From Bradyrhizobium diazoefficiens (lineage in GTDB: Bacteria; Pseudomonadota; Alphaproteobacteria; Rhizobiales; Xanthobacteraceae), in the NCBI RefSeq assembly GCF_016612535.1, contig NZ_JAENXS010000001.1:2815501-2879500 (forward strand): DNA of 64,000 nucleotides, in the 5' to 3' direction. The position numbers and the translations under genes were made by a program. The notes beneath the pieces are model-generated. The model did no database searches. It was not told the DNA's origin and was given only the letters and a program-made list of their open reading frames with translations. Shown piece by piece: positions 1 to 64,000 of the stretch. Position 1 is the first letter of the stretch. Each line of letters begins with the position of its first letter.

Positions 1-154
1 GGCGGCTGATGCCGATCTCGCGCGCGAGCTGGCTCACGTAGGTTCGGCCATTCCCCTGAAGAGCTTCGATGATCCGCAGACGATGTGGGTTGGCCAGGGC
101 AGCCAGCGTCTCCAGCAGACGGTCTCCGCGGCTCTTCAGCTGACCCTCGCATAG
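1..154 (-). CDS. ArsR-family regulator, N-terminal part only
   Basis: The minus strand reads into a winged-helix N-terminus of ArsR type (LETLAALANPHRLRIIEAL, then a recognition-helix stretch LAREIGISR), cut by the window edge. ArsR proteins are small dimeric repressors that sense metals or other signals. The start is odd. In this frame a TGA and a TAG lie just upstream and no ATG, GTG or TTG follows; only CTG codons such as 139-137 are available. The ATG at 152-150 is one base out of frame. Either a CTG start is used, or there is an indel near 140. The rest of the gene lies outside the window, so the ligand cannot be predicted. Confidence 0.5.
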
Positions 155-324
155 GTATATCTATCACATGTAACTATTTACTAACAGGTGCGGCGAGCAC
201 CGTCAATCCTTCCTGACACATCGAAGCCAGCGGGCATCTCCGTTGTTGGCTGAACGAACCGCGCCAGCAATCGTGGAGGCACCTGTCATGTGCGAGCGCC
301 GCGTGGATCGCGGATCCTCACCGC

Positions 325-696
325 TCAGGGCCTTTTTGTCGGTACTTCGAAAAAGCCTGTCGCCTGAACAAGCCGACCATCGGCGCCGAAGTGACCGAAG
401 CTGCTTCCCTTTACGAAAACCCGATCTTCCGCATCGTACATCGTCCACAGGAAGAGCGCCTGATCGTGGTGTTCGAGGAAGCTGTCATTCTTGAAATACG
501 CGCCTGTGAACTTCTGCTGCGATTGCCCGATGCGGGCGAAAAGTTCTTGCAGACCGCGGGTCTGGGAAGACGGGTCCGTGTAAAGGATGTCCTCGCTGAC
601 GCTTGCCCGAAGCAGCTCTTCTCGTTCCGTTTCGTCGACCGGTCCCCACGCGCGCTGATACGCGTTCCATGTCTTGAGGTGAACCTCGTTATTCAC
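325..696 (-). CDS. SnoaL-like (NTF2-fold) protein
   Basis: This 123-residue protein matches the short SnoaL/NTF2-like fold: an N-terminal helix with WNAYQRAW, an acidic ILYTDP strand, a central helix, and the closing strands GRLVQATGFFEVP. Members are cone-shaped barrels acting as isomerases, hydrolases or ligand binders, and the family alone does not fix a substrate. The start is GTG at 696-694 with a GGGAA-type ribosome site upstream. It is divergent from the TetR gene at 790 and shares a roughly 90-bp regulatory region with it, so it is probably that regulator's target. Confidence 0.75.
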   Translation of the reverse strand: MNNEVHLKTWNAYQRAWGPVDETEREELLRASVSEDILYTDPSSQTRGLQELFARIGQSQQKFTGAYFKNDSFLEHHDQALFLWTMYDAEDRVFVKGSSFGHFGADGRLVQATGFFEVPTKRP

Positions 697-720
697 GCGA
701 CTTTTCCCATTCCTGACAAT

Positions 721-745
721 ATGACAAAAATCGTTATAATGTCAT
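721..745. promoter_or_regulatory. Candidate TetR operator between SnoaL-like gene and TetR gene
   Basis: ATGACA at 721-726 and TGTCAT at 740-745 form an inverted repeat with a 13-base AT-rich spacer. A further TGACA lies at 715-719. It sits between the divergent starts at 696 and 790, where an autoregulatory TetR dimer would be expected to bind. This is inferred from position and symmetry only. Confidence 0.45.
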
Positions 746-789
746 GGTGGCGATTTGACAACCTCTTCGGAAACGAAGATGGGAGAGGA

Positions 790-1341
790 ATGCCCGCTAC
801 CAGCAAGCATCAGCGCGTGGTCGAACGAGCCACGGAGATATTCTGCAGATACGGCTTCGGTCGAACGACCATGGGCGACATTGCCGAACGATGCGAAATT
901 TCCCGACCGGCTCTTTATCTGTTGTTTCCGGATAAGGACGCGATCTTCACCGCGGTGGTCGAGCAGATGGATCGAGAGAAGCTGATCAGCATCCGCGCGG
1001 AGCTGGAACGCTTGAAAGGTCTGCACGCCAAGCTGCTGCACGCGTGCCTGTCTTGGGGGTGTCACGGGCTTGATCTTGCCGCCGCGCACCCTGATGCCGC
1101 GGACCTGTTCGACCTGCGCTTTCCGGCAGTCCAACAGGTCTATCGGAACTTCCAGAGCCTCCTTATCGAACTGATATCTGAGCATGTCCGGACGACGCGG
1201 CTGAAGATTTCGGTCGAGCAAGCGGTTCGGGCGCTCGTCTTCGGTATCCGAGGCCTGCGAGAGACCGCAACCGACCGGCGCGACATGCAGAGCCTCATCA
1301 CATCGCTTGTCGAAATCTTCGTGCGGGGGATCGAGCACTGA
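790..1341 (+). CDS. TetR/AcrR-family transcriptional regulator
   Basis: The protein has 183 residues. The N-terminal HTH is typical: RATEIFCRYGFGRTTMGDIA followed by EISRPALYLLFPDKDAIF at about residues 15-55. A less conserved ligand-binding domain fills the rest. I chose the ATG at 790 because AGAGGA lies directly before it and the HTH begins soon after. The reading frame stays open well upstream, so the ATG at 721 is possible but would place the operator-like repeat inside the gene. It is divergent from the SnoaL-like gene, its likely target. The ligand is unknown. Confidence 0.85.
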   Translation: MPATSKHQRVVERATEIFCRYGFGRTTMGDIAERCEISRPALYLLFPDKDAIFTAVVEQMDREKLISIRAELERLKGLHAKLLHACLSWGCHGLDLAAAHPDAADLFDLRFPAVQQVYRNFQSLLIELISEHVRTTRLKISVEQAVRALVFGIRGLRETATDRRDMQSLITSLVEIFVRGIEH

Positions 1342-1551
1342 TCCTGATCGGGGTTCGAGTCCACGAGAATCACGAGAGTTACGGTCACACCTGCCACAGA
1401 ATGCCCGCGCAAAGACCATCGAGCGATCGGGTGCATCGTCGTGTGCGGGAGCACGATCTCATCGCGCTACGGCGAAGCAATAGTGTCCATCTTCATCGGC
1501 CGCGGCGCGCCAATTACGTGAGAGATCACGGACGATCTTGAGATTCGCCGC

Positions 1552-1791
1552 TCAGTGGACCGGCGCTTCCAGGGCCGCGGAAGTGGGCGTGATCCGAGGG
1601 TCGATCACGGATGTCTCGGAAGCGTCGAGCTGCGTGATCCGGCTCTGGAGCCGTGCGACCTCTCCGGACAGCCAGTGAAGCTCGGCGCACATATCCATCA
1701 GCTCGGCTTGCGACAATTTGTCGATGGTACGCTTCGCGAGGCGTTCGCATTTGTCGGCCTTCGTCCGGAATAGCTCGATCGCCCTGATCAT
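1552..1791 (-). CDS. Small hypothetical protein, helical
   Basis: A 79-residue protein with a charged helical N-terminal half (AIELFRTKADKCERLAKRT, then a leucine-rich stretch LHWLSGEVARLQSRI) and an unstructured Pro/Thr tail. A good ribosome site (GGGGAAG) lies 5 bases before the ATG at 1791. Small proteins with this pattern (short FRxKAxxCERLA helix) are, from memory, common in Bradyrhizobium, usually unannotated. It has no signal peptide or membrane segment. No function is proposed. Confidence 0.7.
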   Translation of the reverse strand: MIRAIELFRTKADKCERLAKRTIDKLSQAELMDMCAELHWLSGEVARLQSRITQLDASETSVIDPRITPTSAALEAPVH

Positions 1792-2121
1792 CGGTCTTCC
1801 CCTGTTTTTGCGTCACAAGATTCGTTCATCGGCACCGAGATCCAATCCGGTCGTGTTCCGAGCCGGAAAAATGCGGGACGCTGCTGGTTAACCAATGGGT
1901 AAGCCTGTCCGGCTGCTCCTTGCGCTAGAATGTCAGCGCCAGCAGCCGAATCTTTGTCGGAGATCAAGCACACGGGCGATTGGCCCCGTAGTTTGTGTCC
2001 AGACAAAGAGCTGCCGCTCGTTCTGGCCAACGATGTGTCCCGTTCAACGGCATGGCGACGATGCGGACGCATCGCCTGCCATCCAGTCGCGGCTTTCGCT
2101 GCTGTTGAGACGGAGATCGTC
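1792..2121. other. Intergenic stretch without a supported gene
   Basis: About 330 bases separate the divergent small protein (ends its start at 1791) and the copper-chaperone gene (2122). Open frames here have no convincing start or domain. It presumably carries both promoters; I see no clear operator or hairpin. Confidence 0.4.
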
Positions 2122-2982
2122 ATGTTCGAGAAGTTCGGAAGTATCGCTGTGTTGCTCGCGGCCACTCTGGCGTTCATCGGGTCTACGCCGACGCTCGCCG
2201 ATCATGCCGACATCGTCGTCAGCCAGGCTTGGAGTCGGGCTACGCCGAAGGGCGCGAAGGTCGCGGGCGGTTATCTCACCATCGAGAATCGCGGAACCGC
2301 GCCGGATCGCCTGCTGTCGGCCTCCAGTCCGGCCGCCGCCACGGTCGAAGTCCATCAGATGACGATGCAGGACGGCATCATGACGATGCGTCCGCTCGAG
2401 CAGGGTTTGGCGATTCCGCCGGACGTGATCGTCGTGCTCGCGCCGGGCGGCAACCACATCATGTTCGTCGGGCTGACCGCGCCCTTCGAGGAGGGGCAAC
2501 GCATCCCGGTCTCGTTGAAGTTTTTGCGCACCGGAACGATCGAGACGAGTTTTGACGTCGGCAGTGTCGGCGCCAAGGGCCCCAGGCTCCAGATCGCTTC
2601 GACTGAAGCCACGCCGCCGGCGTCGTCTCCGCCGAAGACGAATGCTCTTCCGTCGACCGACGAGCCGTTCTTCACGCATCTCTGCGGCACCCGCGTGATG
2701 GCCGATGTGACCGTTACGCCCGGCCGCGGCGGACCGGTCGAAGTTCTGGTTCAGCTTTACGACGGCGACAAAAAGCCGCTGAGCGTCGATGCGCTGTCGG
2801 TGACGCTGGCCAATCCCGACAAGAACGTCGCGCCGGTGACCGCATCCGCGGTGCGGATCGCAGCCGACAAATGGCGCGTCACCATGATGACCGCGGCAAG
2901 CGGGAAATGGTCGCTGGCGCTCGGTATCGATATGAAGAAGGACGATCGCATCGACATTGCCGCGCCGATCGTCATCGAGTAA
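2122..2982 (+). CDS. PCu(A)C copper chaperone fused to a CopD/YtkA-like C-terminal domain
   Basis: A 286-residue exported protein with a signal peptide at about 1-26 (cleavage near TLA-DH). Residues 27-153 are a PCu(A)C/DUF461 domain, a periplasmic chaperone that delivers Cu(I) to cytochrome oxidase. The ligand pattern is visible: H then M ten residues on (HQMTMQDGIMTM), later HIM. A Pro/Ser linker follows, then residues about 180-286 form a beta-rich domain (MADVTVTPGRGGPVEV and KWRVTMMTAASGKWSLAL) resembling the C-terminal domain of CopD/YcnJ copper proteins. Family members are usually near 150-180 residues, so the extension is unusual. The ATG at 2122 has GGAG upstream. It converges on the RND operon. 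Confidence 0.85.
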   Translation: MFEKFGSIAVLLAATLAFIGSTPTLADHADIVVSQAWSRATPKGAKVAGGYLTIENRGTAPDRLLSASSPAAATVEVHQMTMQDGIMTMRPLEQGLAIPPDVIVVLAPGGNHIMFVGLTAPFEEGQRIPVSLKFLRTGTIETSFDVGSVGAKGPRLQIASTEATPPASSPPKTNALPSTDEPFFTHLCGTRVMADVTVTPGRGGPVEVLVQLYDGDKKPLSVDALSVTLANPDKNVAPVTASAVRIAADKWRVTMMTAASGKWSLALGIDMKKDDRIDIAAPIVIE

Positions 2983-3003
2983 TCCCAACTTTTGGAAGCC
3001 AAT

Positions 3004-6000
3004 TCACGAAGCCGGTGAAGCATCCGTTGCGCGCGTCTGACGCGCGTCTGCGGCGGGCACTTTCTTCCTGCGCCGCAGCCCGTTCAGGATCAAGTACATC
3101 GCCGGCGTCGAGTAGAGCGTGAAGAGCTGGGCAACGATCAGGCCACCCATGATGGTGATGCCGAGCGGCTGACGGATCTCGAAACCCGGGCCGGTGCCGA
3201 AGGCGATCGGGACGGCGCTGAGGAAGGCGGCCAGCATCGTCATGGTGATGGGCCTTGCCCGCAGCCGTGCGGCGAGCAGGATGGCGTCGTGGGCGTTGAG
3301 GCCGCGATGCCGCTCCGCATCGAGGGCATAGTCGACCATCATGATGGCATTCTTCATCACCATACCGACGAGCAGGATGCAGGCGATGGTGGTCACCAGC
3401 GTGAACTGGGTGCCGGTGGCCCAGAGCGCCACCAGCGCGCCGAAGGCGGTCGGCGGCAAGGTCGAGAGAATGGTCAGCGGATGGACGTAGCTCTCGTAGA
3501 GCATGCCGAGCGCGAGGTAGATCGCGATCAGGGCCGCCGCGAACAGCGCCGCCTGCTTGACGATCGACTTGTCCGCCTCCTTGGCCTCGCCGCGGAATTC
3601 CGCCTTGATGTCGTCGGGCAGCTTGGCAGCAAGCTCCTCGTTGCGGATCGAGGCGATCGCGTCGCCGATCGACGTGCCGGGCTTGATGTCGAACGAAATC
3701 GTCGCGGCCGGAAACTGGGCGCTGTGACGGACCCACATCGCCGCGTGCGCGCGCTGCGGCCGGGTCAGGGCCGTCAGCGGCACCGCCTTGCCGCTGGCGC
3801 TCGGCACGTAGATCTGGCTCATGGAATCGGGGCCGCTCGCGGCCTCCGGCTCGACTTCGAAGATCACGCGCGCATAATTGGTTGGCAGGTAGAGAAGATT
3901 GATCTGACGCTGGCCAAAAGCGTCGTTGAGCGTGTTGTCGACCGCCACGGGCGTGACGCCGAGCATCGCCGCACGCAGGCGGTCGATGGTCAGCCCGGCC
4001 TGCAAGCCGCCGGTTTCCCAGCTCGGGATGACGTCGATGATTTGCGGAACGGTGCGGACGCGGCGGATCATGTTTTCCGCGGCGCGCAGCACCTGCTCCT
4101 CGTCGATGCCCCAGAGCGTATATTGATAGCGCGAACCGCCGGACTGAACGCCGAGATTGAGATCCTGAAGCGGCACGAAGAAGACCCGGACGCCATCGAT
4201 TCTGTTCATGCGCCCGCGCAGCCGCGCAATCACCTGCTGGATCGACAGCTTGCGCACGTCGGGCGGTTTGAGCGCGACCAGCATCTGCCCGACGCTGAGT
4301 GCATTGCCATTGCCCTCGCCGATAAAGGACGTCAGGCCGGAGATCGCGGGATCCTCCAGGATCGCCGCGCCGACGGCCCGCTGCCGGTCCTCCATGGACA
4401 GAAACGAGATGTTCGACGGGGCGATGGTCCGCACGAACATCACGCCGGTGTCCTGGGTCGGCATGAAGCCTTTCGGCAGTTGCAGATAGAGCCAGACGCT
4501 GGCCCCCGTCAGCGCGGTGATCATCAGGACGGTGAGAAAACGGTGGCGCAGCGTCCAGTCGAGGCTGCGGCCATAAAGGGTTCTGCGGCCGGAATCCTGT
4601 TCGGGGTTGTGCAGCCGCTCCCGGCCGCGATCCAGCAGATGTCCGCACATCATCGGCGTCAGCGTCAACGAGATCGCCGCCGACGACACGATGGCGACCA
4701 CCAGCGTCACGCCGAACTCGCGGAAATAGCGCCCGACAACGTCGGGCATGAACAGGATCGGGATCAGCGCCGCGATCAGGGCGACGGTGATGGCGACGAC
4801 CGTGAACGCCATCTGGCGAGTGCCATTGATTGCGGCCTGCAGCGCCGGCTCGCCCTCGGACATGCGCCGGATGATGTTCTCGATCATGACGATCGCGTCG
4901 TCTACGACGAAGCCGGCGGCGATGGTCAGTGCCATCAGCGACAGATTATCCAGGCTGAACCCGCACAGGCTCATCACGAACAGGGTTGCGGCCAGCGAGA
5001 CCGGGATGGTGATGCTCGGGATAATGGTCGCCCAGAAGCGCCTGAGGAACAGCGCGATGACGAGCACGACGAGCACTGATGCGATCACGAGCGTCAACTT
5101 GACGTCGTTCACGGCGGCGCGGATCAGCGTGGTGCGATCATAAACCGTATGCAGCTTGATGCCGGGCGGCAGCCAGAGCTGGATTTCCGGCAGCTCGGCC
5201 TTGATGGCGTCGACGGTCTCGACGATGTTGGCGTCCGATTGCTTGTAGACGAACAGAACGATGCCGCGCTCGGTGCCGTACCAGCCGGCGAGACGGTTGT
5301 TGATGACGCTGTCGGTCACGGAGGCGACATCGCCGAGGCGCACCGGGGCGCCGTTGCGCCAGGCCAGCACGATATCGCGATATTCGGAGGCCTGGAGCAG
5401 CTGGTCGTTGGCTTCGATGGTGAGGCGCTGGCCGTCGACCGCAACCGCGCCCTTCGGCAGGTTCTGCGATGCGTTGACCACGGCGACGCGCGCCGCTTCC
5501 AGCGACAGGTTCATCGCGGCGAGCCGGGCCGGAGACACCTGGATGCGCACCGCGCTTCGCTCGGCACCGCTGACGATGATCCGCGCGACGCCCGGTAGCT
5601 GCGACAGTTTTGGCGAGATCACGCCGTCGGCGAGGCTGTAGACCTCGCCGGGGGTGAACACGTCGCTGGTCAAAGCGAGCGCCACGACCGCGGGGCCGGC
5701 CGGGTTCGCCTTCCAATAGGTCGGCGGCCACGGTCCCTTCGGTAAGTTCGGCCCTGCCGAGTTGATCGCGGCCTGAACCGCGCCGGCGGCGGCGTCGAGA
5801 TCGACGGAGAGTTCGAACTGCACCGTGATGCTGGTGCCACCCATGGCGCTGAACGAGGTGATCTCCGTCACCCCCGGGATCAGCGCGAGCGTGGTCTCGA
5901 GCGGCTGCGCCAGCGCATTCGCGACCGTTGCCGGGCTCGCGCCGGGGAATGGCGCGTAGATCCCGATGGTGGGCCGCTCCACCGCCGGCAGCGAGGCGAT

Positions 6001-6099
6001 CGGCAGACGGAAATAGGCGACGCAACCGAGCAGGAACACGCCGATCATCAGCAGCGTCGTCGCCACTGGCCGCAGCACGAATTGCGCGGTGATGCTCAC
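3004..6099 (-). CDS. mdtC: RND efflux pump inner-membrane subunit (MdtC type)
   Basis: A 1031-residue HAE1/AcrB-superfamily transporter with twelve predicted membrane helices and two large periplasmic loops. The proton-relay aspartate pair in TM4 (GFVVDDAIVMIENI) is intact at about residues 400-401, and the second-half motif VGMVMKNAIMMVDYAL is present. It exports hydrophobic compounds using the proton gradient. Its ATG overlaps the stop of the upstream RND gene by 4 bases (6096-6099). One adaptor plus two different RND subunits in tandem is the MdtABC layout, in which the two pumps form a heterotrimer. The substrate is unknown. Confidence 0.9.
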   Translation of the reverse strand: MSITAQFVLRPVATTLLMIGVFLLGCVAYFRLPIASLPAVERPTIGIYAPFPGASPATVANALAQPLETTLALIPGVTEITSFSAMGGTSITVQFELSVDLDAAAGAVQAAINSAGPNLPKGPWPPTYWKANPAGPAVVALALTSDVFTPGEVYSLADGVISPKLSQLPGVARIIVSGAERSAVRIQVSPARLAAMNLSLEAARVAVVNASQNLPKGAVAVDGQRLTIEANDQLLQASEYRDIVLAWRNGAPVRLGDVASVTDSVINNRLAGWYGTERGIVLFVYKQSDANIVETVDAIKAELPEIQLWLPPGIKLHTVYDRTTLIRAAVNDVKLTLVIASVLVVLVIALFLRRFWATIIPSITIPVSLAATLFVMSLCGFSLDNLSLMALTIAAGFVVDDAIVMIENIIRRMSEGEPALQAAINGTRQMAFTVVAITVALIAALIPILFMPDVVGRYFREFGVTLVVAIVSSAAISLTLTPMMCGHLLDRGRERLHNPEQDSGRRTLYGRSLDWTLRHRFLTVLMITALTGASVWLYLQLPKGFMPTQDTGVMFVRTIAPSNISFLSMEDRQRAVGAAILEDPAISGLTSFIGEGNGNALSVGQMLVALKPPDVRKLSIQQVIARLRGRMNRIDGVRVFFVPLQDLNLGVQSGGSRYQYTLWGIDEEQVLRAAENMIRRVRTVPQIIDVIPSWETGGLQAGLTIDRLRAAMLGVTPVAVDNTLNDAFGQRQINLLYLPTNYARVIFEVEPEAASGPDSMSQIYVPSASGKAVPLTALTRPQRAHAAMWVRHSAQFPAATISFDIKPGTSIGDAIASIRNEELAAKLPDDIKAEFRGEAKEADKSIVKQAALFAAALIAIYLALGMLYESYVHPLTILSTLPPTAFGALVALWATGTQFTLVTTIACILLVGMVMKNAIMMVDYALDAERHRGLNAHDAILLAARLRARPITMTMLAAFLSAVPIAFGTGPGFEIRQPLGITIMGGLIVAQLFTLYSTPAMYLILNGLRRRKKVPAADARQTRATDASPAS

Positions 6100-9000
6100 G
6101 GCGACCGCCGCTCCGCCCGGCGCAGTGCCGCCGGATCATCGGCGGATGCCGATTGCCATCCGAACCGGATGCGCAGCGAGGCAAACGCCAGGTAGACGAC
6201 GGGGGTGGTATAGAGCGTGAGCACCTGGGACACGACCAGCCCGCCGACGATGGCGATGCCGAGCGGCTGGCGCAGCTCGGAGCCGGTGCCCGAGCCGATC
6301 GCGAGCGGCAGCGCACCGAACAGCGCCGCCATCGTCGTCATCATGATCGGGCGGAAGCGGAGGATGCAGGCCTGCCGAATGGCGTCGAACGACGACGCAC
6401 CGTCCTCGCGCTCGGCGGCGAGCGCGAAATCCACCATCATGATGGCGTTCTTCTTGACGATGCCGATGAGGAGGATGATGCCGATCAGCGAGATCAGATT
6501 GAGATCCTGCCGGTACAGCATCAGCGCCAGCAATGCGCCGATGCCGGCCGACGGCAACGTCGACAGGATCGTGATCGGGTGGATGTAGCTCTCATAGAGC
6601 ATGCCGAGGATCAGATAGACCGTCACGATCGCGGCGAGCAGCAGCCACTTCTCGTCCGCAAGCGAATTGGCGAACTCGGCGGCGGTGCCGATCAGTCTGG
6701 TCGTGACCGCATCCGGCAGTCCGATCTCGCGCTGGGTCTGGCGTAGCGCCTCCGTTGCCTGGCTCAGCGACACGCCGTCGGCCAGGTTGAAGGAGATCGT
6801 CGTGGCGGGAAACAGGCCCTGGTGCGAGATCAGCAGCGGCGCATGCTGCCGTTCGATCCGCGCGAAGGCCGACAGCGGCACCGGCGCGGACGCCTTGCTG
6901 AAGGCGCCGCTGAAGCCGCCGGTCTGCTGATCGATGGTGCTGGCCTGCGCCGCGGCCGCGGTCAGGTAGATCTTGCCGAGGATGTCGGGATCGTTGCGCA
7001 CGGCAGGATCGACCTCGATGATGACGTGATACTGGGTGAGGGGACCGAACACGGTCGCGATCTGGCGCTGTCCGAACGCGTCATACAGCGTCTGGTCGAT
7101 CGTGTTCAGGCTGACGCCGTAGCTTGCCGCGAGCTGGCGGTCGATGGTGACCGACATCTGCAGACCTTCGTCCTGGCGGTCGTCGGCGACGTCGGCGAGC
7201 TCGGAGCGCTTGCGCAGCGCTTCGACCAGGCGGCGGCTCCACAGGCGCAGCTCGTCTTCGTCGAGATCCTGGAGCGCATATTGGTATTGCGTGCGCGCGA
7301 CGCGCGATTCGATCTGGAGATCCTGCGCCGGTTGCAAATGCTGCGCGATGCCGTGAACGCCTTCGACCGCATGCTGCAGCCGCGCCATGATTGCGGCCGC
7401 GGACGATTTCCGCGCGTCGGGGCTGCCGATATCGATATAGAGCCGGCCGCTGTTCAGCGTCGTGTTGACGGATCCGATGCCGACGAAGCTGCCGACGGTG
7501 ACGACATCAGGATCGCGCCCGATTACGGCCGCGAGCTGTTGCTGCCGCTCGGCCATCGCCGCAAAGGAGATGTCCTGGGCCGCATCGGTGGTGCCGATCA
7601 GCAGGCCGGTGTCCTGCAAGGGCAGAAATCCCTTGGGGATGGCGACGTACAGCATCCCGGTGGCGATCAGGGTGAGCATGGTGAAGACAAGGGTGAGGCC
7701 GCGGTGCCTCAGCACCCAGTCGAGCCCCCAGAGATAGAAGCTGGCGGATGCGTCGAAGCCGCGCTCGCTGATGCGGAACAGAAAGCCATGGTGCGCGTCG
7801 GGGTCCTCGCGTTGCAGCAGCTGCGCGCACATCATCGGGGTCAGCGTCAGCGAGACCAGGCCTGATATGACCACGGCAAAAGACAGCGTGATCGCGAACT
7901 CCCGGAACAGCCGGCCGACCACGCCGCCCATCAGCAGCAGCGGGATGAACACGGCAATCAGCGAGATCGTCAGCGAGACGATGGTGAAGCCGATTTGTCG
8001 CGCGCCCTTCAAGGCCGCGTGAAGCGGATCCTCGCCGTCCTCGACATAGCGCGCGATGTTCTCGATCATCACGATGGCGTCGTCGACGACGAAGCCCGAG
8101 GCGATGGTCAGCGCCATCAGCGAGAGGTTGTCGAGGCTGAAGCCGCACAGCGCCATGGCGCCGAAGGTGGCGACCAGCGAGACCGGCAGCGTGACGCTCG
8201 GGATCACGGTCGCCCACAGCTTGCGCAGGAAGATGAAGATCACCAGCACGACCAGCGCAACCGTCAGCACCAGCGTGAACTGCACGTCGTGGATCGCGGC
8301 CCGGATCGTCGTGGTGCGGTCGCTGACGACCGAGATCTTCAGCGCCGCGGGAAGCGAATCCTGGAGTTTCGGCAGGATGCTCTTGATGGCATCCACGACC
8401 TCGATGGTGTTGGCGCCGGGCTGGCGCTGAATGTCCAGCAGCACGGCACGCTCGCCCTGGAACCACGCCGCCTGCTCGGCATCCTCGACGCCGTCGATGG
8501 CGGTGCCGACATCGCGCAGCAGCACCGGGGCGCCATTGCGATAGGCGATCACCGCATCCTGATAGGCCTCCGCGGTGAACAGCTGGTCGTTGGTGTCGAC
8601 GTGAAACGCCTGCCTGGGACCGTCGAGCGAGCCCTTCGGATTGTCTGCGGTGGTGGCGGCGATGCCGCGGCGGACGTCGTCGAGCGACATGCCGAGCCCG
8701 GCAAGCCGGGTGGGGTTCATTTGCAGGCGCACGGCTCGCGTTTGTCCGCCTTCGATGCTGACGGCACCGACGCCCGGGATCTGCGACAGTTTTGGCACCA
8801 GAATGGTCGCGGCGTGATCATTGGCCTCGTGCAGCGGCATCGTCCTGGAGGTCAGCGCGAGGATCAGCACCGGCGTGTCGGCCGGATTGACCATGCGATA
8901 GGTCGGCGGGTTCGGCAGCAGCCCTACCGGAATCCAGCCGGCGGCCGCATTGATCCGCGCCTGCACGTCCTGCGCGGCTGCGTCGATCTTGCGCGACAGG

Positions 9001-9281
9001 TCGAATTGCAGCGTGATCTGGCTGTAGCCGTAGGAGCTGGTCGAGCTCATGTCCGTCAGCCCCGAGATCGTGCCGAAATAATGCTCCAGCGGCGCGGTGA
9101 TCGAAGTTGCGACGACGGTGGCCGAGGCGCCGGGATAGCGCGTCACCACCTGGATGGTGGGAAAGTCGACATTCGGCAACGGCGCGATCGGCAGCTCACG
9201 GTAGCCGAGCATGCCCAGCAGCACGACCGCGACGATCATCAGCGTCGTCGCGATCGGCCGGAGGATGAACAGCGCGGACAT
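6096..9281 (-). CDS. mdtB: RND efflux pump inner-membrane subunit (MdtB type)
   Basis: A 1061-residue AcrB-superfamily pump with the TM4 pair at about residues 400-401 (GFVVDDAIVMIENI) and IGIVKKNAIMMVDFAL in the second half. It lies 8 bases downstream of the adaptor gene and overlaps the second pump by 4 bases, so the three are one operon and probably work as one complex. The calls MdtB and MdtC are by position and could be swapped. No outer-membrane TolC-type gene is adjacent, so a channel must come from elsewhere in the genome. Confidence 0.9.
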   Translation of the reverse strand: MSALFILRPIATTLMIVAVVLLGMLGYRELPIAPLPNVDFPTIQVVTRYPGASATVVATSITAPLEHYFGTISGLTDMSSTSSYGYSQITLQFDLSRKIDAAAQDVQARINAAAGWIPVGLLPNPPTYRMVNPADTPVLILALTSRTMPLHEANDHAATILVPKLSQIPGVGAVSIEGGQTRAVRLQMNPTRLAGLGMSLDDVRRGIAATTADNPKGSLDGPRQAFHVDTNDQLFTAEAYQDAVIAYRNGAPVLLRDVGTAIDGVEDAEQAAWFQGERAVLLDIQRQPGANTIEVVDAIKSILPKLQDSLPAALKISVVSDRTTTIRAAIHDVQFTLVLTVALVVLVIFIFLRKLWATVIPSVTLPVSLVATFGAMALCGFSLDNLSLMALTIASGFVVDDAIVMIENIARYVEDGEDPLHAALKGARQIGFTIVSLTISLIAVFIPLLLMGGVVGRLFREFAITLSFAVVISGLVSLTLTPMMCAQLLQREDPDAHHGFLFRISERGFDASASFYLWGLDWVLRHRGLTLVFTMLTLIATGMLYVAIPKGFLPLQDTGLLIGTTDAAQDISFAAMAERQQQLAAVIGRDPDVVTVGSFVGIGSVNTTLNSGRLYIDIGSPDARKSSAAAIMARLQHAVEGVHGIAQHLQPAQDLQIESRVARTQYQYALQDLDEDELRLWSRRLVEALRKRSELADVADDRQDEGLQMSVTIDRQLAASYGVSLNTIDQTLYDAFGQRQIATVFGPLTQYHVIIEVDPAVRNDPDILGKIYLTAAAAQASTIDQQTGGFSGAFSKASAPVPLSAFARIERQHAPLLISHQGLFPATTISFNLADGVSLSQATEALRQTQREIGLPDAVTTRLIGTAAEFANSLADEKWLLLAAIVTVYLILGMLYESYIHPITILSTLPSAGIGALLALMLYRQDLNLISLIGIILLIGIVKKNAIMMVDFALAAEREDGASSFDAIRQACILRFRPIMMTTMAALFGALPLAIGSGTGSELRQPLGIAIVGGLVVSQVLTLYTTPVVYLAFASLRIRFGWQSASADDPAALRRAERRSP

Positions 9282-9289
9282 GGTGGACC

Positions 9290-10537
9290 TCAGTCGACGC
9301 GCGGCTGCGAACGCTGCTGGGCGGTGGGCTGCGCCTTGGCGGTCGGCGTTGCGCCGTCGACAGCGATGCGGGCGCCGTTCTCCAGCCGGTAATAGCCATC
9401 GGTGACGACGCGCTCGCCCTTGCCGAGGCCGCGCTCGATCATCGCGCGTCCGTCGAAGATCTGCCCGACCACGACCGGCCGGAAGGCCGCGGTATCGTCC
9501 GGCTTCGCGACCCAGACGAAATCGCCGCGCGGCCCGTGCCGCACGGCAATCGCGGGCGCAGTCACTGCATTCTTTCGCGTGTCGACGGTGATCCGCCCGT
9601 TGGCAAAATTACCCGGCCAGAGTTTCATCGCCTTGTTGGGAAAGGTCGCCTTCAGCTTGATGGTGCCGCTGGCCTGATCGACCTGGTTGTCGACCAGCGT
9701 GATCGTGCCCTTGTCCAGCTCGGTCGTGTTGTCGGCGGTGAGTGCGACCACCGGCGCCTCGGCCTGGCCGAGGCTGAGCCGGGTCTGGCCGACGGCAACC
9801 GCGGCAAGGGTGAAGATCACCGAGATCGGCTGCAATTGCGTGACGGTGACGATGGTCGTAGGCGACACGGCGCGCACGTAATTGCCCTGGTCGACCTGCC
9901 GGATGCCGAGCCGCCCGCTGATCGGTGCACGGATGTTGGTGAAACCTAGCTGCGTGCGTGCATATTCGATCTGGGCGTCGTCATTCCTGACCTGCGCCTT
10001 GTACTGCTCGACCAGCGCATGCTGCTGGTCCACGACCTGCCGCGAGATCGCGGCGGCTTTCTGGATCAGCGCGTCATAGCGCTCCATGTCGATCTGGGCA
10101 CCGTCCAGCAGCGCCTGGTCCTTCTGCCGGACCGCCACCTGCTGGTCGAGCTGGGCCTGGAACGGGCGCGGGTCGACGACCGCGAGGATGTCGCCTTGTT
10201 TGACGTCCTGCCCCTCCTGGAAGAGGATCTGGACGATCTCGCCGTCGACCCGGCTCTGCAAATTGACGGTGTTGTAGGCCTGGATGGTGCCGATGCCGGT
10301 CAGATAGATCGGCACGTCTTCCGTCTTCGCGGCGGCGACCTTCACTGCGACCGGCGGCCGTGCCGGAGGGGCGGCGGCAACTTGCTCCGCCGCCGCCCCC
10401 CGCATGAAGGGCAGCGCGAACGGAAGCTTGATATCCCTGATGTCATTCCTGAAATAATAGGCAGCAGCGCCCGCGGGCAACACGACCAGCGCGCCGACGA
10501 AGAGTTTTACCGATCGTCTCACGTTCAAACCCATCAC
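9290..10537 (-). CDS. mdtA: RND periplasmic adaptor (membrane fusion protein, MdtA type)
   Basis: A 415-residue protein with an N-terminal membrane anchor (about residues 11-28, FVGALVVLPAGAAAYYF). A lipoyl-like half (VNLQSRVDGEIVQILFQEGQ), an alpha-hairpin, the second lipoyl half (FTNIRAPISGRLGIRQVDQG) and beta-barrel domains follow. It bridges the inner-membrane pumps to an outer-membrane channel. The start is GTG at 10537 or the ATG immediately after it (10534); neither has a strong ribosome site. It is the first gene of the operon. Bases 10538-10735 upstream hold no gene and no recognisable regulator site. Confidence 0.9.
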   Translation of the reverse strand: MMGLNVRRSVKLFVGALVVLPAGAAAYYFRNDIRDIKLPFALPFMRGAAAEQVAAAPPARPPVAVKVAAAKTEDVPIYLTGIGTIQAYNTVNLQSRVDGEIVQILFQEGQDVKQGDILAVVDPRPFQAQLDQQVAVRQKDQALLDGAQIDMERYDALIQKAAAISRQVVDQQHALVEQYKAQVRNDDAQIEYARTQLGFTNIRAPISGRLGIRQVDQGNYVRAVSPTTIVTVTQLQPISVIFTLAAVAVGQTRLSLGQAEAPVVALTADNTTELDKGTITLVDNQVDQASGTIKLKATFPNKAMKLWPGNFANGRITVDTRKNAVTAPAIAVRHGPRGDFVWVAKPDDTAAFRPVVVGQIFDGRAMIERGLGKGERVVTDGYYRLENGARIAVDGATPTAKAQPTAQQRSQPRVD

Positions 10538-10735
10538 CTGAGCGGCCGCCGATGCCGAGTTGATTGCCCCCGGGGCGGAATCCTCTTAGCACGAAGCAAC
10601 CTGACGTTGATATCGACCAGGGTTTATATGCTACAATTCGTAACATTAGCACGTGTAGCGCAGTGAGATCAACGGCGCTGGCGTTGACGAAAATCTGCCT
10701 TGCCGAGGGATTTGCCGGGCCGGCTCCGGGCAGCC

Positions 10736-11833
10736 CTACACGACTTCGACGGTTGCCGCGTCGAATTGGGTGCCGGCGCCGTGGTGGCGTGCGAGCACAT
10801 CGGCGGGGAGCTCCGACACCGCGTTTTGCGCCGTGCTGTCCAGCATCGTGCGGACGCGCTGGCTCGATGCCGCCAGCATCGCCGGATCGAGCTTGCCCTG
10901 GTCCACGCCGTCGATGATCGACTGCGCCAGGGCGCGGGCACGCTCGGTGTCGGTCAGGTGCGAGCAGATCATCAGCATGTCGTTTCCGGCCGCCATGAAT
11001 CGCGCTCCGGCGTCCGCGGAATCCATCCGGCCGGCCATCGCGCGCATGCCGACGTCGTCGGACACGATCACGCCGTTGAACTTCATCGCCTCGCGCAACA
11101 GCCCGGTGGTGATCGACCGCGACAGCGTCACGGGATCGTTGGGATCGAGCTTCCGGTACAGGATATGGGACGTCATCATCATCCCGATGCCGCCGGCGAT
11201 TGCGGCGGCAAACGGCTTTAGCTCGCGCGATTTGATCTGGTCGAGGTCGAGATCGAGCACCGGCAATTCGTGGTGCGAATCGACTTGCGTATCGCCATGC
11301 CCCGGGAAATGCTTGCCGCAGGCCCGCACGCCCTGGCGCTCCATCGCCTTGGTGAACGGCAGCATCGACTTGATGACGTCATCGGCCGTCCGGCCGAAGG
11401 CGCGTTCCCCGATCACGGGATTGGCAGGATTAGAGTGAATGTCGAGCACCGGCGCGAAGTTCAGATTGCAGCCGAGCGAAGCGAGCTCGGCGCCCATGGC
11501 GTCGCCGACCTGCTCGGCGGTTCCGGCCCATCGCGCCGCATAGGAAAAGCGCGTGATCGGCGGCGGCGTGCGGCACACGCGCCCGCCTTCATGGTCGATG
11601 GCGATGAATTGCTTGTCGCGCTGCGAGGCGTCGCGAATGGCGGCGATCAGATCCCGGTGGACCGCTAGCCACTCCCGATAGGGGAGGTCGTGGCGAAAGT
11701 TGCTCTTGTAGAGGATGACACCGGCGGGCCGCAGATCCCGCAGCAGGGCGCGGTCGCGGTCATCGAGGACGCTGGTCGGCCGCAGGCCCAGGAAGAAATG
11801 GTCACCGACCGTTGAAAGAAGGGAATCGTTCAT
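10736..11833 (-). CDS. nagZ: Glycoside hydrolase family 3, beta-N-acetylhexosaminidase
   Basis: A 365-residue cytosolic enzyme of GH3. The family signature KHFPGHGDT lies at about residues 174-182, with AIDHEGGRV and LNFAPVLDI earlier. NagZ removes GlcNAc from 1,6-anhydro-MurNAc muropeptides during peptidoglycan recycling. The SDDVGMRAM segment corresponds to the region with the catalytic aspartate. The Asp-His dyad of the NagZ mobile loop fits GHGDT. I prefer the ATG at 11833 (GGCGG upstream) over an in-frame TTG at 11884. It stands alone, not next to the scpA/scpB genes that often accompany it in alphaproteobacteria. Confidence 0.85.
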   Translation of the reverse strand: MNDSLLSTVGDHFFLGLRPTSVLDDRDRALLRDLRPAGVILYKSNFRHDLPYREWLAVHRDLIAAIRDASQRDKQFIAIDHEGGRVCRTPPPITRFSYAARWAGTAEQVGDAMGAELASLGCNLNFAPVLDIHSNPANPVIGERAFGRTADDVIKSMLPFTKAMERQGVRACGKHFPGHGDTQVDSHHELPVLDLDLDQIKSRELKPFAAAIAGGIGMMMTSHILYRKLDPNDPVTLSRSITTGLLREAMKFNGVIVSDDVGMRAMAGRMDSADAGARFMAAGNDMLMICSHLTDTERARALAQSIIDGVDQGKLDPAMLAASSQRVRTMLDSTAQNAVSELPADVLARHHGAGTQFDAATVEVV

Positions 11834-12080
11834 CCGCCAGCGCCGCCACAGGTGGTTGGTTGATTGAAATGGAGCTGGACGCAACGCGAACAGTCAGCTC
11901 CCGCGCGAGCTTGCGAGGTGCCCGCTTCGTCGTTTCAATATTCCAAATTTCCTTAACGGAATCAATGACCAAATCACCGGCGCCCCGGTCGCTATGCAAG
12001 CACCACACAGCGACCAGGACGCGGGATGGTCTACAGGACGACGGCGATTCACCCGCGCCCTAGCTGCGGAGCGAATCGGA

Positions 12081-12542
12081 TCACGCGCCGCATGATCCTG
12101 CACTCTGATGCAGGCCGGCGACGTCAGAGCGGCCCTGGCCTTCCGTGACCTGGACCAGGGTGATCGCGCCGGGCGTAATGATTCCCATCTGCGGCTGGGC
12201 GGAAAGGTAGGTGGTGCTGCCGGCGCGCAGGTCGAGGTTCACTTTTTCGCTTCCCTGGCCGAACAGATTGGTGCTCAGCGGCAGATTGTTGACGGCAACC
12301 TCGTGGCGGCCCGGAGACAGATCGCACGACAGGAATCCCGCTGCTTGACTGCCGCCAATCACGCGTCCGTCGACTGCGTAATTCGGCATGATCGCAAATC
12401 CCAGGGCCGACGAGCGATAGATGATGAGGCGTGAGCCGCTCGGCTTGACGCTGTCCGTCAAAGCGACGCTGGCCGTCGGACCCGATGCACACCCAGAAAG
12501 TAACGCAGCGACGACGAAAATCCCCAGAACCCCACAACGCAT
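12081..12542 (-). CDS. Predicted outer-membrane lipoprotein
   Basis: A 153-residue protein with a lipoprotein signal: a hydrophobic stretch then LLSGC, giving Cys18 as the lipidation site. The mature part is beta-rich (SRLIIYRSSALGFAIMPNYA, then PGRHEVAVNNLPL) and resembles DUF2846-type lipoproteins, whose function is unknown. AGGGG lies at a good distance before the ATG. It stands alone. The 247 bases between it and nagZ contain only unconvincing open frames. Confidence 0.75.
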   Translation of the reverse strand: MRCGVLGIFVVAALLSGCASGPTASVALTDSVKPSGSRLIIYRSSALGFAIMPNYAVDGRVIGGSQAAGFLSCDLSPGRHEVAVNNLPLSTNLFGQGSEKVNLDLRAGSTTYLSAQPQMGIITPGAITLVQVTEGQGRSDVAGLHQSAGSCGA

Positions 12543-12661
12543 TCCAACCCCTGATCATTCCAATGTCCCCGTGGCATCATTGTCAGGGTAGTGGCTGAAG
12601 TCAATCGCGACCTCCGGTCGAATGATGGTCGCGGCGATGCCTTGCGATAATATGCGAGCGC

Positions 12662-13957
12662 TCACGCTGCAGCGAGCTGTGGCTGCACCGGCTTGCGGCC
12701 GATCATTAGCGACAGCACGGCTGCGACGAGGCCGGTTGCGCCCGCGATCATGAAGGCTTGCAGATAATCGCCCTGCGTCGAGCGCATGAAGCCGGCGAAG
12801 AAGGCGGCGCAGGCCGCACCAAGCTGATGGCCGGCGACGACCCAGCCGAAGATCAGCGGCGCATTCTTGTCACCGAAGGCATCGTTGGCGATGCGCACGG
12901 TCGGCGGCACGGTAGCGATCCAGTCGAGGCCGTAGAACACCGCGAAGACCGACAGGCTCACGAAGGAGAAATCAGAGTAGGGCAAATAGATCAGCGAGAG
13001 CCCGCGCAGGCCGTAATAGAAGAACAACAGCTTGCGCGGGTCGAAACGGTCGGTGAGCCAGCCCGACAGGGTGGTGCCGAACAGGTCGAAGAACCCCATC
13101 AGCGCCAGCAGGCTCGCGGCCTGCACCTCGAAGATGCCGTGGTCGCCGCAGAACGCGATCAGATGGGTGCCGACCAGGCCATTGGTGGTGAAGCCGCAGA
13201 TGAAGAAGGTCGCGAACAGGAACCAGAAGGTCTGTGTCTTCGCCGCGCGGACGAGGTTGCCGATCGCCGCGACGAACGGATTGCCTTGCGCCGGCGCCGT
13301 GGGCTGGTCGTCATGCGCGCTGCCGTAGGAGCGCAGGCCGATCGACGCCGGCCGCTCCGGCACCAGAAAATACACCAGCGGAATCAGCGTGGCGCAGCAC
13401 GCGGCCACCGTCAGTACCACCGGCTTCCAGCCGCCCCATTCGACCAAGGCCGCAAGGCCCGGCATGAAGATGAGCGTGCCGGTCGCCGTGCTCGCCGTCA
13501 GCAGCCCCATGACGAGGCCGCGATTGGTGGTGAACCAGCGGTTGACGATGGTGGCGCCGAGCACGTTGGCGACCGCGCCCGAGCCAATGCCGGACAGCAG
13601 CCCCCAACTCATGAACAATTGCCACGGCGCGGTCATGAAATAGCTGATGGCCGTCGAGGCCGACATTAGCGCCAGCGCGCCCAGCACGGTGCGGCGGATG
13701 CCGAAGCGCTGCATCACCGCGGCGGCGAAGGGGCCTGCGAGGCCGTAAAGGAAGATGCCGACGGCCGCGGACGACGAGATCACGCCGACATCCCAGCCGA
13801 AGGTTTTCTGGAACGGCAGCATCAGCACGCCAGGCGTCGCGCGCAGGCCGGCGGATGCCAGCAGCGCCAGGAAGATCACGGCAACGACCACGAAGGCGTA
13901 GCCCTGGCCGAACGGCCGCCGGGAGACGGGGGAGGATTGAACCGAAGCTGAGGGCAT
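12662..13957 (-). CDS. MFS transporter (monocarboxylate/oxalate-formate type)
   Basis: A 431-residue protein with about twelve membrane helices. The family is indicated by an early LMLPFQKTFGWDVGVISSSA segment, typical of MCT/OFA-type permeases, and an RFGIRRTVLGAL loop after TM2. Transport is by substrate gradient or proton coupling and the substrate cannot be told. I chose the ATG at 13957 because the frame upstream runs through the operator; even so, the left operator arm begins one base from this start codon. It is divergent from the TetR gene at 14023, which most likely represses it. Confidence 0.85.
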   Translation of the reverse strand: MPSASVQSSPVSRRPFGQGYAFVVVAVIFLALLASAGLRATPGVLMLPFQKTFGWDVGVISSSAAVGIFLYGLAGPFAAAVMQRFGIRRTVLGALALMSASTAISYFMTAPWQLFMSWGLLSGIGSGAVANVLGATIVNRWFTTNRGLVMGLLTASTATGTLIFMPGLAALVEWGGWKPVVLTVAACCATLIPLVYFLVPERPASIGLRSYGSAHDDQPTAPAQGNPFVAAIGNLVRAAKTQTFWFLFATFFICGFTTNGLVGTHLIAFCGDHGIFEVQAASLLALMGFFDLFGTTLSGWLTDRFDPRKLLFFYYGLRGLSLIYLPYSDFSFVSLSVFAVFYGLDWIATVPPTVRIANDAFGDKNAPLIFGWVVAGHQLGAACAAFFAGFMRSTQGDYLQAFMIAGATGLVAAVLSLMIGRKPVQPQLAAA

Positions 13958-13958
13958 G

Positions 13959-14009
13959 TTACTTACCGGTACGTATTGCGACACGGTATTAGTACGTACC
14001 GGTAAGTAA
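13959..14009. promoter_or_regulatory. Long inverted-repeat operator between MFS gene and TetR gene
   Basis: TTACTTACCGGTACGTA (13959-13975) and TACGTACCGGTAAGTAA (13993-14009) are perfect reverse complements, 17 bases each, separated by 17 bases. Each arm contains its own palindromic core TACCGGTA, so each could bind a TetR dimer; the centres are 34 bases apart. One arm abuts the MFS start codon and covers its ribosome site; the other lies 13 bases before the TetR start. Repressor binding would block both genes. Confidence 0.8.
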
Positions 14010-14022
14010 CATTGTCAAGCCC

Positions 14023-14640
14023 ATGCCGAAGCCCGGACGAAGCCAGATGACGAAAAAGGCCCAAAAACCTGCTGACCCGCCGCTCCGGGCCGCCGATCGG
14101 ATTCGCGCATCCGCCAGCGAGCTGTTCTACCGCGAAGGCATCCGCGCCGTCGGCGTCGACGAGGTCGTGGACCGCGCCGGGGTGACAAAACCCAGCCTCT
14201 ATCGCAGCTTCGCCTCGAAGGACGATCTCGCCGCCGCCTATTTGCGCGACTACGATGTGAGCTTCTGGGAGAACTTCGAGCGCCCCGGCGGCAAGACTTA
14301 CAGCAATGCGCGCGATCATGTGCTCGCCTATGTCAGCCAGCTCGCGTCGCGCGCCGTGGCCAAGGGCTATCGCGGCTGCGGCCTCAGCAACGCCGCCGTG
14401 GAATATCCGTCGCGGGACAATCCCGCCCGCCAGGTCGCCGAAGCGCACAAGAAAGTGTTTCGCAAGCGCCTGCGCGAACTGGCGGGCGCCATGGGCGCGC
14501 GCCAGCCGAACGTGCTCGGCGATGCGCTGCTGTTGCTGATTGAAGGCATCTACGTCACCGGCCAGCAGTCCGAAGACGGCCCGGCGCAATCGGCGCTCGC
14601 CGCGGCGAAGCTGCTGATCGATGCGAATGTGAAGGGGTGA
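14023..14640 (+). CDS. TetR-family transcriptional regulator
   Basis: A 205-residue regulator. The HTH lies at about residues 24-70: IRASASELFYREGIRAVGVD followed by VTKPSLYRSFASKDDLAAAY. The C-terminal domain carries the CGLSNAAVEYP motif seen in the LmrA/YxaF-like TetR group. It probably binds the 17-base inverted repeat immediately upstream and represses itself and the divergent MFS transporter, a common drug- or metabolite-inducible arrangement. A second in-frame ATG lies eight codons on (14047) and could be the true start. Confidence 0.88.
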   Translation: MPKPGRSQMTKKAQKPADPPLRAADRIRASASELFYREGIRAVGVDEVVDRAGVTKPSLYRSFASKDDLAAAYLRDYDVSFWENFERPGGKTYSNARDHVLAYVSQLASRAVAKGYRGCGLSNAAVEYPSRDNPARQVAEAHKKVFRKRLRELAGAMGARQPNVLGDALLLLIEGIYVTGQQSEDGPAQSALAAAKLLIDANVKG

Positions 14641-14688
14641 GGTAGCGTGGATGGTGCTCGCACAGCTGGCGTTGCCCGGAACGGGTGT

Positions 14689-15729
14689 CTAACTTGAGCG
14701 AAACGTCAGCTGGGATTGACGAATTTCGACATTCATTTCGCATTGCTCCAATAGTAGTTTGAGCGCGCTCATTTGGTTCTCTTGACGAGCATGTGGACCG
14801 ATAAGAATTCCCTTGATCGGCAATTTGCTTTTCAAATTTTCAAAAAGACGAATGAAGGGCACCAATGTGCCTCCGCCGGTTTCCCTAAAAGCAATTTCCT
14901 TTGGCTTTCTCTTCTCCCCCTCTCCAATGACAGTTGGCCGATTGCAGAGGGCTGCGATCCTATACTCGCGCTCTTCCGAAAATCCCGGGTCCTTAAGGAA
15001 CGGGAGCGTTTCCAGAAATGGCCTTATATACGTCTCATGCTGAACTAACGGTCCGAAGTCTCGGTCCAAGTCTCCTCCTTGGCTTTCAAACAACGCGCGA
15101 AGCATCGACTTTGCGAGGCCATCAAACCTCTCCAGTTTCGCACGCTCAATGTGGCCGTCGTAGCTAACCGCCTCAGTCAAGATGCCCTGATATCTAAATT
15201 CTACGTTTTCCTCTTTGACTAGCTCGTCTATCTGCAGTTCGTCGAACTCGATGGCAAAGCCACCACTTGCGTATCCTCGCCATTGGCTGAGCAGCCCATT
15301 TTGAAATGCTGCCTCGGTTCGATCATGGATGCAGAAGGATGTGATGTAAAACGGTGCGATCTTGTCTATTGAGATCAGAACGCTACCCAGAACCTTCTCC
15401 GCCTGCATCTCATGTATCTTACGACCGTACTCCTCATAAACTTCTGGCCGAAGACGCCCCATTTTGACAAGCTCGGGTACGATCGATTCCATCTCGCGCG
15501 AAACGCGAGGTTTCAATAGGTCACTCAGAATTCTGCACTCAGCCGAATCGTTCAGAAAGTTCGCGTGTGTAGCGTAAAGGCTCTGACTTCTTAGAATTCC
15601 GATTAATCCGGAAGCCGTTGTGTAGTGAAAGAGTGAGCGACTCTTCTTCTCTGTCGCAGTCTCTGTCGAACCCGCGAGGTCTGGCATGGCGTCACGCGTC
15701 GGATGCCGTCCGAGGGGTTTATGGGCCAT
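14689..15729 (-). CDS. DUF2971 family protein, probably horizontally acquired
   Basis: A 346-residue cytosolic protein recognisable as DUF2971 from LFHYTTASGLIGILRSQSLY, the central LLSQWRGYASGGFAIEFDEL, and a late FSEEREYRIAAL. The family has no settled function. The spaced His-Tyr, Tyr and Glu-rich blocks recall the ADP-ribosyltransferase fold, but that is only a suggestion. Base composition is clearly more AT-rich than the surroundings and codon use includes many A/T-ending codons, pointing to transfer. It stands alone, next to higBA. A start further in (for example at DLAGS) cannot be excluded. Confidence 0.75.
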   Translation of the reverse strand: MAHKPLGRHPTRDAMPDLAGSTETATEKKSRSLFHYTTASGLIGILRSQSLYATHANFLNDSAECRILSDLLKPRVSREMESIVPELVKMGRLRPEVYEEYGRKIHEMQAEKVLGSVLISIDKIAPFYITSFCIHDRTEAAFQNGLLSQWRGYASGGFAIEFDELQIDELVKEENVEFRYQGILTEAVSYDGHIERAKLERFDGLAKSMLRALFESQGGDLDRDFGPLVQHETYIRPFLETLPFLKDPGFSEEREYRIAALCNRPTVIGEGEKRKPKEIAFRETGGGTLVPFIRLFENLKSKLPIKGILIGPHARQENQMSALKLLLEQCEMNVEIRQSQLTFRSS

Positions 15730-15864
15730 CTCGATCTTTCCGTTTATCAGCTCATTGAGCTAATCGCCGCTAAAGTGAATTCTTAGTGTTTATCACGTCG
15801 CCGTGGCGCTATTTCTCCGCACGCTTTGAGCGCCTGAAGCGGCCGATATTTCATCGTGAATGGC

Positions 15865-16263
15865 TCATGCCGCCGATCTTCGTCCTCGGGTCTGCGGCGG
15901 GGCGATCAGCGCTTCCGCAGGAATTCCCCACTCGCGATGCAGCCGCCAGGCCATCTTCATCGTGAGAGGACGCTTGCGCGTCAGGATGTCGGAGGCGCGT
16001 TGGCGCGATCCGAGCAGGCGGCCGAGATCCGCTTGGGTATGTTCTCCGGTTTCCATGCGATAACGAATCGCGTCGACCGCATCGGGCGGATCAATCGGCC
16101 AGTGCTTGCGCTCATAGTCCTCGATCACAAGTGCGAGAAGGTCGAAACGATCGCCCTCCGGCGTCCCCGGCTTTGGTTCGTTGTCGAAATAGCGTTCGAT
16201 TTCTTCAAGCGCGGCATCGTAGTCGCTTTCGGAGCGAAGCGGACGGATCATTTTCTTGGCCAT
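15865..16263 (-). CDS. higA: HigA-type antitoxin
   Basis: A 132-residue antitoxin of the COG5499 group. The N-terminal half (MIRPLRSESDYDAALEEIER, then LLALVIEDYERKHWPI) is typical, and a C-terminal HTH follows (TQADLGRLLGSRQRASDIL, ending in WGIPAEALI). It neutralises HigB and represses the operon by binding the operator. It overlaps higB by 16 bases, so synthesis is coupled. The toxin-first order is characteristic of higBA. Confidence 0.9.
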   Translation of the reverse strand: MAKKMIRPLRSESDYDAALEEIERYFDNEPKPGTPEGDRFDLLALVIEDYERKHWPIDPPDAVDAIRYRMETGEHTQADLGRLLGSRQRASDILTRKRPLTMKMAWRLHREWGIPAEALIAPPQTRGRRSAA

Positions 16264-16559
16264 GAGACGGTCTCCGGATCGATGCGGTCATATTCAGCGT
16301 GAGTGCCAATGAACTTCACGAGCAAGCGGCCAAACGCAAACGACACATGCACGACCAATCGATATTTGTTGCCGCCCAGGTCAAAGATGACCCGATTGTC
16401 TCCCACGAAATCGACCGTGCTGCCGAACTGCCGCTTTATCTCAGCCGGACCGGCCCAACGCGCCTTCGCTGCGATCGCAACCCAGGCGCGGATCGGGCCC
16501 TCCGCACGCGGGTGACGCGCCCAAAATTCCCTTAGCGTGCGAAGGGCGATCACCTGCAT
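16248..16559 (-). CDS. higB: HigB-type toxin, RelE-fold mRNA interferase
   Basis: A 103-residue toxin: LREFWARHPRAEGPIRAWVA at the N-terminus, NRVIFDLGGNKYRLVVHVSF in the middle, and the closing FIGTHAEYDRID motif. HigB cleaves mRNA on the ribosome. I chose the ATG at 16559 because homologues begin with the strand QVIALRTLREFW; the frame remains open upstream through the operator. All hallmark residues appear intact, in contrast to the decayed copy near 25121. Confidence 0.9.
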   Translation of the reverse strand: MQVIALRTLREFWARHPRAEGPIRAWVAIAAKARWAGPAEIKRQFGSTVDFVGDNRVIFDLGGNKYRLVVHVSFAFGRLLVKFIGTHAEYDRIDPETVSWPRK

Positions 16560-16574
16560 GGTCAACTTATAGCA

Positions 16575-16593
16575 TGTCACCATTTTGGTGACA
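16575..16593. promoter_or_regulatory. higBA operator palindrome
   Basis: TGTCACC-ATTTT-GGTGACA is a perfect 7-base inverted repeat with a 5-base spacer, 16 bases upstream of the higB start. It is the natural site for HigA autorepression. Confidence 0.75.
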
Positions 16594-16756
16594 ATCGAAT
16601 TGGTGTATGCAGAGCGGCGAACGACAACGATCACGTCGGCGAGGAAGCGCGGTGTCTCGCCGTCATCGGGGGCACCGTAAGCCTCGGCCGGGCATTTTTC
16701 AGCCCAGGTCTGGTCTATCTCTGTCGCTCCGATGCCCCGCGCAAAGAGACAGACGC

Positions 16757-17191
16757 ATGCTCGACCATATTCTCAGGTCCATGACGCTTGGGATGGTCAT
16801 CGTCGGCATGACGGCGATCTACGTGGCGCTCCACACCAACAACCGGCGTCTGGGCGCGGACATCTTCCTGCGATATTCCGACCGGGTCTCGGACCTGCGG
16901 CGCCGCCTTCCGGTCGCGGCATTCCTCGAGCGAGGGGCTGCCGGCGACATCGAGCTGACGGCGGACGAGCAGCGGGCCGTGCACGAGATCATCCACTCGA
17001 TCTTCGAACTTTATGAGCTCAAGGTGCACGGCTTCTTTCCGTCGGCGATCTGGACGATCAGGGAGCCCGATATCGAAAGGCTGCTGTCGTTGCCGGCCTT
17101 TCAGCAGGAGCCGGCAGGCTTTGAGGGCCGATATGCGCGGCATCCGCATTTGACGGCCTGGCTGGACAAGATCAGGGTCAGTAAGCCCTGA
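16757..17191 (+). CDS. Hypothetical membrane-anchored protein
   Basis: A 144-residue protein with one N-terminal membrane helix (about residues 9-26, MTLGMVIVGMTAIYVAL). A helical cytosolic or periplasmic part with many charged residues follows (DIFLRYSDRVSDLRRRLP, ADEQRAVHEIIHSIFELYEL). It recalls small inner-membrane proteins of the DUF4760 kind, but I do not recognise it securely. I chose the ATG at 16757 because the membrane segment follows at once; the reading frame upstream is arginine-rich and unlike protein. Confidence 0.6.
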   Translation: MLDHILRSMTLGMVIVGMTAIYVALHTNNRRLGADIFLRYSDRVSDLRRRLPVAAFLERGAAGDIELTADEQRAVHEIIHSIFELYELKVHGFFPSAIWTIREPDIERLLSLPAFQQEPAGFEGRYARHPHLTAWLDKIRVSKP

Positions 17192-17286
17192 CTTGCGCAG
17201 TGGCGCGGCGGGCGCCCGCAGGCTTCTCAGGAACTTGCACTTTTTCCTGACGTTAGACCGGTGGCTCGCACGAGCGGCCGGCTGAG

Positions 17287-17505
17287 ATGAAAAACTTTTC
17301 CAACGCAGAGTTTTCCCCCGAGGTGATCGCGCTCATGACCACCGCCCTGGAAGCTGCGGTCGCGACCCTGCCGGAGCCCGTGCATTCCTCGCACGTCACC
17401 GTGCTCGCCGAGTCCATTCTGCGCACGGCCAATGCGGGAGAGCGCGACGTGGCCAGTTTGCAGAGGATCGCCTTGCTGGAGCTGCAACTGGCGCCGCGCC
17501 ACTGA
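17287..17505 (+). CDS. Small conserved-type hypothetical protein
   Basis: A 72-residue helical protein (SPEVIALMTTALEAAVATLP, ILRTANAGERDVASLQRIAL) without signal peptide or membrane segment. Its pattern resembles a family of roughly 70-residue proteins that I recall as widespread in Bradyrhizobium and Rhodopseudomonas, of unknown function. It precedes the exported protein at 17516 by 10 bases and may be co-transcribed with it. Confidence 0.7.
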   Translation: MKNFSNAEFSPEVIALMTTALEAAVATLPEPVHSSHVTVLAESILRTANAGERDVASLQRIALLELQLAPRH

Positions 17506-17515
17506 TGAGGTCGAC

Positions 17516-17977
17516 ATGAAGACGATAGCCGCCATTGTCATTGCCCTCGCTGCCATGTCCCCGGCCGTTGCCCGGGCCGACAGCTGGACCACCTATCGCA
17601 TTCCTGAGACTGGAACATCGGTCGAAATTCCCACCGCGGTCTTCACAGAACAGGCCGGCATACCCGACGGATACGGCCGGAAATTTCGTACGCCCGACGG
17701 CGGTGCCGATCTCACCGTACAAGCCCTTCCCCGACCCCAAGGTGTTTCGCCCGCCGCATTCCTTGCTGCGAAGCAACCGCCGCCGGGAATCGTCTACAAG
17801 CGGATCGCGCCCGGCTTCTTCGTCGTTTCCAGCATCAAGCGTGACAAGATCTGGTATGACCGCTGCAATTTCACGAACCGTTACGTGCAGTGCGTGCTGA
17901 TCAACTATCCCGCCGCCGAAAAGCGGCAATGGGACGAGCTCGTGACGCGTATCAGCCACAGCCTGAGCGGCGGGTGA
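17516..17977 (+). CDS. Exported hypothetical protein
   Basis: A 153-residue protein with a clear signal peptide (about 1-21, ending AVARA). The mature part starts with WTTYRIPETGTSVEIPTAVF and has a pair of cysteines (WYDRCNFTNRYVQCVLINY) that probably form a periplasmic disulfide. It resembles the small periplasmic proteins of rhizobiales that carry a PsbP-like or lipid-binding strand pattern, but no function is proposed. The ATG at 17516 has GAGG upstream; the longer open frame is a read-through of the previous gene in another frame. Confidence 0.7.
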   Translation: MKTIAAIVIALAAMSPAVARADSWTTYRIPETGTSVEIPTAVFTEQAGIPDGYGRKFRTPDGGADLTVQALPRPQGVSPAAFLAAKQPPPGIVYKRIAPGFFVVSSIKRDKIWYDRCNFTNRYVQCVLINYPAAEKRQWDELVTRISHSLSGG

Positions 17978-17998
17978 ACCGGGTTACAAGCAAAAAGA

Positions 17999-18021
17999 GC
18001 TGCCCGATCAGCTCGGGCAGC
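17999..18021 (-). terminator. Intrinsic terminator of the secreted protein gene at 18058
   Basis: GCTGCCCGA and TCGGGCAGC form a 9-base stem with a 5-base loop. Read on the minus strand the stem is followed by TCTTTTTGC, a U-tract, so it serves the minus-strand gene ending at 18058. It may also slow readthrough from the plus-strand gene ending at 17977. Confidence 0.75.
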
Positions 18022-18057
18022 AGGTCGTGAGAAGCAAAACGTTTTGGACGAAGCGTA

Positions 18058-18486
18058 TCAGCGAACCGTCGTTGACGTGGTCGACATGCTCGGCTTCGAA
18101 CCCGGCTGGTGCGACATCGTCTTGGTGGTCGAGCCGACCTCTTCACCGGCCTTGACCTTGGTGCGCGTGTGCGAACGGCTGAACGTGCCGCCCTCATGGG
18201 CTTGCGCCCGGGCGTTGGAGTTCATGACGCGGCCGTTGCCCCTGTTCATGCTGACCCCGGTCTGGGACTTGCCGTTGACGGCGGCAGCGCTTCCACCGGC
18301 TGCGATCGAGGAGCCCGTGCCGCCCGTGGCCGAGGTGGACGTGCCGCCGGTGCCGACGGTCGAGGCGGAGGTGCCGCCCACTGCGGCCGAGCCGCCAGTT
18401 CCGCCCGTCATGCTGGTCTGTGCGAGGGCGGGCGATGCGGCGGCAAACAGAAGTGCGACCGCCGAAATAGTCAGTCGTGTTCTCAT
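18058..18486 (-). CDS. Secreted Gly/Ser/Thr-rich low-complexity protein
   Basis: A 142-residue protein with a signal peptide at 1-23 (ending PALAQ). The mature N-terminal part consists of imperfect GTGGTS-type repeats (for example STVGTGGTSTSATGGTGSS). A more ordinary basic C-terminal part follows (NGRVMNSNARAQAHEGGTFS). It is the last of three similar genes on this strand (19456 to 18058) and shares the GTGG motif with the repeat protein at 18920. Such proteins are likely extracellular or periplasmic and flexible. No function is known to me. Confidence 0.75.
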   Translation of the reverse strand: MRTRLTISAVALLFAAASPALAQTSMTGGTGGSAAVGGTSASTVGTGGTSTSATGGTGSSIAAGGSAAAVNGKSQTGVSMNRGNGRVMNSNARAQAHEGGTFSRSHTRTKVKAGEEVGSTTKTMSHQPGSKPSMSTTSTTVR

Positions 18487-18505
18487 GTTTCAATCCTCAA
18501 CAAAT

Positions 18506-18859
18506 CTAGGGTGACGACGTCGAGATCGTGCAGCCGTTAACGGTGATGGTACTGGCACTCGTGGAGCCGGGGCCGCCCGCCGTCGAGGACGAGCTCGACA
18601 CGTTGCCGCCGCCAGCTTGCACATGCACCGACGATCCGCCCGCCGAGCTGGAGCTCGACAGCGAACCGCTCGATGAGGTCGATCCGGTCGTGCCCGAGCC
18701 CGACGAGCCAAGCGCGGTGATGCTGCCGTCGGCATGTTTTTCGACCGTGACCTTGCAGGTTTCGCCTGAGGCCGTCTTGCCGGTTTTTTCCATGGTTGCA
18801 GCCAGAGCAGTGCTGCTCACCAAAGCCAATGCTGCGATCGCAATGATTGTTTCGTTCAT
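18506..18859 (-). CDS. Secreted Gly/Ser-rich protein with two cysteines
   Basis: A 117-residue protein with a signal peptide (about 1-21, ending STALAA). A short folded segment follows with one cysteine (GKTASGETCKVTVEKHADGS), then a Ser/Gly low-complexity region and a terminal VNGCTIST that could close a disulfide with the first cysteine. GGAGGAGG lies just before the ATG at 18859. It is the middle member of the three-gene family, and its low-complexity stretch (GSGTTGSTSSSGSLSSSSS) is less regular than that of its neighbour. Confidence 0.75.
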   Translation of the reverse strand: MNETIIAIAALALVSSTALAATMEKTGKTASGETCKVTVEKHADGSITALGSSGSGTTGSTSSSGSLSSSSSAGGSSVHVQAGGGNVSSSSSTAGGPGSTSASTITVNGCTISTSSP

Positions 18860-18919
18860 GCGAGTCCTCCTCCAACAGAGACGAAGGAGCGGCATTGCTG
18901 CCGCTCCATGATCAAGGCA

Positions 18920-19456
18920 TCAATCCTTGTCCTTCTTCATCTCGTCCCTGTGGTGGCCTTTGCCCTTTTCCATGCCCATCTCGCTGGCATGGCCCGCAGA
19001 CGAGCCGGCTGCGCCGACGGTCGAGCCGCTCTTGCCGCCGCCGGCTGACGAGCCGCCGGTGCCCAGCGTCGATGCGGAGTTGGAGCCCGAGCCGGCCGCG
19101 GAGCCACCGGTGCCGACGCTGGACGAACTCTTGCCGCCACCCGCGGACGAGCCGCCGGTGCCAAGCGTTGAGGCCGAACCGCTGCCCGAGCCGCTGCCGG
19201 CCGCAGAGCCGCCGGTCCCCAGAGACGAGCTGCTGGTGCCGCCGCCTGCGGACGAGCCGCCGGTGCCGAGCGTCGACGCAGAGCCCGAGCCGCTGCCGGA
19301 GCCTGCCGAAGAGCCGCCGGTGCCAATAGTCGAGTTGCTGGTGCCGCCGCCGGCGGAAGAGCCGCCGGTCCCGACCGTCGAACTCGATTGCGCAACTGCG
19401 AGAGCAGTGCCGGCCACCAGAGCGGCCGCAGCCGCGGTAAGCTTCAATATCCTCAT
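18920..19456 (-). CDS. Secreted repeat protein made of alternating Gly/Ser modules
   Basis: A 178-residue protein. After a signal peptide (about 1-22), the mature part alternates a 16-residue module (GTGGSSAGGGTSNSTI) and a 19-residue module (GTGGSSAGSGSGSGSASTL): four of the first and three of the second, with point changes such as T to K and one shortened copy. It ends in a charged, His-containing tail (KGKGHHRDEMKKDKD). The pattern suggests growth by duplication of a 105-base unit. GGAGGAGACGG precedes the ATG at 19456. It is probably extracytoplasmic and unstructured; the charged tail could bind metal or polyanions. Confidence 0.8.
   Translation of the reverse strand: MRILKLTAAAAALVAGTALAVAQSSSTVGTGGSSAGGGTSNSTIGTGGSSAGSGSGSGSASTLGTGGSSAGGGTSSSSLGTGGSAAGSGSGSGSASTLGTGGSSAGGGKSSSSVGTGGSAAGSGSNSASTLGTGGSSAGGGKSGSTVGAAGSSAGHASEMGMEKGKGHHRDEMKKDKD
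18975..19390 (-). repeat. Tandem coding repeats, about 105-base period
   Basis: Within the gene at 18920-19456 the alternating 16- and 19-residue modules give about three and a half copies of a 105-base unit. DNA copies are near-identical in part but carry substitutions, so this is an old, drifting array that could still expand or contract by slippage or recombination. Confidence 0.7.
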
Positions 19457-19639
19457 CTCCGTCTCCTCCAGGTTTTTTCAAATAAATCGCCAATGCAGGC
19501 TCGGGATAAATTGGCATGGCGGAAAACGTTCCTGTGCCTGACACGATGATGCGCGTGCATAGCGCGACGAGAGGATCGCGCTCGGTCGCTTCTATTCATC
19601 TGCCGTTCATCTGGTCCGCGAGCGCGGTACCGGCAGCCG

Positions 19640-20044
19640 TCAGAATGCGCCAACGATCACCTGACGATCATAGACCCGGCGCGAGGACGCCGAGCGAGCC
19701 GTGCGAGTGGAATGGAGAGCTGTCGTCGGCGTTGCGCCGTGTTGAGGTGGGGAGGTCCGCTTCGTTTGCGGCTTCGGCGCTTCTGCCGTCGCCACGATGT
19801 TGCTCGCAGCCTGCTCTTGCGGCTCGGCGGCCAGCACGGGCGGCGAAACTCTGGCGTCGAGTTGAGCGGAGGTGTCGAAGATGATTTTCTCAGGCAGGGT
19901 GCGAGCGGAGTTGATGCGCATGACCGTCCGGTCGACATCCGGACCCGCAGGACGTTCTCCCAGCGGTGACAGATTCCGATCGAGTGCAAAGAGCAACGCC
20001 ACGGCGAACGCGCTGGCGAACAGGAAATATCGAACGATCGGCAT
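19640..20044 (-). CDS. Hypothetical single-pass membrane protein
   Basis: A 134-residue protein with one N-terminal membrane helix (about residues 5-21, RYFLFASAFAVALLFAL). A probably periplasmic Ala/Pro/Thr-rich tail follows (VLAAEPQEQAASNIVATAEA, then a Lys/Arg-rich end). I chose the ATG at 20044 because the helix starts there; the frame continues upstream to 20110 without a ribosome site. It resembles short bradyrhizobial membrane proteins with a disordered tail. No function is proposed. The gap to the next gene (19457-19639) holds no supported feature. Confidence 0.6.
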   Translation of the reverse strand: MPIVRYFLFASAFAVALLFALDRNLSPLGERPAGPDVDRTVMRINSARTLPEKIIFDTSAQLDARVSPPVLAAEPQEQAASNIVATAEAPKPQTKRTSPPQHGATPTTALHSTRTARSASSRRVYDRQVIVGAF

Positions 20045-20127
20045 CAACGACCACAGGACATAAAGCAAGTGTGCGTGCACGGCGGGCGCCCTTGGGTGGC
20101 CCTTGGGCAACCCGCCGTGCGGTGGAG

Positions 20128-20475
20128 TTAGTCAACCTCCTGGACCACCATGCGCGACTCGGGATCGACCAGCATCACGTGGCTGCCCGAATAGACGTAG
20201 CGATACTTGGTGAGCGACGGACCCCAATCGCTCGGTACGGGCGCGAGCTCGACGTCACGCGGGACCGGCGAGCCGACCACGATCTTTTCGTGCGTCTCGA
20301 CCGGGCGGATCTTGTGCTCGGTGACGTAGGAATGGATCCTGGTGCGATATTCCGGTTCGATCTGCACGGTTGCACCATGCGCTGCGCCGGTGGTTGTCGT
20401 GGTAACAGTGGTTTGCGCCATTGCGCTCGTCGACACGAGCAGAGCGGCGGCTGAAATCAGCATGAACTTTTTCAT
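20128..20475 (-). CDS. DUF1236 family exported protein
   Basis: A 115-residue protein with a signal peptide at 1-21 (ending STSAMAQ), a Thr-rich linker, and the DUF1236 core: RTRIHSYVTEHKIRPVETHE, VGSPVPRDVELAPVP, and the terminal YSGSHVMLVDPESRMVVQEV. The domain is common, often in tandem, in Bradyrhizobium and relatives; its role is unknown and is thought to be periplasmic. A good GAGGGAG ribosome site precedes the ATG. Bases 20476-20606 upstream carry its promoter and that of the small divergent gene. Confidence 0.88.
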   Translation of the reverse strand: MKKFMLISAAALLVSTSAMAQTTVTTTTTGAAHGATVQIEPEYRTRIHSYVTEHKIRPVETHEKIVVGSPVPRDVELAPVPSDWGPSLTKYRYVYSGSHVMLVDPESRMVVQEVD

Positions 20476-20606
20476 CGTGTTCTCCCTCGCCGCTGGATGC
20501 GGCGCTGCGATGAACTCGTGATCGGCCCGCTCGTTCCGAAGGAACGGAACATTTGCCGGTTTTTCCTATTGCCGTTCCGGGAGCAGTACATTGGAGGAGA
20601 GAAAAA

Positions 20607-20687
20607 ATGCCCGTGTTGATTCTTTGGGCCGTGCCCGCAATCCTGGTCGTGGGTGGTGGCATCTATCTCATCGGCCACATGCACTAG
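20607..20687 (+). CDS. 26-residue membrane peptide
   Basis: This short gene encodes a single hydrophobic helix: MPVLILWAVPAILVVGGGIY, then a short LIGHMH end before TAG. A strong ribosome site (GGAGGAG, 7-8 bases before the ATG) supports translation. The hydrophobic, Gly-kinked helix with a His-rich tip is typical of small inner-membrane proteins that modulate larger partners. It is divergent from the DUF1236 gene. It is too short for most gene finders. The functional partner is unknown. Confidence 0.65.
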   Translation: MPVLILWAVPAILVVGGGIYLIGHMH

Positions 20688-20830
20688 ATGCAGCGGTCCC
20701 GGTTTCCGGGCAACGCAAGGACGCCTGAAAACCGGGACCAAGATACGCCGCGCAGCGGGTGTGGCGAGGTCAAGCCAGCAGCGGGCTGCTGCATATCGGA
20801 ACCGCGCTTGCACCTGCTTGTTGATGGCAC

Positions 20831-21384
20831 ATGAAGTGGATTACCGCCGCGCTGGCCGTCTTGGCGCTGGGTCTGCTGGTCTACGCAGGCACGGCGGTCT
20901 CATCGGGGCCGCGCGCAGCGGTGATGCAGACCAAGTGCTGGCCCGGACCGATCTTCCGCGCGTCCGTCACGCTTTGGTCGACCAGCTCATCGATGCCTAT
21001 CTTCGCAGTCTCGGACGCGAGAGGCCGATCAAGCCGTTCGAGCGTCTCGCCATCAACACTTTCGGCGCCAGCCTGGCGGACGATCTCGCGGGCAGGCTGA
21101 TGACGCGGGAGAACATTGCGGCCCTGCTGCAAACGGGGTCGGTGCGAAGCAACGTGGAGCTCGGCACCATTCCGGCGCTGGCGGATATCGATCTGTCGCA
21201 CGTCACGACGATGATGGGGCGTGTCGTCCTGATCAAGCCGGTGGAGTTTTCCGTGCGGCTGGGCGCGAGTGCAGATGCCGGCAGCATCAGCATGCATTTT
21301 GCCGGCAATGGCTGGCGACTTTCAGCAGTGAACCTTCCGGCGGCAATGTTGGCGAAGCTAATAGAGCGGTTGCCGAGGCGCTAG
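20831..21384 (+). pseudogene. DUF2939 protein gene with a frameshift
   Basis: The first frame from the ATG at 20831 gives a perfect membrane or signal segment (MKWITAALAVLALGLLVYAG). Near 20902 the sense moves to the frame one base earlier, which then encodes the DUF2939 body: ARSGDADQVLARTDLPRVRH, RPIKPFERLAINTFGASLAD, to the stop at 21384. Joining them with one added base near 20902 gives a continuous protein of about 184 residues (TAVSLIGAARSGDA across the junction). Neither frame alone has both a start and the body. This is either a recent inactivating deletion or a sequencing error. Family proteins are exported and of unknown function. Confidence 0.65.
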
Positions 21385-21388
21385 GAAG

Positions 21389-22411
21389 CTAGCGCCACCC
21401 CAGCGCCGGCGCGACGTGCTTCAAGATCGCCTCGATCGCATGGGCGCAGTAGTCGACACCGAGCTGGTTCGGGATCGTCAGCAACAGCGTATCGGCCTCG
21501 GCGATGGCTTCGTCCTGGCGCAATTGCTCGATCAGCACATCAGGCTCGGCGGCATAGGAGCGGCCGAAGATCGCGCGGGTCCGCGGATCGATGAAGCCGA
21601 TCTGGTCCTCGCCGCCGCGCTCGCCGCCGAAATAGGCGCGGTCGCGGTCGTCGATCAGCGCAAAGATGCTGCGGCTGACGGAGACGCGGGGCTCGCGTGT
21701 GTGGCCGGCCTCTTTCCAGGCGGCGCGATAAGCGCGGATCTGCGCGGCCTGCTGCACGTGAAAAGCTTCGCCGGTCTCGTCGTTCTTCAGCGTCGAGCTC
21801 TGCAAATTCATGCCGTGCTTTGCGGCCCACACCGCTGTGGCGTTCGAGCCGGCGCCCCACCAGATGCGCTCGCGCAGGCCTCCCGAATGCGGCTCGAGGC
21901 GCAACAGGCCCGGCGGGTTCGGAAACATCGGCTGCGGATTGGGTTCTGCAAAACCTTCGCCGCGCAAAATGTCCAGAAAGACCTCGGCGTGACGGCGGCC
22001 CATGTCGGCGTCGCTCTCGCCGTCCGCCGGCCGGTAGCCAAAATAGCGCCAGCCGTCGATCACCTGCTCGGGCGAGCCGCGGCTGATGCCGAGCTGAAGC
22101 CGCCCACCGGCGATGAGATCGGCGGCGCCCGCGTCCTCCACTATGTAGAGCGGGTTCTCGTAGCGCATGTCGATCACGGCCGTGCCGATCTCGATTGTGC
22201 TGGTCCTGACGCCGACGGCGGCAAGCAGCGGGAAGGGCGACGCCAGCTGCCGCGCGAAATGATGCACGCGGAAATAGGCGCCGTCCGCGCCGAGCTGTTC
22301 CGCCGCCACGGCCAGCTCGATGGATTGCAGCAGCGTATCCGCAGCCGAGCGGGTCTGCGATTGCGGCGAGGGCGTCCAATGTCCGAAGGACAGGAATCCG
22401 AGTTTTTTCAT
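21389..22411 (-). CDS. LLM-class flavin-dependent oxidoreductase
   Basis: A 340-residue luciferase-like monooxygenase with TIM-barrel segments: LGFLSFGHWTPSPQSQTRSA at the start, TSTIEIGTAVIDMRYENPLY, and GRLQLGISRGSPEQVIDGW. The C-terminal NQLGVDYCAHAIEAIL is also typical. Such enzymes use reduced FMN or F420 to oxidise small organics, and the substrate is not evident. I chose the ATG at 22411. Twelve extra in-frame codons upstream (to 22447) lack support. It lies downstream of the FAD monooxygenase on the same strand, 151 bases away. Confidence 0.88.
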   Translation of the reverse strand: MKKLGFLSFGHWTPSPQSQTRSAADTLLQSIELAVAAEQLGADGAYFRVHHFARQLASPFPLLAAVGVRTSTIEIGTAVIDMRYENPLYIVEDAGAADLIAGGRLQLGISRGSPEQVIDGWRYFGYRPADGESDADMGRRHAEVFLDILRGEGFAEPNPQPMFPNPPGLLRLEPHSGGLRERIWWGAGSNATAVWAAKHGMNLQSSTLKNDETGEAFHVQQAAQIRAYRAAWKEAGHTREPRVSVSRSIFALIDDRDRAYFGGERGGEDQIGFIDPRTRAIFGRSYAAEPDVLIEQLRQDEAIAEADTLLLTIPNQLGVDYCAHAIEAILKHVAPALGWR

Positions 22412-22562
22412 GCGGGCAAGGTAAGCATGATCGCAGCACTTTGCCATACGTCGGCTGAAGGCCAGTCAGGCAACATACGCGTAGACAAGGCCCGCTCTTG
22501 GGCGGCGGCCTCTCCCGCAGACGCCAGCAGCAAGCTCGAACGCGTTGCGCGTTCTGGTGTGT

Positions 22563-23903
22563 TCAGGTCGCGGCGGCCATTCGCGCGCTCACTTTCTCGA
22601 CAACCTGTGGATCACGCAGCACGGTCGGAGGCGCCATCAGATGATTGACCTCGGTCAGCAGGCGGTGCACGCCGGCATCCTCGGCGGCAACGCGCATCAG
22701 CGCGCCGGTGAACTGCATGCGCTGGGCGAAGTCCGCAGGGCGCGCGCCGCGGGTTTTTTCGTACATGAAATCGCTCTCTGCCAACGACCATGGTGCGGCC
22801 AGAACGTTCTGGATGGCCTTGAAAAATGCGGGTGCCAGGCCTGCAAGGGGAGCTGGCGTGCCGATCCGTTCGTCGAGCAGTCGCCGCAGGACACCGATTT
22901 CCTGCGCGGCCACCGTCATGCCCTGCCCGAACGCCGGATTGAATCGGCAGACGACGTCGCCGATCGGGAGGAGCCCCTGTGGGAAGGCGGTCATGGCCTC
23001 GAAGCGCCGGCGCCGGCTGTGGGGAAAGGCAAAGCGATGAATGGCTCCGAGCGGCGTCGCCTCCTTGAGGGTGTCGTAGATCGTCGAGCTGCGCAACGTG
23101 CTGGCAAAGGCGATGAACCCGGGCACGTCTTCAGGCGGACGGTCGTTGTGCATGCCGCTCAAGGTCACCTGCCAGCTCTCGTTCTCGCAGGGGAAAACGA
23201 AACCTCCGCGACCGCTGGCCGGGGTAGGGCGATGAATGACGCCGCGCCATGCGCGCGACGCATTCGGCGACAGCCGGAACAGGCCTGTTGCGTAGCCGAG
23301 GTCGATGCCGATGTCCGTCTCATCCGGGCGGGGAATACCGCAGGCATCGAGCGTCTCCAGCGTCATGTTGCCGAGGGAGGACGCATCGACAACGAGATCC
23401 GCCGTGATCTCTCCGGCAGCGCCGGCCTGCTCGTAAGTCAGCCCGGTGACGCGCTGATCCTCGGAGATTTGCAGCTTGGTAACCCGGCACTGTGGTTGCA
23501 GACGGATGTTCGCGTGTTTCATGGTCAGGGACCGCACTGTGAATTCGAGCAGAGGCCTCGTCATGCACAAGGTATCGAATCCGAAGTCGCGCTGTGGCCA
23601 TGGGTCGAGCCCCGGCGTTTCGATCAGGATATCGACGGCGACGCGGGCCCGGACGGCGCCCGCAAGCTCGAGCTCGCGCTCCAGCTCAGGATAGAAGTTG
23701 AGCAGCTCCAGAAGCCCCGCATTGAGCAGAACGTGGGCCTGCCGGCAATGCGGCGTACCTACGCGCGGTTCGGCGCGATCGAAAAATGCATCGCGCTCCA
23801 GCACGGTGACCTCAGTGAAATAGGACGAAAGCAGTTTCGCCGTGGCGAGGCCGCCGATGCCTGCTCCGACGACAACGGCGTGTGCGCCCAATAAACTGGA
23901 CAT
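22563..23903 (-). CDS. FAD-dependent monooxygenase (PHBH-fold)
   Basis: A 446-residue flavoprotein. The Rossmann FAD site lies at about residues 9-15 (VVVGAGIGGLATAKLLSSYF), followed by the LERD acid-end motif. The second FAD motif is GLLPIGDVVCRFNPAFGQGM. The central PRVGTPHCRQAHVLL stretch is typical of the FAD-binding oxidoreductases that act on polyketide-like, aromatic or fatty substrates. The ATG at 23903 has GGAG 7 bases upstream; the earlier ATG (23915) lacks one. It is divergent from the hydrolase at 24158. The flavin reductase tail further on suggests an older catabolic cluster here. Confidence 0.87.
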   Translation of the reverse strand: MSSLLGAHAVVVGAGIGGLATAKLLSSYFTEVTVLERDAFFDRAEPRVGTPHCRQAHVLLNAGLLELLNFYPELERELELAGAVRARVAVDILIETPGLDPWPQRDFGFDTLCMTRPLLEFTVRSLTMKHANIRLQPQCRVTKLQISEDQRVTGLTYEQAGAAGEITADLVVDASSLGNMTLETLDACGIPRPDETDIGIDLGYATGLFRLSPNASRAWRGVIHRPTPASGRGGFVFPCENESWQVTLSGMHNDRPPEDVPGFIAFASTLRSSTIYDTLKEATPLGAIHRFAFPHSRRRRFEAMTAFPQGLLPIGDVVCRFNPAFGQGMTVAAQEIGVLRRLLDERIGTPAPLAGLAPAFFKAIQNVLAAPWSLAESDFMYEKTRGARPADFAQRMQFTGALMRVAAEDAGVHRLLTEVNHLMAPPTVLRDPQVVEKVSARMAAAT

Positions 23904-24157
23904 TGCAATCTCCATTAAAAATCAGCGATGGCCCGCGTTTTCCGCGCGAACCGGACAATGGTCGACAATATGCTCTCAGGTTGATGCAGCTTCCGAGCAA
24001 TGTCAATCGGAGCAAGGCTTGCGAGGCGCGCTCACCGCCGTTCGGCGTATCCGTTCTGACGCGTCGACCCGCTATCAGTATTCGCATCGAACCGATAAGC
24101 TGCCTCTCCAGGCCTCACGCGCCGGCAGCGGTCATTTCCAAAGAAGGGATGTGTTCG

Positions 24158-24901
24158 ATGACGATTGTTCTTGTTCATGGAAATCCCGAGACCGCGGCCA
24201 TATGGGACGATCTCGTGCCACATCTTCGAGGTGGCGAGGTCATCCGCCTGCCGCCTCCCGGCTTCGGCTGCCCGATCCCTCCCGGGTTCGCATGCACGAC
24301 CGATGCATATCGAGATTGGCTCGCAGGCGAACTGACCAGGCTTCCGCAACCGATCGATCTGATCGGCCACGATTGGGGCGGCGGCCACGTCCTGCGAATT
24401 GCGATGGAGCGTCCGGATCTGATCCGGTCGTGGGCCAGCGACATCATGGGCTGCTTCGATCCTGATTACGTCTGGCATGACCTCGCGCAGGTCTGGCAGA
24501 CGGAGCAGGCGGGCGAGCGGGCGCTGGCAGAGATGGCAAGCACGCCTGTCGAGGCGCGTATCCAGCGCTTCGTGGGCCTCGGCATGACGCCGGCGATCGC
24601 GGCCCAAGTCGTCGCGGACGCGAACGAGGGACTCGGCCGGGCTATCCTGACCCTGTACCGATCGGCTGCCCAGCCCGTCATGCGCGATCTTGGACGCGGA
24701 TTGCACAACGCCGCTGCGAAGCCGGGCTTGGCCGTGATTGCGACCGAGGATGGCTATTGCGGCGGGGAGAAGCTGGCGCGCCGTTCCGCCGAACGCGCCG
24801 GCGCCAAGGTCACCATCTTGAACGCGGGTCACTGGTGGATGTGCCAGCAACCCAAGCAGGCCGCAGACGCCATCAACGCGTTCGTGATGAGCTTGAATTG
24901 A
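24158..24901 (+). CDS. Alpha/beta hydrolase (epoxide hydrolase/dehalogenase-like)
   Basis: A 247-residue enzyme. HGNPETAAIW near the N-terminus is the oxyanion loop, and the nucleophile elbow GHDWGG places Asp72 where serine hydrolases have Ser. The catalytic His is His225 (NAGHWWMCQQP). An Asp nucleophile with Trp after it is the pattern of epoxide hydrolases and haloalkane dehalogenases. The proteins are soluble. I chose the ATG at 24158 with AAGAAGG 9 bases upstream; the ATG at 24149 is too close to that site. The substrate is unknown; the FAD monooxygenase next door could make an epoxide for it. Confidence 0.85.
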   Translation: MTIVLVHGNPETAAIWDDLVPHLRGGEVIRLPPPGFGCPIPPGFACTTDAYRDWLAGELTRLPQPIDLIGHDWGGGHVLRIAMERPDLIRSWASDIMGCFDPDYVWHDLAQVWQTEQAGERALAEMASTPVEARIQRFVGLGMTPAIAAQVVADANEGLGRAILTLYRSAAQPVMRDLGRGLHNAAAKPGLAVIATEDGYCGGEKLARRSAERAGAKVTILNAGHWWMCQQPKQAADAINAFVMSLN

Positions 24902-24904
24902 GGA

Positions 24905-25053
24905 CCGGGTTCGCTTGCGAGGTCACCCGCCATGTCGACGTCAGCGACCACACCCTGATTAGCGTGGAAGTCTCGGCCCGCGACTACCGCGACGCCACGC
25001 CGCTGGTGTTCCTCTCCAGCCGGTATCATCGCGGGGCTGGGGTGCCGGTGTAA
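24905..25053 (+). pseudogene. Remnant: C-terminal end of a flavin reductase-like protein
   Basis: Immediately after the hydrolase stop, an in-frame stretch reads FACEVTRHVDVSDHTLISVE followed by TPLVFLSSRYHRG and a TAA at 25051. This matches the C-terminus of FMN-binding split-barrel flavin reductases (pattern: CxV...vdvGDHTlfiGeV...pLvFy...y). No start or FMN-binding N-terminal part is present in any frame, so only the tail survives. It may be all that is left of the reductase partner of a flavin monooxygenase. Confidence 0.55.
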
Positions 25054-25059
25054 CGTGTC

Positions 25060-25134
25060 TTACGCCGCCTTTTTCCGACTGGGCCCGTCATAGTCTCGCT
25101 TCGTCCGAATCGGCCTGATCTCAGTCGCCGCCAT
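25060..25134 (-). pseudogene. Remnant of a HigA antitoxin gene
   Basis: ATG at 25134 opens a 24-codon frame beginning MAATEIRPIRTKRDYDGPSR, closely matching the N-terminus of the intact HigA at 16263 (MAKKMIRPLRSESDYDAALE). It stops at 25060 and the HTH part is missing. It overlaps the end of the decayed higB by 14 bases, as in the intact pair. Confidence 0.6.
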
Positions 25135-25412
25135 GTCGAACCTCTCTCACGTCGATCTTCGTAGTCACGGTGCGTGCCGATCCATTGATCCACACGATGC
25201 TCTTCTCGAAATCGACGGCGACGACCAGCCGGTAGTCGTTTCCCTTGACGTTGAATACGACACGGTCCGCCGAGATGATGCTGGCGGTCGCGTAGCTGCG
25301 CCTGATATCCGCAGTACCGGTTGGAGCACGATCCTCGCTTGCTGCAATGCGTCGAACAGGCGCGGAATAACCTTCGCGCGGGATGCGGTGTGAAGCTCGA
25401 AGATATCAATAC
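25121..25412 (-). pseudogene. Decayed HigB toxin gene
   Basis: The minus strand encodes the HigB centre TADIRRSYATASIISADRVV followed by FNVKGNDYRLVVAVDFEKS. The hallmark FIGTHxxYDKID is broken. It is readable as WIGTHRDYE only in a neighbouring frame, and the original frame resumes at KIDVREV before TGA at 25123. The part upstream of ADIRRSY does not match a toxin N-terminus in one frame and has no clear start. Several small indels therefore separate it from a working toxin. Confidence 0.6.
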
Positions 25413-25453
25413 GGAGTAGCGGGAGGCGCCCATATCCCGATGATGTCATCATG

Positions 25454-25661
25454 CGCCTGTTTTGCCCGACGGGTCAAGCGATTTTCTGTTTCTCGGAAAT
25501 TTCGGGCTCGACCGACGCTCTCAGGCGCGATCACCATGCATCCCGATTTCATTGCACTTTAAGCCCTTGATTTCGCTAACCCCGGCTACTGTGCATGGGG
25601 TTGTTTTCGATCATCTTGTTACAGGGGCGCGCGTCATGACGAGCCGCATCGCATCCCCCTG
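25454..25661. other. Intergenic with a small hairpin
   Basis: No gene is supported here. AACCCC (25578-25583) pairs with GGGGTT (25597-25602), followed on the plus strand by TTGTTTTC. It may be a weak terminator or part of a dispersed intergenic repeat. Confidence 0.3.
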
Positions 25662-27683
<2,022 letters not shown>

Positions 27684-27910
27684 GGCGCACAGGCATAGGA
27701 CCCCGGGCCGGCGAATACAACCGATCTCGACCGTGTCCGGGCGCGCCCCTGCGCAAAATAGTTCCATCGACATGTGTAGCAATTCACGCGCAGGAACCAT
27801 CCGCCTTCGCGAACATTCTGATGGCAGGGTTTGCGGGGAGCCCGGCTTACGCGTGCTCCTGTCCCCGATCCGGATTGCCTCGATATTCGCCATCGGGCGA
27901 TGGGGGAGCT

Positions 27911-28075
27911 GTGAATACAGTCATAGAGAATTTGCTGTCGCGGAAGCAGAAGCTTGTGGAACAGCTCGAGAAGGCGCAGTCGGTCGAGGACCGCGACAAG
28001 ATCGAGCACCAGCTCGAACAGATCAACACCGCGCTGGATTTTCTGGACAGGCCGGGATCGAAGGGCGGGCGGTAG
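27911..28075 (+). CDS. Small coiled-coil protein
   Basis: A 54-residue protein starting at GTG 27911 with GGGGGAG just upstream. It is nearly all helix with a heptad-like pattern: [20 protein letters not shown] and [15 protein letters not shown], then a short Gly/Arg tail. It probably forms a dimeric coiled coil. It converges on the GntR gene, whose stop at 28082 is 7 bases away. I recall similar short proteins from Bradyrhizobium genomes without assigned function. Confidence 0.7.
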
Positions 28076-28081
28076 AACCGC

Positions 28082-28762
28082 TCAGTCCAGCTTGAGCGCC
28101 TCCACCTTCAGCGCCTTGGCGTAGACCAGGCCCGAATTGGTGATGTGCGTCGTCATCAACGCTTCGAAGGCCGGGAATTCGCCGCGCGCGAACAAATCGA
28201 GCAGCTTGCGATGTTCGTCGAACGACGAGCGGGTGCGCACGTCGATCGGCGAGGTCAGATTGGTGCGGAGTGCGGCGACGCGGCCCGAGACGAGCTGGTA
28301 GGACTCGGCGAGATAGCGATTGCCGCAATGTGCGAACAGGCCCTCGTGAAAGGCAGCGTCGGCGCGGCCATAAGCGATGTTGTCCTTCGCCATGACGGCG
28401 GGCTCCATCGCCGCGATCGCCTCGCTCATCGTCGTGAGCGCGCCGTCGCGATCGTGGTGAAAGGCGAGCTCGGCAGCCTTGGGTTCGAGCGCAATGCGGA
28501 AGGTGCAGAGCGCAGTGATATCCTCGGCGCTCGGCGTGAACACGAAACTGCCGACCTGCGGCCGGATCACCACGAGCCCCTGCGCCTGCAACTGGCTCAT
28601 CGCCTCGCGGACCGGCGTGCGGCTGACGCCGAAGGAATTTGCCACCATCTCCTCGGAGATGGCCGCGCCCAGCGCGAACTCGCCGTCGATGATGGCCTGG
28701 CGCAGCCGCAGCATCACCCGCTGCGACAGCGATTTCGGCGTATCGAGCTTGAGCGATCGCAT
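28082..28762 (-). CDS. GntR-family regulator (FadR/FCD subfamily)
   Basis: A 226-residue regulator. The winged helix is at about residues 8-70: SLSQRVMLRLRQAIIDGEF then FGVSRTPVREAMSQLQAQG. A C-terminal FCD all-helical ligand domain follows (FRIALEPKAAELA, ADAAFHEGLFAHCGN). FCD regulators bind carboxylic acids through a metal site formed by Asp and His residues. It lies 8 bases downstream of the FAD oxidase gene and probably controls it, and perhaps the divergent DapA-like gene, through the site at 30248. Confidence 0.88.
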   Translation of the reverse strand: MRSLKLDTPKSLSQRVMLRLRQAIIDGEFALGAAISEEMVANSFGVSRTPVREAMSQLQAQGLVVIRPQVGSFVFTPSAEDITALCTFRIALEPKAAELAFHHDRDGALTTMSEAIAAMEPAVMAKDNIAYGRADAAFHEGLFAHCGNRYLAESYQLVSGRVAALRTNLTSPIDVRTRSSFDEHRKLLDLFARGEFPAFEALMTTHITNSGLVYAKALKVEALKLD

Positions 28763-28770
28763 CGGCGCTC

Positions 28771-30183
28771 TCAGATCACCTTGCCGGGATTGAGCAGATG
28801 ATCGGGATCGAGCGCGGCCTTCAACGTCCGCATCAGGGCGATCTCGGCCTCGCTGCGGGCGTGTCCCAGCCACTTCTTCTTCAGCGTGCCGATGCCGTGC
28901 TCGGCCGAGACGCTGCCGCCCATGTCGTGGACGAGGCCATAAATGATGGTGTCCATCTCCTCCTTGGGCTGCCGTTCGACGGCAAGGCCCGTGACCCAGG
29001 AGACCAGATGCAGATTGCCGTCGCCGATATGGCCGTAATAGACGCTCTCGCAGCCCTTGATGCCGGAGGCCAGCGCGGCCTTGCAGCGCGTGACGAACTC
29101 GTCCATCCGCGCCACCGCAAGGCCGATGTCGTAAGAGATATGCGGACCCAGCACCTGGCCGAACTCGGCGCAGATGTCGCGCACGCGCCAGAAGGCCTGC
29201 GTCTGCGCCAGCGATTGTGCCACGGCGGCATCGACCAGCAGACCACGCTCCATCAGCTCTTCGAGCCAGGCCTGGAAGCGCGGTGCATCGAGATTCTCAT
29301 CGGTGCCCTGCGCCTCCACCAGCACATAGAGGCTGTCACCCGCGGCGACCGGTGGCTTGACGCCAGCGCGCGTGGTGATGACGTCCCAATAATCCGGCCA
29401 CATCACCTCGAACGCCGACAGCAGCGGGCCAAGCCCGCTGCGCGCCGCGTCGAGCAGCGCGATCACCGCGGAATAGTCCTTCAGCGCGCAGAGCGCGGCC
29501 ATGGTCGAGCGCGGTTTCGGAAACAGCCGCAGCACCACGCGGGTGATGATGCCGAGCGTGCCTTCCGAGCCGATGAAGAGATGCTTCAGATCGTAGCCGG
29601 CATTGTTCTTCATCAGCTTGTTCAGGTTGGTGATGATGGTGCCATCAGGCAGCACTACCTCCAAGCCGAGCACCAGCTCGCGCGTCATGCCGTAGCGGAT
29701 CACGCGGTTGCCGCCGGCATTGGTCGAGAGATTGCCGCCGATCGCGCAGGAGCCGCGCGAGCCGAGATCGAGCGGAAAGAAGAGGCCGGCTTCATCCGCT
29801 GCTTTCTGGATCGTCTCCAGAGGCGTGCCGGCTTTCACCGTCATCGTCATTGAGGCGCGATCGATCTCCTCGATGCCGGTCATCCGCTCCAGCGAAATTG
29901 CGACCCAGCCCGGTTCGGGTGCGGCGCCGCGGCAGAGCCCGGTCAATCCACCCTGCGGCACGAAAGGCAGGCGCGCCTGCCGACAGGTCAGAATCGCGTC
30001 CGCAACGCCTTGTGCGTCGAGCGGGCGGATCACCGCGCGCGGCGTCTGCGGCAGGCTCGCACTCCAGTCGTTGCAATTGCGTGCAGGCACATCGCTGCCG
30101 GTCAGCACGGCTGTGGCACCGAGCTTGTCACGTAGCGCCGCGAGCAACGGGTCGGGATGTCCGACGGGGGGCGCGATGTTCAT
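28771..30183 (-). CDS. FAD-linked oxidase (GlcD/D-2-hydroxyacid dehydrogenase type)
   Basis: A 470-residue VAO-fold flavoenzyme. The FAD-binding part includes PFVPQGGLTGLCRGAAPEPG and the GSRGSCAIGGNLSTNAGGNR pyrophosphate loop. The C-terminal domain has YYGHIGDGNLHL and the SAEHGIGTLKKKWL signature, with His residues for substrate and metal. Relatives oxidise D-lactate, glycolate or D-2-hydroxyglutarate and pass electrons to a carrier. It is the first gene of an operon with the GntR regulator and is divergent from a DapA-like lyase. The set suggests catabolism of a sugar acid or hydroxy acid; which one is not decided by sequence. Confidence 0.88.
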   Translation of the reverse strand: MNIAPPVGHPDPLLAALRDKLGATAVLTGSDVPARNCNDWSASLPQTPRAVIRPLDAQGVADAILTCRQARLPFVPQGGLTGLCRGAAPEPGWVAISLERMTGIEEIDRASMTMTVKAGTPLETIQKAADEAGLFFPLDLGSRGSCAIGGNLSTNAGGNRVIRYGMTRELVLGLEVVLPDGTIITNLNKLMKNNAGYDLKHLFIGSEGTLGIITRVVLRLFPKPRSTMAALCALKDYSAVIALLDAARSGLGPLLSAFEVMWPDYWDVITTRAGVKPPVAAGDSLYVLVEAQGTDENLDAPRFQAWLEELMERGLLVDAAVAQSLAQTQAFWRVRDICAEFGQVLGPHISYDIGLAVARMDEFVTRCKAALASGIKGCESVYYGHIGDGNLHLVSWVTGLAVERQPKEEMDTIIYGLVHDMGGSVSAEHGIGTLKKKWLGHARSEAEIALMRTLKAALDPDHLLNPGKVI

Positions 30184-30247
30184 GCGTTACCTCTTGCAGA
30201 TTGGCCGGCCGCCTGTGGCGGGCCATCCGGCGGGGAATTGCATCCAC

Positions 30248-30266
30248 CTTGTATGTAAGGTACAAG
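30248..30266. promoter_or_regulatory. Candidate GntR/FCD operator
   Basis: CTTGTA and TACAAG flank a 7-base spacer in the region between the divergent FAD oxidase (30183) and DapA-like (30346) genes. The TTGTA/TACAA half-sites fit FCD-type GntR operators, and the regulator is encoded 1.5 kb away in the same operon. Confidence 0.5.
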
Positions 30267-30345
30267 ATAGAAAGTAAAGCAAAAACAAGGCTCCGATAAG
30301 CCCCGAAGATCGTTACGGATCAGGGGCTTATTCGGAGCGACAACA

Positions 30346-31242
30346 ATGGGTGGTGCTATGACGGAGGCAATTCGCGGGTTCTGGGTGGCGTCGGCGACGC
30401 CGCTGGCGACGGACGGTAGCGTGGACTCCGCCAAGCTTGCCGCTCACGCCGAAAAGCTCTTCGGCAAGGGCGTCGACGGCGTCGTGCTGTTCGGCACCAC
30501 CGGCGAGGGCACATCCTTCAATGTCGCCGAACGCGTCGCAACCATCGAAGCCGTGCTCAAGGCCGGTGTGCCAGGGGAGCGCATCGGCATCGGCGGCGGC
30601 TTTCCCGCGATCAGCGACGGCATCGCGCTGACGCGCACCGTGCTCGGCCTCGGCCTGCGCCACGTGTTGTATCTGCCGCCCTATTTCGATCGCAGCGTCA
30701 CGCCTGAAGGCATCGAGAATGCGTTCGCCGCGATCATCGACGGTGTCGCCGACGATCGCCTGCGCGCCTACCTCTATCACATCCCGCAGATTTCGGGCGT
30801 TGCGATCCCAACCGCTGTTGCCGCGAACCTACGCAAGCGTTACGGCAAAGTGGTTGCTGGATTGAAAGACTCCAGCGGCGACTTCAAGCAGTTCCAGGCG
30901 TTCCGCGCCGCGGCGCCCGAGCTTGCGATTACCGTCGGCAATGAAACGGACATCGCCCGCGCGATCGCTGGCGGTGGCGCCGGCACCATTTGCGGCATGG
31001 CCAACATCGCGCCGGAGCTGGTCAAGGCGATGATCGATGGCAAGGACGTCGAAGCGCGCATGCAAGCCGCGGTCGATATCGTGGTGAAGTCACCCTCTTT
31101 CCTCACAACGCTCAAGGCCATCCTTGCGGCCCAGACTGGCGATGCAAGTTGGCTGCGCGTGCGTCCGCCGCTGCGCGCGTTGTCGGACGGTACCGCGCCC
31201 AAGGCGAAGCTGGACGAATTGACCAGCCCCGCCATCGCCTAA
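30346..31242 (+). CDS. Dihydrodipicolinate synthase/N-acetylneuraminate lyase family
   Basis: A 298-residue TIM-barrel class I aldolase. The family motif FGTTGEGTSF and the catalytic Lys174 (AGLKDSSGD) are present, as is the active-site Tyr in YLYHIPQISG. Members condense or cleave pyruvate with an aldehyde. Given the partner FAD oxidase and GntR gene, a catabolic aldolase or dehydratase for a 2-keto-deoxy sugar acid or similar is more likely than lysine biosynthesis. The start is ATG at 30346 with GGAG 8 bases upstream; an in-frame ATG at 30358 is an alternative. Confidence 0.88.
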   Translation: MGGAMTEAIRGFWVASATPLATDGSVDSAKLAAHAEKLFGKGVDGVVLFGTTGEGTSFNVAERVATIEAVLKAGVPGERIGIGGGFPAISDGIALTRTVLGLGLRHVLYLPPYFDRSVTPEGIENAFAAIIDGVADDRLRAYLYHIPQISGVAIPTAVAANLRKRYGKVVAGLKDSSGDFKQFQAFRAAAPELAITVGNETDIARAIAGGGAGTICGMANIAPELVKAMIDGKDVEARMQAAVDIVVKSPSFLTTLKAILAAQTGDASWLRVRPPLRALSDGTAPKAKLDELTSPAIA

Positions 31243-31251
31243 GCGCACATT

Positions 31252-32481
31252 TCATTCGCGGTGAACCTCCGCGGTGCGCGCCGACATGGCGCGGGCCGCG
31301 ACCAGCGCGGCCGCAAAGCCGGCCGCTGCACCCACGCCGAGCGCCCAGCGCGGGCCCAGATTGTCTGCGACCCATCCGACGATCGGTGCGCCGATCGGCG
31401 TGCCGCCCAGCGCGACGCCGAGGCGCAGCGCCATCACGCGCCCCCTCATCCGCGGTTCGGTGGAGAGCTGCATCATGGCGTTCGACGTATTGGTGACCGT
31501 CAGGGCAGCGACCCCGATCAGGATAAGGCTGCCGGCGAACAGCCAGTAGCTGGGCGCAAGCGCGGCCAGCGTGCATCCTGCTCCGAAAGCCGCGGCCCCC
31601 AGCAGCAGCGAGCCAAACCGCGGCTGTGCGCGCCCGGCGGCCAGCAGTGCGCCCGAGATCGTGCCGACCGCCATCGTCGACGACAAGAGGCCAAAACCGC
31701 GCGCATCGGTGTGGAAGACGGTGACCGCCATCGTCGAGATGAAGACCGGAAAGTTCAGCCCAAACGTGCCGATCAGGAACAGCATGATCATGATCGCCCT
31801 GAGGTCGCGGCGCGACCACACGTAGCGAAAACCCTCGGTCATGCCGCCCTTGGCCCGGTGCGCCCGCGCGTTGGGGCGAAGCTCCGAGGTGCGCAGCAAG
31901 GCGAGTGAGCCGAGCACGGCCATAAAGGATGCGGCGTTGAGCAGGAACGCCCAGCCGGTGCCGATCGAGGCGATGACGATCCCCGCTATCGCAGGCCCGA
32001 CCATCCGCGCAGCGTTGAAGGACGTCGAGTTCAGCGCGATCGCATTGGAGAGCTCGCCGTCGCCGACGAGCTCGGCCACAAAAGTCTGGCGCACCGGGGC
32101 ATCGAAGGCCGCAGCGCAGCCGAACAGGAAGGCGAACACATAGACGTGCCAGAGCTGTACCAAGCCGGTGACCGTGAGAAGGCCGAGGACCAGCGCCAGT
32201 ACGCCCATCGTCGCCTGCGTCGCGACCAGAAGCTGGCGTTGGTTGAAATGGTCGGCCGCATAGCCCGTCCACGGCATCAGCAGGAGCTGTGGCCCGAACT
32301 GGAGCGCCATCACCGCGCCCACGGCCGACGCATTGTGCCGTGTGAGCTCGGTGAGAACCAGCCAGTCCTGGGCAGCGCGCTGCATCCATGTCCCGGTGTT
32401 GGACACCAGCGCGCCTGCGGCCCAGACGCGGTAATTGTAGTTCCGCAGTGAGCGAAACGTGCCCGCCACCGGCGCGCTCAC
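31252..32481 (-). CDS. MFS transporter (EntS/MFS_3 type)
   Basis: A 409-residue permease with twelve predicted helices. The N-terminus FRSLRNYNYRVWAAGALVSN and the WMQRAAQDWLV motif after TM1 are typical of the MFS_3/EntS group (Pfam PF05977), which exports siderophores or drugs. It is the last gene of an operon running from the MarR gene and overlaps the preceding small membrane gene by 4 bases. Export of a compound sensed by the MarR protein is plausible. Confidence 0.85.
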   Translation of the reverse strand: MSAPVAGTFRSLRNYNYRVWAAGALVSNTGTWMQRAAQDWLVLTELTRHNASAVGAVMALQFGPQLLLMPWTGYAADHFNQRQLLVATQATMGVLALVLGLLTVTGLVQLWHVYVFAFLFGCAAAFDAPVRQTFVAELVGDGELSNAIALNSTSFNAARMVGPAIAGIVIASIGTGWAFLLNAASFMAVLGSLALLRTSELRPNARAHRAKGGMTEGFRYVWSRRDLRAIMIMLFLIGTFGLNFPVFISTMAVTVFHTDARGFGLLSSTMAVGTISGALLAAGRAQPRFGSLLLGAAAFGAGCTLAALAPSYWLFAGSLILIGVAALTVTNTSNAMMQLSTEPRMRGRVMALRLGVALGGTPIGAPIVGWVADNLGPRWALGVGAAAGFAAALVAARAMSARTAEVHRE

Positions 32482-32807
32482 GAACCCGCCGGTGTGTTGC
32501 CGCCGTGGAACCGGCCGAAGTGCCGAGCGCAGAACAGTCTGAGGAGCAGGGCACCGAGCCCGAGCGCGGCGACATCGCGCATCTCCAGCAGGGCGAACTC
32601 TCCGACGCGACAGACGAGGAGATACCCGACGATCAAGTTGAAAAAGCCCCAGAGCACGTTGACCGTCGACGAGGACAGGCCTTCTCCTCGCGGCGTCGCG
32701 AACGGGCTCTGGAACGGCTCTCCGCGCAGGCCACTAACGAGATGTGGAACGGCGTTCGCCAGAAATGCGCCGCCGAAGAAATAGGAAACCAGGTGAAGCC
32801 AGTTCAT
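32478..32807 (-). CDS. Small integral membrane protein
   Basis: A 109-residue protein with three likely membrane helices (LHLVSYFFGGAFLANAVPHL, NVLWGFFNLIVGYLLV, and VAALGLGALLLRLF). Its ends overlap both neighbouring genes by 4 bases, so it is translationally coupled with the isochorismatase-like protein and the MFS transporter and presumably works with them. I do not recognise the family. Confidence 0.7.
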   Translation of the reverse strand: MNWLHLVSYFFGGAFLANAVPHLVSGLRGEPFQSPFATPRGEGLSSSTVNVLWGFFNLIVGYLLVCRVGEFALLEMRDVAALGLGALLLRLFCARHFGRFHGGNTPAGS

Positions 32808-33373
32808 GCCTGCGCACTCCGTGTTGCCAGTAGTTCGATGATCGCCTGCGCCGAACCGCTCTCGCCGAGCCGCGGAAACACGTTCGCGGTGCTGTAGTCG
32901 TGCGCCTCCGGACGCGGGTCGGTCATGGCGTCGGTGGCCAACGTGACATTGAAGCCCGCCTCATACGCCTGCCGCGCGGTGGCCTCGACGCCGGTCCCGG
33001 TGGCGATTCCGGCGATGACGACCTGCGTGACCTCGCGCGATCGCAGCTGGCTTTCGAGATCGGTGCTGGCGAACGCGCCCCATGTCCGCTTGGTCACGGT
33101 GATATCGCCGGGCTGTCGATCGAGCTCGGGAATGAGATCGGCCCATCCGTCGGGGAATGGACCGCCAGCGCGTGGCCGCTCCGTGCGGCCCGGCGCTCCG
33201 CCATCGACATTGACCAGCACGACCGGCAGGCGATGCCGCCGAAACGCGGCGGCAAGCGCGCTAGCGCGCGCCACGACGTCGCCCGCGGCGGGGATGGAAG
33301 GCGAGTCGAAGATGCCGCGCTGAAGGTCGACGACAATGAGGGCGGTGATCGGGTCGAGCGTTGTGAGGGCCAT
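32804..33373 (-). CDS. Isochorismatase-like hydrolase lacking the catalytic cysteine
   Basis: A 189-residue protein of the isochorismatase/cysteine-hydrolase superfamily. The Asp of ALIVVDLQRGIFDS and the Lys of TVTKRTWGAF are in place. The nucleophile position, normally Cys in a vATxxCVExTA motif, is Gly128 (AGIATGTGVEATARQAYEA). A Gly at this position is known in true isochorismatases such as EntB, which do not use a covalent Cys intermediate. A vinyl-ether hydrolase or a non-hydrolytic role is more likely than amidase activity. It overlaps the small membrane gene by 4 bases and follows the MarR gene. Confidence 0.85.
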   Translation of the reverse strand: MALTTLDPITALIVVDLQRGIFDSPSIPAAGDVVARASALAAAFRRHRLPVVLVNVDGGAPGRTERPRAGGPFPDGWADLIPELDRQPGDITVTKRTWGAFASTDLESQLRSREVTQVVIAGIATGTGVEATARQAYEAGFNVTLATDAMTDPRPEAHDYSTANVFPRLGESGSAQAIIELLATRSAQA

Positions 33374-33428
33374 GATCGTGTCCTTCCGGCAGCCGCATGT
33401 TCCGCGCGACGGATGCGGCAGGGCAGCG

Positions 33429-33881
33429 TCAATCGTCGACGAGCCGTTTGAGCAAGGAGACGGCGGCGGCGAGCTCGTCCTGCTCTCGTAGTGAAAGCCG
33501 TGCCGAAACGGTGCGCGAGAGCCAATCCTGCCGGGCGGCGCGACCGACCCGGATACGCTCGCGGCACGCCTTGGTCAGCGACAGAATGGATTGACGGCCG
33601 TCCTCCGGATCGGGCGCGCCGCTGACGAGGCCCGCGTCCAGAAGAGCGGCGACCGCGGTGCTCATCGATTGCGGACGCATCTTTTCCGATCGCGCCAGGC
33701 TCGACACCGTAGCAGGGCCGTCCTTTTCCAGACGCAGCAAGACAGACACCTGGGACGGCGTCAGGTCCTCCGGGCCGGTCTGTTCGCGCAGCCGGCGCTT
33801 CAGCTTACCGACCAGCGAGCGGAGGTCTTCGGCGAGCGCGCCAGCGCGCGCGGACGGGCGTTGGTTCGACGAATTGATCAT
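33429..33881 (-). CDS. MarR-family transcriptional regulator
   Basis: A 150-residue winged-helix regulator: EDLTPSQVSVLLRLEKDGPA, SSLARSEKMRPQSMSTAVAA, and the wing DPEDGRQSILSLT. It begins the operon containing the isochorismatase-like gene, the small membrane gene and the MFS transporter. The ATG at 33881 fits the usual MarR length; the open frame continues to 34001 across the likely operator. It probably represses this operon and responds to an aromatic or other small acid. Confidence 0.87.
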   Translation of the reverse strand: MINSSNQRPSARAGALAEDLRSLVGKLKRRLREQTGPEDLTPSQVSVLLRLEKDGPATVSSLARSEKMRPQSMSTAVAALLDAGLVSGAPDPEDGRQSILSLTKACRERIRVGRAARQDWLSRTVSARLSLREQDELAAAVSLLKRLVDD

Positions 33882-33906
33882 GCCGGATCGAATAAAGATA
33901 TGAAGG

Positions 33907-33922
33907 TAATCTGTAAAGATTA
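33907..33922. promoter_or_regulatory. Candidate MarR operator
   Basis: TAATCT-GTAA-AGATTA is a perfect 6-base inverted repeat 26 bases upstream of the MarR start, in a short AT-rich promoter stretch. MarR proteins usually bind such 16-20 base palindromes to control their own operon. Confidence 0.5.
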
Positions 33923-34050
33923 TCTGTGCAGGTAGCCTGAATAAAAATTGCGTGAGTGAGGAACCGCCGGTGAGACGCATGCGCTGGCCGCGCCCTTGCA
34001 TGTCGTGCTGCGGGTCGCTGGTATGATCGAGAAGCAGGTGGCTGGTTGAG

Positions 34051-34104
34051 GCCGCCGTGCGACGGGGCGGCTAACCGAGAGTGACTAGCTAAGCCGGCCG
34101 CAAT
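34051..34104 (+). other. Potentially structured leader before the rhodanese gene
   Basis: GCCGCC (34051-34056) can pair with GGCGGC (34066-34071), and GGCT (34069-34072) can alternatively pair with AGCC (34092-34095). The competing helices lie 40-90 bases before the rhodanese start. This could be a regulatory RNA or just GC-rich sequence; it matches no riboswitch I can name. Confidence 0.2.
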
Positions 34105-34145
34105 CGTTCAAAAGCCCATGGGCTGTCCCCGTCAAGGTCCGCGTC

Positions 34146-35378
34146 ATGAAGCTTTCGACCGCCAATCCCGCCGATATCCGCCGCGCGCTGCTGTTGCGCG
34201 AGGAGATTGCGCTGCTCGATCTCAGGCACGAGGCGGCCTTTGCCACCGGCCATCCCCTCTTCGCCGCCAACATGGCGGTGGACCGGATCGCGATCGAGGC
34301 CGAGGTGAGGCTGCCGCGCAAGGACGTGCCGGTCGTGCTCTATGATGACGGCGAGGGGCTGGTCGCTGCTGGCGCCGAACGTCTTGTGGCGCTCGGCTAC
34401 ACGGGTGTCAGTACGCTCGACGGTGACCTGAAGGCCTGGCGCGCGGTAGGCTACGAGCTGTTCGAGGACGTCAATTCCTATTCCAAGGCCTTTGGCGAGC
34501 TGGTCGAGGCGCGCCGTCATACGCCGTCGTTTAGCGCTGACGAAGTGGCAAAACTGATCGCAGCTGAGGCGAACATCGTCATCCTCGATGTCCGTCGCTT
34601 CGATGAATATGCGACCATGAACATTCCGGGCTCGGTCAGCGTGCCCGGTGCCGAGCTGGTGCTGCGGGCAGGGCAGGCCGCGCCCGATCCCGACACCACC
34701 ATCATCGTCAATTGCGCCGGCCGCACCCGCTCGATCATCGGAACCCAGTCACTGATCAATGCCGGCGCGCCGAACAAGGTGCGGGCGCTGCGCAACGGCA
34801 CGATCGGCTGGACGCTGGCGCGGCACACGCTGGCTCATGGTGCCGACCGGCGCGGCACGATGGGGTCGTTCGAAGGCGGCCCGGCCAATGCCCGCGACGT
34901 CGCCTATCGCGCCGGTGTCCGCCACATCGGCGCGAACGAGATGCCGGCGCTGGTCGCCGAGACCAATCGCACGCTCTATCGCTTCGATGTGCGCGACGCT
35001 GAGGAATATACAGCCGGTCATCTCCCGGGCTTTCGCCACTATCCCGGCGGCCAGCTCGTCCAGGAGACCGACATGGCCGCGCCGGTGCGCGGTGCGCGCA
35101 TCCTCCTGACCGACGACAAGGGCGTGCGCGCCGACATGACGGCGTCCTGGCTCGCGCAGATGGGCTGGGAGGCCTATGTGCTCCAAGGCGGCTATGACGG
35201 CACGCTCGAGGTCGGTCCGCCGCTCGTGCTCCCGAAGCCCGATCCAGCGCATCGCTACCGCCGTCCCTATGAGGGAACGGACGTCGCCGACCGCGCGATG
35301 CAGGCCTATCTCGACTGGGAATACGGCCTCGTCGACCAGCTCCGCCGCGACGGTACGCACGGGTTTTATGTGATTTGA
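34146..35378 (+). CDS. Triple-rhodanese sulfurtransferase
   Basis: A 410-residue protein with three rhodanese-like domains: about 1-105, 130-225 and 260-370. Only the second has an active-site cysteine, Cys190 in IVNCAGRTRS. The first has LYDDGEG and the third LTDDKGVRA at the corresponding loop, so they are inactive. Rhodaneses carry sulfur as a cysteine persulfide between donors and acceptors such as thiosulfate and cyanide or sulfur-relay proteins. It is cytosolic and 149 bases ahead of the radical SAM gene on the same strand. Its job in this neighbourhood is unclear; sulfur delivery to an Fe-S or thiolated product is possible. Confidence 0.85.
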   Translation: MKLSTANPADIRRALLLREEIALLDLRHEAAFATGHPLFAANMAVDRIAIEAEVRLPRKDVPVVLYDDGEGLVAAGAERLVALGYTGVSTLDGDLKAWRAVGYELFEDVNSYSKAFGELVEARRHTPSFSADEVAKLIAAEANIVILDVRRFDEYATMNIPGSVSVPGAELVLRAGQAAPDPDTTIIVNCAGRTRSIIGTQSLINAGAPNKVRALRNGTIGWTLARHTLAHGADRRGTMGSFEGGPANARDVAYRAGVRHIGANEMPALVAETNRTLYRFDVRDAEEYTAGHLPGFRHYPGGQLVQETDMAAPVRGARILLTDDKGVRADMTASWLAQMGWEAYVLQGGYDGTLEVGPPLVLPKPDPAHRYRRPYEGTDVADRAMQAYLDWEYGLVDQLRRDGTHGFYVI

Positions 35379-35527
35379 GAGCGATCGCGTCGGTCCACCG
35401 GAGTTGTACGGGGCGGTCGGGCCAGGCCTTGCCACGCCGCGCGAATGATGGTCGATTTTAACCCGAATCAGTTTTGCGTTCTGCCCAGAATTCCTGGGTC
35501 CCCGGGATCCCGCCGCGACGGACGCAA

Positions 35528-36685
35528 ATGGCTCAAGACGCCGATACGATCGAACGACCCGCCTCGGCACAGGCCGCCGCCGCAAGCGCCGCGTTCCTGC
35601 GCAGCCTGCCGCAGCCGGAACCGTCGATGGGGTCTGCTGCCTATGCCGCCCAGCGCGAACGCGCGCTCGCTTTCGATCCGCGCCGGCGCGTCAATTATGA
35701 AAAATATCTGCGCGCGCGGATCGACCGCAGCGTCGTCGACTATCTGCCGATCAAGCTCGACATCGAGAATGTCAGCCGCTGCAATTTCCGCTGCACCATG
35801 TGCCAGGTAAGTGACTGGCACAAAGGGCAGCGCGCCGGCGACATGTCGCTCGACAGTTTCAAGGCGCTGCTCGACCAGCAATACGGCCTGATCGAGATCA
35901 AGCTCCAGGGCATGGGCGAGCCGCTGATGCAGGGCGATGCCTATCTCGCCATGCTGCGCCATGCGCGCGAGCGCGAGATCTGGGTACGTACCACGACCAA
36001 TGCTTCGCTGCTGCATCTGCGCGATAACTATCGCAGGCTGATCGATGCCGATCCGAACGAGGTGCAGATCTCGATCGACGGCGCCGACGAGGCGACGTTC
36101 GAGAGCATTCGTCGCGGCTCGGTGTTTTCGCGCGTCATCGCCAATTGCAAGCTGATCAACGCCTATTCCCGCGAGATCGGTGTCGACCGCACCAAGATGT
36201 GGGTCGTGGTGCAGCAGTCGAACCGGCATCAGCTGCCGGCTTTCGTCGAGCTTGCGGCGGAAGCCGGCTTCACCAGCCTCGCCTTCTCGCTCGATCTCAC
36301 CAATTGGGGTCAGGACAAATGGGGCGCGGCGCTGCGCGACATCGTCGCGGAAGATGCTTTCACCGAAGAGCTCTGCGACCGGCTGATGACGCGCGGCCGC
36401 GAGCTCGGCGTGCGCGTGGCGTTCTGGAACGTTACCGACAAATATAGCTGGCGCAAGACCGACAAGCTCTGCCCCTGGCCGTTCGAGCGACTCTATGTCT
36501 CCTCCGATATGCGAGCCGTTCCCTGCTGCACCATCGCCAATCCCGAGGTTGTCGATTTCGGCAGGGCCGAGGATCTCGTTGCGATCTGGCATGGTGAGGC
36601 CTACGAGACGTTTCGCCGGGATCACCGCGAGGGCCGCATTCCCGAAGTGTGCAAGGGCTGCTATCGCGAGGACGATCGCGCCTAG
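35528..36685 (+). CDS. Radical SAM/SPASM-domain enzyme
   Basis: A 385-residue protein. The radical SAM cluster ligands are Cys85, Cys89 and Cys92 (SRCNFRCTMCQVSDW). GMGEPLM corresponds to the GGEP motif that binds the SAM amino group. A C-terminal SPASM-like region has cysteines in KLCPWPFERLYVSSD, AVPCCTIANPEV and EVCKGCYRED, enough for an auxiliary 4Fe-4S cluster. Such enzymes modify peptides, sugars or cofactors by radical chemistry. The ATG at 35528 is preferred over an upstream frame extension. It sits beside the sugar cluster, and a role as epimerase, dehydratase or dehydrogenase on its product is possible but not shown. Confidence 0.85.
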   Translation: MAQDADTIERPASAQAAAASAAFLRSLPQPEPSMGSAAYAAQRERALAFDPRRRVNYEKYLRARIDRSVVDYLPIKLDIENVSRCNFRCTMCQVSDWHKGQRAGDMSLDSFKALLDQQYGLIEIKLQGMGEPLMQGDAYLAMLRHAREREIWVRTTTNASLLHLRDNYRRLIDADPNEVQISIDGADEATFESIRRGSVFSRVIANCKLINAYSREIGVDRTKMWVVVQQSNRHQLPAFVELAAEAGFTSLAFSLDLTNWGQDKWGAALRDIVAEDAFTEELCDRLMTRGRELGVRVAFWNVTDKYSWRKTDKLCPWPFERLYVSSDMRAVPCCTIANPEVVDFGRAEDLVAIWHGEAYETFRRDHREGRIPEVCKGCYREDDRA

Positions 36686-36785
36686 AGCTTCCGTTCCCAT
36701 AGAATCGGAACGGAAGCTCTAGATTTCTGTTTTGACGCGTTTTCTTCACGCGAACCGGTATCCACTTCGCTGGAAAACGCTTTAG
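36683..36785. repeat. Palindromic intergenic repeat with stem-loop
   Basis: TAGAGCTTCCGTTCC (36683-36697) pairs with GGAACGGAAGCTCTA (36707-36721): a perfect 15-base stem with a 9-base loop. The TAG of the radical SAM gene is its first three bases. The following stretch to about 36785, including ACGCGTTTTCTTCACGCG, recalls a dispersed intergenic repeat of Bradyrhizobium and Rhodopseudomonas. It separates the radical SAM gene from the convergent epimerase and may serve as a bidirectional terminator. Confidence 0.65.
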
Positions 36786-37660
36786 CTGCCGATCTCGCGG
36801 CCGTAGCGATCGATCAGCGCGCCGATCTCCATCGGCTGGTAGCCGTAGCGTTCGATGGCATGCGCACTCGAGAGCATGAACGACGTTTTGGTCGGGGCGA
36901 TTTCTTCGATTTTGGCCGGCACGCCCAGTGCCCGCGCAAGGCGTTCAATGGTCTCGCGCACGGTCAGCGATCCCGCGGCCCCGAGCACCGCGGCGTCGAA
37001 GCCGCCCCAGGCCTCGCGCGCTAGCACCGCCAGGACGAGCGCGGCGATGTCGTCGATATGGGCCGCGTTGTTGAAGGGCCGGTCGAGATGGAAGGCGCGA
37101 ACCGGCTCGCCCGCGCGCAGCCGCGACGCCACGCTTGCGAGCCAATGCCGATGCGCGCCCGGACCGATGATCCCCGGCAGGCGCAGTGCCAGCGTGGAAA
37201 ATGTGCCGCCGAGCTCGGCGAGCCGCTGCTCGGCGATCAGCTTGGATGCGCCGTAAGCGTCGGGATCTTGCACCGGCGTGGCCTCGTCGACGACGTCCTG
37301 CTCGATCCGGCCATAGTAAGAGAGCGAAGAGAAGAAGATGAAGCGGCGGCTAGCCCAGCGTCGCGCCGCCTCGATCAACGCAAAGCTCGCGTCGATATTG
37401 CCGCGAACCAGCGTGGCGATATCGACGCCCGGCCCGGGTGATGTCGCCGCAATGTGCACGATGGCGTCGAACGGACCGGCAAGCTGGCCGGCATCGGCCA
37501 GATCGGTCCGGACCAACTCAAGCCGCGCGACGTCACGCAAGCGTGCCAGAAAATCCGTATCGCGGCGAAAGGTGCCGACGATATCGTGGCCACCGCTTGC
37601 GAGCCGGCGCGCCACCGTGCTGCCCGAAAAGCCGGAGGCACCGGTCACGAGCACGCGCAT
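36782..37660 (-). CDS. NAD-dependent sugar epimerase/reductase (extended SDR), last gene of sugar operon
   Basis: A 292-residue extended SDR. It has the nucleotide site VTGASGFSGSTVARRL and the Tyr-Lys pair in DAYGASKLIAE. It is shorter than the two SDRs at 43849 and 44857. The relatives include UDP-glucose 4-epimerases, NDP-sugar 4-reductases and dehydratases, so it acts on the sugar made by the operon, most likely reducing or epimerising a keto intermediate. It lies 9 bases downstream of the transketolase C-terminal subunit. Confidence 0.83.
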   Translation of the reverse strand: MRVLVTGASGFSGSTVARRLASGGHDIVGTFRRDTDFLARLRDVARLELVRTDLADAGQLAGPFDAIVHIAATSPGPGVDIATLVRGNIDASFALIEAARRWASRRFIFFSSLSYYGRIEQDVVDEATPVQDPDAYGASKLIAEQRLAELGGTFSTLALRLPGIIGPGAHRHWLASVASRLRAGEPVRAFHLDRPFNNAAHIDDIAALVLAVLAREAWGGFDAAVLGAAGSLTVRETIERLARALGVPAKIEEIAPTKTSFMLSSAHAIERYGYQPMEIGALIDRYGREIGS

Positions 37661-37669
37661 CGTTTGCCC

Positions 37670-38581
37670 TCAGCTGATCGCGGCGAGGATCCGCTCGGGC
37701 GACAGACCGTGCGCGGCGAGCAGATCGTTGGTCGAGCCGTAATTGTGGATGAAGGCGTCTTGCAGCGTGAAGGTATCGAGCCGGCAGGTGGCACGGACAT
37801 CCCACGCAATCTGCTTCACCTGCGAGGCGAGCCCGCCCTGCGGCACGTGCTCTTCGATCACGACGACATGGCGGTGCTGCTGTAGAGCGGCCGTGATGCC
37901 GTCGCGGTCGAGCGGCTTCAACGTGTGCGCCGAGACCAGCGAGACCGAGCGGCCCTGGGCAGCAAGCTTGTCGGCGACGTCGGTCGCCATCGCGGTAATG
38001 ACGCCATAGGTGAGGATGCAGACCTCGCTGCCGCGTCGCAGGTAACGCAGTTTGCCGAATTGCCAGGGCTCGGCCTGCGCCGTCAGCACCGGCTCGCCGG
38101 CCTTGCCGATGCGCAGGTAAACCGGCCCGTTCTTCTGTCGTGCACACCAGCGCGTCGCCTCGACGCATTCGAGGGGATCGCAGGGCGCCAGCACCTGCAT
38201 GTTGGGCAGTGCGGAGGCAATCGCGATGTCCTCCTGGGTATGGTGCGTGCCGCCCAGCGTCGAATAGATCACGCCCGCGCCCATGCCGACAACGGTGACG
38301 GGAAGGTTCTGGTAGCAGAGATCGTCGCGGATCATCTCGAAGGGGCGGTAGAGGCTGAAGGTGGCGATCGTGTAGGCGAAGGGCTGGCACCCCTTCAGCG
38401 CGAGCCCGGCGGCGATGCCGATCATGCTCTGCTCGGCGACACCGACATTGATGAAGCGCTCGGGATATTCGCTGGAGAATTTTGCCATGCTGCCGGCGGG
38501 CGAGATGTCGGCGACGACGATGTAGACGTCCGGGTTGGCGGTCGCCTCCGCGTACAGCGTCTCGGAAAAGGTGTTTCTCAC
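37670..38581 (-). CDS. Transketolase, C-terminal (pyrimidine and C-terminal domain) subunit
   Basis: A 303-residue polypeptide equal to the second half of transketolase/DXS. The PYR domain includes the active-site Glu region (FINVGVAEQSMIGIAAGLAL) and a TLGGTHHTQED segment with His residues at the active site. The C-terminal domain holds VVVIEEHVPQGGLASQVKQ. With the N-terminal subunit next to it (4-base overlap), it forms a thiamine-diphosphate enzyme transferring two-carbon units. Split transketolases are known in archaea and in bacterial antibiotic and sugar clusters. The setting indicates a specialised role rather than the pentose phosphate cycle. Confidence 0.88.
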   Translation of the reverse strand: MRNTFSETLYAEATANPDVYIVVADISPAGSMAKFSSEYPERFINVGVAEQSMIGIAAGLALKGCQPFAYTIATFSLYRPFEMIRDDLCYQNLPVTVVGMGAGVIYSTLGGTHHTQEDIAIASALPNMQVLAPCDPLECVEATRWCARQKNGPVYLRIGKAGEPVLTAQAEPWQFGKLRYLRRGSEVCILTYGVITAMATDVADKLAAQGRSVSLVSAHTLKPLDRDGITAALQQHRHVVVIEEHVPQGGLASQVKQIAWDVRATCRLDTFTLQDAFIHNYGSTNDLLAAHGLSPERILAAIS

Positions 38582-39393
38582 GCCTGTGTCTCCAGCTCGC
38601 GAATGGCCTGAGCATATTCGTCCTTGTTCGGCGAACGGTAGTGCCAGATCGGCGCATTCTCCATGTAGCTGACGCCCTTGCCCTTGGTGGTGCGCGCGAC
38701 GACCATCAGCGGCCGATCGCCTTTACGCGTCGATACAGCGCGATAAATCGCCGCGGGATCGTGGCCGTCGATCTCAGCTGTCTCCCAGCCGAACGCATCG
38801 AACTTCGCGGCCAGCGGATAAAGCGAAGGATGGGTCTCCGACGTGCGCCCGAGACTCTGAAAGTCGTTGTTGTCGATGAAGGCAACGATGTTGGAAAGTT
38901 TTAGCGAGGACGCCATCAGAACGGCCTCCCAGGTCGATCCCTCCTGGGTCTCACCGTCGCTCAGCACGGTGTAGATCATGCCATCGCGGCGCTTGCCGCG
39001 CTCGGCGAGCGCCATGCCCACCACCATCGGAAGGCCGTGGCCGAGCGAGCCGGTCGAGGCCTCGATGCCGGGATTGCCATAATCCGGATGCACGCCGAGG
39101 CGGCCATGCGGCGTGCAATAGGCGTCGAGGTCGGCCTTGGTGAGCACGCCGAGAGCTTCCAGCACGACGTATTGGATCATGCAGCCATGGCCTTTTGACA
39201 TTAGGAAGGTGTCGGGCGAGGACAGGCCGGGATTGCGCATCAGAGCATTGTAGATGCAGTCGACGATCTCGGTGCAGGAGAAGGCGCCGCCGATATGCAG
39301 CGCCGAGACACGTTGCGACATGTCGAGGATGCGCCGGCGGTAGCGCTGGCAGCGCGTCCGCGCCGCTGTTGCATCGAAGCTGGCTTGGGTCAT
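38578..39393 (-). CDS. Transketolase, N-terminal (ThDP-binding) subunit
   Basis: A 271-residue protein. The thiamine diphosphate motif is TVLSDGETQEGSTWEAVLMA and ends with IVAFIDNNDFQ; the first Gly of the usual GDG is Ser. The early SALHIGGAFSCTEIVDCIYN and the MSKGHGCMIQY segment carry His residues that hold ThDP and the sugar phosphate. Together with the next gene it makes a complete transketolase. Its substrates here could be fructose-6-P or sedoheptulose-7-P, or a sugar unique to this pathway. Confidence 0.88.
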   Translation of the reverse strand: MTQASFDATAARTRCQRYRRRILDMSQRVSALHIGGAFSCTEIVDCIYNALMRNPGLSSPDTFLMSKGHGCMIQYVVLEALGVLTKADLDAYCTPHGRLGVHPDYGNPGIEASTGSLGHGLPMVVGMALAERGKRRDGMIYTVLSDGETQEGSTWEAVLMASSLKLSNIVAFIDNNDFQSLGRTSETHPSLYPLAAKFDAFGWETAEIDGHDPAAIYRAVSTRKGDRPLMVVARTTKGKGVSYMENAPIWHYRSPNKDEYAQAIRELETQA

Positions 39394-39408
39394 GAAAGCG
39401 TTCTCGTC

Positions 39409-40074
39409 CTACTCGATGATCGTCCAGAAATAATCGCCGGTATAGCCGGCCTCGTTGAACAGCGCGATCCAGCCTTGCGGAGTGTCATGGAAGCGGGCGG
39501 TCAGCACCCACTCCTCGAAAATCGCCTTCTGCTCCGGCGTCCGATAGGAATCGACCTGCACGAAGGCACGGCCGCCCGACACGCGCTGAATTTCCTTCAG
39601 CGCCTGGAGACAGCCGGCACGGTCGAGATTGTGAATGGTGTTGAGCGAAATCGCCGCCTTGAAGCTGTTGTCCGGGAACGGCAGCTCCAATGCATTGCCG
39701 AGATGCAGCCGGCCGACCGTCTCCGCCTCGCAATGCATCAGCGCGTAGCGGGAGATGTCGAGCCCGAACGCTTCGAGCCCGGGACAGGCGATCATGAAGT
39801 CCTTGACCAGAAAGCCTTTGGCGCAGCCGACATCGAGCACGCGGTCGCCGGGCTTGAGGGAGAAGTGCTCAATGAAATCCTGTGCCACCGGCACCCAGCG
39901 TCCGTCATAGCGATAGCCGCCATAGCCATATTCGCGCGGACCGTCGAAATAGCTCTCGCCATATTCGCGCGAGATGCGGATGTGCTCCTCGGTCTTGGCC
40001 GTGGCGCGCGCGGAGAGATTGCGCTTGCCGCGCGGCAGTTTGGAGAGGAGGTTCACTTCAGCCATAGATGTCAT
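39409..40074 (-). CDS. Class I SAM-dependent methyltransferase
   Basis: A 221-residue methyltransferase. The SAM motif I is DRVLDVGCAKGFLVKDFMIA, with FGLDISRYALMH as motif II and FKAAISLNTIHNLDR further on. A long N-terminal segment rich in Tyr/Gly (ESYFDGPREYGYGGYRYDGR) precedes it and may bind the acceptor. It starts at ATG 40074 (or 40065) just after the dehydrogenase-like gene ending at 40085, and precedes the transketolase subunits by 15 bases. A sugar O- or C-methyltransferase in the operon's pathway is the best guess. Confidence 0.8.
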   Translation of the reverse strand: MTSMAEVNLLSKLPRGKRNLSARATAKTEEHIRISREYGESYFDGPREYGYGGYRYDGRWVPVAQDFIEHFSLKPGDRVLDVGCAKGFLVKDFMIACPGLEAFGLDISRYALMHCEAETVGRLHLGNALELPFPDNSFKAAISLNTIHNLDRAGCLQALKEIQRVSGGRAFVQVDSYRTPEQKAIFEEWVLTARFHDTPQGWIALFNEAGYTGDYFWTIIE

Positions 40075-40084
40075 CCAGTACGTG

Positions 40085-41359
40085 TCACGGCGTACGCGCG
40101 CCGAGCGTGCGATAGTCCAGGCCCGCCGCGCGCGCGGCGGCGGCATCGAGCAACCGGTAGGGGTCGAGGACCAGCCGCCCGCGCATGGTGCGCGCGAGAT
40201 CGGCGGGCGCGAGTTCGCGGAATTCCGGCCAGCGTGTCATGATCGCCAGTGCATCGACGTCGCGCGCAGCCTCGAGCGCGTTCTGGGCGGCCGTCAGATT
40301 CGGATGCTGGGCGGCGGAGGCGGGCACCGCCGGATCGAACGCGCGCACCGGCCACGCCGCGAGCTGCGCGATCAGTGCCAGCGCCGCTGAGTTCTTTATC
40401 GAATGCGTGTTCTCCTTGTAGGCAAGGCCGAGCACGCCGATTTTCGCTTGCGGCGTCGTTGCCAGCAGCACCTCGTGCAATTCGCGTAGCGCCCAGTCCT
40501 TGCGATGCCCGCTGTTGGCGACGATGGCGCGGATCATGCTGGAATCGGTTCCGTGCTGCTGCGACAGCCGCATCACGGTGGCAAGGTCGCGCTCGATATT
40601 GCCGCCGGCGAGCCCCAGCCCCGGTGCGAGATAGGCATACGGGCCGATGCGCGCGTCGAGTTTCAGGGCGGGAGCGATCTCCGACCAGTCGGCGCCGACG
40701 CGCTCGCAGAGCTCGGCGAGCGTGTTGGCGGTGGTGACGGATGCGGCCAGCGCGCAGTTGATAGAAATTTTTGCAAGCTCGGCGCTTTCCAGCCGCATCG
40801 GCAGCAGCGGGCAGCCGAAGGACTTAAGGAAGCTCTGCCAGGCGGACGGCAATGGCGCGTCCGGATCGAGGCAGCCCAGGATGAAACGTTCAGGTTTGGT
40901 TGCGCGCTCGACGGCACGGCCGAACACCAAGGTCTCGACCTGGTAGAGAATTGTGCGGCCGGGACGCTGCCGGGCGCGGGTAAAGCCCGGCGGTACCTGG
41001 CTGAGGATGACGACGGTCGCATCGTCGCGCGTGTTGGCGAGCACGCTGTCGAGCAGGGCATCGATGCCGCTGAGGTCGCTGACGCCGGTCCCATCGGTTG
41101 GCACGTCGGGCGCGACGTAGACGAGGTCGCACGCGTGCAGCATCGTCGCGTCGGCAGAGAAGTTGATGCATTCGCGACGCGCGCGCAGGAGATCGTCGAG
41201 CCCGGGCTCGCGCACCGGCAGATCACCTGCAGTGATGCGGCCGATCAGGTGCGCGTCGGCATCGAAGCCGAGCGTCGTAAAACCCTGGGCGGCTGCGGCG
41301 ATGGCCGAGCAGAGGCCGAGATGGGTCATTCCGGCATAAGCGATACGGGGCTGGCTCAT
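40085..41359 (-). CDS. Nucleotide-sugar 6-dehydrogenase homologue without catalytic Cys
   Basis: A 424-residue protein of the UDP-glucose/GDP-mannose dehydrogenase family. The three domains are recognisable: a degenerate Rossmann start (YAGMTHLGLCSAIAAAAQGF), a central helix with Lys (SAELAKISINCALAASVTTA), and the C-terminal domain (KIGVLGLAYKENTHSIKNSA). The catalytic thiol loop, normally GFGGxCxxKD, reads GLGLAGGNIERDL: Asn254 replaces Cys and Arg replaces the usual Pro/Lys region. The two-step oxidation to a uronic acid needs that Cys, so this protein should stop at an aldehyde or do another redox step. It overlaps the Gfo/Idh gene by 4 bases. Confidence 0.85.
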   Translation of the reverse strand: MSQPRIAYAGMTHLGLCSAIAAAAQGFTTLGFDADAHLIGRITAGDLPVREPGLDDLLRARRECINFSADATMLHACDLVYVAPDVPTDGTGVSDLSGIDALLDSVLANTRDDATVVILSQVPPGFTRARQRPGRTILYQVETLVFGRAVERATKPERFILGCLDPDAPLPSAWQSFLKSFGCPLLPMRLESAELAKISINCALAASVTTANTLAELCERVGADWSEIAPALKLDARIGPYAYLAPGLGLAGGNIERDLATVMRLSQQHGTDSSMIRAIVANSGHRKDWALRELHEVLLATTPQAKIGVLGLAYKENTHSIKNSAALALIAQLAAWPVRAFDPAVPASAAQHPNLTAAQNALEAARDVDALAIMTRWPEFRELAPADLARTMRGRLVLDPYRLLDAAAARAAGLDYRTLGARTP

Positions 41360-42285
41360 GCGGTGTTCCCCGCCTGAATTTCGTGGCCGAGCCGCGTCAG
41401 TGCGCGATGCAGCCAGATGTCATTGGCGAGATCGGTCTCCGCGGCTGTTTCGCAGAGCTGCTTGAAGTGCGCATATTCGAGCGTCCAGGTCGGATCGTCC
41501 TGCACCAGGATTTCGCTGAGCTCCGGTGGACGGCCGCTCGGCAGCACGCGGGTGCGGTGGATGAAGCTGCTCGGGCCCCATTTGCATAGCGATTCGATAT
41601 GCGCCGAGCCGTGCTCGGCGAAGACGTCGCAGGTGAAATGGTTGCGCCAGGACAACAGCGTCATCTCGAGCTCGATCTGCGGGCGTCCCTCCGCGGCGAT
41701 CACCACATGATCCGGCGCGCGATTCTCGAACCGTTCCGCCGAGACGATGCGGAAATTGTCGGCGCCGTCGCCGAACCAGAAGCGCACGGTGTCGAGCAGA
41801 TGCGAGCCGAGATCGCCGAGAACGCCGTCGCCGGTGTCGCGCCAGGCCGAGTTGCGCACCAGCCGCGCGGTACCGTTGCCGTAGAACATGCGGCAGCGAT
41901 AGATCGCGCCGAGGCGCCCGGATTGCAGCAGGTCACGCATTCGCGCGAAATGCGGCTCGAAGCGGTGGTTGTAGGCGGTGACGCACAGCACGCGCCTGCG
42001 GCGGGCGAGCGCTTCGAGCGCGCGAAGATCGTCGCCGTTCGCGGCAAACAGCGGCTTCTCTACCAGCACATGCTTGCCGCGCTCGAGCAGATACCGCAGC
42101 AACGCGATCTTGGGGGCGTCCGGCGTGCAGACGATGGCCGCATCGAAGCGGTTGACAGGAACATCTTCAAGACGGCGCCAGTTGGCCTCCGGCGTAACGG
42201 GATCGACGATCCCGATTGCATCCTCGCCCGCGACCTTGAAACGCTTGTGGCCCTGGACTCCGTACCCGACGACGATGACTTTCAT
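41356..42285 (-). CDS. Gfo/Idh/MocA-family oxidoreductase
   Basis: A 309-residue NAD(P)-dependent enzyme with the N-terminal Rossmann fold (KVIVVGYGVQGHKRFKVAG) and the EKP motif (RGKHVLVEKPLFA) whose Lys is catalytic. GDLGSHLLDTVRFWFG is the usual Asp-His segment. Members oxidise or reduce sugar hydroxyls, often the C3 of NDP-sugars. I chose the ATG at 42285 because the Rossmann motif starts there; the open frame upstream lies inside the HldE-like gene in another frame. It is coupled to the dehydrogenase-like gene by a 4-base overlap. Confidence 0.88.
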   Translation of the reverse strand: MKVIVVGYGVQGHKRFKVAGEDAIGIVDPVTPEANWRRLEDVPVNRFDAAIVCTPDAPKIALLRYLLERGKHVLVEKPLFAANGDDLRALEALARRRRVLCVTAYNHRFEPHFARMRDLLQSGRLGAIYRCRMFYGNGTARLVRNSAWRDTGDGVLGDLGSHLLDTVRFWFGDGADNFRIVSAERFENRAPDHVVIAAEGRPQIELEMTLLSWRNHFTCDVFAEHGSAHIESLCKWGPSSFIHRTRVLPSGRPPELSEILVQDDPTWTLEYAHFKQLCETAAETDLANDIWLHRALTRLGHEIQAGNTA

Positions 42286-42292
42286 CGCGGCC

Positions 42293-43852
42293 TCAGCGGT
42301 ACTGCGCTTGTCGCTCGAGACGGTCGATCTTGTCGAGAATGTCGTTCGGCTCGGTCGGCACGTTGCCCTGGTGCTCGCAGGCGACCGCGGCGGAGAGCGA
42401 ACCGAGCACGGCCGCGACGACAGCATTGCCGGTGAGATACATGGCCGGTGCGGCATAGGCGAGCAGCGCGTCGCCGGAGCCGACGGCATCGACGACATTG
42501 TCGGCAAAGCTGTCGACGGCGAAAAAGGAGCGGACGTCCTCGTCGCTCTTCGGCTCGCCGCGGAAGGCCATCAGGCCGCGCGGGCCGAGCTTGAGCAGCA
42601 GCGTCTTGCAGTGCGCCTGGCGGTACAGCTCGGTGCCGAGCGGGCGCACCACCGAGTCCTGGTCGCCGAGCGCGAACCGGGCCTCACGCTCGTTCGGCGT
42701 GATGAGGTCAAAACCCTGGAATTCGAGGATGTTGCCCCAGCGGCTCGCGACCTGCGAATCGGCGACCCGGAAGGCGGTCTTCGGAATTGCGTTGATCAGA
42801 TGCGGAATGGTCTCGCGGTTGAAGATGCCGTGACGGAAGTCCGTGAACACGACAATATCGGCCGGCACCGATGCGATGCGATCGACCAGCGTGCTGACGA
42901 TGCGTTCGGAGATGGGGCGGTTGTCGACGCGGTCGACCTTGAGCAAATGATGGCCGGCGGCGACGATGACGTCCTTGTTGGTCGTCGGCCGGTTCGGATC
43001 GACGATGGCGTGGAAATCGATGTCGGTGTTGCCGAGGTCGCGCTTGACGAATCCGCCGGTCGCGTCATCGCCCAGCACGGTCGAGAAGGTCACCTTTGTG
43101 CCGGCGCTGGCGAGATGTTTAGCGACGATACCGGCGCCGCCGACGAAATCCTGCTTCTCCTCGAAGCGCACGCTCATGGTCGGCGTCTTGGTACCGCCGC
43201 CGATCACGGCGCAGCGCGTGTAGGTGTCGACGATGGTGTCGCCGATCACGTGGACGCGCAGATCGTGAAAGCGGTCGAGCACGCCACGCAGGCTGTCGAA
43301 ATCGAGGTGCTCGGCATAGAGCAGCGTCAGGAGCTTTTCGGTCGCGATCGAGGGCGGCGCCGTCTCGATGATGTGCGAGGACGAGAACACGATGTCGCCC
43401 GGCGTGAAGATCAGCTCGCCGCCATAGGCCTCGACCGCGTCCTTCTCCTCGGCTGTGCGGGGATGCAGCCCGGCTGCCGTGTATTCGTACCCCTTTGCGA
43501 AGATGTCGGGCTCGATCAGGCGGATGTTCTCGATCGGCGTCGGCTTCGGGTCGATCATCACGTAGTCGACGGCCTCGAGCGCTGCGAGGTTGAAGGCGCG
43601 GAGCTCCTGCGGCACGAAGGGCCGGAAATTCGCTTTCAGGATATGTGCGTCCGCCGTCAGGCTCGCGATCAGAATGTCGCCCTTGCTCTTGGCGTAGAGC
43701 AGATGGCGGACATGGCCGGGATGCACGACGTCGAAGGTGCCGTGGCACATGATGGCCTTGCGCTTGCGTGGACGCCGACCGATCAGCGCAGCGATCTCGG
43801 CTGCGCTCTTCAGCTTGTGGCTCACCATGCGATGGGTCGCATCGTCCATCAT
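42293..43852 (-). CDS. Fused sugar-phosphate nucleotidyltransferase and PfkB kinase, reverse of HldE order
   Basis: A 519-residue two-domain protein. Residues about 30-180 are a cytidylyltransferase-like domain with the HxGH motif at 43-46 (GTFDVVHPGHVRHL). Residues about 220-510 are a PfkB/ribokinase domain with its GGAGIVAKHLASAGTKVTF substrate loop and the DAVGSGD catalytic motif at about 456-462. In HldE the kinase comes first and the adenylyltransferase second; here the order is reversed. HldE phosphorylates heptose-7-P at C1 and later attaches AMP. The same two reactions are expected here, on a heptose or a related sugar phosphate. Its ATG overlaps the upstream epimerase stop by 4 bases. 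Confidence 0.85.
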   Translation of the reverse strand: MMDDATHRMVSHKLKSAAEIAALIGRRPRKRKAIMCHGTFDVVHPGHVRHLLYAKSKGDILIASLTADAHILKANFRPFVPQELRAFNLAALEAVDYVMIDPKPTPIENIRLIEPDIFAKGYEYTAAGLHPRTAEEKDAVEAYGGELIFTPGDIVFSSSHIIETAPPSIATEKLLTLLYAEHLDFDSLRGVLDRFHDLRVHVIGDTIVDTYTRCAVIGGGTKTPTMSVRFEEKQDFVGGAGIVAKHLASAGTKVTFSTVLGDDATGGFVKRDLGNTDIDFHAIVDPNRPTTNKDVIVAAGHHLLKVDRVDNRPISERIVSTLVDRIASVPADIVVFTDFRHGIFNRETIPHLINAIPKTAFRVADSQVASRWGNILEFQGFDLITPNEREARFALGDQDSVVRPLGTELYRQAHCKTLLLKLGPRGLMAFRGEPKSDEDVRSFFAVDSFADNVVDAVGSGDALLAYAAPAMYLTGNAVVAAVLGSLSAAVACEHQGNVPTEPNDILDKIDRLERQAQYR

Positions 43853-44856
43853 GCCGGCGCTCCCTTGGTCGTGAGGGCGTTGAACCACGCCGACGTCGCC
43901 GCGGCAATGGTCTCCGGGTTCCAGAGCGGTGCGTCGCGCCAATAGTCGATCTCGGCTAGGATGCGGCCGACGCCCTCCTCGAAGCTCACCTGCGGCTCCC
44001 AGCCGAGCTCGCGTCGGATCTTAGCGATGTCCGCGAACGTGCAGTCCGGCTCGCCCGGGCGCTTGGGGATGTGGATCACGGGGCCGCCAAGCAGCGCCAC
44101 CAAATGGTTGACCGATTGCGGATTGCCGGCGCCGAGATTCCAGATATTGCCGGTCAGTTCTGTCTCGCCGGCGCGCAAAAAGGCGTCTGCGACATCGCTG
44201 GCATAAACGAAGTCGCGCGTCTGGGTGCCGTCGCCGACGACGGTGTAGGGCTTGCCGGCCAGCTTCTGTCGCAGGAACACGCCGAACACCGCGCCATAGG
44301 CGCCCGAGGTGCGCGAGCGCGTGCCATAGGCGTTGAAGATGCGGATGACATTGACCGGGAGCTTGTACACGGCGTGCCAGTGCAGCACCGCCTGCTCGCC
44401 CTGATATTTGCTCAGTGCGTACGGATATTGCGGCGAGATCGGGTGGTCCTCGCGGGTCGGCGTCGCAGCGAGTCCATAGCAGGAGGACGATGCCGCATAG
44501 ACAAGCTTGCGCACATGGGCGTGCCGGGCGCATTCCAGCACCTGCGCCGTGCCCTGCACGTTGACCTGCATGTAGTCGAGCGGGGATTCGATCGAGGGCA
44601 CGATGTCGCCGATTCCAGCGAAGTGGAACACGCGGGTGACGTCGCGGAATAGTGCGCTGCCCGGCTGTAAATCACGGATATCGCCCCGCTCGAAGGCGAG
44701 ATCGGGATTATTGGCGTGCGCGGCAAGATTGGCCTCGCGGCCGCCGACGAGATTGTCGATGACGCGCAGCCGGTAGCCCCGTTCCAGCAACAGCTCCACC
44801 ATGTGGCTGCCGATGAAGCCGGCGCCACCCGTTACCAGTGCGGTCCGGACGCGCAC
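43849..44856 (-). CDS. NDP-sugar epimerase/dehydratase (extended SDR)
   Basis: A 335-residue extended SDR with LVTGGAGFIGSHMVELLLER, the Ser-Ser-Tyr-x-x-x-Lys set (YAASSSCYGL and YPYALSKYQGEQ), and the sugar-binding stretch VIRIFNAYGTRSRTSGAYGA. It resembles UDP-glucose 4-epimerases and UDP-glucuronate decarboxylases. In this operon it should act on the activated heptose or related sugar after the HldE-like step. It lies directly after the other SDR gene with no gap (44856/44857). Confidence 0.87.
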   Translation of the reverse strand: MRVRTALVTGGAGFIGSHMVELLLERGYRLRVIDNLVGGREANLAAHANNPDLAFERGDIRDLQPGSALFRDVTRVFHFAGIGDIVPSIESPLDYMQVNVQGTAQVLECARHAHVRKLVYAASSSCYGLAATPTREDHPISPQYPYALSKYQGEQAVLHWHAVYKLPVNVIRIFNAYGTRSRTSGAYGAVFGVFLRQKLAGKPYTVVGDGTQTRDFVYASDVADAFLRAGETELTGNIWNLGAGNPQSVNHLVALLGGPVIHIPKRPGEPDCTFADIAKIRRELGWEPQVSFEEGVGRILAEIDYWRDAPLWNPETIAAATSAWFNALTTKGAPA

Positions 44857-45849
44857 TCATCTGGCCCCGAGCTTCTTCATGGTGCGGACGTTGTAGTACC
44901 AGTCGTCGTCAAAGCTGTTCGGCAGCAGGTGATTGACGAAGGCGCGAGCGAGGTCGCGCATTGCGTCCTCGATCGTCCGTGCGGGCGCGTAGCCGAGCAC
45001 GCGACGGATCTTGTCGGAATTCACGTGATAGGAGCGATTGTCGTCCGACGGCGTGGTAACGATGCCGATCTCGCGGCCGCTCCTCGCCTCGACGACGGAT
45101 TTCACCATGCTGGCGAGGTCGGCGATCGCGTGGTTCTCGAAGCCGATATTGAAGGTCTCGCCGTGGATATTGTCGTGCGGCGCCGTCAGCATCAGCCGGT
45201 AGGCGTCGACCATGTCCTCGATATGGAGGTTGGGCCGCATCTGCCTGCCGCCGAACACGGTGATGACGCCCTTGTTCACGGCGTGGTTGGTGAGGATGTT
45301 GACGGAGAGGTCGAGCCGCGTGCGCGGACTGTAGCCGCAGACCGTCGCGGGCCGCACCGTGACGCAGGTGAAGTCGTCCGCCTTGTGCTTCCACAGCAGC
45401 GGCTCGCACATGCCCTTGAACTTGTTGTAGAGCGTCAGCGGCACCAGGGGATGCTCTTCGGTCACGTTGGGCGCGTCGCTGACACCGTAGACTGAACTCG
45501 TCGAGCAATAGACGAAGCGCTTCACGCCCGCTCTTCGCGCTGCGACCACCATCGGTTCGAAACAGTCGTAGTTGATGGTCCTGGAGAGGTTCTCGTCGAG
45601 CTCGAAGCTCGCATCGTTGGAGATGCAGGCGAGATGCAGCACGGCATCCTGGCCCTTGAGATGGGTGGCAAGCTTCGCGGTGTCGCGGATGTCGCCCTTT
45701 ACGACGCGCAGGTTCGGATGGTTCGGCAGCCGGCAACCGAAGAACAGGAGGTCGTAGACGGTGACGTTGTAGCCGTCGGCGAGCAGGCGCGGGACCAGGA
45801 CATGGCCGACATAACCGGCGCCGCCGGTGACGAGGACGTTCTTGAGCAT
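44857..45849 (-). CDS. NDP-sugar epimerase/dehydratase (extended SDR)
   Basis: A 330-residue extended SDR. The NAD site is NVLVTGGAGYVGHVLVPRLL and the catalytic pair is in LTLYNKFKGMCEP, with CSTSSVYGVSD supplying Ser/Thr. FGGRQMRPNLHIEDMVDAYR is the sugar-nucleotide end. It resembles GDP/UDP-sugar epimerases linked to LPS. It is 15 bases downstream of the transaldolase gene and directly abuts the next SDR. Confidence 0.87.
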   Translation of the reverse strand: MLKNVLVTGGAGYVGHVLVPRLLADGYNVTVYDLLFFGCRLPNHPNLRVVKGDIRDTAKLATHLKGQDAVLHLACISNDASFELDENLSRTINYDCFEPMVVAARRAGVKRFVYCSTSSVYGVSDAPNVTEEHPLVPLTLYNKFKGMCEPLLWKHKADDFTCVTVRPATVCGYSPRTRLDLSVNILTNHAVNKGVITVFGGRQMRPNLHIEDMVDAYRLMLTAPHDNIHGETFNIGFENHAIADLASMVKSVVEARSGREIGIVTTPSDDNRSYHVNSDKIRRVLGYAPARTIEDAMRDLARAFVNHLLPNSFDDDWYYNVRTMKKLGAR

Positions 45850-45864
45850 TGCAATCCGGTGTCG

Positions 45865-46635
45865 TTAACGATCGATACGCCCGACCACGCGTTTCCTGGC
45901 CGGCTTGCGCGGCGACAACTCGTAGCCGGCCGCGAGCGCGTCATTGCGGAACATGGCGACGGTCTCGCGCGAGTAAACGTCGAGGTCCTTGCCGACCAGG
46001 TCGAATTTCTTCAGCAGGTCGGCGGACAGCGTGATGATGTGGCAGCCGATGGCATCCGCCTGGAACAGATTGAGCAACTCGCGCGGGCTGGCCCACAGCA
46101 GTTGTGCAGCCGGACGATCGACCAGGATTTCCAGAGCCTCCGCCATCATCGCGACCGGATCGCGGCCGGTGTCGGCGATGCGCCCGGCAAACACCGAGAC
46201 GATCGCCGGCGTCTTGGGGTCGAGCACTTTACAGACGCGTTCGACCTGGCTCAGCGTGAGAATGGCAGTGACGTTGACCTTCACGCCCTCGCGCGCGAGC
46301 TCGGCGATGGCGGGGCCGCAGAACTCGCCGCGGGTGGTCGTCACCGGAAGCTTGACATAGACGTTCGGGCCCCACGAGGCGATCTCGCGAGCTTCGTGAG
46401 TGATGGTGGCGAGGTCGTCGCCCAGCACTTCGAAGCAGATCGGCCGGTCGCGCACCATACCCAGCGCCGCGCAGCCGAACGTGCGGTAGTCGCCGACGCC
46501 CGCCGCGCGCATCAGCGACGGGTTGGTCGTGAAGCCCTTGATCCGCGGATCGAGCGAGGTGCGCTGGATCGTCGCGAGATCCGCGCCGTCGCCAAAGATC
46601 TGGATATTGAGCGCGTCAATGCTCAGTGCGTTCAT
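45865..46635 (-). CDS. Transaldolase-family protein
   Basis: A 256-residue short transaldolase/fructose-6-phosphate aldolase. The Schiff-base lysine is Lys95 in NVYVKLPVTT, the N-terminal Asp lies in IQIFGDGADLATIQ, and IKGFTTNPSLMRAAG and KVNVTAILTLSQVERV are family motifs. Transaldolase moves a dihydroxyacetone unit between sugars and can make sedoheptulose-7-P from erythrose-4-P and fructose-6-P. Placement among NDP-sugar genes implies supply or extension of the sugar backbone in this pathway. It is separated by 164 bases from the SIS gene upstream. Confidence 0.85.
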   Translation of the reverse strand: MNALSIDALNIQIFGDGADLATIQRTSLDPRIKGFTTNPSLMRAAGVGDYRTFGCAALGMVRDRPICFEVLGDDLATITHEAREIASWGPNVYVKLPVTTTRGEFCGPAIAELAREGVKVNVTAILTLSQVERVCKVLDPKTPAIVSVFAGRIADTGRDPVAMMAEALEILVDRPAAQLLWASPRELLNLFQADAIGCHIITLSADLLKKFDLVGKDLDVYSRETVAMFRNDALAAGYELSPRKPARKRVVGRIDR

Positions 46636-46718
46636 GTCGCGTAAGCCCCTTCAGCTCGTTGCCCGCCGGATCGCCCCAAAAGCGTCCGGCCTGCCAGGTC
46701 AAACTCATCCACTCTTGT

Positions 46719-46739
46719 GCCGGACGGGTTCCGCCCGGC
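46719..46739. terminator. Hairpin between the SIS and transaldolase genes
   Basis: GCCGGACGG pairs with CCGCCCGGC (one mismatch) around a 3-base loop. There is no T-run, so it may only attenuate transcription or protect the mRNA between the SIS gene and the downstream operon genes. Confidence 0.35.
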
Positions 46740-46799
46740 GCAACAAGACGACTCACGCACGACGCAAAATACTCCCCCCGGAGTCCCCAGGCCAGCGCC

Positions 46800-47537
46800 T
46801 CACCATTTGGTGGCGCTGCGCTGCAACTTCGGATGCGAAACCAGGCAATGCCAAACCACGGCCTGGAACGCTTCGGCATGCGGCGTGACACGCTGCTCAG
46901 CCGCGGTAGGAATGACGACGACGACGTCACCGGCCTGTTTCGCATAGCCGCCGTCGCGTCCGACGATGCCGAGCACGCGCGCGTTCTTCGCCTTCGCCTC
47001 CTTCACCGCTGCGACGATGTTGGGGCTGACATTGCGTTCGAGATTGCCGCCGCCGACCGAGAGAACCAGGATGGCGTCGCGCGCTCCGATGCGGCTGACC
47101 CGCAGCCATTCGGCGAACACGCTCGGCCAGCCCTCGTCATTGGTGCGGGCGGAGAGTTCCGAGACGTTGTCGGTCGGTGCGTAGGCCTCGATGCCGCACA
47201 GCTTGCGGAAGTCATTGACGGCGTGGCTCGCGTTCGCGGCACTGCCGCCGACGCCGAGGATGAACAGCCGGCCGCCGCGCTCACGTAAGCCGACGAGCTC
47301 GTCGCAGAGCGCCTCGATCTCGCCTGCCGGCAAGGCCTGCGCGATCTCGCAGACCTCCCGCAAATATTGGGCGACGTGTTCCACCTTCGCGAGCGGCCCC
47401 GTTTGTGTGTCGTCGAGCCCGGTGTGCGGGCCAGCCGGCGAATCACCGCTGACCTGATTATCCCGCCGCGAATCCCGACGCACGGCCGCAATCCGCGCCA
47501 CCGTAGTCTTACGTGTGTCCGCGGATTGCTGTTCCAT
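46800..47537 (-). CDS. SIS-domain sugar-phosphate isomerase (GmhA-like)
   Basis: A 245-residue protein. After a flexible, possibly disordered 45-residue N-terminus, the SIS fold is clear: GRLFILGVGGSAANASHAVN, a second loop ILVLSVGGGNLERNVSPNIV, and GIVGRDGGYAKQAGDVVVVI. The layout and the final His-rich helix (TPHAEAFQAVVWH) resemble GmhA, which converts sedoheptulose-7-P to D-glycero-D-manno-heptose-7-P. It heads the sugar operon. I chose the ATG at 47537; a longer frame continues to 47594. It is divergent from the TylF-type gene at 47755. Confidence 0.85.
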   Translation of the reverse strand: MEQQSADTRKTTVARIAAVRRDSRRDNQVSGDSPAGPHTGLDDTQTGPLAKVEHVAQYLREVCEIAQALPAGEIEALCDELVGLRERGGRLFILGVGGSAANASHAVNDFRKLCGIEAYAPTDNVSELSARTNDEGWPSVFAEWLRVSRIGARDAILVLSVGGGNLERNVSPNIVAAVKEAKAKNARVLGIVGRDGGYAKQAGDVVVVIPTAAEQRVTPHAEAFQAVVWHCLVSHPKLQRSATKW

Positions 47538-47754
47538 GTCTGTGTTCTGAGTCGATTCGGGGCCGCCGAACGATAGGCCGGGGGCAGTTATCAACAGGTC
47601 GTGCGCCGAAACGCCTCCCGCACCGCCCCAATCAGGCGCCGCAAGCGCCCGCTGGCCTTGATCGGCGGCTCGCTTAAGCTATCACGCGCTGATTCCATCC
47701 CGCGGCCCGATACCGGAGGGGGGAACACAGAATATCTCCAGCCGGTGAAGCGCC

Positions 47755-48537
47755 ATGAGCAGCGATCGTAGCGACGACGTCCCCCCGGAGCCTGCGACCG
47801 GGATCAGGTCGCTCGCCTGCGAGCCCTGGGTCGAGATCGCCGATGGTGCTGCGCTTGCGAACTGGTCGGCGGAGGACGAGATCCGCTACAACCAGCAGAA
47901 CCGGCAGAGCGAGAAGCTGAGATTCTTCCGCCAGGTCTTCGATTTCCTGAAGGAGAACGAGATCGCCGGCGATTACCACGAATTTGGCTGCCACCGCGCG
48001 CGCACCTTCCGCATGGCGCTGACGGAGGCACGGCGCAAGAACCTTGGCGACATGGCGTTCTGGGCGTTCGACAGCTTTGCCGGCCTGCCTGCGCCCGAAA
48101 CCGAGACCAGCGTCGGCAAATGGACGCAAGGCGCGCTCGCGACCTCGGAACAGGAGTTCTTGCGCCTGATCGGCGAGCACGGCATCTACACGGATAAGGT
48201 GCGCACAGTGAAAGGCCTCTATGGCGATTCACTTACATCCGCCCTGAGACAGCAATTCGCAGACAGCGGGCGCAAAATCGCGCTCGCGACCATCGACTGT
48301 GATCTCTATGAGTCCGCCGTCCCCGTGTTCGACTTCATCGAGCCGCTACTTCAGGCCGGGTCGGTGCTCTATATCGACGATCTCTTCGTCGGCAACCGCG
48401 GCAATCCCGGCCGCGGCCTGGCGCGGGCCTTTGTCGAATACCGCCAGCGCTCGCGCTGGCGCTTCGTCCGCCATCTCGACATCGGCTGGTGGGGGCGGTC
48501 CTATATCGCCTCCGAGACCGAGACGGATCTGATCTGA
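47755..48537 (+). CDS. TylF/MycF-type sugar O-methyltransferase
   Basis: A 260-residue protein of the TylF (macrocin O-methyltransferase) family. GDYHEFGCHRARTFRMALTE corresponds to the SAM site, and the metal-binding Asp pair lies in IATIDCDLYESAVPVFDFI-like and LYIDDLFVG segments. Family members methylate sugar hydroxyls, in macrolides or surface glycans, with Mg2+. It is the only plus-strand gene of the cluster, divergent from the SIS gene and convergent with the C-methyltransferase (6 bases between stops). GGTGAAG precedes the ATG. Confidence 0.85.
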   Translation: MSSDRSDDVPPEPATGIRSLACEPWVEIADGAALANWSAEDEIRYNQQNRQSEKLRFFRQVFDFLKENEIAGDYHEFGCHRARTFRMALTEARRKNLGDMAFWAFDSFAGLPAPETETSVGKWTQGALATSEQEFLRLIGEHGIYTDKVRTVKGLYGDSLTSALRQQFADSGRKIALATIDCDLYESAVPVFDFIEPLLQAGSVLYIDDLFVGNRGNPGRGLARAFVEYRQRSRWRFVRHLDIGWWGRSYIASETETDLI

Positions 48538-48543
48538 GGCGCT

Positions 48544-49755
48544 TTACGGGTCGAACAGGCTCGCGATCAGGCCCGGACTATCCGGATCCGCTGCACGCAA
48601 CGTGTAGACGGGCCCGCGATATCCCATCGCCGAGATTTTTCGTGCGATCTCGGCATCGTGCAGATAGGCCGCGATGACGATGGCCGCCATGCCGGCGAGG
48701 CGTTCGCCGCGCGGTGGTTCGATCGCGATCTCGCCCGCAGGGCCGTAGACGCAGCGTCCCGCATAGGAGGCGGTGTCGTCGAAAACAGCGGCGAAGGGGG
48801 TGCTCTCCTGATAGAGGCCGAGCAGCGCCTGCGCATAGGCGTTGGCGCCGTAGAGTGCGATCGGACCGTCGATCGCGGCGAGGCGCCGTGCCGCCCGTGC
48901 GCGCCGTTCGGCCAACGCCGCCAACAAGCCTTCGGACGACATCTCGGACGAGGCGGGGACCTCCCGCGCCTGCGGCTCCGCGGCACGCAGCAGGAAGCCG
49001 ACATCATGGCCCTGCTTAATGTCGAACACCTCCGCGACCGCAAAGCCGGCACGCGCGAGCAGCCACTCCATCTCGGCGCGCCGGTAGTAGTGCACGTGCG
49101 GATAGTGGAAATCGACGATCGAATGGCGGCGCAAGATGTCGTCGGCGCTCGGCAGTTCGAGATAGGCGATGCCGTCATCGGCAAGGCTCACGCGCAGCGC
49201 GGCCAGGAACGGCGCAGGCTCAGGCACATGCTCGATGACCTGGCGGCACACGACTGCATCGAAGCGGCGCCCGGCCAATGCCGGGACCGGGAACATCGCG
49301 CGGTGCAGCGTTACGCCGGTGCCGGCAAAGCGCTCGGGCCGAAGCGCACGGCTGGGTTCGACCAGATCGACGCGCGCGGATCTTCGTGCCAGCGCCAGCG
49401 ACAGCGCGCCGCCGCCGCCACCGACCTCGAGCACGGCGGGGTCCTGTTTCAGATGCCGCATGATCAGCGCCGCGGTTTCGTCCACGGCGGCGATCATGCC
49501 GGGGCTCACCGGCTCGTTGGTCAGGACCAGCGCGCCATAGAGCTCATCGGCTGCGTCAGTGTCGAAGGCTCGGTTGGAGAGGTGACCGCACACACTACAT
49601 GCCACGATGTCCAGCTGGCCGAAGCCGCTGGCGGCATCCGTCATGCCGGTCGGCCGCACGGCGTGCATCGGCGTGCGCGCCACCGACCATATCGTCACCG
49701 CATCGCCCGATCCGCAGACGACGCAGCGATGCGGCGTGGCGGCGGGCTTAGTCAT
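48544..49755 (-). CDS. Zinc-finger class I C-methyltransferase (TylCIII/Methyltransf_13-11-14 type)
   Basis: A 403-residue three-part enzyme. The N-terminal putative zinc site has HRCVVCGSGD and VACSVCGHLSN (four Cys). The middle SAM domain has VLEVGGGGGALSLALARRSA. The C-terminal domain (IALYGANAYAQALLGLYQ, ending YTLRAADPD) matches the Methyltransf_14 unit. This architecture is that of NDP-sugar C-methyltransferases acting on 4-keto sugars, and of related enzymes in deoxysugar and LPS pathways. It abuts the UGM-like gene (stop 49756), so both are one operon. Confidence 0.85.
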   Translation of the reverse strand: MTKPAATPHRCVVCGSGDAVTIWSVARTPMHAVRPTGMTDAASGFGQLDIVACSVCGHLSNRAFDTDAADELYGALVLTNEPVSPGMIAAVDETAALIMRHLKQDPAVLEVGGGGGALSLALARRSARVDLVEPSRALRPERFAGTGVTLHRAMFPVPALAGRRFDAVVCRQVIEHVPEPAPFLAALRVSLADDGIAYLELPSADDILRRHSIVDFHYPHVHYYRRAEMEWLLARAGFAVAEVFDIKQGHDVGFLLRAAEPQAREVPASSEMSSEGLLAALAERRARAARRLAAIDGPIALYGANAYAQALLGLYQESTPFAAVFDDTASYAGRCVYGPAGEIAIEPPRGERLAGMAAIVIAAYLHDAEIARKISAMGYRGPVYTLRAADPDSPGLIASLFDP

Positions 49756-50907
49756 CTAGCGCCAGGCCTCGATCGGCACCGGATGATCGCGGCCGCCTTC
49801 GGCGATCTGCCGCGCCATCACCATCGCCTGCTCGAGGCAGTCGTCGATGTCGAGGCCGTAGCGATAGCTGCCGGCACGGCCGATCGAATAGACGTGGTCG
49901 GGCATCAGTGCGTAATATTTGCGCGCGAGCTCCTGCTCGGACTTGAACGGCAGCGGATAATGCTTGCCGTTGTGCGAGGGGATCTCCATGCCGACGAGGC
50001 TGGTCGGCGATTTGTGGTGGGTGAACTTCTTGTATTCGACGAGGCGGGTGAAGGCCTCGTCGTTGGCGTAATAGAGGAAATAGACGTGTTCGGGGAAGAC
50101 GTGCTCGGTCGGCAGCACGATCTTGTGGAAGTCGCGGCCGATGAAGGCGAGCTCGCCATGGCAGCGGCCGAACGGCTCGTCCGGCGAGATGGTCGAGATG
50201 ATGACGTCGTATGTGTGCTTCTCGCCGCCGAACCAGACCGCACGTGCCGGCAAATCGTAACGCTCGATGCGGGTCGACAGCAGCACGCGGGCGCCTTCGG
50301 TCGCTACGCCGAAATAGCGGTTGTAGCCGTCTTCCGCATGCGGATAGGCCGACCATGCGGTGTCCCACGCAGCGCGCGAGCCGCTCTTGATGGTGACGCC
50401 CTTCGGCGACCAATTGAAGGTGTCGATGCGCTTGTTGTCGTCGACCAGCCACATCTTCTTGTTGTACTTGTCGATCAGCTTGTCATAGAGCGTCTGGCCG
50501 ACCGAGCCGACCCAGTATTCCTCGAGGTTCTTTGCCTCAGAGACGCCGCGCGCCGACTGGCGCTCCGCGGCGATCTTCGCGCTGTCGGGCATCAGCGCGA
50601 TGTCGTCCTCGTGAATCGGATAATTGTAGAAGGCGTTGTCGCGCTCCACATAGGTGATGAACTGGTGATCGGCGCAGGAGCGCAACGGAACGATCGCGTC
50701 CATGTAGTCGTACACGGCGCGGTTCTGGGTCAGGAAGTGGCGCGGGCCGAAGGTATAGGGATGACCGCCATACCAGAAGGTGCGAACGCCGGCGCCGAGG
50801 AACGGCGCGGCCTCCACGATCGTCACGTCCCATCCGCCCAGCTTCATGAGCTGATGTGTCGCCGCGCAGCCGGCGATGCCGCCGCCGATCACCAGAGCTG
50901 TCTTCAT
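49756..50907 (-). CDS. UDP-galactopyranose mutase-like flavoprotein
   Basis: A 383-residue FAD protein. The FAD site is ALVIGGGIAGCAATHQL, and GVRTFWYGGHPYTFGPRHFL with ITYVERDNAFYNYPIHEDDI strongly resembles UDP-galactopyranose mutase. NLEEYWVGSVGQTLYDKLID and the C-terminal MPDHVYSIGRAGSYRYGLDI continue the match. UGM reversibly converts a nucleotide hexopyranose to the furanose through a flavin adduct. In this cluster it could act on the heptose or a related sugar. I chose the ATG at 50907. Downstream is the methyltransferase, upstream a tandem repeat and the HAD gene. Confidence 0.85.
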   Translation of the reverse strand: MKTALVIGGGIAGCAATHQLMKLGGWDVTIVEAAPFLGAGVRTFWYGGHPYTFGPRHFLTQNRAVYDYMDAIVPLRSCADHQFITYVERDNAFYNYPIHEDDIALMPDSAKIAAERQSARGVSEAKNLEEYWVGSVGQTLYDKLIDKYNKKMWLVDDNKRIDTFNWSPKGVTIKSGSRAAWDTAWSAYPHAEDGYNRYFGVATEGARVLLSTRIERYDLPARAVWFGGEKHTYDVIISTISPDEPFGRCHGELAFIGRDFHKIVLPTEHVFPEHVYFLYYANDEAFTRLVEYKKFTHHKSPTSLVGMEIPSHNGKHYPLPFKSEQELARKYYALMPDHVYSIGRAGSYRYGLDIDDCLEQAMVMARQIAEGGRDHPVPIEAWR

Positions 50908-50930
50908 CGGTCCGGTCCAGTCCCCTCGCG

Positions 50931-50970
50931 AATCGGCAAGACACAAATCGGCAAGACACGAATCGGTAAG
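50931..50970. repeat. 15-base tandem repeat upstream of the mutase-like gene
   Basis: AATCGGCAAGACACA, AATCGGCAAGACACG and a partial AATCGGTAAG lie in tandem between the HAD-phosphatase gene and the mutase-like gene, 24 bases before the latter's start. It may affect spacing of a promoter or leader and could vary in copy number. Confidence 0.7.
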
Positions 50971-51017
50971 CCTTGTCGATACAGGTCAAGCCGGTATCGG
51001 CGAACGGCCGGACCGCG

Positions 51018-51635
51018 TCAATCGGGCTGGCCGGCTTGTCCGTATTCCCCAGGATGGGCGATGCAGAACGCGACGGCCTCGCCAACGTCGGAAAACATCC
51101 GGTCGGGCGTCGGTGGCGCGCGATCCGAATAGCGCTCGATATCGCGGCAGGCATAGCCGGTCCGCACGCCGTAGCTCTTCAATCCCATCGCGTGGCCAGC
51201 GCCAATGTCGCGCAGGCTGTCGCCGATCAGCGCGGAACGGCTGATATCGATGTCGAAATCGGCAACCGCCCGGCGCAACAGCAGTGTTCCGGGCTTGCGG
51301 CACTCGCAGGCGATCTGGAAATCCGGCGCGCCGCCCGCTGTTCCCCGCTCCGGATGATGCGGGCAGAAATAGATGGCATCGACGAGGCCGCCGTCCTGCG
51401 CCAGCAATTCGCGAAGCCGTGCGAAAATCGTCTCGAGGCCGGCAAGGGTGACAAAGCCCTTCGCCACCTGCGCGCGGTTGGTGACGATGATGGCGAGGTA
51501 GCCCGCCTCTCGCGCCGCCCGCACGGCCCCGCCTGCGTCCGGGATCAACCGGATATCGTCCGGCCCCAGCACGCCGTGGCCGCCCGGCTCCTCGTTCAGC
51601 ACGCCGTCACAGTCGAAGAAGATGGCAGGTCGCAT
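51018..51635 (-). CDS. HAD-IIIA phosphatase (GmhB-like)
   Basis: A 205-residue HAD phosphatase. The DxD nucleophile and acid are Asp8 and Asp10 (IFFDCDGVLNEE), with IIVTNRAQVAKG for motif II and ALIGDSLRDIGAGHAMG for motifs III/IV. A Cys/His zinc site of the GmhB type is present (YFCPHHPERG ... ACECRKPG). GmhB removes the 7-phosphate of heptose-1,7-bisphosphate; histidinol phosphatases are related. It completes the set of heptose enzymes: isomerase, kinase, phosphatase, nucleotidyltransferase. It starts the minus-strand run that includes the mutase-like and C-methyltransferase genes. Confidence 0.85.
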   Translation of the reverse strand: MRPAIFFDCDGVLNEEPGGHGVLGPDDIRLIPDAGGAVRAAREAGYLAIIVTNRAQVAKGFVTLAGLETIFARLRELLAQDGGLVDAIYFCPHHPERGTAGGAPDFQIACECRKPGTLLLRRAVADFDIDISRSALIGDSLRDIGAGHAMGLKSYGVRTGYACRDIERYSDRAPPTPDRMFSDVGEAVAFCIAHPGEYGQAGQPD

Positions 51636-51778
51636 CAGGCGGACTTTCCGGCCGGTTCGGTATGCTTTTAGTGCGTCATTTGGACGGAGCGAAGCGAAAT
51701 CCCATATCCAAACCCTATTGTGCTGCGCCTCGTCCGCGGTCTAAGAGCTGCGGCAAAGCCGCCATTCATGGAGATTCT

Positions 51779-53023
51779 ATGCCAGCCCCAGGCCAAAGCC
51801 CTGAGCGGAGCGCGAAGGCGCTGCTGCTTGAAGGTGTCAACGATAGCGCCGTGGATCTGTTCAAGAGCGCGGGCTTCACCAATGTCGAGCGTCTGACCAA
51901 GGCGCTGGACGGCGAGGCGCTGCGCCGGGCGCTCAAGGGCGTGTCGCTGCTCGGCATCCGCTCGCGCACCCAGATCACCGACGAGGTGCTGGAAGCCGCC
52001 GATGGGCTGCTCGCGGTCGGTTGCTTCAGCGTCGGCACCAACCAGGTCGATCTGCTGGCGGCACGCAAGCGCGGCATCCCCGTGTTCAACGCGCCATTCT
52101 CCAATACGCGTAGCGTCGCCGAGCTCGTGATCGGCGAGATCGTGATGCTGCTGCGGCAGATCTTTCCGCGATCGGTGTCGGCCCATGACGGCGGTTGGGA
52201 CAAGTCGGCGACCGGCAGCCGCGAGGTGCGGGGCCGTACGCTCGGCATCATCGGCTACGGCAATATCGGCTCGCAGCTGTCGACGCTTGCAGAGGCGATG
52301 GGCATGCGGGTGATCTATTACGACCGCACCGACAAGCTCCGCCACGGCAACACCGAGCCGGTCGAGAAGCTGGCAGAGCTGCTGGCGCAGAGCGACGTCG
52401 TCAGCCTGCACGTGCCGGAGACGCCGGAGACCGCCGGCATGATCGGCGAGAAGCAGCTGCGGGCGATGAAGCCAGGCTCGTTCCTGATCAACAACAGCCG
52501 CGGCACCGTGGTCGATCTCGACGCGCTCGCAGGCGCGCTGCGTGACGGCCACATTGCGGGTGCCGCCATCGACGTTTTTCCGGTCGAGCCGTCGTCGAAC
52601 GCGGAGCGCTTCAAGAGCCCGCTGCAAGGCCTCGCCAACGTCATCCTCACGCCGCATGTCGGCGGTTCGACCGAGGAGGCGCAGGAGCGGATTGGCGGCG
52701 AGGTGGCGCGCAAGCTGGTCGACTATTTCATCTCGGGATCGACCATGGGCGCGGTGAATTTCCCGGAGGTGCAGCTGCATTTGCGTCCCTCCGGCGTGCG
52801 CTTCAGCCACGTCCATCGCAACGTGCCGGGCATGTTGCGCCGGCTGAACGAGGTCTTCCTCCAGCGCGACATCAACATCATCGCGCAATATCTGGAGACC
52901 GCGGGCGACCTCGGCTACGTCGTGCTCGATGCCGATCTCGGTGGTCAGGATTCAGGCGCGCTGCTGGCGCAGATCCGCGCGCTCGAGGGCACGGTCGGCG
53001 CGCGCCTGGTATTCGAGCACTAG
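51779..53023 (+). CDS. serA: D-3-phosphoglycerate dehydrogenase
   Basis: A 414-residue NAD-dependent enzyme catalysing the first step of serine biosynthesis. The N-terminal catalytic part has GIRSRTQITDEVLEAAD, the Rossmann loop is GRTLGIIGYGNIGSQLSTLA, LTPHVGGSTEEAQERI carries the His/Glu region, and a C-terminal ACT domain (residues about 340-414) gives serine feedback. Length and the ACT tail fit the E. coli-type SerA rather than the long type. GGAG precedes the ATG at 51779. Confidence 0.92.
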   Translation: MPAPGQSPERSAKALLLEGVNDSAVDLFKSAGFTNVERLTKALDGEALRRALKGVSLLGIRSRTQITDEVLEAADGLLAVGCFSVGTNQVDLLAARKRGIPVFNAPFSNTRSVAELVIGEIVMLLRQIFPRSVSAHDGGWDKSATGSREVRGRTLGIIGYGNIGSQLSTLAEAMGMRVIYYDRTDKLRHGNTEPVEKLAELLAQSDVVSLHVPETPETAGMIGEKQLRAMKPGSFLINNSRGTVVDLDALAGALRDGHIAGAAIDVFPVEPSSNAERFKSPLQGLANVILTPHVGGSTEEAQERIGGEVARKLVDYFISGSTMGAVNFPEVQLHLRPSGVRFSHVHRNVPGMLRRLNEVFLQRDINIIAQYLETAGDLGYVVLDADLGGQDSGALLAQIRALEGTVGARLVFEH

Positions 53024-53133
53024 GTAGCCGTCACGTTCCGGTTGCATTGCTCGGCGTAAGCTCTCTAAACTGTATCATCTTCTGCGCGAGACAATTCGCG
53101 TCGAATTTGAGCTTCAGTTGCGTGGGTGCCGCC

Positions 53134-54153
53134 ATGGAACGGGACGCCGTACTGATCGATCTCGCGCTTCAAGGCGGCGGTTCGCACGGCGCCTTCGCGT
53201 GGGGCGTGCTCGACCGCCTGCTGGAGGAGAAGTGGCTGACCATCGCCGCGATCTCCGGAACCTCCGCAGGTGCCATGAATGCGGCGGTGCTGGCGGATGG
53301 GTGGACGGCCGGTGGCGCCGAAGGCGCACGCGCTGCGCTCGAACAATATTGGCGCCGCGTGTCGAAGGCAGCCGCCTTCAGCCCGCTCCAGCGCTCGCCG
53401 CTCGATCGGTTGATGGGGCGCTGGACGCTCGATACATCGCCTTTCTATATCCTGACCGATTTGATGTCGCGGGTGCTCTCGCCCTACGATCTCAATCCGA
53501 TGGGCTATAATCCGCTGCGCGCGGTGCTGGCGGAGAGCATCGATTTCGAACGGCTCGCGCGTTCGCCGATCAAGCTGTTCGTCACCGCGACACGAGTGCG
53601 AACCGGGCGTGGACGGATCTTCCGCAACGCCGAGATTACGGCGGACGTGCTGTTGGCATCTGCCTGCCTGCCGACCATGTTCCGCGCGATCGAGATCGAC
53701 GGGGAGCCCTATTGGGACGGCGGCTATGCCGGCAACCCCACCATCACGCCGCTGGTGCGCGAGAGCGACGCGCACGACACCATCCTCGTTCAGATCAATC
53801 CGACCGAGCGGCTGGACGAGCCACGGACCGCCGCGGAGATCCTCAACCGGCTCAACGAGATTTCCTTCAACTCGCCCCTGATGAAGGAGTTGCGCATGAT
53901 CGCGCTGCTGCGCCATGCCGCCGATCCCGGTGGCGGTGAAGGCGCGCGCTGGGCCAAAATGCGGACACACCGCATCAAGAGCGACATGCTGGCGAAGTTC
54001 GGCGCGTCGTCCAAGCTCAACGCGGAATGGGAGTTCGTCTCGATGTTGCGCGCCGAAGGATGTCAGGCAGCCGAGGCGTTTCTCGGCGAGCACGGCGCGG
54101 AGATCGGCCAGCGTTCGACCGCCGATCTCGATGTCCTGTTGTCGGAGTGCTGA
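53134..54153 (+). CDS. Patatin-like phospholipase
   Basis: A 339-residue protein with the patatin catalytic dyad: LQGGGSHGAFAWGVLDRL (oxyanion glycines), Ser44 in GTSAGAM and Asp195 in WDGGYAGNP. It probably hydrolyses acyl esters of phospholipids, from the cytosolic or membrane-surface side; it has no signal peptide with the ATG at 53134. It is followed after 3 bases by the GntP permease, so they share a message. The gene neighbourhood gives no clue to the lipid substrate. Confidence 0.87.
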   Translation: MERDAVLIDLALQGGGSHGAFAWGVLDRLLEEKWLTIAAISGTSAGAMNAAVLADGWTAGGAEGARAALEQYWRRVSKAAAFSPLQRSPLDRLMGRWTLDTSPFYILTDLMSRVLSPYDLNPMGYNPLRAVLAESIDFERLARSPIKLFVTATRVRTGRGRIFRNAEITADVLLASACLPTMFRAIEIDGEPYWDGGYAGNPTITPLVRESDAHDTILVQINPTERLDEPRTAAEILNRLNEISFNSPLMKELRMIALLRHAADPGGGEGARWAKMRTHRIKSDMLAKFGASSKLNAEWEFVSMLRAEGCQAAEAFLGEHGAEIGQRSTADLDVLLSEC

Positions 54154-54156
54154 GGC

Positions 54157-55611
54157 ATGGGTCTTCTCGGCCTCTTCGTCGGGCTAGGTTTGCTCGTCCT
54201 GTTTGCCTTTCGCGGCTGGAGCGTACTCCTGCTCGCGCCGTTCGCTGCGCTGGTCGCCGCGTTGTTCAGCGGCGAGCCGCTGCTTGCGAACCTGACCCAG
54301 GTTTTCATGGCGAATGCGGCGGGATTTCTCGCGCAGTTCTTCCCGATCTTTCTGCTCGGCGCCGTCTTCGGCAAGCTGATGGATGACAGCGGTGCGGTGA
54401 CGTCGGTTGCTGCCTTCATGGCGAAACGTCTCGGCGAGCGCCGCGTGATCCTGGCGGTGGTGTTGGCTGGTGCGATGGTCACCTATGGCGGCGTCAGCCT
54501 GTTCGTCGCGTTCTTCGTCATCGCCCCGATGGCCCGCTCGCTGTTTCGTGCCGCCGCAATTCCGCGTCGTCTGATTCCGGCCGCGATCGTGCTGGGCACG
54601 TCGACCTTCACGATGTCGGCTCTGCCTGGTACGCCGTCGATCCAGAATGCGATCCCGATGCCGTTCTTCAGCACCACGCCCTTTGCGGCGCCCGGTCTCG
54701 GCATCGTCGCTTCGCTGATCATGCTCGGCACGGGATTGTGGTGGCTGCATCGCGCCGAAGCCGCGGCGCGCCGTGCCGGGGAGGGTTATGGCGACGATGT
54801 CGAGGATGCGACTGAACGCGCCGCCGCCGACGAGCTCGTGCGCGAACGCGCGACGACGGCGCGGGAGTTCGATCCCGCGGAGCTGCAGCACGGCCATCGC
54901 AGCAGCGGGCCGTCGCCGGTTGTCAGCGCGATTGTGCCGCTGATTGTCGTCGTGGCGGTCAATCTCGTGATGTCGCTGATGGTGCTGCCGCGGCTGGACG
55001 TCGGCTATCTCGCCGAGCCGCGCTTTGGTGAAACGTCGCTCGCTGCCGTGGCGGGCGTCTGGTCGGTCGCGGTCGCCTTGACCGCAGCGATCGTCACGAC
55101 GATCGTGCTGAACTGGACGCGCCTGCCGGCGTTGCGGCAGACCATGGACGCTGGCGCCAATGCTTCGGTGCTGCCTGCGTTCAGCGTCGCAAGCCTCGTC
55201 GGCTTCGGAGCAGTCGTCGCCGCGCTGCCGGCGTTCGCGCTGGTGCGCGAGTGGGTGCTCGCGATCGAAGGCGGCCCGCTGGTGTCGCTCGCGGTCGCGA
55301 CCAACATCCTGGCGGCGCTGACCGGCTCGGCGTCGGGCGGTCTGACCATTGCGCTGGATGCGCTCGGCCAGACCTATGTCGAGCTTGCCGCGCGCACCGG
55401 CACCGACCTCGCACTGATGCATCGTGTTGCGGTGATCGGTTCGGGCACGCTGGACATCCTGCCGCACAATGGCGCGGTGGTCAGCCTGCTCGCGATCTGC
55501 GGCCTGACCCATCGCGACAGTTATTTTGACATCGTGATGGTGGGCATCGTGACGTCGCTCGTAGCGCTGGTGGCCGTGATCGCCCTGGGCAGCGCGCTTG
55601 GGTCGTTTTGA
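54157..55611 (+). CDS. GntP-family permease
   Basis: A 484-residue integral membrane protein with about 12-14 helices. VTYGGVSLFVAFFVIAPMA and SALPGTPSIQNAIPMPFFST are hallmark loops of the gluconate:H+ symporter (GntP) family, and TGSASGGLTIALDAL is typical in the second half. Substrates in the family include gluconate, D-glycerate, hydroxybutyrate and other carboxylates. It is co-transcribed with the patatin-like gene, which is an unusual pairing. Confidence 0.88.
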   Translation: MGLLGLFVGLGLLVLFAFRGWSVLLLAPFAALVAALFSGEPLLANLTQVFMANAAGFLAQFFPIFLLGAVFGKLMDDSGAVTSVAAFMAKRLGERRVILAVVLAGAMVTYGGVSLFVAFFVIAPMARSLFRAAAIPRRLIPAAIVLGTSTFTMSALPGTPSIQNAIPMPFFSTTPFAAPGLGIVASLIMLGTGLWWLHRAEAAARRAGEGYGDDVEDATERAAADELVRERATTAREFDPAELQHGHRSSGPSPVVSAIVPLIVVVAVNLVMSLMVLPRLDVGYLAEPRFGETSLAAVAGVWSVAVALTAAIVTTIVLNWTRLPALRQTMDAGANASVLPAFSVASLVGFGAVVAALPAFALVREWVLAIEGGPLVSLAVATNILAALTGSASGGLTIALDALGQTYVELAARTGTDLALMHRVAVIGSGTLDILPHNGAVVSLLAICGLTHRDSYFDIVMVGIVTSLVALVAVIALGSALGSF

Positions 55612-55693
55612 AGCAATGAGTGCGCAGCCGTGAGTGCTGCCTAAGCCGCTACGCGGCCCATCCACGCGTTTTCCTGCTGTACAAAGAACGTGG

Positions 55694-55716
55694 ATGCCCG
55701 GGACGGGTCCGGGCAT
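55694..55716. terminator. Hairpin between GntP and EmrB genes
   Basis: ATGCCCGG pairs with CCGGGCAT around a 7-base loop (GACGGGT) in the region between the convergent genes. The flanking sequence (GTGGATGCCCGGGAC... and GACGACC) recalls a dispersed rhizobial intergenic repeat. No T-run follows, so termination may be Rho-assisted. Confidence 0.5.
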
Positions 55717-55753
55717 GACGACCTTTCCCCGCGTGTGGGAAGAGGGAGAGGAC

Positions 55754-57376
55754 TTAGTGCGCGCCTCCGCTGCCGGCCGCCTTCACCCGCCGCGTCAGCA
55801 TCACCGCGATTGCGGCCAGCACCAGCACCACGCCGATCACGGCAAAGGTGTCGGAATAGCCCATCACCAGCGCCTGGCGCTTGACCGTCTTGCCGAGCGC
55901 GATGATGGCCTGCTCGCGCGCGGCATTCGGGTCGGGCACGCCGTGGGCGATGAAGTAGTTGGTGAGCTGCGCGATCCGGGTGCGGACCTCCTCGCGGCCG
56001 AGCGTCACGGAGTGACCGATGATGTTCGAGTGGAATTGCTCGCGCTTGGTGACGATAGTAGCTAACACCGCGGTGCCGATGGCGCCGCCGAGATTACGCA
56101 TCATGTTGGAGATGCCGGAGGCGGCGGGCGCGTCTTGCGGCGCAACGCTGCCGAGGCTCAGCGCAGACAGCGGCGCCAGCGTCAAGGCCTGGCCCACGGC
56201 GCGCACGACGTTGGGAATGAAGAACTGATCGCCGGAATAGTCGAGCGACATCTGAATATTCAGGAACGAGCTCACGGCGAACAGCAGCAGGCCGACCGTT
56301 GCGATGTAGCGCGTGTCGAACCGCTGCATCAGTTTCGGCACCAGCGGAATCAGCAGTAGCTGCGGCAGGCCGGTCCAGGCCAGTACGTTGCCGATCTGCT
56401 CGGCATTATACCCTTGCACCTGGCCGAGATAGGCCGGCAGCAGATAGACCGAGCCGAACAGCGCGAAGCCGAGGAACACTGCGGCGATCGTGCCGACGCC
56501 GAAATTCCACTGCGTCAGCAGGCGCAGCCGCAGCAGCGGCTTCTCGACCACCAGCTCGTTATAGATGAACAGCGACAGGCTGACCGCGGCGATGATCGCG
56601 AGCCGCACGATGAAGGGCGAGCCGAACCAGTCGTCCTTGTTGCCTTCCTCGAGCACCGCCTGAAGCGAGGCCAGGCCGATCACCATGGTCGCGATGCCGA
56701 ACCAGTCGCCTTCGCGCAACAGTCCGAGGTTGATTGGCTGACGCTCAAGTGTAAAGAAGAGGATGGTCACCATAATCGCGGTGGGCAGCACGTTAACATA
56801 GAAGATGGTCTGCCAGCCGTAGTTCTCGGTGAGAAAGCCGCCGATGGTCGGGCCGATCGCGGGCGCGAAGGTCACGGCGAGCGAGAACATGGCAAGGCCG
56901 ATCGGCTGCTGGCCCTTCGGCAGCTTGGTGAAGACAAGTGTGAAGGCCATCGGGATCAGCACGCCGCCGAAGAAGCCCTGGAAACCGCGCATCGCGATCA
57001 TCGAGGGCAGATCGTGGGTGAAGGCGCAGGCCACCGAGAAGGCCGCAAACAGCGTCGCGAAGCTCAGCATGATGTTGCGGAACGAGAACACCCGCGACAG
57101 ATAGTCGGTCAGCGGAATCACGATGATCTCGCCGATCAGATACGACGTCGAGATCCAGGATCCGTTGTCGACGCCGGTACCGATGCCGCCCTCGATATTG
57201 AGCAGCGAGGCGTTGGTGATCTGGATGTTCAGGATCGCCATGAAGGCGCCGATCATCGCCGCGAACACGGCGATCCAGATCGTGGCACTGGCGCGATTGG
57301 GATCGGCTACGACGCGCTCAGGCGTCGCGGCCGGTGTTGCTCGTGCTGGCGTCGAGATTGAGATGCTGTTTGACAT
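55754..57376 (-). CDS. emrB: DHA2-family MFS multidrug efflux pump (EmrB type)
   Basis: A 540-residue protein with about 14 membrane helices. IQITNASLLNIEGGIGTGVD in TM1 and DYLSRVFSFRNIMLSFATLF match DHA2 transporters, and RGFQGFFGGVLIPMAFTLVF is motif C-like. It works with an EmrA adaptor and an outer-membrane channel to export hydrophobic drugs. Its start at 57376 (GGAGGG upstream) lies 59 bases inside the end of emrA, an unusually long overlap. Confidence 0.9.
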   Translation of the reverse strand: MSNSISISTPARATPAATPERVVADPNRASATIWIAVFAAMIGAFMAILNIQITNASLLNIEGGIGTGVDNGSWISTSYLIGEIIVIPLTDYLSRVFSFRNIMLSFATLFAAFSVACAFTHDLPSMIAMRGFQGFFGGVLIPMAFTLVFTKLPKGQQPIGLAMFSLAVTFAPAIGPTIGGFLTENYGWQTIFYVNVLPTAIMVTILFFTLERQPINLGLLREGDWFGIATMVIGLASLQAVLEEGNKDDWFGSPFIVRLAIIAAVSLSLFIYNELVVEKPLLRLRLLTQWNFGVGTIAAVFLGFALFGSVYLLPAYLGQVQGYNAEQIGNVLAWTGLPQLLLIPLVPKLMQRFDTRYIATVGLLLFAVSSFLNIQMSLDYSGDQFFIPNVVRAVGQALTLAPLSALSLGSVAPQDAPAASGISNMMRNLGGAIGTAVLATIVTKREQFHSNIIGHSVTLGREEVRTRIAQLTNYFIAHGVPDPNAAREQAIIALGKTVKRQALVMGYSDTFAVIGVVLVLAAIAVMLTRRVKAAGSGGAH

Positions 57377-58574
57377 GGCACGACCCTCCGGAAACAAGCT
57401 TTGCTTTCGCCTTAGACGTCGCCTTGGGCGTCGTTGCCGCTTGCGCGGTCGGCGCTGAACGGGTTGCGATCGTCGGGATCACGGACATGCCAGGCCGCAG
57501 CTCGATCGCAGGCTGCGTCTCGGCATCCAGCGCGATCTTCACGGGGATGCGCTGCACGACCTTGGTGAAATTGCCGGTGGCGTTGTCCGGCGGCAGCAGG
57601 GCGAACTCCTGGCCGCTGGCCGGCGCGATGGAATCGACGTGACCGTGCACGACCTGGCCCGGGAACGTGTCGACCTCGATCTCGACCTCTTGTCCCGCGC
57701 GGACCTGGGTGAGTTGGGTCTCCTTGAAATTGGCGACCACATAGGCGCCCTCGGCCGGCACGATCGACATCAGCTGGGTTCCGGCCTGCACATATTGGCC
57801 GACGCGGAGCGTGCGGTTGCCGATGACGCCGTCGATCGGGGAGACGATCGTGGTATAGCCGAGATTGAGCTCGGCCTGGTGCTGAAGTGCGGCCGCGCGG
57901 GCGGCCGCAGCGTTGGCCTGCGCGATCTCGGCCTTCAGCAGCTCGACCTGCTTGAGGGCGGAGGCGAGATTGGCGGTATCGCGCTGGATCGCGGCCTCGG
58001 CGCCGGCGTTGCGCGACTGCGCCTGCTGGGCGTTCTGCACGCTGCCATAGCCGGTCGCGGCGAGATCCGTGTAGCGCTTGTTCTCTTGCTGGGCGAAGGT
58101 CTTCGCGGCGGTGTCGACGTCGATGGTCGCTCTCGCCGCGGCGATCACCGCGTCCTGAACATCGAGCTGCGCCCGCTTGCTCGTGATCGTCGCATTCGCA
58201 GCCGCGACATCGGCTCTGGCCTGGTCGAGCGCGACGCGGAAGTCGCGGTCGTCGATGCGAGCCAGCACCTGGCCGGCCTTCACATGCTCGTTATCGCCGA
58301 CCACGACGCGGTCGAGATAGCCGCTGACCTTCGGCGCGATGGTGGTGTTGTCGGCCTTCACATAGGCGTCATCGGTGGAGACGAGGAAGCGGCCGACGGT
58401 CCAGTAATCGTAACCGTACCAGCTCGCCCCGGCGAGGGTCAGGGCGGCCACCCCCGCCAGCAACAGCTTGCGAAGGTTCAGCTTTCGGCGCGGCACGGTG
58501 GGCAGGACGCCCTCCGGAGCCGCGGTTGGAACCACGTTGGCTTCAATCTTGGACGGGTTGGCGTGCGCGGTCAT
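57318..58574 (-). CDS. emrA: HlyD/EmrA-type adaptor (membrane fusion protein)
   Basis: A 418-residue protein with a cytosolic N-terminus, one membrane helix at about 37-55 (LLLAGVAALTLAGASWYGY), then lipoyl halves (VSTDDAYVKADNTTIAPKVS and LGYTTIVSPIDGVIGNRTLR) around a long coiled coil rich in Ala/Gln. It links EmrB to an outer-membrane channel. The C-terminus (ATTPKATSKAKAKLVSGG onwards) is a low-complexity basic tail. It is divergent from the TetR gene at 58665, a common drug-sensor layout. Confidence 0.9.
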   Translation of the reverse strand: MTAHANPSKIEANVVPTAAPEGVLPTVPRRKLNLRKLLLAGVAALTLAGASWYGYDYWTVGRFLVSTDDAYVKADNTTIAPKVSGYLDRVVVGDNEHVKAGQVLARIDDRDFRVALDQARADVAAANATITSKRAQLDVQDAVIAAARATIDVDTAAKTFAQQENKRYTDLAATGYGSVQNAQQAQSRNAGAEAAIQRDTANLASALKQVELLKAEIAQANAAAARAAALQHQAELNLGYTTIVSPIDGVIGNRTLRVGQYVQAGTQLMSIVPAEGAYVVANFKETQLTQVRAGQEVEIEVDTFPGQVVHGHVDSIAPASGQEFALLPPDNATGNFTKVVQRIPVKIALDAETQPAIELRPGMSVIPTIATRSAPTAQAATTPKATSKAKAKLVSGGSCHVKQHLNLDASTSNTGRDA

Positions 58575-58592
58575 GGCCGGCTCCCTGAATTA

Positions 58593-58636
58593 GGAAACTT
58601 GACGATTTCCAAAATAGGACTAGCTTCGGGATAGTC
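58593..58636. promoter_or_regulatory. Candidate TetR operators upstream of emrA
   Basis: GACTA (58618-58622) and TAGTC (58632-58636) form a 5-base inverted repeat with a 9-base spacer. Next to it GGAAA (58593-58597) and TTTCC (58606-58610) form another. The region lies between emrA (58574) and the TetR start (58665) and is where such a repressor would act. Confidence 0.4.
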
Positions 58637-58664
58637 AATGGAATGACAGGCATCATTTAAAAAC

Positions 58665-59336
58665 ATGGCTCAGGCAAAATCGGAAAGTGAGTGCCGCCCG
58701 CGCGGGCGGCCGCCGGTGCGCAGCGACGACGAGACGAAGCAGATCGTCTTCGAGGCCGCCCGGCACGCCTTCGCCGTCGACGGTTATGCCGCGACCAGCA
58801 CCGAAGCGCTGGCACGCGCCGCCGGCATCTCGACCAAAACGCTGTATCGTTTATTTCCAGGCAAGGCGGCGCTGTTCGAGGCGATGTGCGCGGACCGGCT
58901 CGAGCAGCTGTTGTCCGCCGTCGACCTCCAGGCGAGCGGCGACGTCGATATCGAGACGGGGCTGCGCGCTGCGCTGCTCGCCTGCGCCGATCTCGCGCTC
59001 GATCCAGAGGTCGTGGCGTTGCAGCGCATGGTGTTGCAGGAGTCCGCCGCATTCCCCGATCTCGCCGCCAATTTCTACAAGAACGGCATTTCCCGCACCG
59101 TCACGGCACTCGCGCGCTGGCTGCGCGTGCAGGTGAAAAAGAAGCTCATCATGCTCGACGATGTCGACGAGGCCGCCGGCATCCTGATCGGCATGGTCGC
59201 ATCGGCGCCGCAGCGCGCGGCGATCTACGGCGGTCTGCCCTTGCCGTCGCGGAAGGACATCGCGCGGCGCGTGCGCAATTGCGCGGTCCTGTTCCTGAAC
59301 GGTTGCCGCGCCGCGCCGGACCAGCGGCCCCTTTGA
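58665..59336 (+). CDS. TetR-family regulator of the EmrAB pump
   Basis: A 223-residue regulator. A short basic Pro/Arg segment is followed by the HTH (IVFEAARHAFAVDGYAATST, then AGISTKTLYRLFPGKAALFE) at about residues 27-75. A C-terminal TetR_C domain follows (LACADLALDPEVVALQRMVL, NGISRTVTALARWLRVQVK). The family type that starts RPRGRPPVRSDDET is often next to efflux genes. It is divergent from emrA and most likely represses it. It overlaps the -35 element of the MarR gene downstream. Confidence 0.88.
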   Translation: MAQAKSESECRPRGRPPVRSDDETKQIVFEAARHAFAVDGYAATSTEALARAAGISTKTLYRLFPGKAALFEAMCADRLEQLLSAVDLQASGDVDIETGLRAALLACADLALDPEVVALQRMVLQESAAFPDLAANFYKNGISRTVTALARWLRVQVKKKLIMLDDVDEAAGILIGMVASAPQRAAIYGGLPLPSRKDIARRVRNCAVLFLNGCRAAPDQRPL

Positions 59337-59361
59337 CAATCCTCTCCGCCGCCGCTATCTA
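59333..59361 (+). promoter_or_regulatory. Sigma-70-type promoter of the MarR gene, leaderless
   Basis: TTGACA (59333-59338) is separated by 17 bases from TATCTA (59356-59361). The expected transcription start is at or very near 59368, which is the A of the MarR ATG, so the mRNA should have no leader. Confidence 0.65.
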
Positions 59362-59377
59362 TTTCGCATGCGAAATA
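59360..59377. promoter_or_regulatory. Perfect palindrome over the MarR start codon
   Basis: TATTTCGCATGCGAAATA is an uninterrupted 18-base palindrome. It covers the end of the -10 element and the ATG (59368). Binding of the MarR dimer here would block RNA polymerase directly. The length and half-site spacing fit MarR-family operators. Confidence 0.8.
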
Positions 59378-59853
59378 ATGGGACCACAGCGGGGCGCCAT
59401 CGGCTGATCTATCTGTTGAGCGTCGCGCAACGGCGGTTGCAGCGCTGGATGGCCGCCCAGCCCGGGAATGAGGTCACGCCGGCGCAGGCGGGGTTGTTGT
59501 TCATTCTCGGCAAGCAGGACGGCGTCTTGATGGGCGAGGCAGGGGCGGCGCTCGATCTCGGGCCGGCCGGCATAACCGGCCTCGTCGATCGCAGTGCCGC
59601 GGCGAAGCTGGTCGAGCGGCGGGCCGATCGCGAGGATGGACGCGCCTGGCGGGTCTGGTTGACGCCGAAGGGGCGAACCGCGCTGGCGCAGGCAAAGGCC
59701 GGCACGGCGGCAGTCAATGCGGCGCTGACGGACGGGTTTACCAGCGCGGAGATCGACATCGTCGCGCGCTGGCTGACGAGCATTCAGCACAAGTTTCCAA
59801 GAGACGCTGCAAGAGACACAACAAGAGACCCGACAACAGATCCAGAGGAATAA
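59368..59853 (+). CDS. MarR-family transcriptional regulator
   Basis: A 161-residue regulator: VAQRRLQRWMAAQPGNEVTP, LDLGPAGITGLVDRSAAAKL (recognition helix) and the wing DREDGRAWRVWLTPKGRTAL. The C-terminus is an Arg/Asp/Thr-rich tail. The ATG at 59368 has no Shine-Dalgarno sequence, agreeing with a leaderless message. It precedes the enoyl-CoA hydratase gene by 12 bases and probably controls both through the palindrome at 59360, with an acyl- or aryl-CoA-like inducer possible. Confidence 0.87.
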   Translation: MRNNGTTAGRHRLIYLLSVAQRRLQRWMAAQPGNEVTPAQAGLLFILGKQDGVLMGEAGAALDLGPAGITGLVDRSAAAKLVERRADREDGRAWRVWLTPKGRTALAQAKAGTAAVNAALTDGFTSAEIDIVARWLTSIQHKFPRDAARDTTRDPTTDPEE

Positions 59854-59865
59854 CAGGAGAGAGCC

Positions 59866-60636
59866 ATGACCGAGCATGTCCGGATCGAGAACCAGGGCGG
59901 AATTCTCACCCTCACGCTGGCGCGCCCCGACAAGAAGAATGCGCTGACGGACGCGATGTACGGCAAGCTCGCCGACACCATCGAATCCGCCGAGTCCGAT
60001 CCGTCCGCGCGCGTGCTGCTGATCCGCGGCGAGGGCGATATGTTCACTGCCGGCAACGATGTCGGCGAGTTTGCAGCCGTGGCGAGCGGCAAGTCCGAGG
60101 GTAGCCGCAATGTCGGCCGTTTCATCCAGTCGCTGGCGCGTTGCACCCGTCCGCTGGTTGCGGCGGTGCAGGGCCGCGCCGTCGGGGTCGGCACCACGAT
60201 GCTGCTGCATTGCGATCTCGTCGTGCTCGCCGAAAATACTCAGTTGTCGACGCCCTTCGTCAGCCTCGCGCTGGTGCCGGAGGCCGCGTCGAGCCTGCTG
60301 ATGCCGGCGCGCATCGGCTATGCCCGTGCCTATGAAATGTTTGCGCTCGGCGAGACCGTGTCGGCCAAGGCCGCGCTGGAATGGGGACTTGTCAACCGCG
60401 TGGTGCCGCTCGACAAGCTTGATGCCGAAGCGCTCGCGCTCGCCCAGCGTCTGGCCCGGCAGCCGGCCGGTGCGCTGACTGCGACCAAGAAGCTGATGCG
60501 CAACGGCGAGGCGCTGGTCGCGCAGATGCAGGCCGAGGGCGAACAGTTCGCACGGCGCCTGCGCACAGCGGAGGCGCGCGAGGCCTTCACCGCCTTTGCC
60601 GAGCGGCGTCCACCGGATTTCACGAAAGTTTCGTGA
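59866..60636 (+). CDS. Enoyl-CoA hydratase/isomerase family protein
   Basis: A 256-residue crotonase-fold enzyme: LARPDKKNALTDAMYGKL, GEGDMFTAGNDVGEFAAV (the oxyanion hole), and PLVAAVQGRAVGVGTTMLLH. LVPEAASSLLMPARIGYARA places a Glu where hydratases have their second catalytic acid; the first is not conserved in the usual place, so an isomerase reaction is possible. It is co-transcribed with the MarR gene. AGGAGAG precedes the ATG. Confidence 0.87.
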   Translation: MTEHVRIENQGGILTLTLARPDKKNALTDAMYGKLADTIESAESDPSARVLLIRGEGDMFTAGNDVGEFAAVASGKSEGSRNVGRFIQSLARCTRPLVAAVQGRAVGVGTTMLLHCDLVVLAENTQLSTPFVSLALVPEAASSLLMPARIGYARAYEMFALGETVSAKAALEWGLVNRVVPLDKLDAEALALAQRLARQPAGALTATKKLMRNGEALVAQMQAEGEQFARRLRTAEAREAFTAFAERRPPDFTKVS

Positions 60637-60642
60637 CACCAG

Positions 60643-60664
60643 GGCTGCCCGAATGCGGGCAGCC
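60643..60664. terminator. Hairpin after the enoyl-CoA hydratase gene
   Basis: GGCTGCCCG pairs with CGGGCAGCC around an AATG loop, 6 bases after the stop codon. It lacks a T-run, but position and stem strength suggest transcription ends here. Confidence 0.5.
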
Positions 60665-60753
60665 GGAACCGCCTCGATTCGACTAAAACCTTAACGGAAC
60701 ATTGGCATGTCGCGGTGCAAGGTGGCCTCTCGTGAAGAGTAGGCCCCTGACCC

Positions 60754-62835
60754 ATGTCCATGTTTAAGAAATCGGTAAGTTCGCTTCTCCTGGTGTTGAT
60801 GGCCCTGCTGGCGGCCGGTGCGCTCGCCAGCACGGCGATCCAGATGGTCGGGGCCTTCGGCCGCTACAGCGACAGTCTCGAGACCGCACGGCTCGCCGCC
60901 GCCGACAAGGCGATATTCCACGGCGTGCTGTCCTTGCGCAACAATCGCGGCGATGCCCAGAGCGCCATCCTCGGTGACGACGATCCGCGCGCCAAGCTCG
61001 GCGAAGCGGAGAAGGCCGAGCAGGGCGGCTATGACGGCATCGGGGCTGCGCTCGCCACTGTCGATTTCGCCCGCCGCGACGAGCTCGCAAGCACGCTCAA
61101 GCAGCGTTGGGGTGAGGCCTCACCGCAATTCCAGCTGTTCTACGCCGAGGCCAAGCTTCCGCGCGCCGAGCGCAAGATCGAGCGGACCAACTCCTGGTAC
61201 AATGCCGTCACCAAGGTGATCGACACGGCCAACCTGGCCTCCACCGCGGTGTCGAACCGTGCCTGGATGAACGATCCCTTCATCGCCCGCATGATCCAGA
61301 TCCGCCGTCTCGCCTGGCAGGTGCGCGACCGCTACGGAATCCATTGTTCGATGCTGCGTTCGAACGTCAACGGCAGCAAGCCGCTCGACGACACCCAGAA
61401 GCGGTTGCTGGCGCAATGGGACGGCACCATCGCCTCCGGCTGGTCCGGCATGGCCGAACTGCTGGCCGCGCCCGACGTGACGGCGGAATTGGTGACCGCA
61501 GCCACGGACGCGAAGATCAAGACCGAGGGCGTGCTCAAGCAGATCGGCGAGATCACCAAGAACTTTGACGGCAGCGGCAAGCCCGCGATGCCTGCCTCGG
61601 AGTGGAACACGCTGTGCCAGTCGCCGTTCCCGCTCATCGTCGCGGTCGCGACCAAGGCGCTGGACCAGTCGATCGCCCGGGCCGAGACCGTGCAGGCGAA
61701 GGCGCTGACCAACCTTGTGATCCAGTCGCTTGCCTTCCTTCTGGCGCTCGCCGTGACCTTGACGGGCGTCTACGTCGTGCGCAATCGCCTGATGCGCCCG
61801 GTCCGTGCCATCCTGGACGCCATCGCGCGAATCAGCGCCCGCGATTATGCGACACCGGTTCCGCAATCCAGATATCCCGACGAGTTCGGCACCATGGCCG
61901 CTGCACTCGAAAGCCTGCGCGAAAGTGCGGCAACCGCGGAGCGGTTGGGCCAAGAGCGCGAATCGCAGCAGGCGCTCCAGCTCGCGCGCTCCGGCACCGT
62001 GGACGAGGCCTGCCGCAGCTTTGACGACACCGTGCAGGCGGTCATCCACAGCGTTGCGGCGTCGGCGAAGGAACTCGACGCCACCGCGACCGATGTGCGC
62101 ACGCTGGTGTCGGAATCGAGCACCCAGACGGCTGCCGTCGCTTCGTCCGCCGAGCAGGCCACCAACAATCTCGAGACCATCGCGGCTGCGACCGAGGAGC
62201 TTTCGGCCTCGGTCGGCGAAATCTCTGCACAGGTGCAGGCCAGCGCACGCGACGCGCGCGAAGCGGTGTCGCAGGTGGCGCAGACCAACGCCACGGTCGA
62301 GATCCTCGACCAGACCGCGAGCCGCATCAGCGAAGTCGTGAAGATGATCCACGCCATCGCCGGCCAGACCAACCTGCTCGCGCTCAACGCGACCATCGAG
62401 GCGGCCCGCGCCGGCGAAGCCGGCCGTGGCTTTGCGGTGGTTGCCGGCGAAGTCAAAAGCCTCGCGGCGCAGACCGCGACCGCGACGGAAGAAATCTCGC
62501 GTCAGGTCGAGGAGATCCAAGGTGCGACCGGGCAGGCGGTCGCCGCCATCCGCTCGATCGGCGGTGCCATCAGCGGTATCGACGAGAAGATGACCGCGAT
62601 CGCCGCTGCCGTCGAACAGCAGCGCGCGGCCACCACCGAAATCTCGCGCAACTTCCAACATGCCGCCCAGGGCACCCGCGAGGTCACCGACACCATCGGC
62701 AGCGTCGCCAAGCTCAACCAGGAGACCGGCAACGCCGGCACGGTACTGTCCCAGTCGGTGACGAAGATGTCGGCCGACGCAGACCGCCTGCGCGTCGCGG
62801 TCGAGGGCTTCCTCGGCGCGGTGAAGACCGCATAG
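60754..62835 (+). CDS. Methyl-accepting chemotaxis protein
   Basis: A 693-residue chemoreceptor. TM1 is at about 8-30, a periplasmic sensor of about 290 residues follows, TM2 is at about 320-343 and a HAMP domain follows ([20 protein letters not shown]). The cytoplasmic hairpin tip ([20 protein letters not shown], at about 530-555) is the CheA/CheW-contact region. No CheR-docking pentapeptide is visible at the C-terminus (which ends [12 protein letters not shown]). The sensor ligand is unknown and the sensor domain is not a simple four-helix Tar type. No che gene is adjacent. Confidence 0.9.
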
Positions 62836-62857
62836 CTTTCATCCCCTGTTCCAACGG

Positions 62858-62889
62858 CGCGCGGATCGGCATTGCCGCCGATCCGCGCG
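62858..62889. terminator. Hairpin after the chemoreceptor gene
   Basis: A 13-base stem (CGCGCGGATCGGC / GCCGATCCGCGCG) encloses ATTGCC. It lies 22 bases after the stop of the chemoreceptor and before the DapA-family gene. No T-run follows. Confidence 0.55.
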
Positions 62890-62944
62890 GCGGGTACATC
62901 TGTGACGCCGCGAAGGCGGCGATAGACGTAAGAGAACATCAGGG

Positions 62945-63898
62945 ATGGAGAATTCGATGCCGGTCACGCCACACCATAAAGCCCAGCGCCCCTATCGCGG
63001 CGTGTTCCCGGTGGCGCCCACCATCTTCGACGAGCGCGGCGAGCTCGATCTCGACGGACAGCGCCGCTGCATCGATTTCATGATCGATGCCGGCTCGCAC
63101 GGTCTCTGCATCCTCGCCAATTTCTCCGAGCAGTTCGTGCTGACCGATGCCGAGCGCGAGGCCGTGATGCATGCGGTGCTGGAACAGGTCGCGGGTCGCG
63201 TGCCCGTGATCGTCACCACCACCCATTTCAGTTCGGCCGTCTGCGCGGCGCGCAGCAAGCAGGCCGAGGCCGCCGGTGCCGCCATGGTCATGGTCATGCC
63301 GCCCTATCATGGCGCCACCTTTCGCGTGCCCGAGAAGGGCGTCGTCGAGTTCTTCAAAGTGCTGTCGGGCGCGATCGACATCCCGATCATGATCCAGGAC
63401 GCGCCGGTCGCGGGCACGCCGCTGTCGGTCGAGCTGCTGGCGCGGCTGGCCCGCGACTACTCCAACATCCGCTACTTCAAGATCGAGGTGCCCGGCGCCG
63501 CTGCAAAGCTCCGCAGCCTGATCGAGGCAGGCGGCAAGGATGTCGAAGGTCCCTGGGACGGCGAGGAGGCGATCACGCTGATGGCCGACCTCGATGCCGG
63601 GGCGACCGGCGCGATGACCGGCGGCGGCTACCCCGACGGCATCCGCCAGATCATCGATCCCTATTTCGCGGGTGATCGGGAGAAGGCGAAGGCCGCCTAT
63701 GAGCGCTGGCTGCCGTTGATCAATTACGAGAACCGCCAATGCGGCCTGATCGCCTGCAAGGCGATGATGCAGGCCGGCGGCGTGATCAAGTCGGATGCGG
63801 TGCGCCATCCCCTCCAGCCGCTGCATCCGGCGACGCGGGCGGGACTGCTGGAACTGGCCAAGGAACGCGACGCGTTGGCGCTGCGGTGGGGGAAGTAG
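62945..63898 (+). CDS. Dihydrodipicolinate synthase-family protein with altered active site
   Basis: A 317-residue TIM-barrel class I aldolase. The Schiff-base Lys179 (IRYFKIEVPG) is present. The motif that is GTTGE in most relatives reads ANFSEQF (Asn59-Phe60-Ser61-Glu62), and the usual active-site Tyr is Gln151 (IMIQDAPVAGT). Its fold and length fit the family, but the chemistry must differ from DapA. Candidates are a sugar-acid dehydratase or aldolase acting on a branched or dicarboxylic substrate. It is not in an obvious operon. The ATG at 62945 has GGGATGG-type spacing upstream. Confidence 0.83.
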   Translation: MENSMPVTPHHKAQRPYRGVFPVAPTIFDERGELDLDGQRRCIDFMIDAGSHGLCILANFSEQFVLTDAEREAVMHAVLEQVAGRVPVIVTTTHFSSAVCAARSKQAEAAGAAMVMVMPPYHGATFRVPEKGVVEFFKVLSGAIDIPIMIQDAPVAGTPLSVELLARLARDYSNIRYFKIEVPGAAAKLRSLIEAGGKDVEGPWDGEEAITLMADLDAGATGAMTGGGYPDGIRQIIDPYFAGDREKAKAAYERWLPLINYENRQCGLIACKAMMQAGGVIKSDAVRHPLQPLHPATRAGLLELAKERDALALRWGK

Positions 63899-63908
63899 GT
63901 CTCTCTAC

Positions 63909-63996
63909 TGTCGTTGCGAGGAGCTCTTGCGACGAAGCAATCCAGACCATCACCGCGGATAATTCTGGATTGCTTCGCTTCGCTCGCAATGACGGA
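63909..63996. repeat. Palindromic intergenic repeat at the window end
   Basis: CGAAGCAATCCAGA (63933-63946) pairs with TCTGGATTGCTTCG (63964-63977), and the outer GTCGTTGCGAG / CTCGCAATGAC extends the symmetry imperfectly. It resembles a repeat scattered through intergenic regions of Bradyrhizobium. It may act as a terminator for the upstream gene. Confidence 0.6.
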
Positions 63997-64000
63997 GTTT

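Follow-up and report, generated by a model that had tools for sequence, protein, structure and literature searches.

The described systems closest to the locus analyzed here are the lincosamide, bradyrhizose and ADP-heptose pathways, together with split-gene transketolases and C-branching ThDP enzymes. For the lincosamide octose, LmbR makes octulose, and LmbM, LmbL, CcbZ and CcbS act on GDP-octose; we take LmbL to be of the UDP-glucose-dehydrogenase (UGD) type and LmbZ of the Gfo/Idh type. The bradyrhizose (gdh) operon of photosynthetic Bradyrhizobium serves the O-antigen and has been tied by mutation to bradyrhizose, a C10 bicyclic sugar on the surface of certain plant symbionts; the same paper calls the genes for bradyrhizose synthesis unknown (Busset 2016, PMC4743980). 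ThDP enzymes of the YerE and AviB1/B2 types add a C2 unit to a ketosugar, the examples considered from PMC12247030 and PMC4753412 using deoxy-ketohexoses and a pyruvate donor. For miharamycin and amipurimycin, the proposal is that split-gene transketolases attach a hydroxyacetyl group to a ketosugar; section 2.3 of PMC12247030 lists 13 of these enzymes, all from Streptomycetes, and presents transketolase action on a ketosugar as a proposal without in vitro proof.

We compared these systems with a cassette in the window, the whole 64,000-nucleotide stretch of Bradyrhizobium diazoefficiens DNA, by ORF and Pfam analysis. Eleven tightly packed minus-strand genes (47537-36782) make up the main run, with intergenic spacing of -4 to 15 nt except for 164 nt after the SIS gene. 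The run opens with a GmhA-like SIS-domain sugar-phosphate isomerase (46800..47537; PF13580, 34.9 bits), followed by a transaldolase (45865..46635; PF00923, TIGR02134), the NAD-dependent epimerase/reductase-like SDR1 (44857..45849; PF01370, with TSSVYG and YNKFK but without the DE dehydratase motif), the NAD-dependent epimerase-like SDR2 (43849..44856; PF01370, SSSCYG and YALSK), a reversed HldE fusion (42293..43852; PF01467 and PF00294), a Gfo/Idh/MocA oxidoreductase (41356..42285; PF22725, PF01408 and PF02894), a UGD homologue (40085..41359; PF03721/PF00984/PF03720), a SAM-dependent methyltransferase (MT; 39409..40074; Methyltransf_11) and the N-terminal ThDP-binding half (TKN; 38578..39393; PF00456) and C-terminal half (TKC; 37670..38581; PF02779/PF02780) of a split transketolase; it closes with SDR3, also NAD-dependent epimerase/reductase-like (36782..37660; PF01370). 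Beyond the run lie a plus-strand TylF-type O-methyltransferase gene (47755..48537; PF05711, 55.5 bits) and, on the minus strand, genes for a methyltransferase (48544..49755; PF13489, 74.1 bits), a UDP-galactopyranose-mutase-like (UGM-like) flavoenzyme (49756..50907; PF03275, 105.3 bits) and a GmhB-like HAD phosphatase (51018..51635). Every gene that a first-pass annotation had named in the 11-gene operon and the second run is present as an uninterrupted ORF with domain support. The protein at 48544..49755, which it had called a C-methyltransferase, is indeed a methyltransferase, but C-methylation was a guess, since Pfam shows general methyltransferase domains only.

The block of SIS, GmhB, transaldolase, two SDRs, reversed HldE fusion, Gfo/Idh and UGD homologue, often with MT and the split transketolase, recurs in 80 loci spanning several phyla. 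These loci were selected through their HldE match and are linked by common descent and by transfer, so the locus counts are not independent. SDR2 and Gfo/Idh each occur in 78/80 loci, SDR1 in 74, transaldolase in 65, SIS in 57, MT in 52 and, by a lenient count, SDR3 in 17, whereas the TylF-type gene and the second methyltransferase occur in 7 and 8, respectively (6 of these Bradyrhizobium-type in each case). One order and strand is kept in 28 of the 30 non-Bradyrhizobium loci that carry all seven scored genes. The GmhB-like gene stands apart from the main run here, but in many other genomes it separates the SIS and transaldolase genes; its matches outside Bradyrhizobium have just 27-37% identity. 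In 5 non-Bradyrhizobium loci, a UGM-like gene of 62-76% identity adjoins the cassette. The cassette is not a local oddity, and a search of the open-licence literature, with subscription papers outside its scope, turned up no account of a cassette of this kind among the papers listed.

In enzyme types and the likely order of activation steps, the cassette resembles the ADP-heptose pathway (GmhA, HldE, GmhB and HldD), but it misses the equivalog cut-offs for all four, has reversed domains and carries extra redox and ThDP enzymes. With NCBIfam models, the SIS protein scored 54.9 bits against the gmhA cut-off of 209.45, the fusion 135.6 against 345 (rfaE dom I) and 92.3 against 181.5 (rfaE dom II), the GmhB-like protein 121.4 against 178 (NF006506), and SDR1, SDR2 and SDR3 61.0, 105.0 and 47.2 bits, respectively, against 274.6 (HldD 6-epimerase, TIGR02197). 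The genome's own HldD (408.1 bits) and HldE (393.2 and 208.2 bits for its two domains) exceed the same cut-offs, and their genes are located together on another contig in L149. The kinase/nucleotidyltransferase fusion reported in the first-pass annotation is real, with a correction to its domain order: Pfam places the nucleotidyltransferase (HxGH) at the N terminus and the PfkB kinase (GxGD) at the C terminus, the reverse of the genome's own HldE, with H45, G47, H48 and G459, G461, D462 invariant in 10 aligned sequences. The UGM-like protein lies under the UDP-galactopyranose mutase equivalog cut-off (TIGR00031, 74.9 against 303.75 bits), both transketolase halves fall below theirs, and the Gfo/Idh oxidoreductase and the methyltransferase at 48544..49755 reach no NCBIfam cut-off. 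For the UGD homologue, as for the GmhB-like protein (TIGR01656 and TIGR01662), the only models passed are subfamily models of broader scope. The transaldolase is above its equivalog cut-off (TIGR02134, 304.4 against 281.95 bits), and VK(I/L/V)P, of the form VKxP that we take to be the Schiff-base Lys motif, is kept in 65/65 cassette homologues.

Compared by function names rather than sequence, the cassette matches the classes of LmbR, N, K, P, O, M, L and Z in the gene table of PMC4351081, namely transaldolase, isomerase, phosphatase, kinase, nucleotidyltransferase, epimerase, dehydrogenase and oxidoreductase, so that backbone, isomerization, activation and C6 chemistry are all represented. 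The aminotransferase LmbS of that table lacks a counterpart here; conversely, the cassette fuses kinase and nucleotidyltransferase in one protein, adds the split transketolase, the UGM-like mutase and several methyltransferases, and has mostly Gram-negative hosts, unlike the Streptomyces lincosamide producers. Because of the lincosamide parallel, we favor a C8 over a C7 backbone. Probably the cassette builds and then modifies an NDP-activated sugar with seven or more carbons, an octose being the likeliest, and a C2 branch goes on at a late stage. The earlier idea of a dedicated higher-carbon nucleotide sugar pathway with later remodelling is supported, except for its use of transketolase as a precursor-maker (see below).

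In the UGD homologue, Asn replaces the catalytic Cys at residue 254. This Asn aligns with the C of GGSCFPKD in 4a7p, and the same replacement is found in 72/72 rows, window included, none of which has the Cys of classic UDP-glucose 6-dehydrogenases (GGxC..KD); both other UGDs of this genome retain it (2/2). The Lys and Asn catalytic positions of the UGD homologue and the EKP motif of Gfo/Idh, retained here in the family alignment, are conserved in 95% or more of the rows. A single identical replacement with the other catalytic positions kept suggests altered activity rather than loss. With the Cys gone, oxidation should, to judge from the alignment, stop at the ketone, an endpoint that fits a sugar with a secondary C6 and hence octose and heptose alike. 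An alternative is a standard route to a modified heptose or hexose, with transketolase and transaldolase doing no more than increasing the precursor supply and the UGD homologue serving as a structural or binding subunit. Such a route would suit the frequent presence of modified-heptose genes in O-antigen clusters, but the uniform loss of Cys beside retained Lys, Asn and EKP makes it improbable.

The split transketolase is altered at its acceptor site. The best solved relative of TKN is 6yak, the N-terminal chain of a split transketolase; the ThDP-binding half is present by PF00456 and this alignment, and the equivalent of the catalytic Glu E411 is found in 40/40 cassette transketolases (the window, 28 of the 80-locus set, 5/5 bradyrhizose-type and 6/6 third-type loci). 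In the same 40/40, the positions equivalent to H461, D469 and R520 (E. coli numbering), which we take to be the aldose-phosphate acceptor residues, are G, L and K (G101, L109 and K160 in TKC). Split transketolase 6yaj, the best solved relative of TKC, keeps the canonical motifs, and both housekeeping transketolases of the genome retain H, D and R (2/2). By the stricter count, the pair occurs in 28/80 loci (33 TKC and 30 TKN by a lenient count that takes in weak matches, several to E1 chains), an E1 alpha/beta pair in 14/80 and the two together in 0/80. Where the 3' flank reaches 6 kb or more (55 loci), 28 loci carry the transketolase pair, 13 the E1 pair and none both (Fisher one-sided, 1.4e-5), and the two occupy the same position after SDRy (L134 versus L106); AHAS-type genes exclude neither pair. 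Of the 52 loci whose 3' flank extends for 8 kb or more, 14 have neither pair, indicating that branching is not universal.

Given the changed acceptor site, its presence in 28/80 loci, the E1 replacement and the other transketolases in the genome, the split transketolase looks like a late C2-branching enzyme. The first-pass annotation had transketolase and transaldolase jointly supplying sedoheptulose 7-phosphate, to be activated by GmhA/HldE/GmhB and remodelled as a heptose. Enzymes of these three types are present and the UGD Cys loss suits a heptose equally well, but this reading is unlikely, since two further full-length transketolases and a further transaldolase are encoded in the genome, the cassette transaldolase is far more widespread than its transketolase, E1 pairs stand in for the latter in 14 other loci, and the acceptor site is changed; joint precursor synthesis is not supported on these grounds. 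Late branching has parallels in the E1 pairs of other cassettes, which resemble YerE/AviB1/B2-type enzymes in placing a C2 unit on a ketosugar with ThDP, although the substrates and pyruvate donor of the latter differ from our proposal, and in the two-gene transketolases of miharamycin and amipurimycin, which are likened by description only and, unlike those of the cassette, come from Streptomycetes.

The bradyrhizose operon shares with the cassette SIS, the reversed HldE fusion, SDR1, MT and the split transketolase with identical G/L/K substitutions, at about 28-45% identity (SDR1, 43-45% in L044-L046; MT, 40-43% in L042-L044 and L046). It has NTP_transferase, APH, Zn-ADH and a 205-aa protein in place of transaldolase, UGD and Gfo/Idh, none of which was seen among its 11 genes, one being without a Pfam match. 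By tblastn, 7/11 bradyrhizose-operon queries match the window-type locus L041, gdh at 27% only and at the SDR2 position, and NTP, ADH, X205 and APH have no match there, so that the full eleven-gene set is not found in this locus type. The cassette product is expected to differ from bradyrhizose.

No glycosyltransferase or polysaccharide exporter was detected by Pfam in the cassette span or among 24 further scanned ORFs of the window and right flank, which supports the earlier claim that the product is used elsewhere. Three more scanned ORFs, kept apart from these 24, are MFS/HlyD-type efflux genes, which were not counted as glycan export. This absence, together with enzyme classes equal to those of the lincosamide octose genes, would accommodate a small-molecule sugar rather than a surface-glycan component; such a product is very unlikely, because some other genomes carry ABC-2-type exporter genes close to the cassette (ATPase in 12/80 and permease in 7/80 by one count, 10/80 and 9/80 by another; Pfam domains were examined for one of each) and the related bradyrhizose operon serves the O-antigen (PMC4743980).

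For the octose with a late C2 branch, the reactions that we infer would run as follows. Transaldolase would extend ribose 5-phosphate by a C3 unit, yielding octulose 8-phosphate, as judged from LmbR, or, as a fallback, use E4P to give C7. The SIS enzyme would convert the ketose phosphate to an aldose, the kinase domain would phosphorylate C1, the GmhB-like enzyme would remove the terminal phosphate, and the nucleotidyltransferase domain would form the NDP-sugar, which SDR1 and SDR2 may epimerize. The Cys-less UGD homologue would oxidize the secondary alcohol at C6 to a ketone, and Gfo/Idh would carry out a second redox step. The split transketolase could then move a hydroxyacetyl group from a ketose donor onto this ketone, which would create a tertiary alcohol and a branched sugar of C9/C10. 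SDR3, the methyltransferases and the UGM-like mutase, which may change the ring size, would complete this sugar, and a glycosyltransferase encoded elsewhere would use it.

More tentatively, the cassette may be a cross-phylum one for branched decoses, with a transaldolase-built octose, a ketone made by the Cys-less UGD and C2 from whichever ThDP enzyme fills the slot, be it the split transketolase, an E1 pair or perhaps an AHAS-type enzyme. If true, the altered transketolase in the bradyrhizose operon would account for the C10 count of bradyrhizose (C7 + C2 + one methyl) as well as for the tertiary alcohol that it bears at C4, and this would be the first biosynthetic scheme for that carbocyclic sugar. 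The cassette offers dozens of candidate ketosugar-acting transketolases outside Streptomyces, with a clear residue signature and a genetically anchored relative, and suggests that bacterial surface glycans may contain sugars of C8 or larger more widely than recognized.

We translated and domain-scanned the ORFs named by the first-pass annotation and recovered these genes in both of their runs; the contig of the window (C1) belongs to a 7.99 Mb genome. The first run comprises eleven minus-strand genes, beginning with SIS, a GmhA-like isomerase (46800–47537, minus strand), and ending with SDR3 (36782–37660, minus strand); its intergenic gaps range from −4 to 15 nt, with the exception of 164 nt on the 3′ side of SIS. 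The second run, also on the minus strand, consists of the GmhB-like, UDP-galactopyranose mutase-like (UGM), and methyltransferase (CMT) genes, and a plus-strand TylF gene separates the two runs. The UGM homologue adjoins the cassette in five of the loci compared (L067, L070, L073, L080, and L085; 62–76% identity by tblastn), with a TylF homologue also beside the cassette in L070 and a CMT homologue (38%) in L073, and GmhB lies between SIS and the transaldolase gene (TAL) in many other genomes; the second run thus probably belongs to the same pathway as the eleven-gene run. Just past the 3′ end of the operon, a radical SAM/SPASM protein (35474–36685, plus strand) adjoins a triple-rhodanese protein (34146–35378), and PhnI (phosphonate) and a phosphonate-binding protein are encoded immediately to the right of the window (L054).

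The genome contains two other full-length transketolases (TKs) and one other transaldolase, together with its own HldD and HldE on contig C3 (L149). HldD scored 408.1 bits against a cut-off of 274.6, and HldE, which has the usual domain order, exceeded the cut-offs of its domain models (393.2 versus 345 and 208.2 versus 181.5) but fell slightly below that of the full-length model (485.5 versus 521). For several of these activities, then, the cassette provides a second and divergent set. The HldD and HldE genes are followed by a Wzy_C-type gene (C3:107658), a neighbourhood that recalls the rfaD/rfaE/rfaL region described for ORS285 (PMC4743980).

Loci beyond the genus were chosen by a single gene, the HldE fusion (reversed nucleotidyltransferase plus PfkB kinase); scanning species genomes turned up 260 related stretches, and the analysis covered the best 80 loci. 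By title these loci belong to Alpha-, Beta-, Gamma-, and Deltaproteobacteria, Nitrospirae, Acidobacteria, and others, although many are MAGs, whose names are unreliable, and some titles look wrong. Related loci in species of many other taxa led us to reject the idea that the cassette was invented within Bradyrhizobium only. At a lenient tblastn threshold, which includes some weak paralogue matches but is safer than counting simple ORFs, the 80 loci contained HldE (80), Gfo/Idh (78), SDR2 (78), the UDP-glucose dehydrogenase homologue UGD (76), SDR1 (74), TAL (65), GmhB (60), SIS (57), the methyltransferase MT (52), the C- and N-terminal transketolase halves TKC (33) and TKN (30), SDR3 (17), UGM (11), CMT (8), and TylF (7). 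Per-gene thresholds and sufficient flank reduced the set to 51 loci, 45 of them outside Bradyrhizobium; all eight core genes were present in 28 of these 45 and at least six in 40. Where all seven scored genes were present outside Bradyrhizobium (GmhB not being scored), they were collinear on one strand in 28 of 30 loci. Environmental MAG records titled Bordetella parapertussis (L101, L104, and L112) also carry the cassette; these titles look unreliable.

We then compared the ThDP enzymes of these loci. Among the best 80 of the 260 loci, 28 carried the TK pair, 14 an E1 alpha/beta pair, and none both. Restricting the count to the 55 loci whose 3′ flank extends 6 kb or more gave 28, 13, and 0, respectively (one-sided Fisher p = 1.4e-5, a value that serves only as a guide because the loci are related). 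From SIS to SDRy the gene content of L134 matches that of L106; E1a-E1b then follows in L134 and TKN-TKC in L106. L112 resembles L106 except that an ABC ATPase gene separates SIS from GmhB. The E1 pair of some loci is located away from the block or on the opposite strand. Pfam confirmed E1_dh and Transket_pyr/Transketolase_C in L134 and L069. No lipoyl E2 was found among the ORFs scanned near the E1 genes, one in each of 10 of the 14 loci; these encoded SDRs, RmlD-like, NUDIX, or DegT proteins, or had no family. AHAS-type genes, considered as a further exclusive occupant, were not exclusive of TK or E1: by blastp they occurred in 6 of the best 80 of the 260 loci (three without a TK or E1 pair, two with E1, and one with TK), and stricter tblastn retained three. 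Split TKs are listed in a review, alongside YerE-like decarboxylases and E1-type enzymes, as ThDP enzymes that make C-branched sugars (PMC12247030; also PMC4753412). Because neither pair was present in 14 of the 52 loci with at least 8 kb of 3′ flank, branching looks optional.

The UGD homologue of the window has AGGNIERD where solved UGDs such as 4a7p have GGSCFPKD, placing Asn opposite Cys. In family alignments built from the best ORF per locus (at least 70% query cover), Asn occupied the Cys position in 72 of 72 rows (71 of the 80 best loci plus the window), and the upstream Lys and Asn (ELAKISIN) were retained in at least 95% of rows. Both of the other UGD-family genes in this genome carry GGSCFPKD; a canonical UGD with the catalytic Cys lies ∼30 kb to the left of the window (G000:C1:2785587–2785865). 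We take the Cys at this position to be the catalytic residue of UGD, required for the aldehyde-to-acid step. Since it is gone, the cassette enzyme would retain only a two-electron oxidation, which would suit a secondary alcohol, for example at C6 in a heptose or an octose. The argument does not depend on the resemblance to GmhA and HldE. A search of solved structures with Gfo/Idh returned general relatives only.

The TK acceptor site was compared in 40 cassette TKs, from the window, 28 of the best 80 of the 260 loci (TKC at least 55% identical), all five bradyrhizose-type loci, and all six third-type loci; TKC was taken by tblastn in L042, L043, L047, and L048. The catalytic Glu and the H473 equivalent were conserved in all 40 (E. 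coli numbering throughout), and the equivalents of H461, D469, and R520 were G, L, and K in all 40; in the two housekeeping TKs these three positions are H, D, and R. As H461, D469, and R520 hold the phosphate and hydroxyl of an aldose-phosphate acceptor, the cassette TK likely uses an acceptor other than an aldose phosphate. The split TK of Carboxydothermus (6yaj), the only one outside the cassettes in this comparison, retains THAGLTVGEDGASHQ and GRSG, so splitting alone does not account for the altered site. TKC matches of less than 55% identity in the best 80 of the 260 loci give no further split-TK control, since six of the seven are E1 beta chains and the other is a 654-aa frame in L096. 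In a protein search with TKC, the best 120 of 5451 matches were all at least 83% identical, and the named organisms were all Bradyrhizobium.

The best parallel to the cassette, compared by enzyme function and not by sequence, is lincosamide octose synthesis. Its set is described as transaldolase LmbR, isomerase LmbN, phosphatase LmbK, guanylyltransferase LmbO, and kinase LmbP, then LmbM, LmbL, and LmbZ (PMC4351081); LmbR adds a C3 unit onto ribose 5-phosphate (PMC5854111), and the GDP-octose is converted by LmbM, LmbL, CcbZ, and CcbS (PMC12945683). A dedicated transaldolase in a cell that already has one would make an octulose precursor more likely than sedoheptulose. For bradyrhizose, the rings are described as closed via the hydroxyl groups of positions 4, 5, and 9 (PMC9912281), so C4 would bear C3, C5, C9, and OH. 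A C7 backbone, C2 from TK, and one methyl would together supply its ten carbons. The methyl is taken to be C10.

The window itself was rejected as the bradyrhizose operon, because the published gdh primers map to a different, related operon. In all five loci of that operon (L042–L046), the primers of Busset et al. are convergent, 358 bp apart, with 1–5 mismatches, and fall inside an SDR gene. The eleven genes are identical in order and strand in all five: HldE fusion, NTP_transferase, SDR1, SIS, gdh, TKN, TKC, Zn-ADH, a 205-aa protein, APH kinase, and MT. A gdh insertion in a "cluster of eleven genes" has been reported to abolish LPS bradyrhizose, with polar effects allowed for (PMC4743980). 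The 205–208-aa protein (L044:4771–5397), which has no Pfam match, is 41–44% identical to the HAD-like position of the third type and is thus possibly the phosphatase of this operon. A PF00124 (reaction-centre) profile search gave no match in the window genome. Matches occurred in two of the five window-type and two of the five bradyrhizose-type genomes, in one of the six third-type genomes, and in one of eight others; a tie of the cassette to photosynthesis was rejected on this patchy pattern. Restriction of the bradyrhizose-type operon to photosynthetic strains does not fit either, because three of its five carriers had no reaction-centre match (G032, G097, and G082, with loci L032, L044, L045, and L046; operon in L044, L045, and L046).

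A search of 146 genus members with the fusion protein matched five genomes, including its own, at 96–100% identity, five further genomes at 31–32% over approximately residues 36–512, and 42 at 30–33% over approximately residues 6–493; no genome belonged to two groups among the strong matches listed, and the four genomes without a match are 67–89% complete. Homologues at 96–97% bear Bradyrhizobium names (B. campsiandrae, B. manausense, and others) except one titled Frankia sp. RB7 (L061, JAUEPE010000004.1), which is probably a mislabelled Bradyrhizobium. The second group is of the bradyrhizose type, given the gdh primer hits and a gene order that fits the published cluster. In the third, SDR2 and SDR1 (55–57% identity) flank the fusion in all 20 loci read, the other 22 of the 42 genomes being assigned from the match range alone. 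SDR2 was found (E 1e-100 or better) in 39 of 296 genomes of the family, 23 at at least 67% identity and 16 at 54–58%, the level of this third cassette type. Six third-type loci (L047–L052) contain the TK halves, MT, and further genes, and single members gave Pfam matches to HAD, to APH, to DegT aminotransferases (two), and, nearby, to an LPG_synthase_TM protein; the third type thus probably makes an aminated sugar of this kind.
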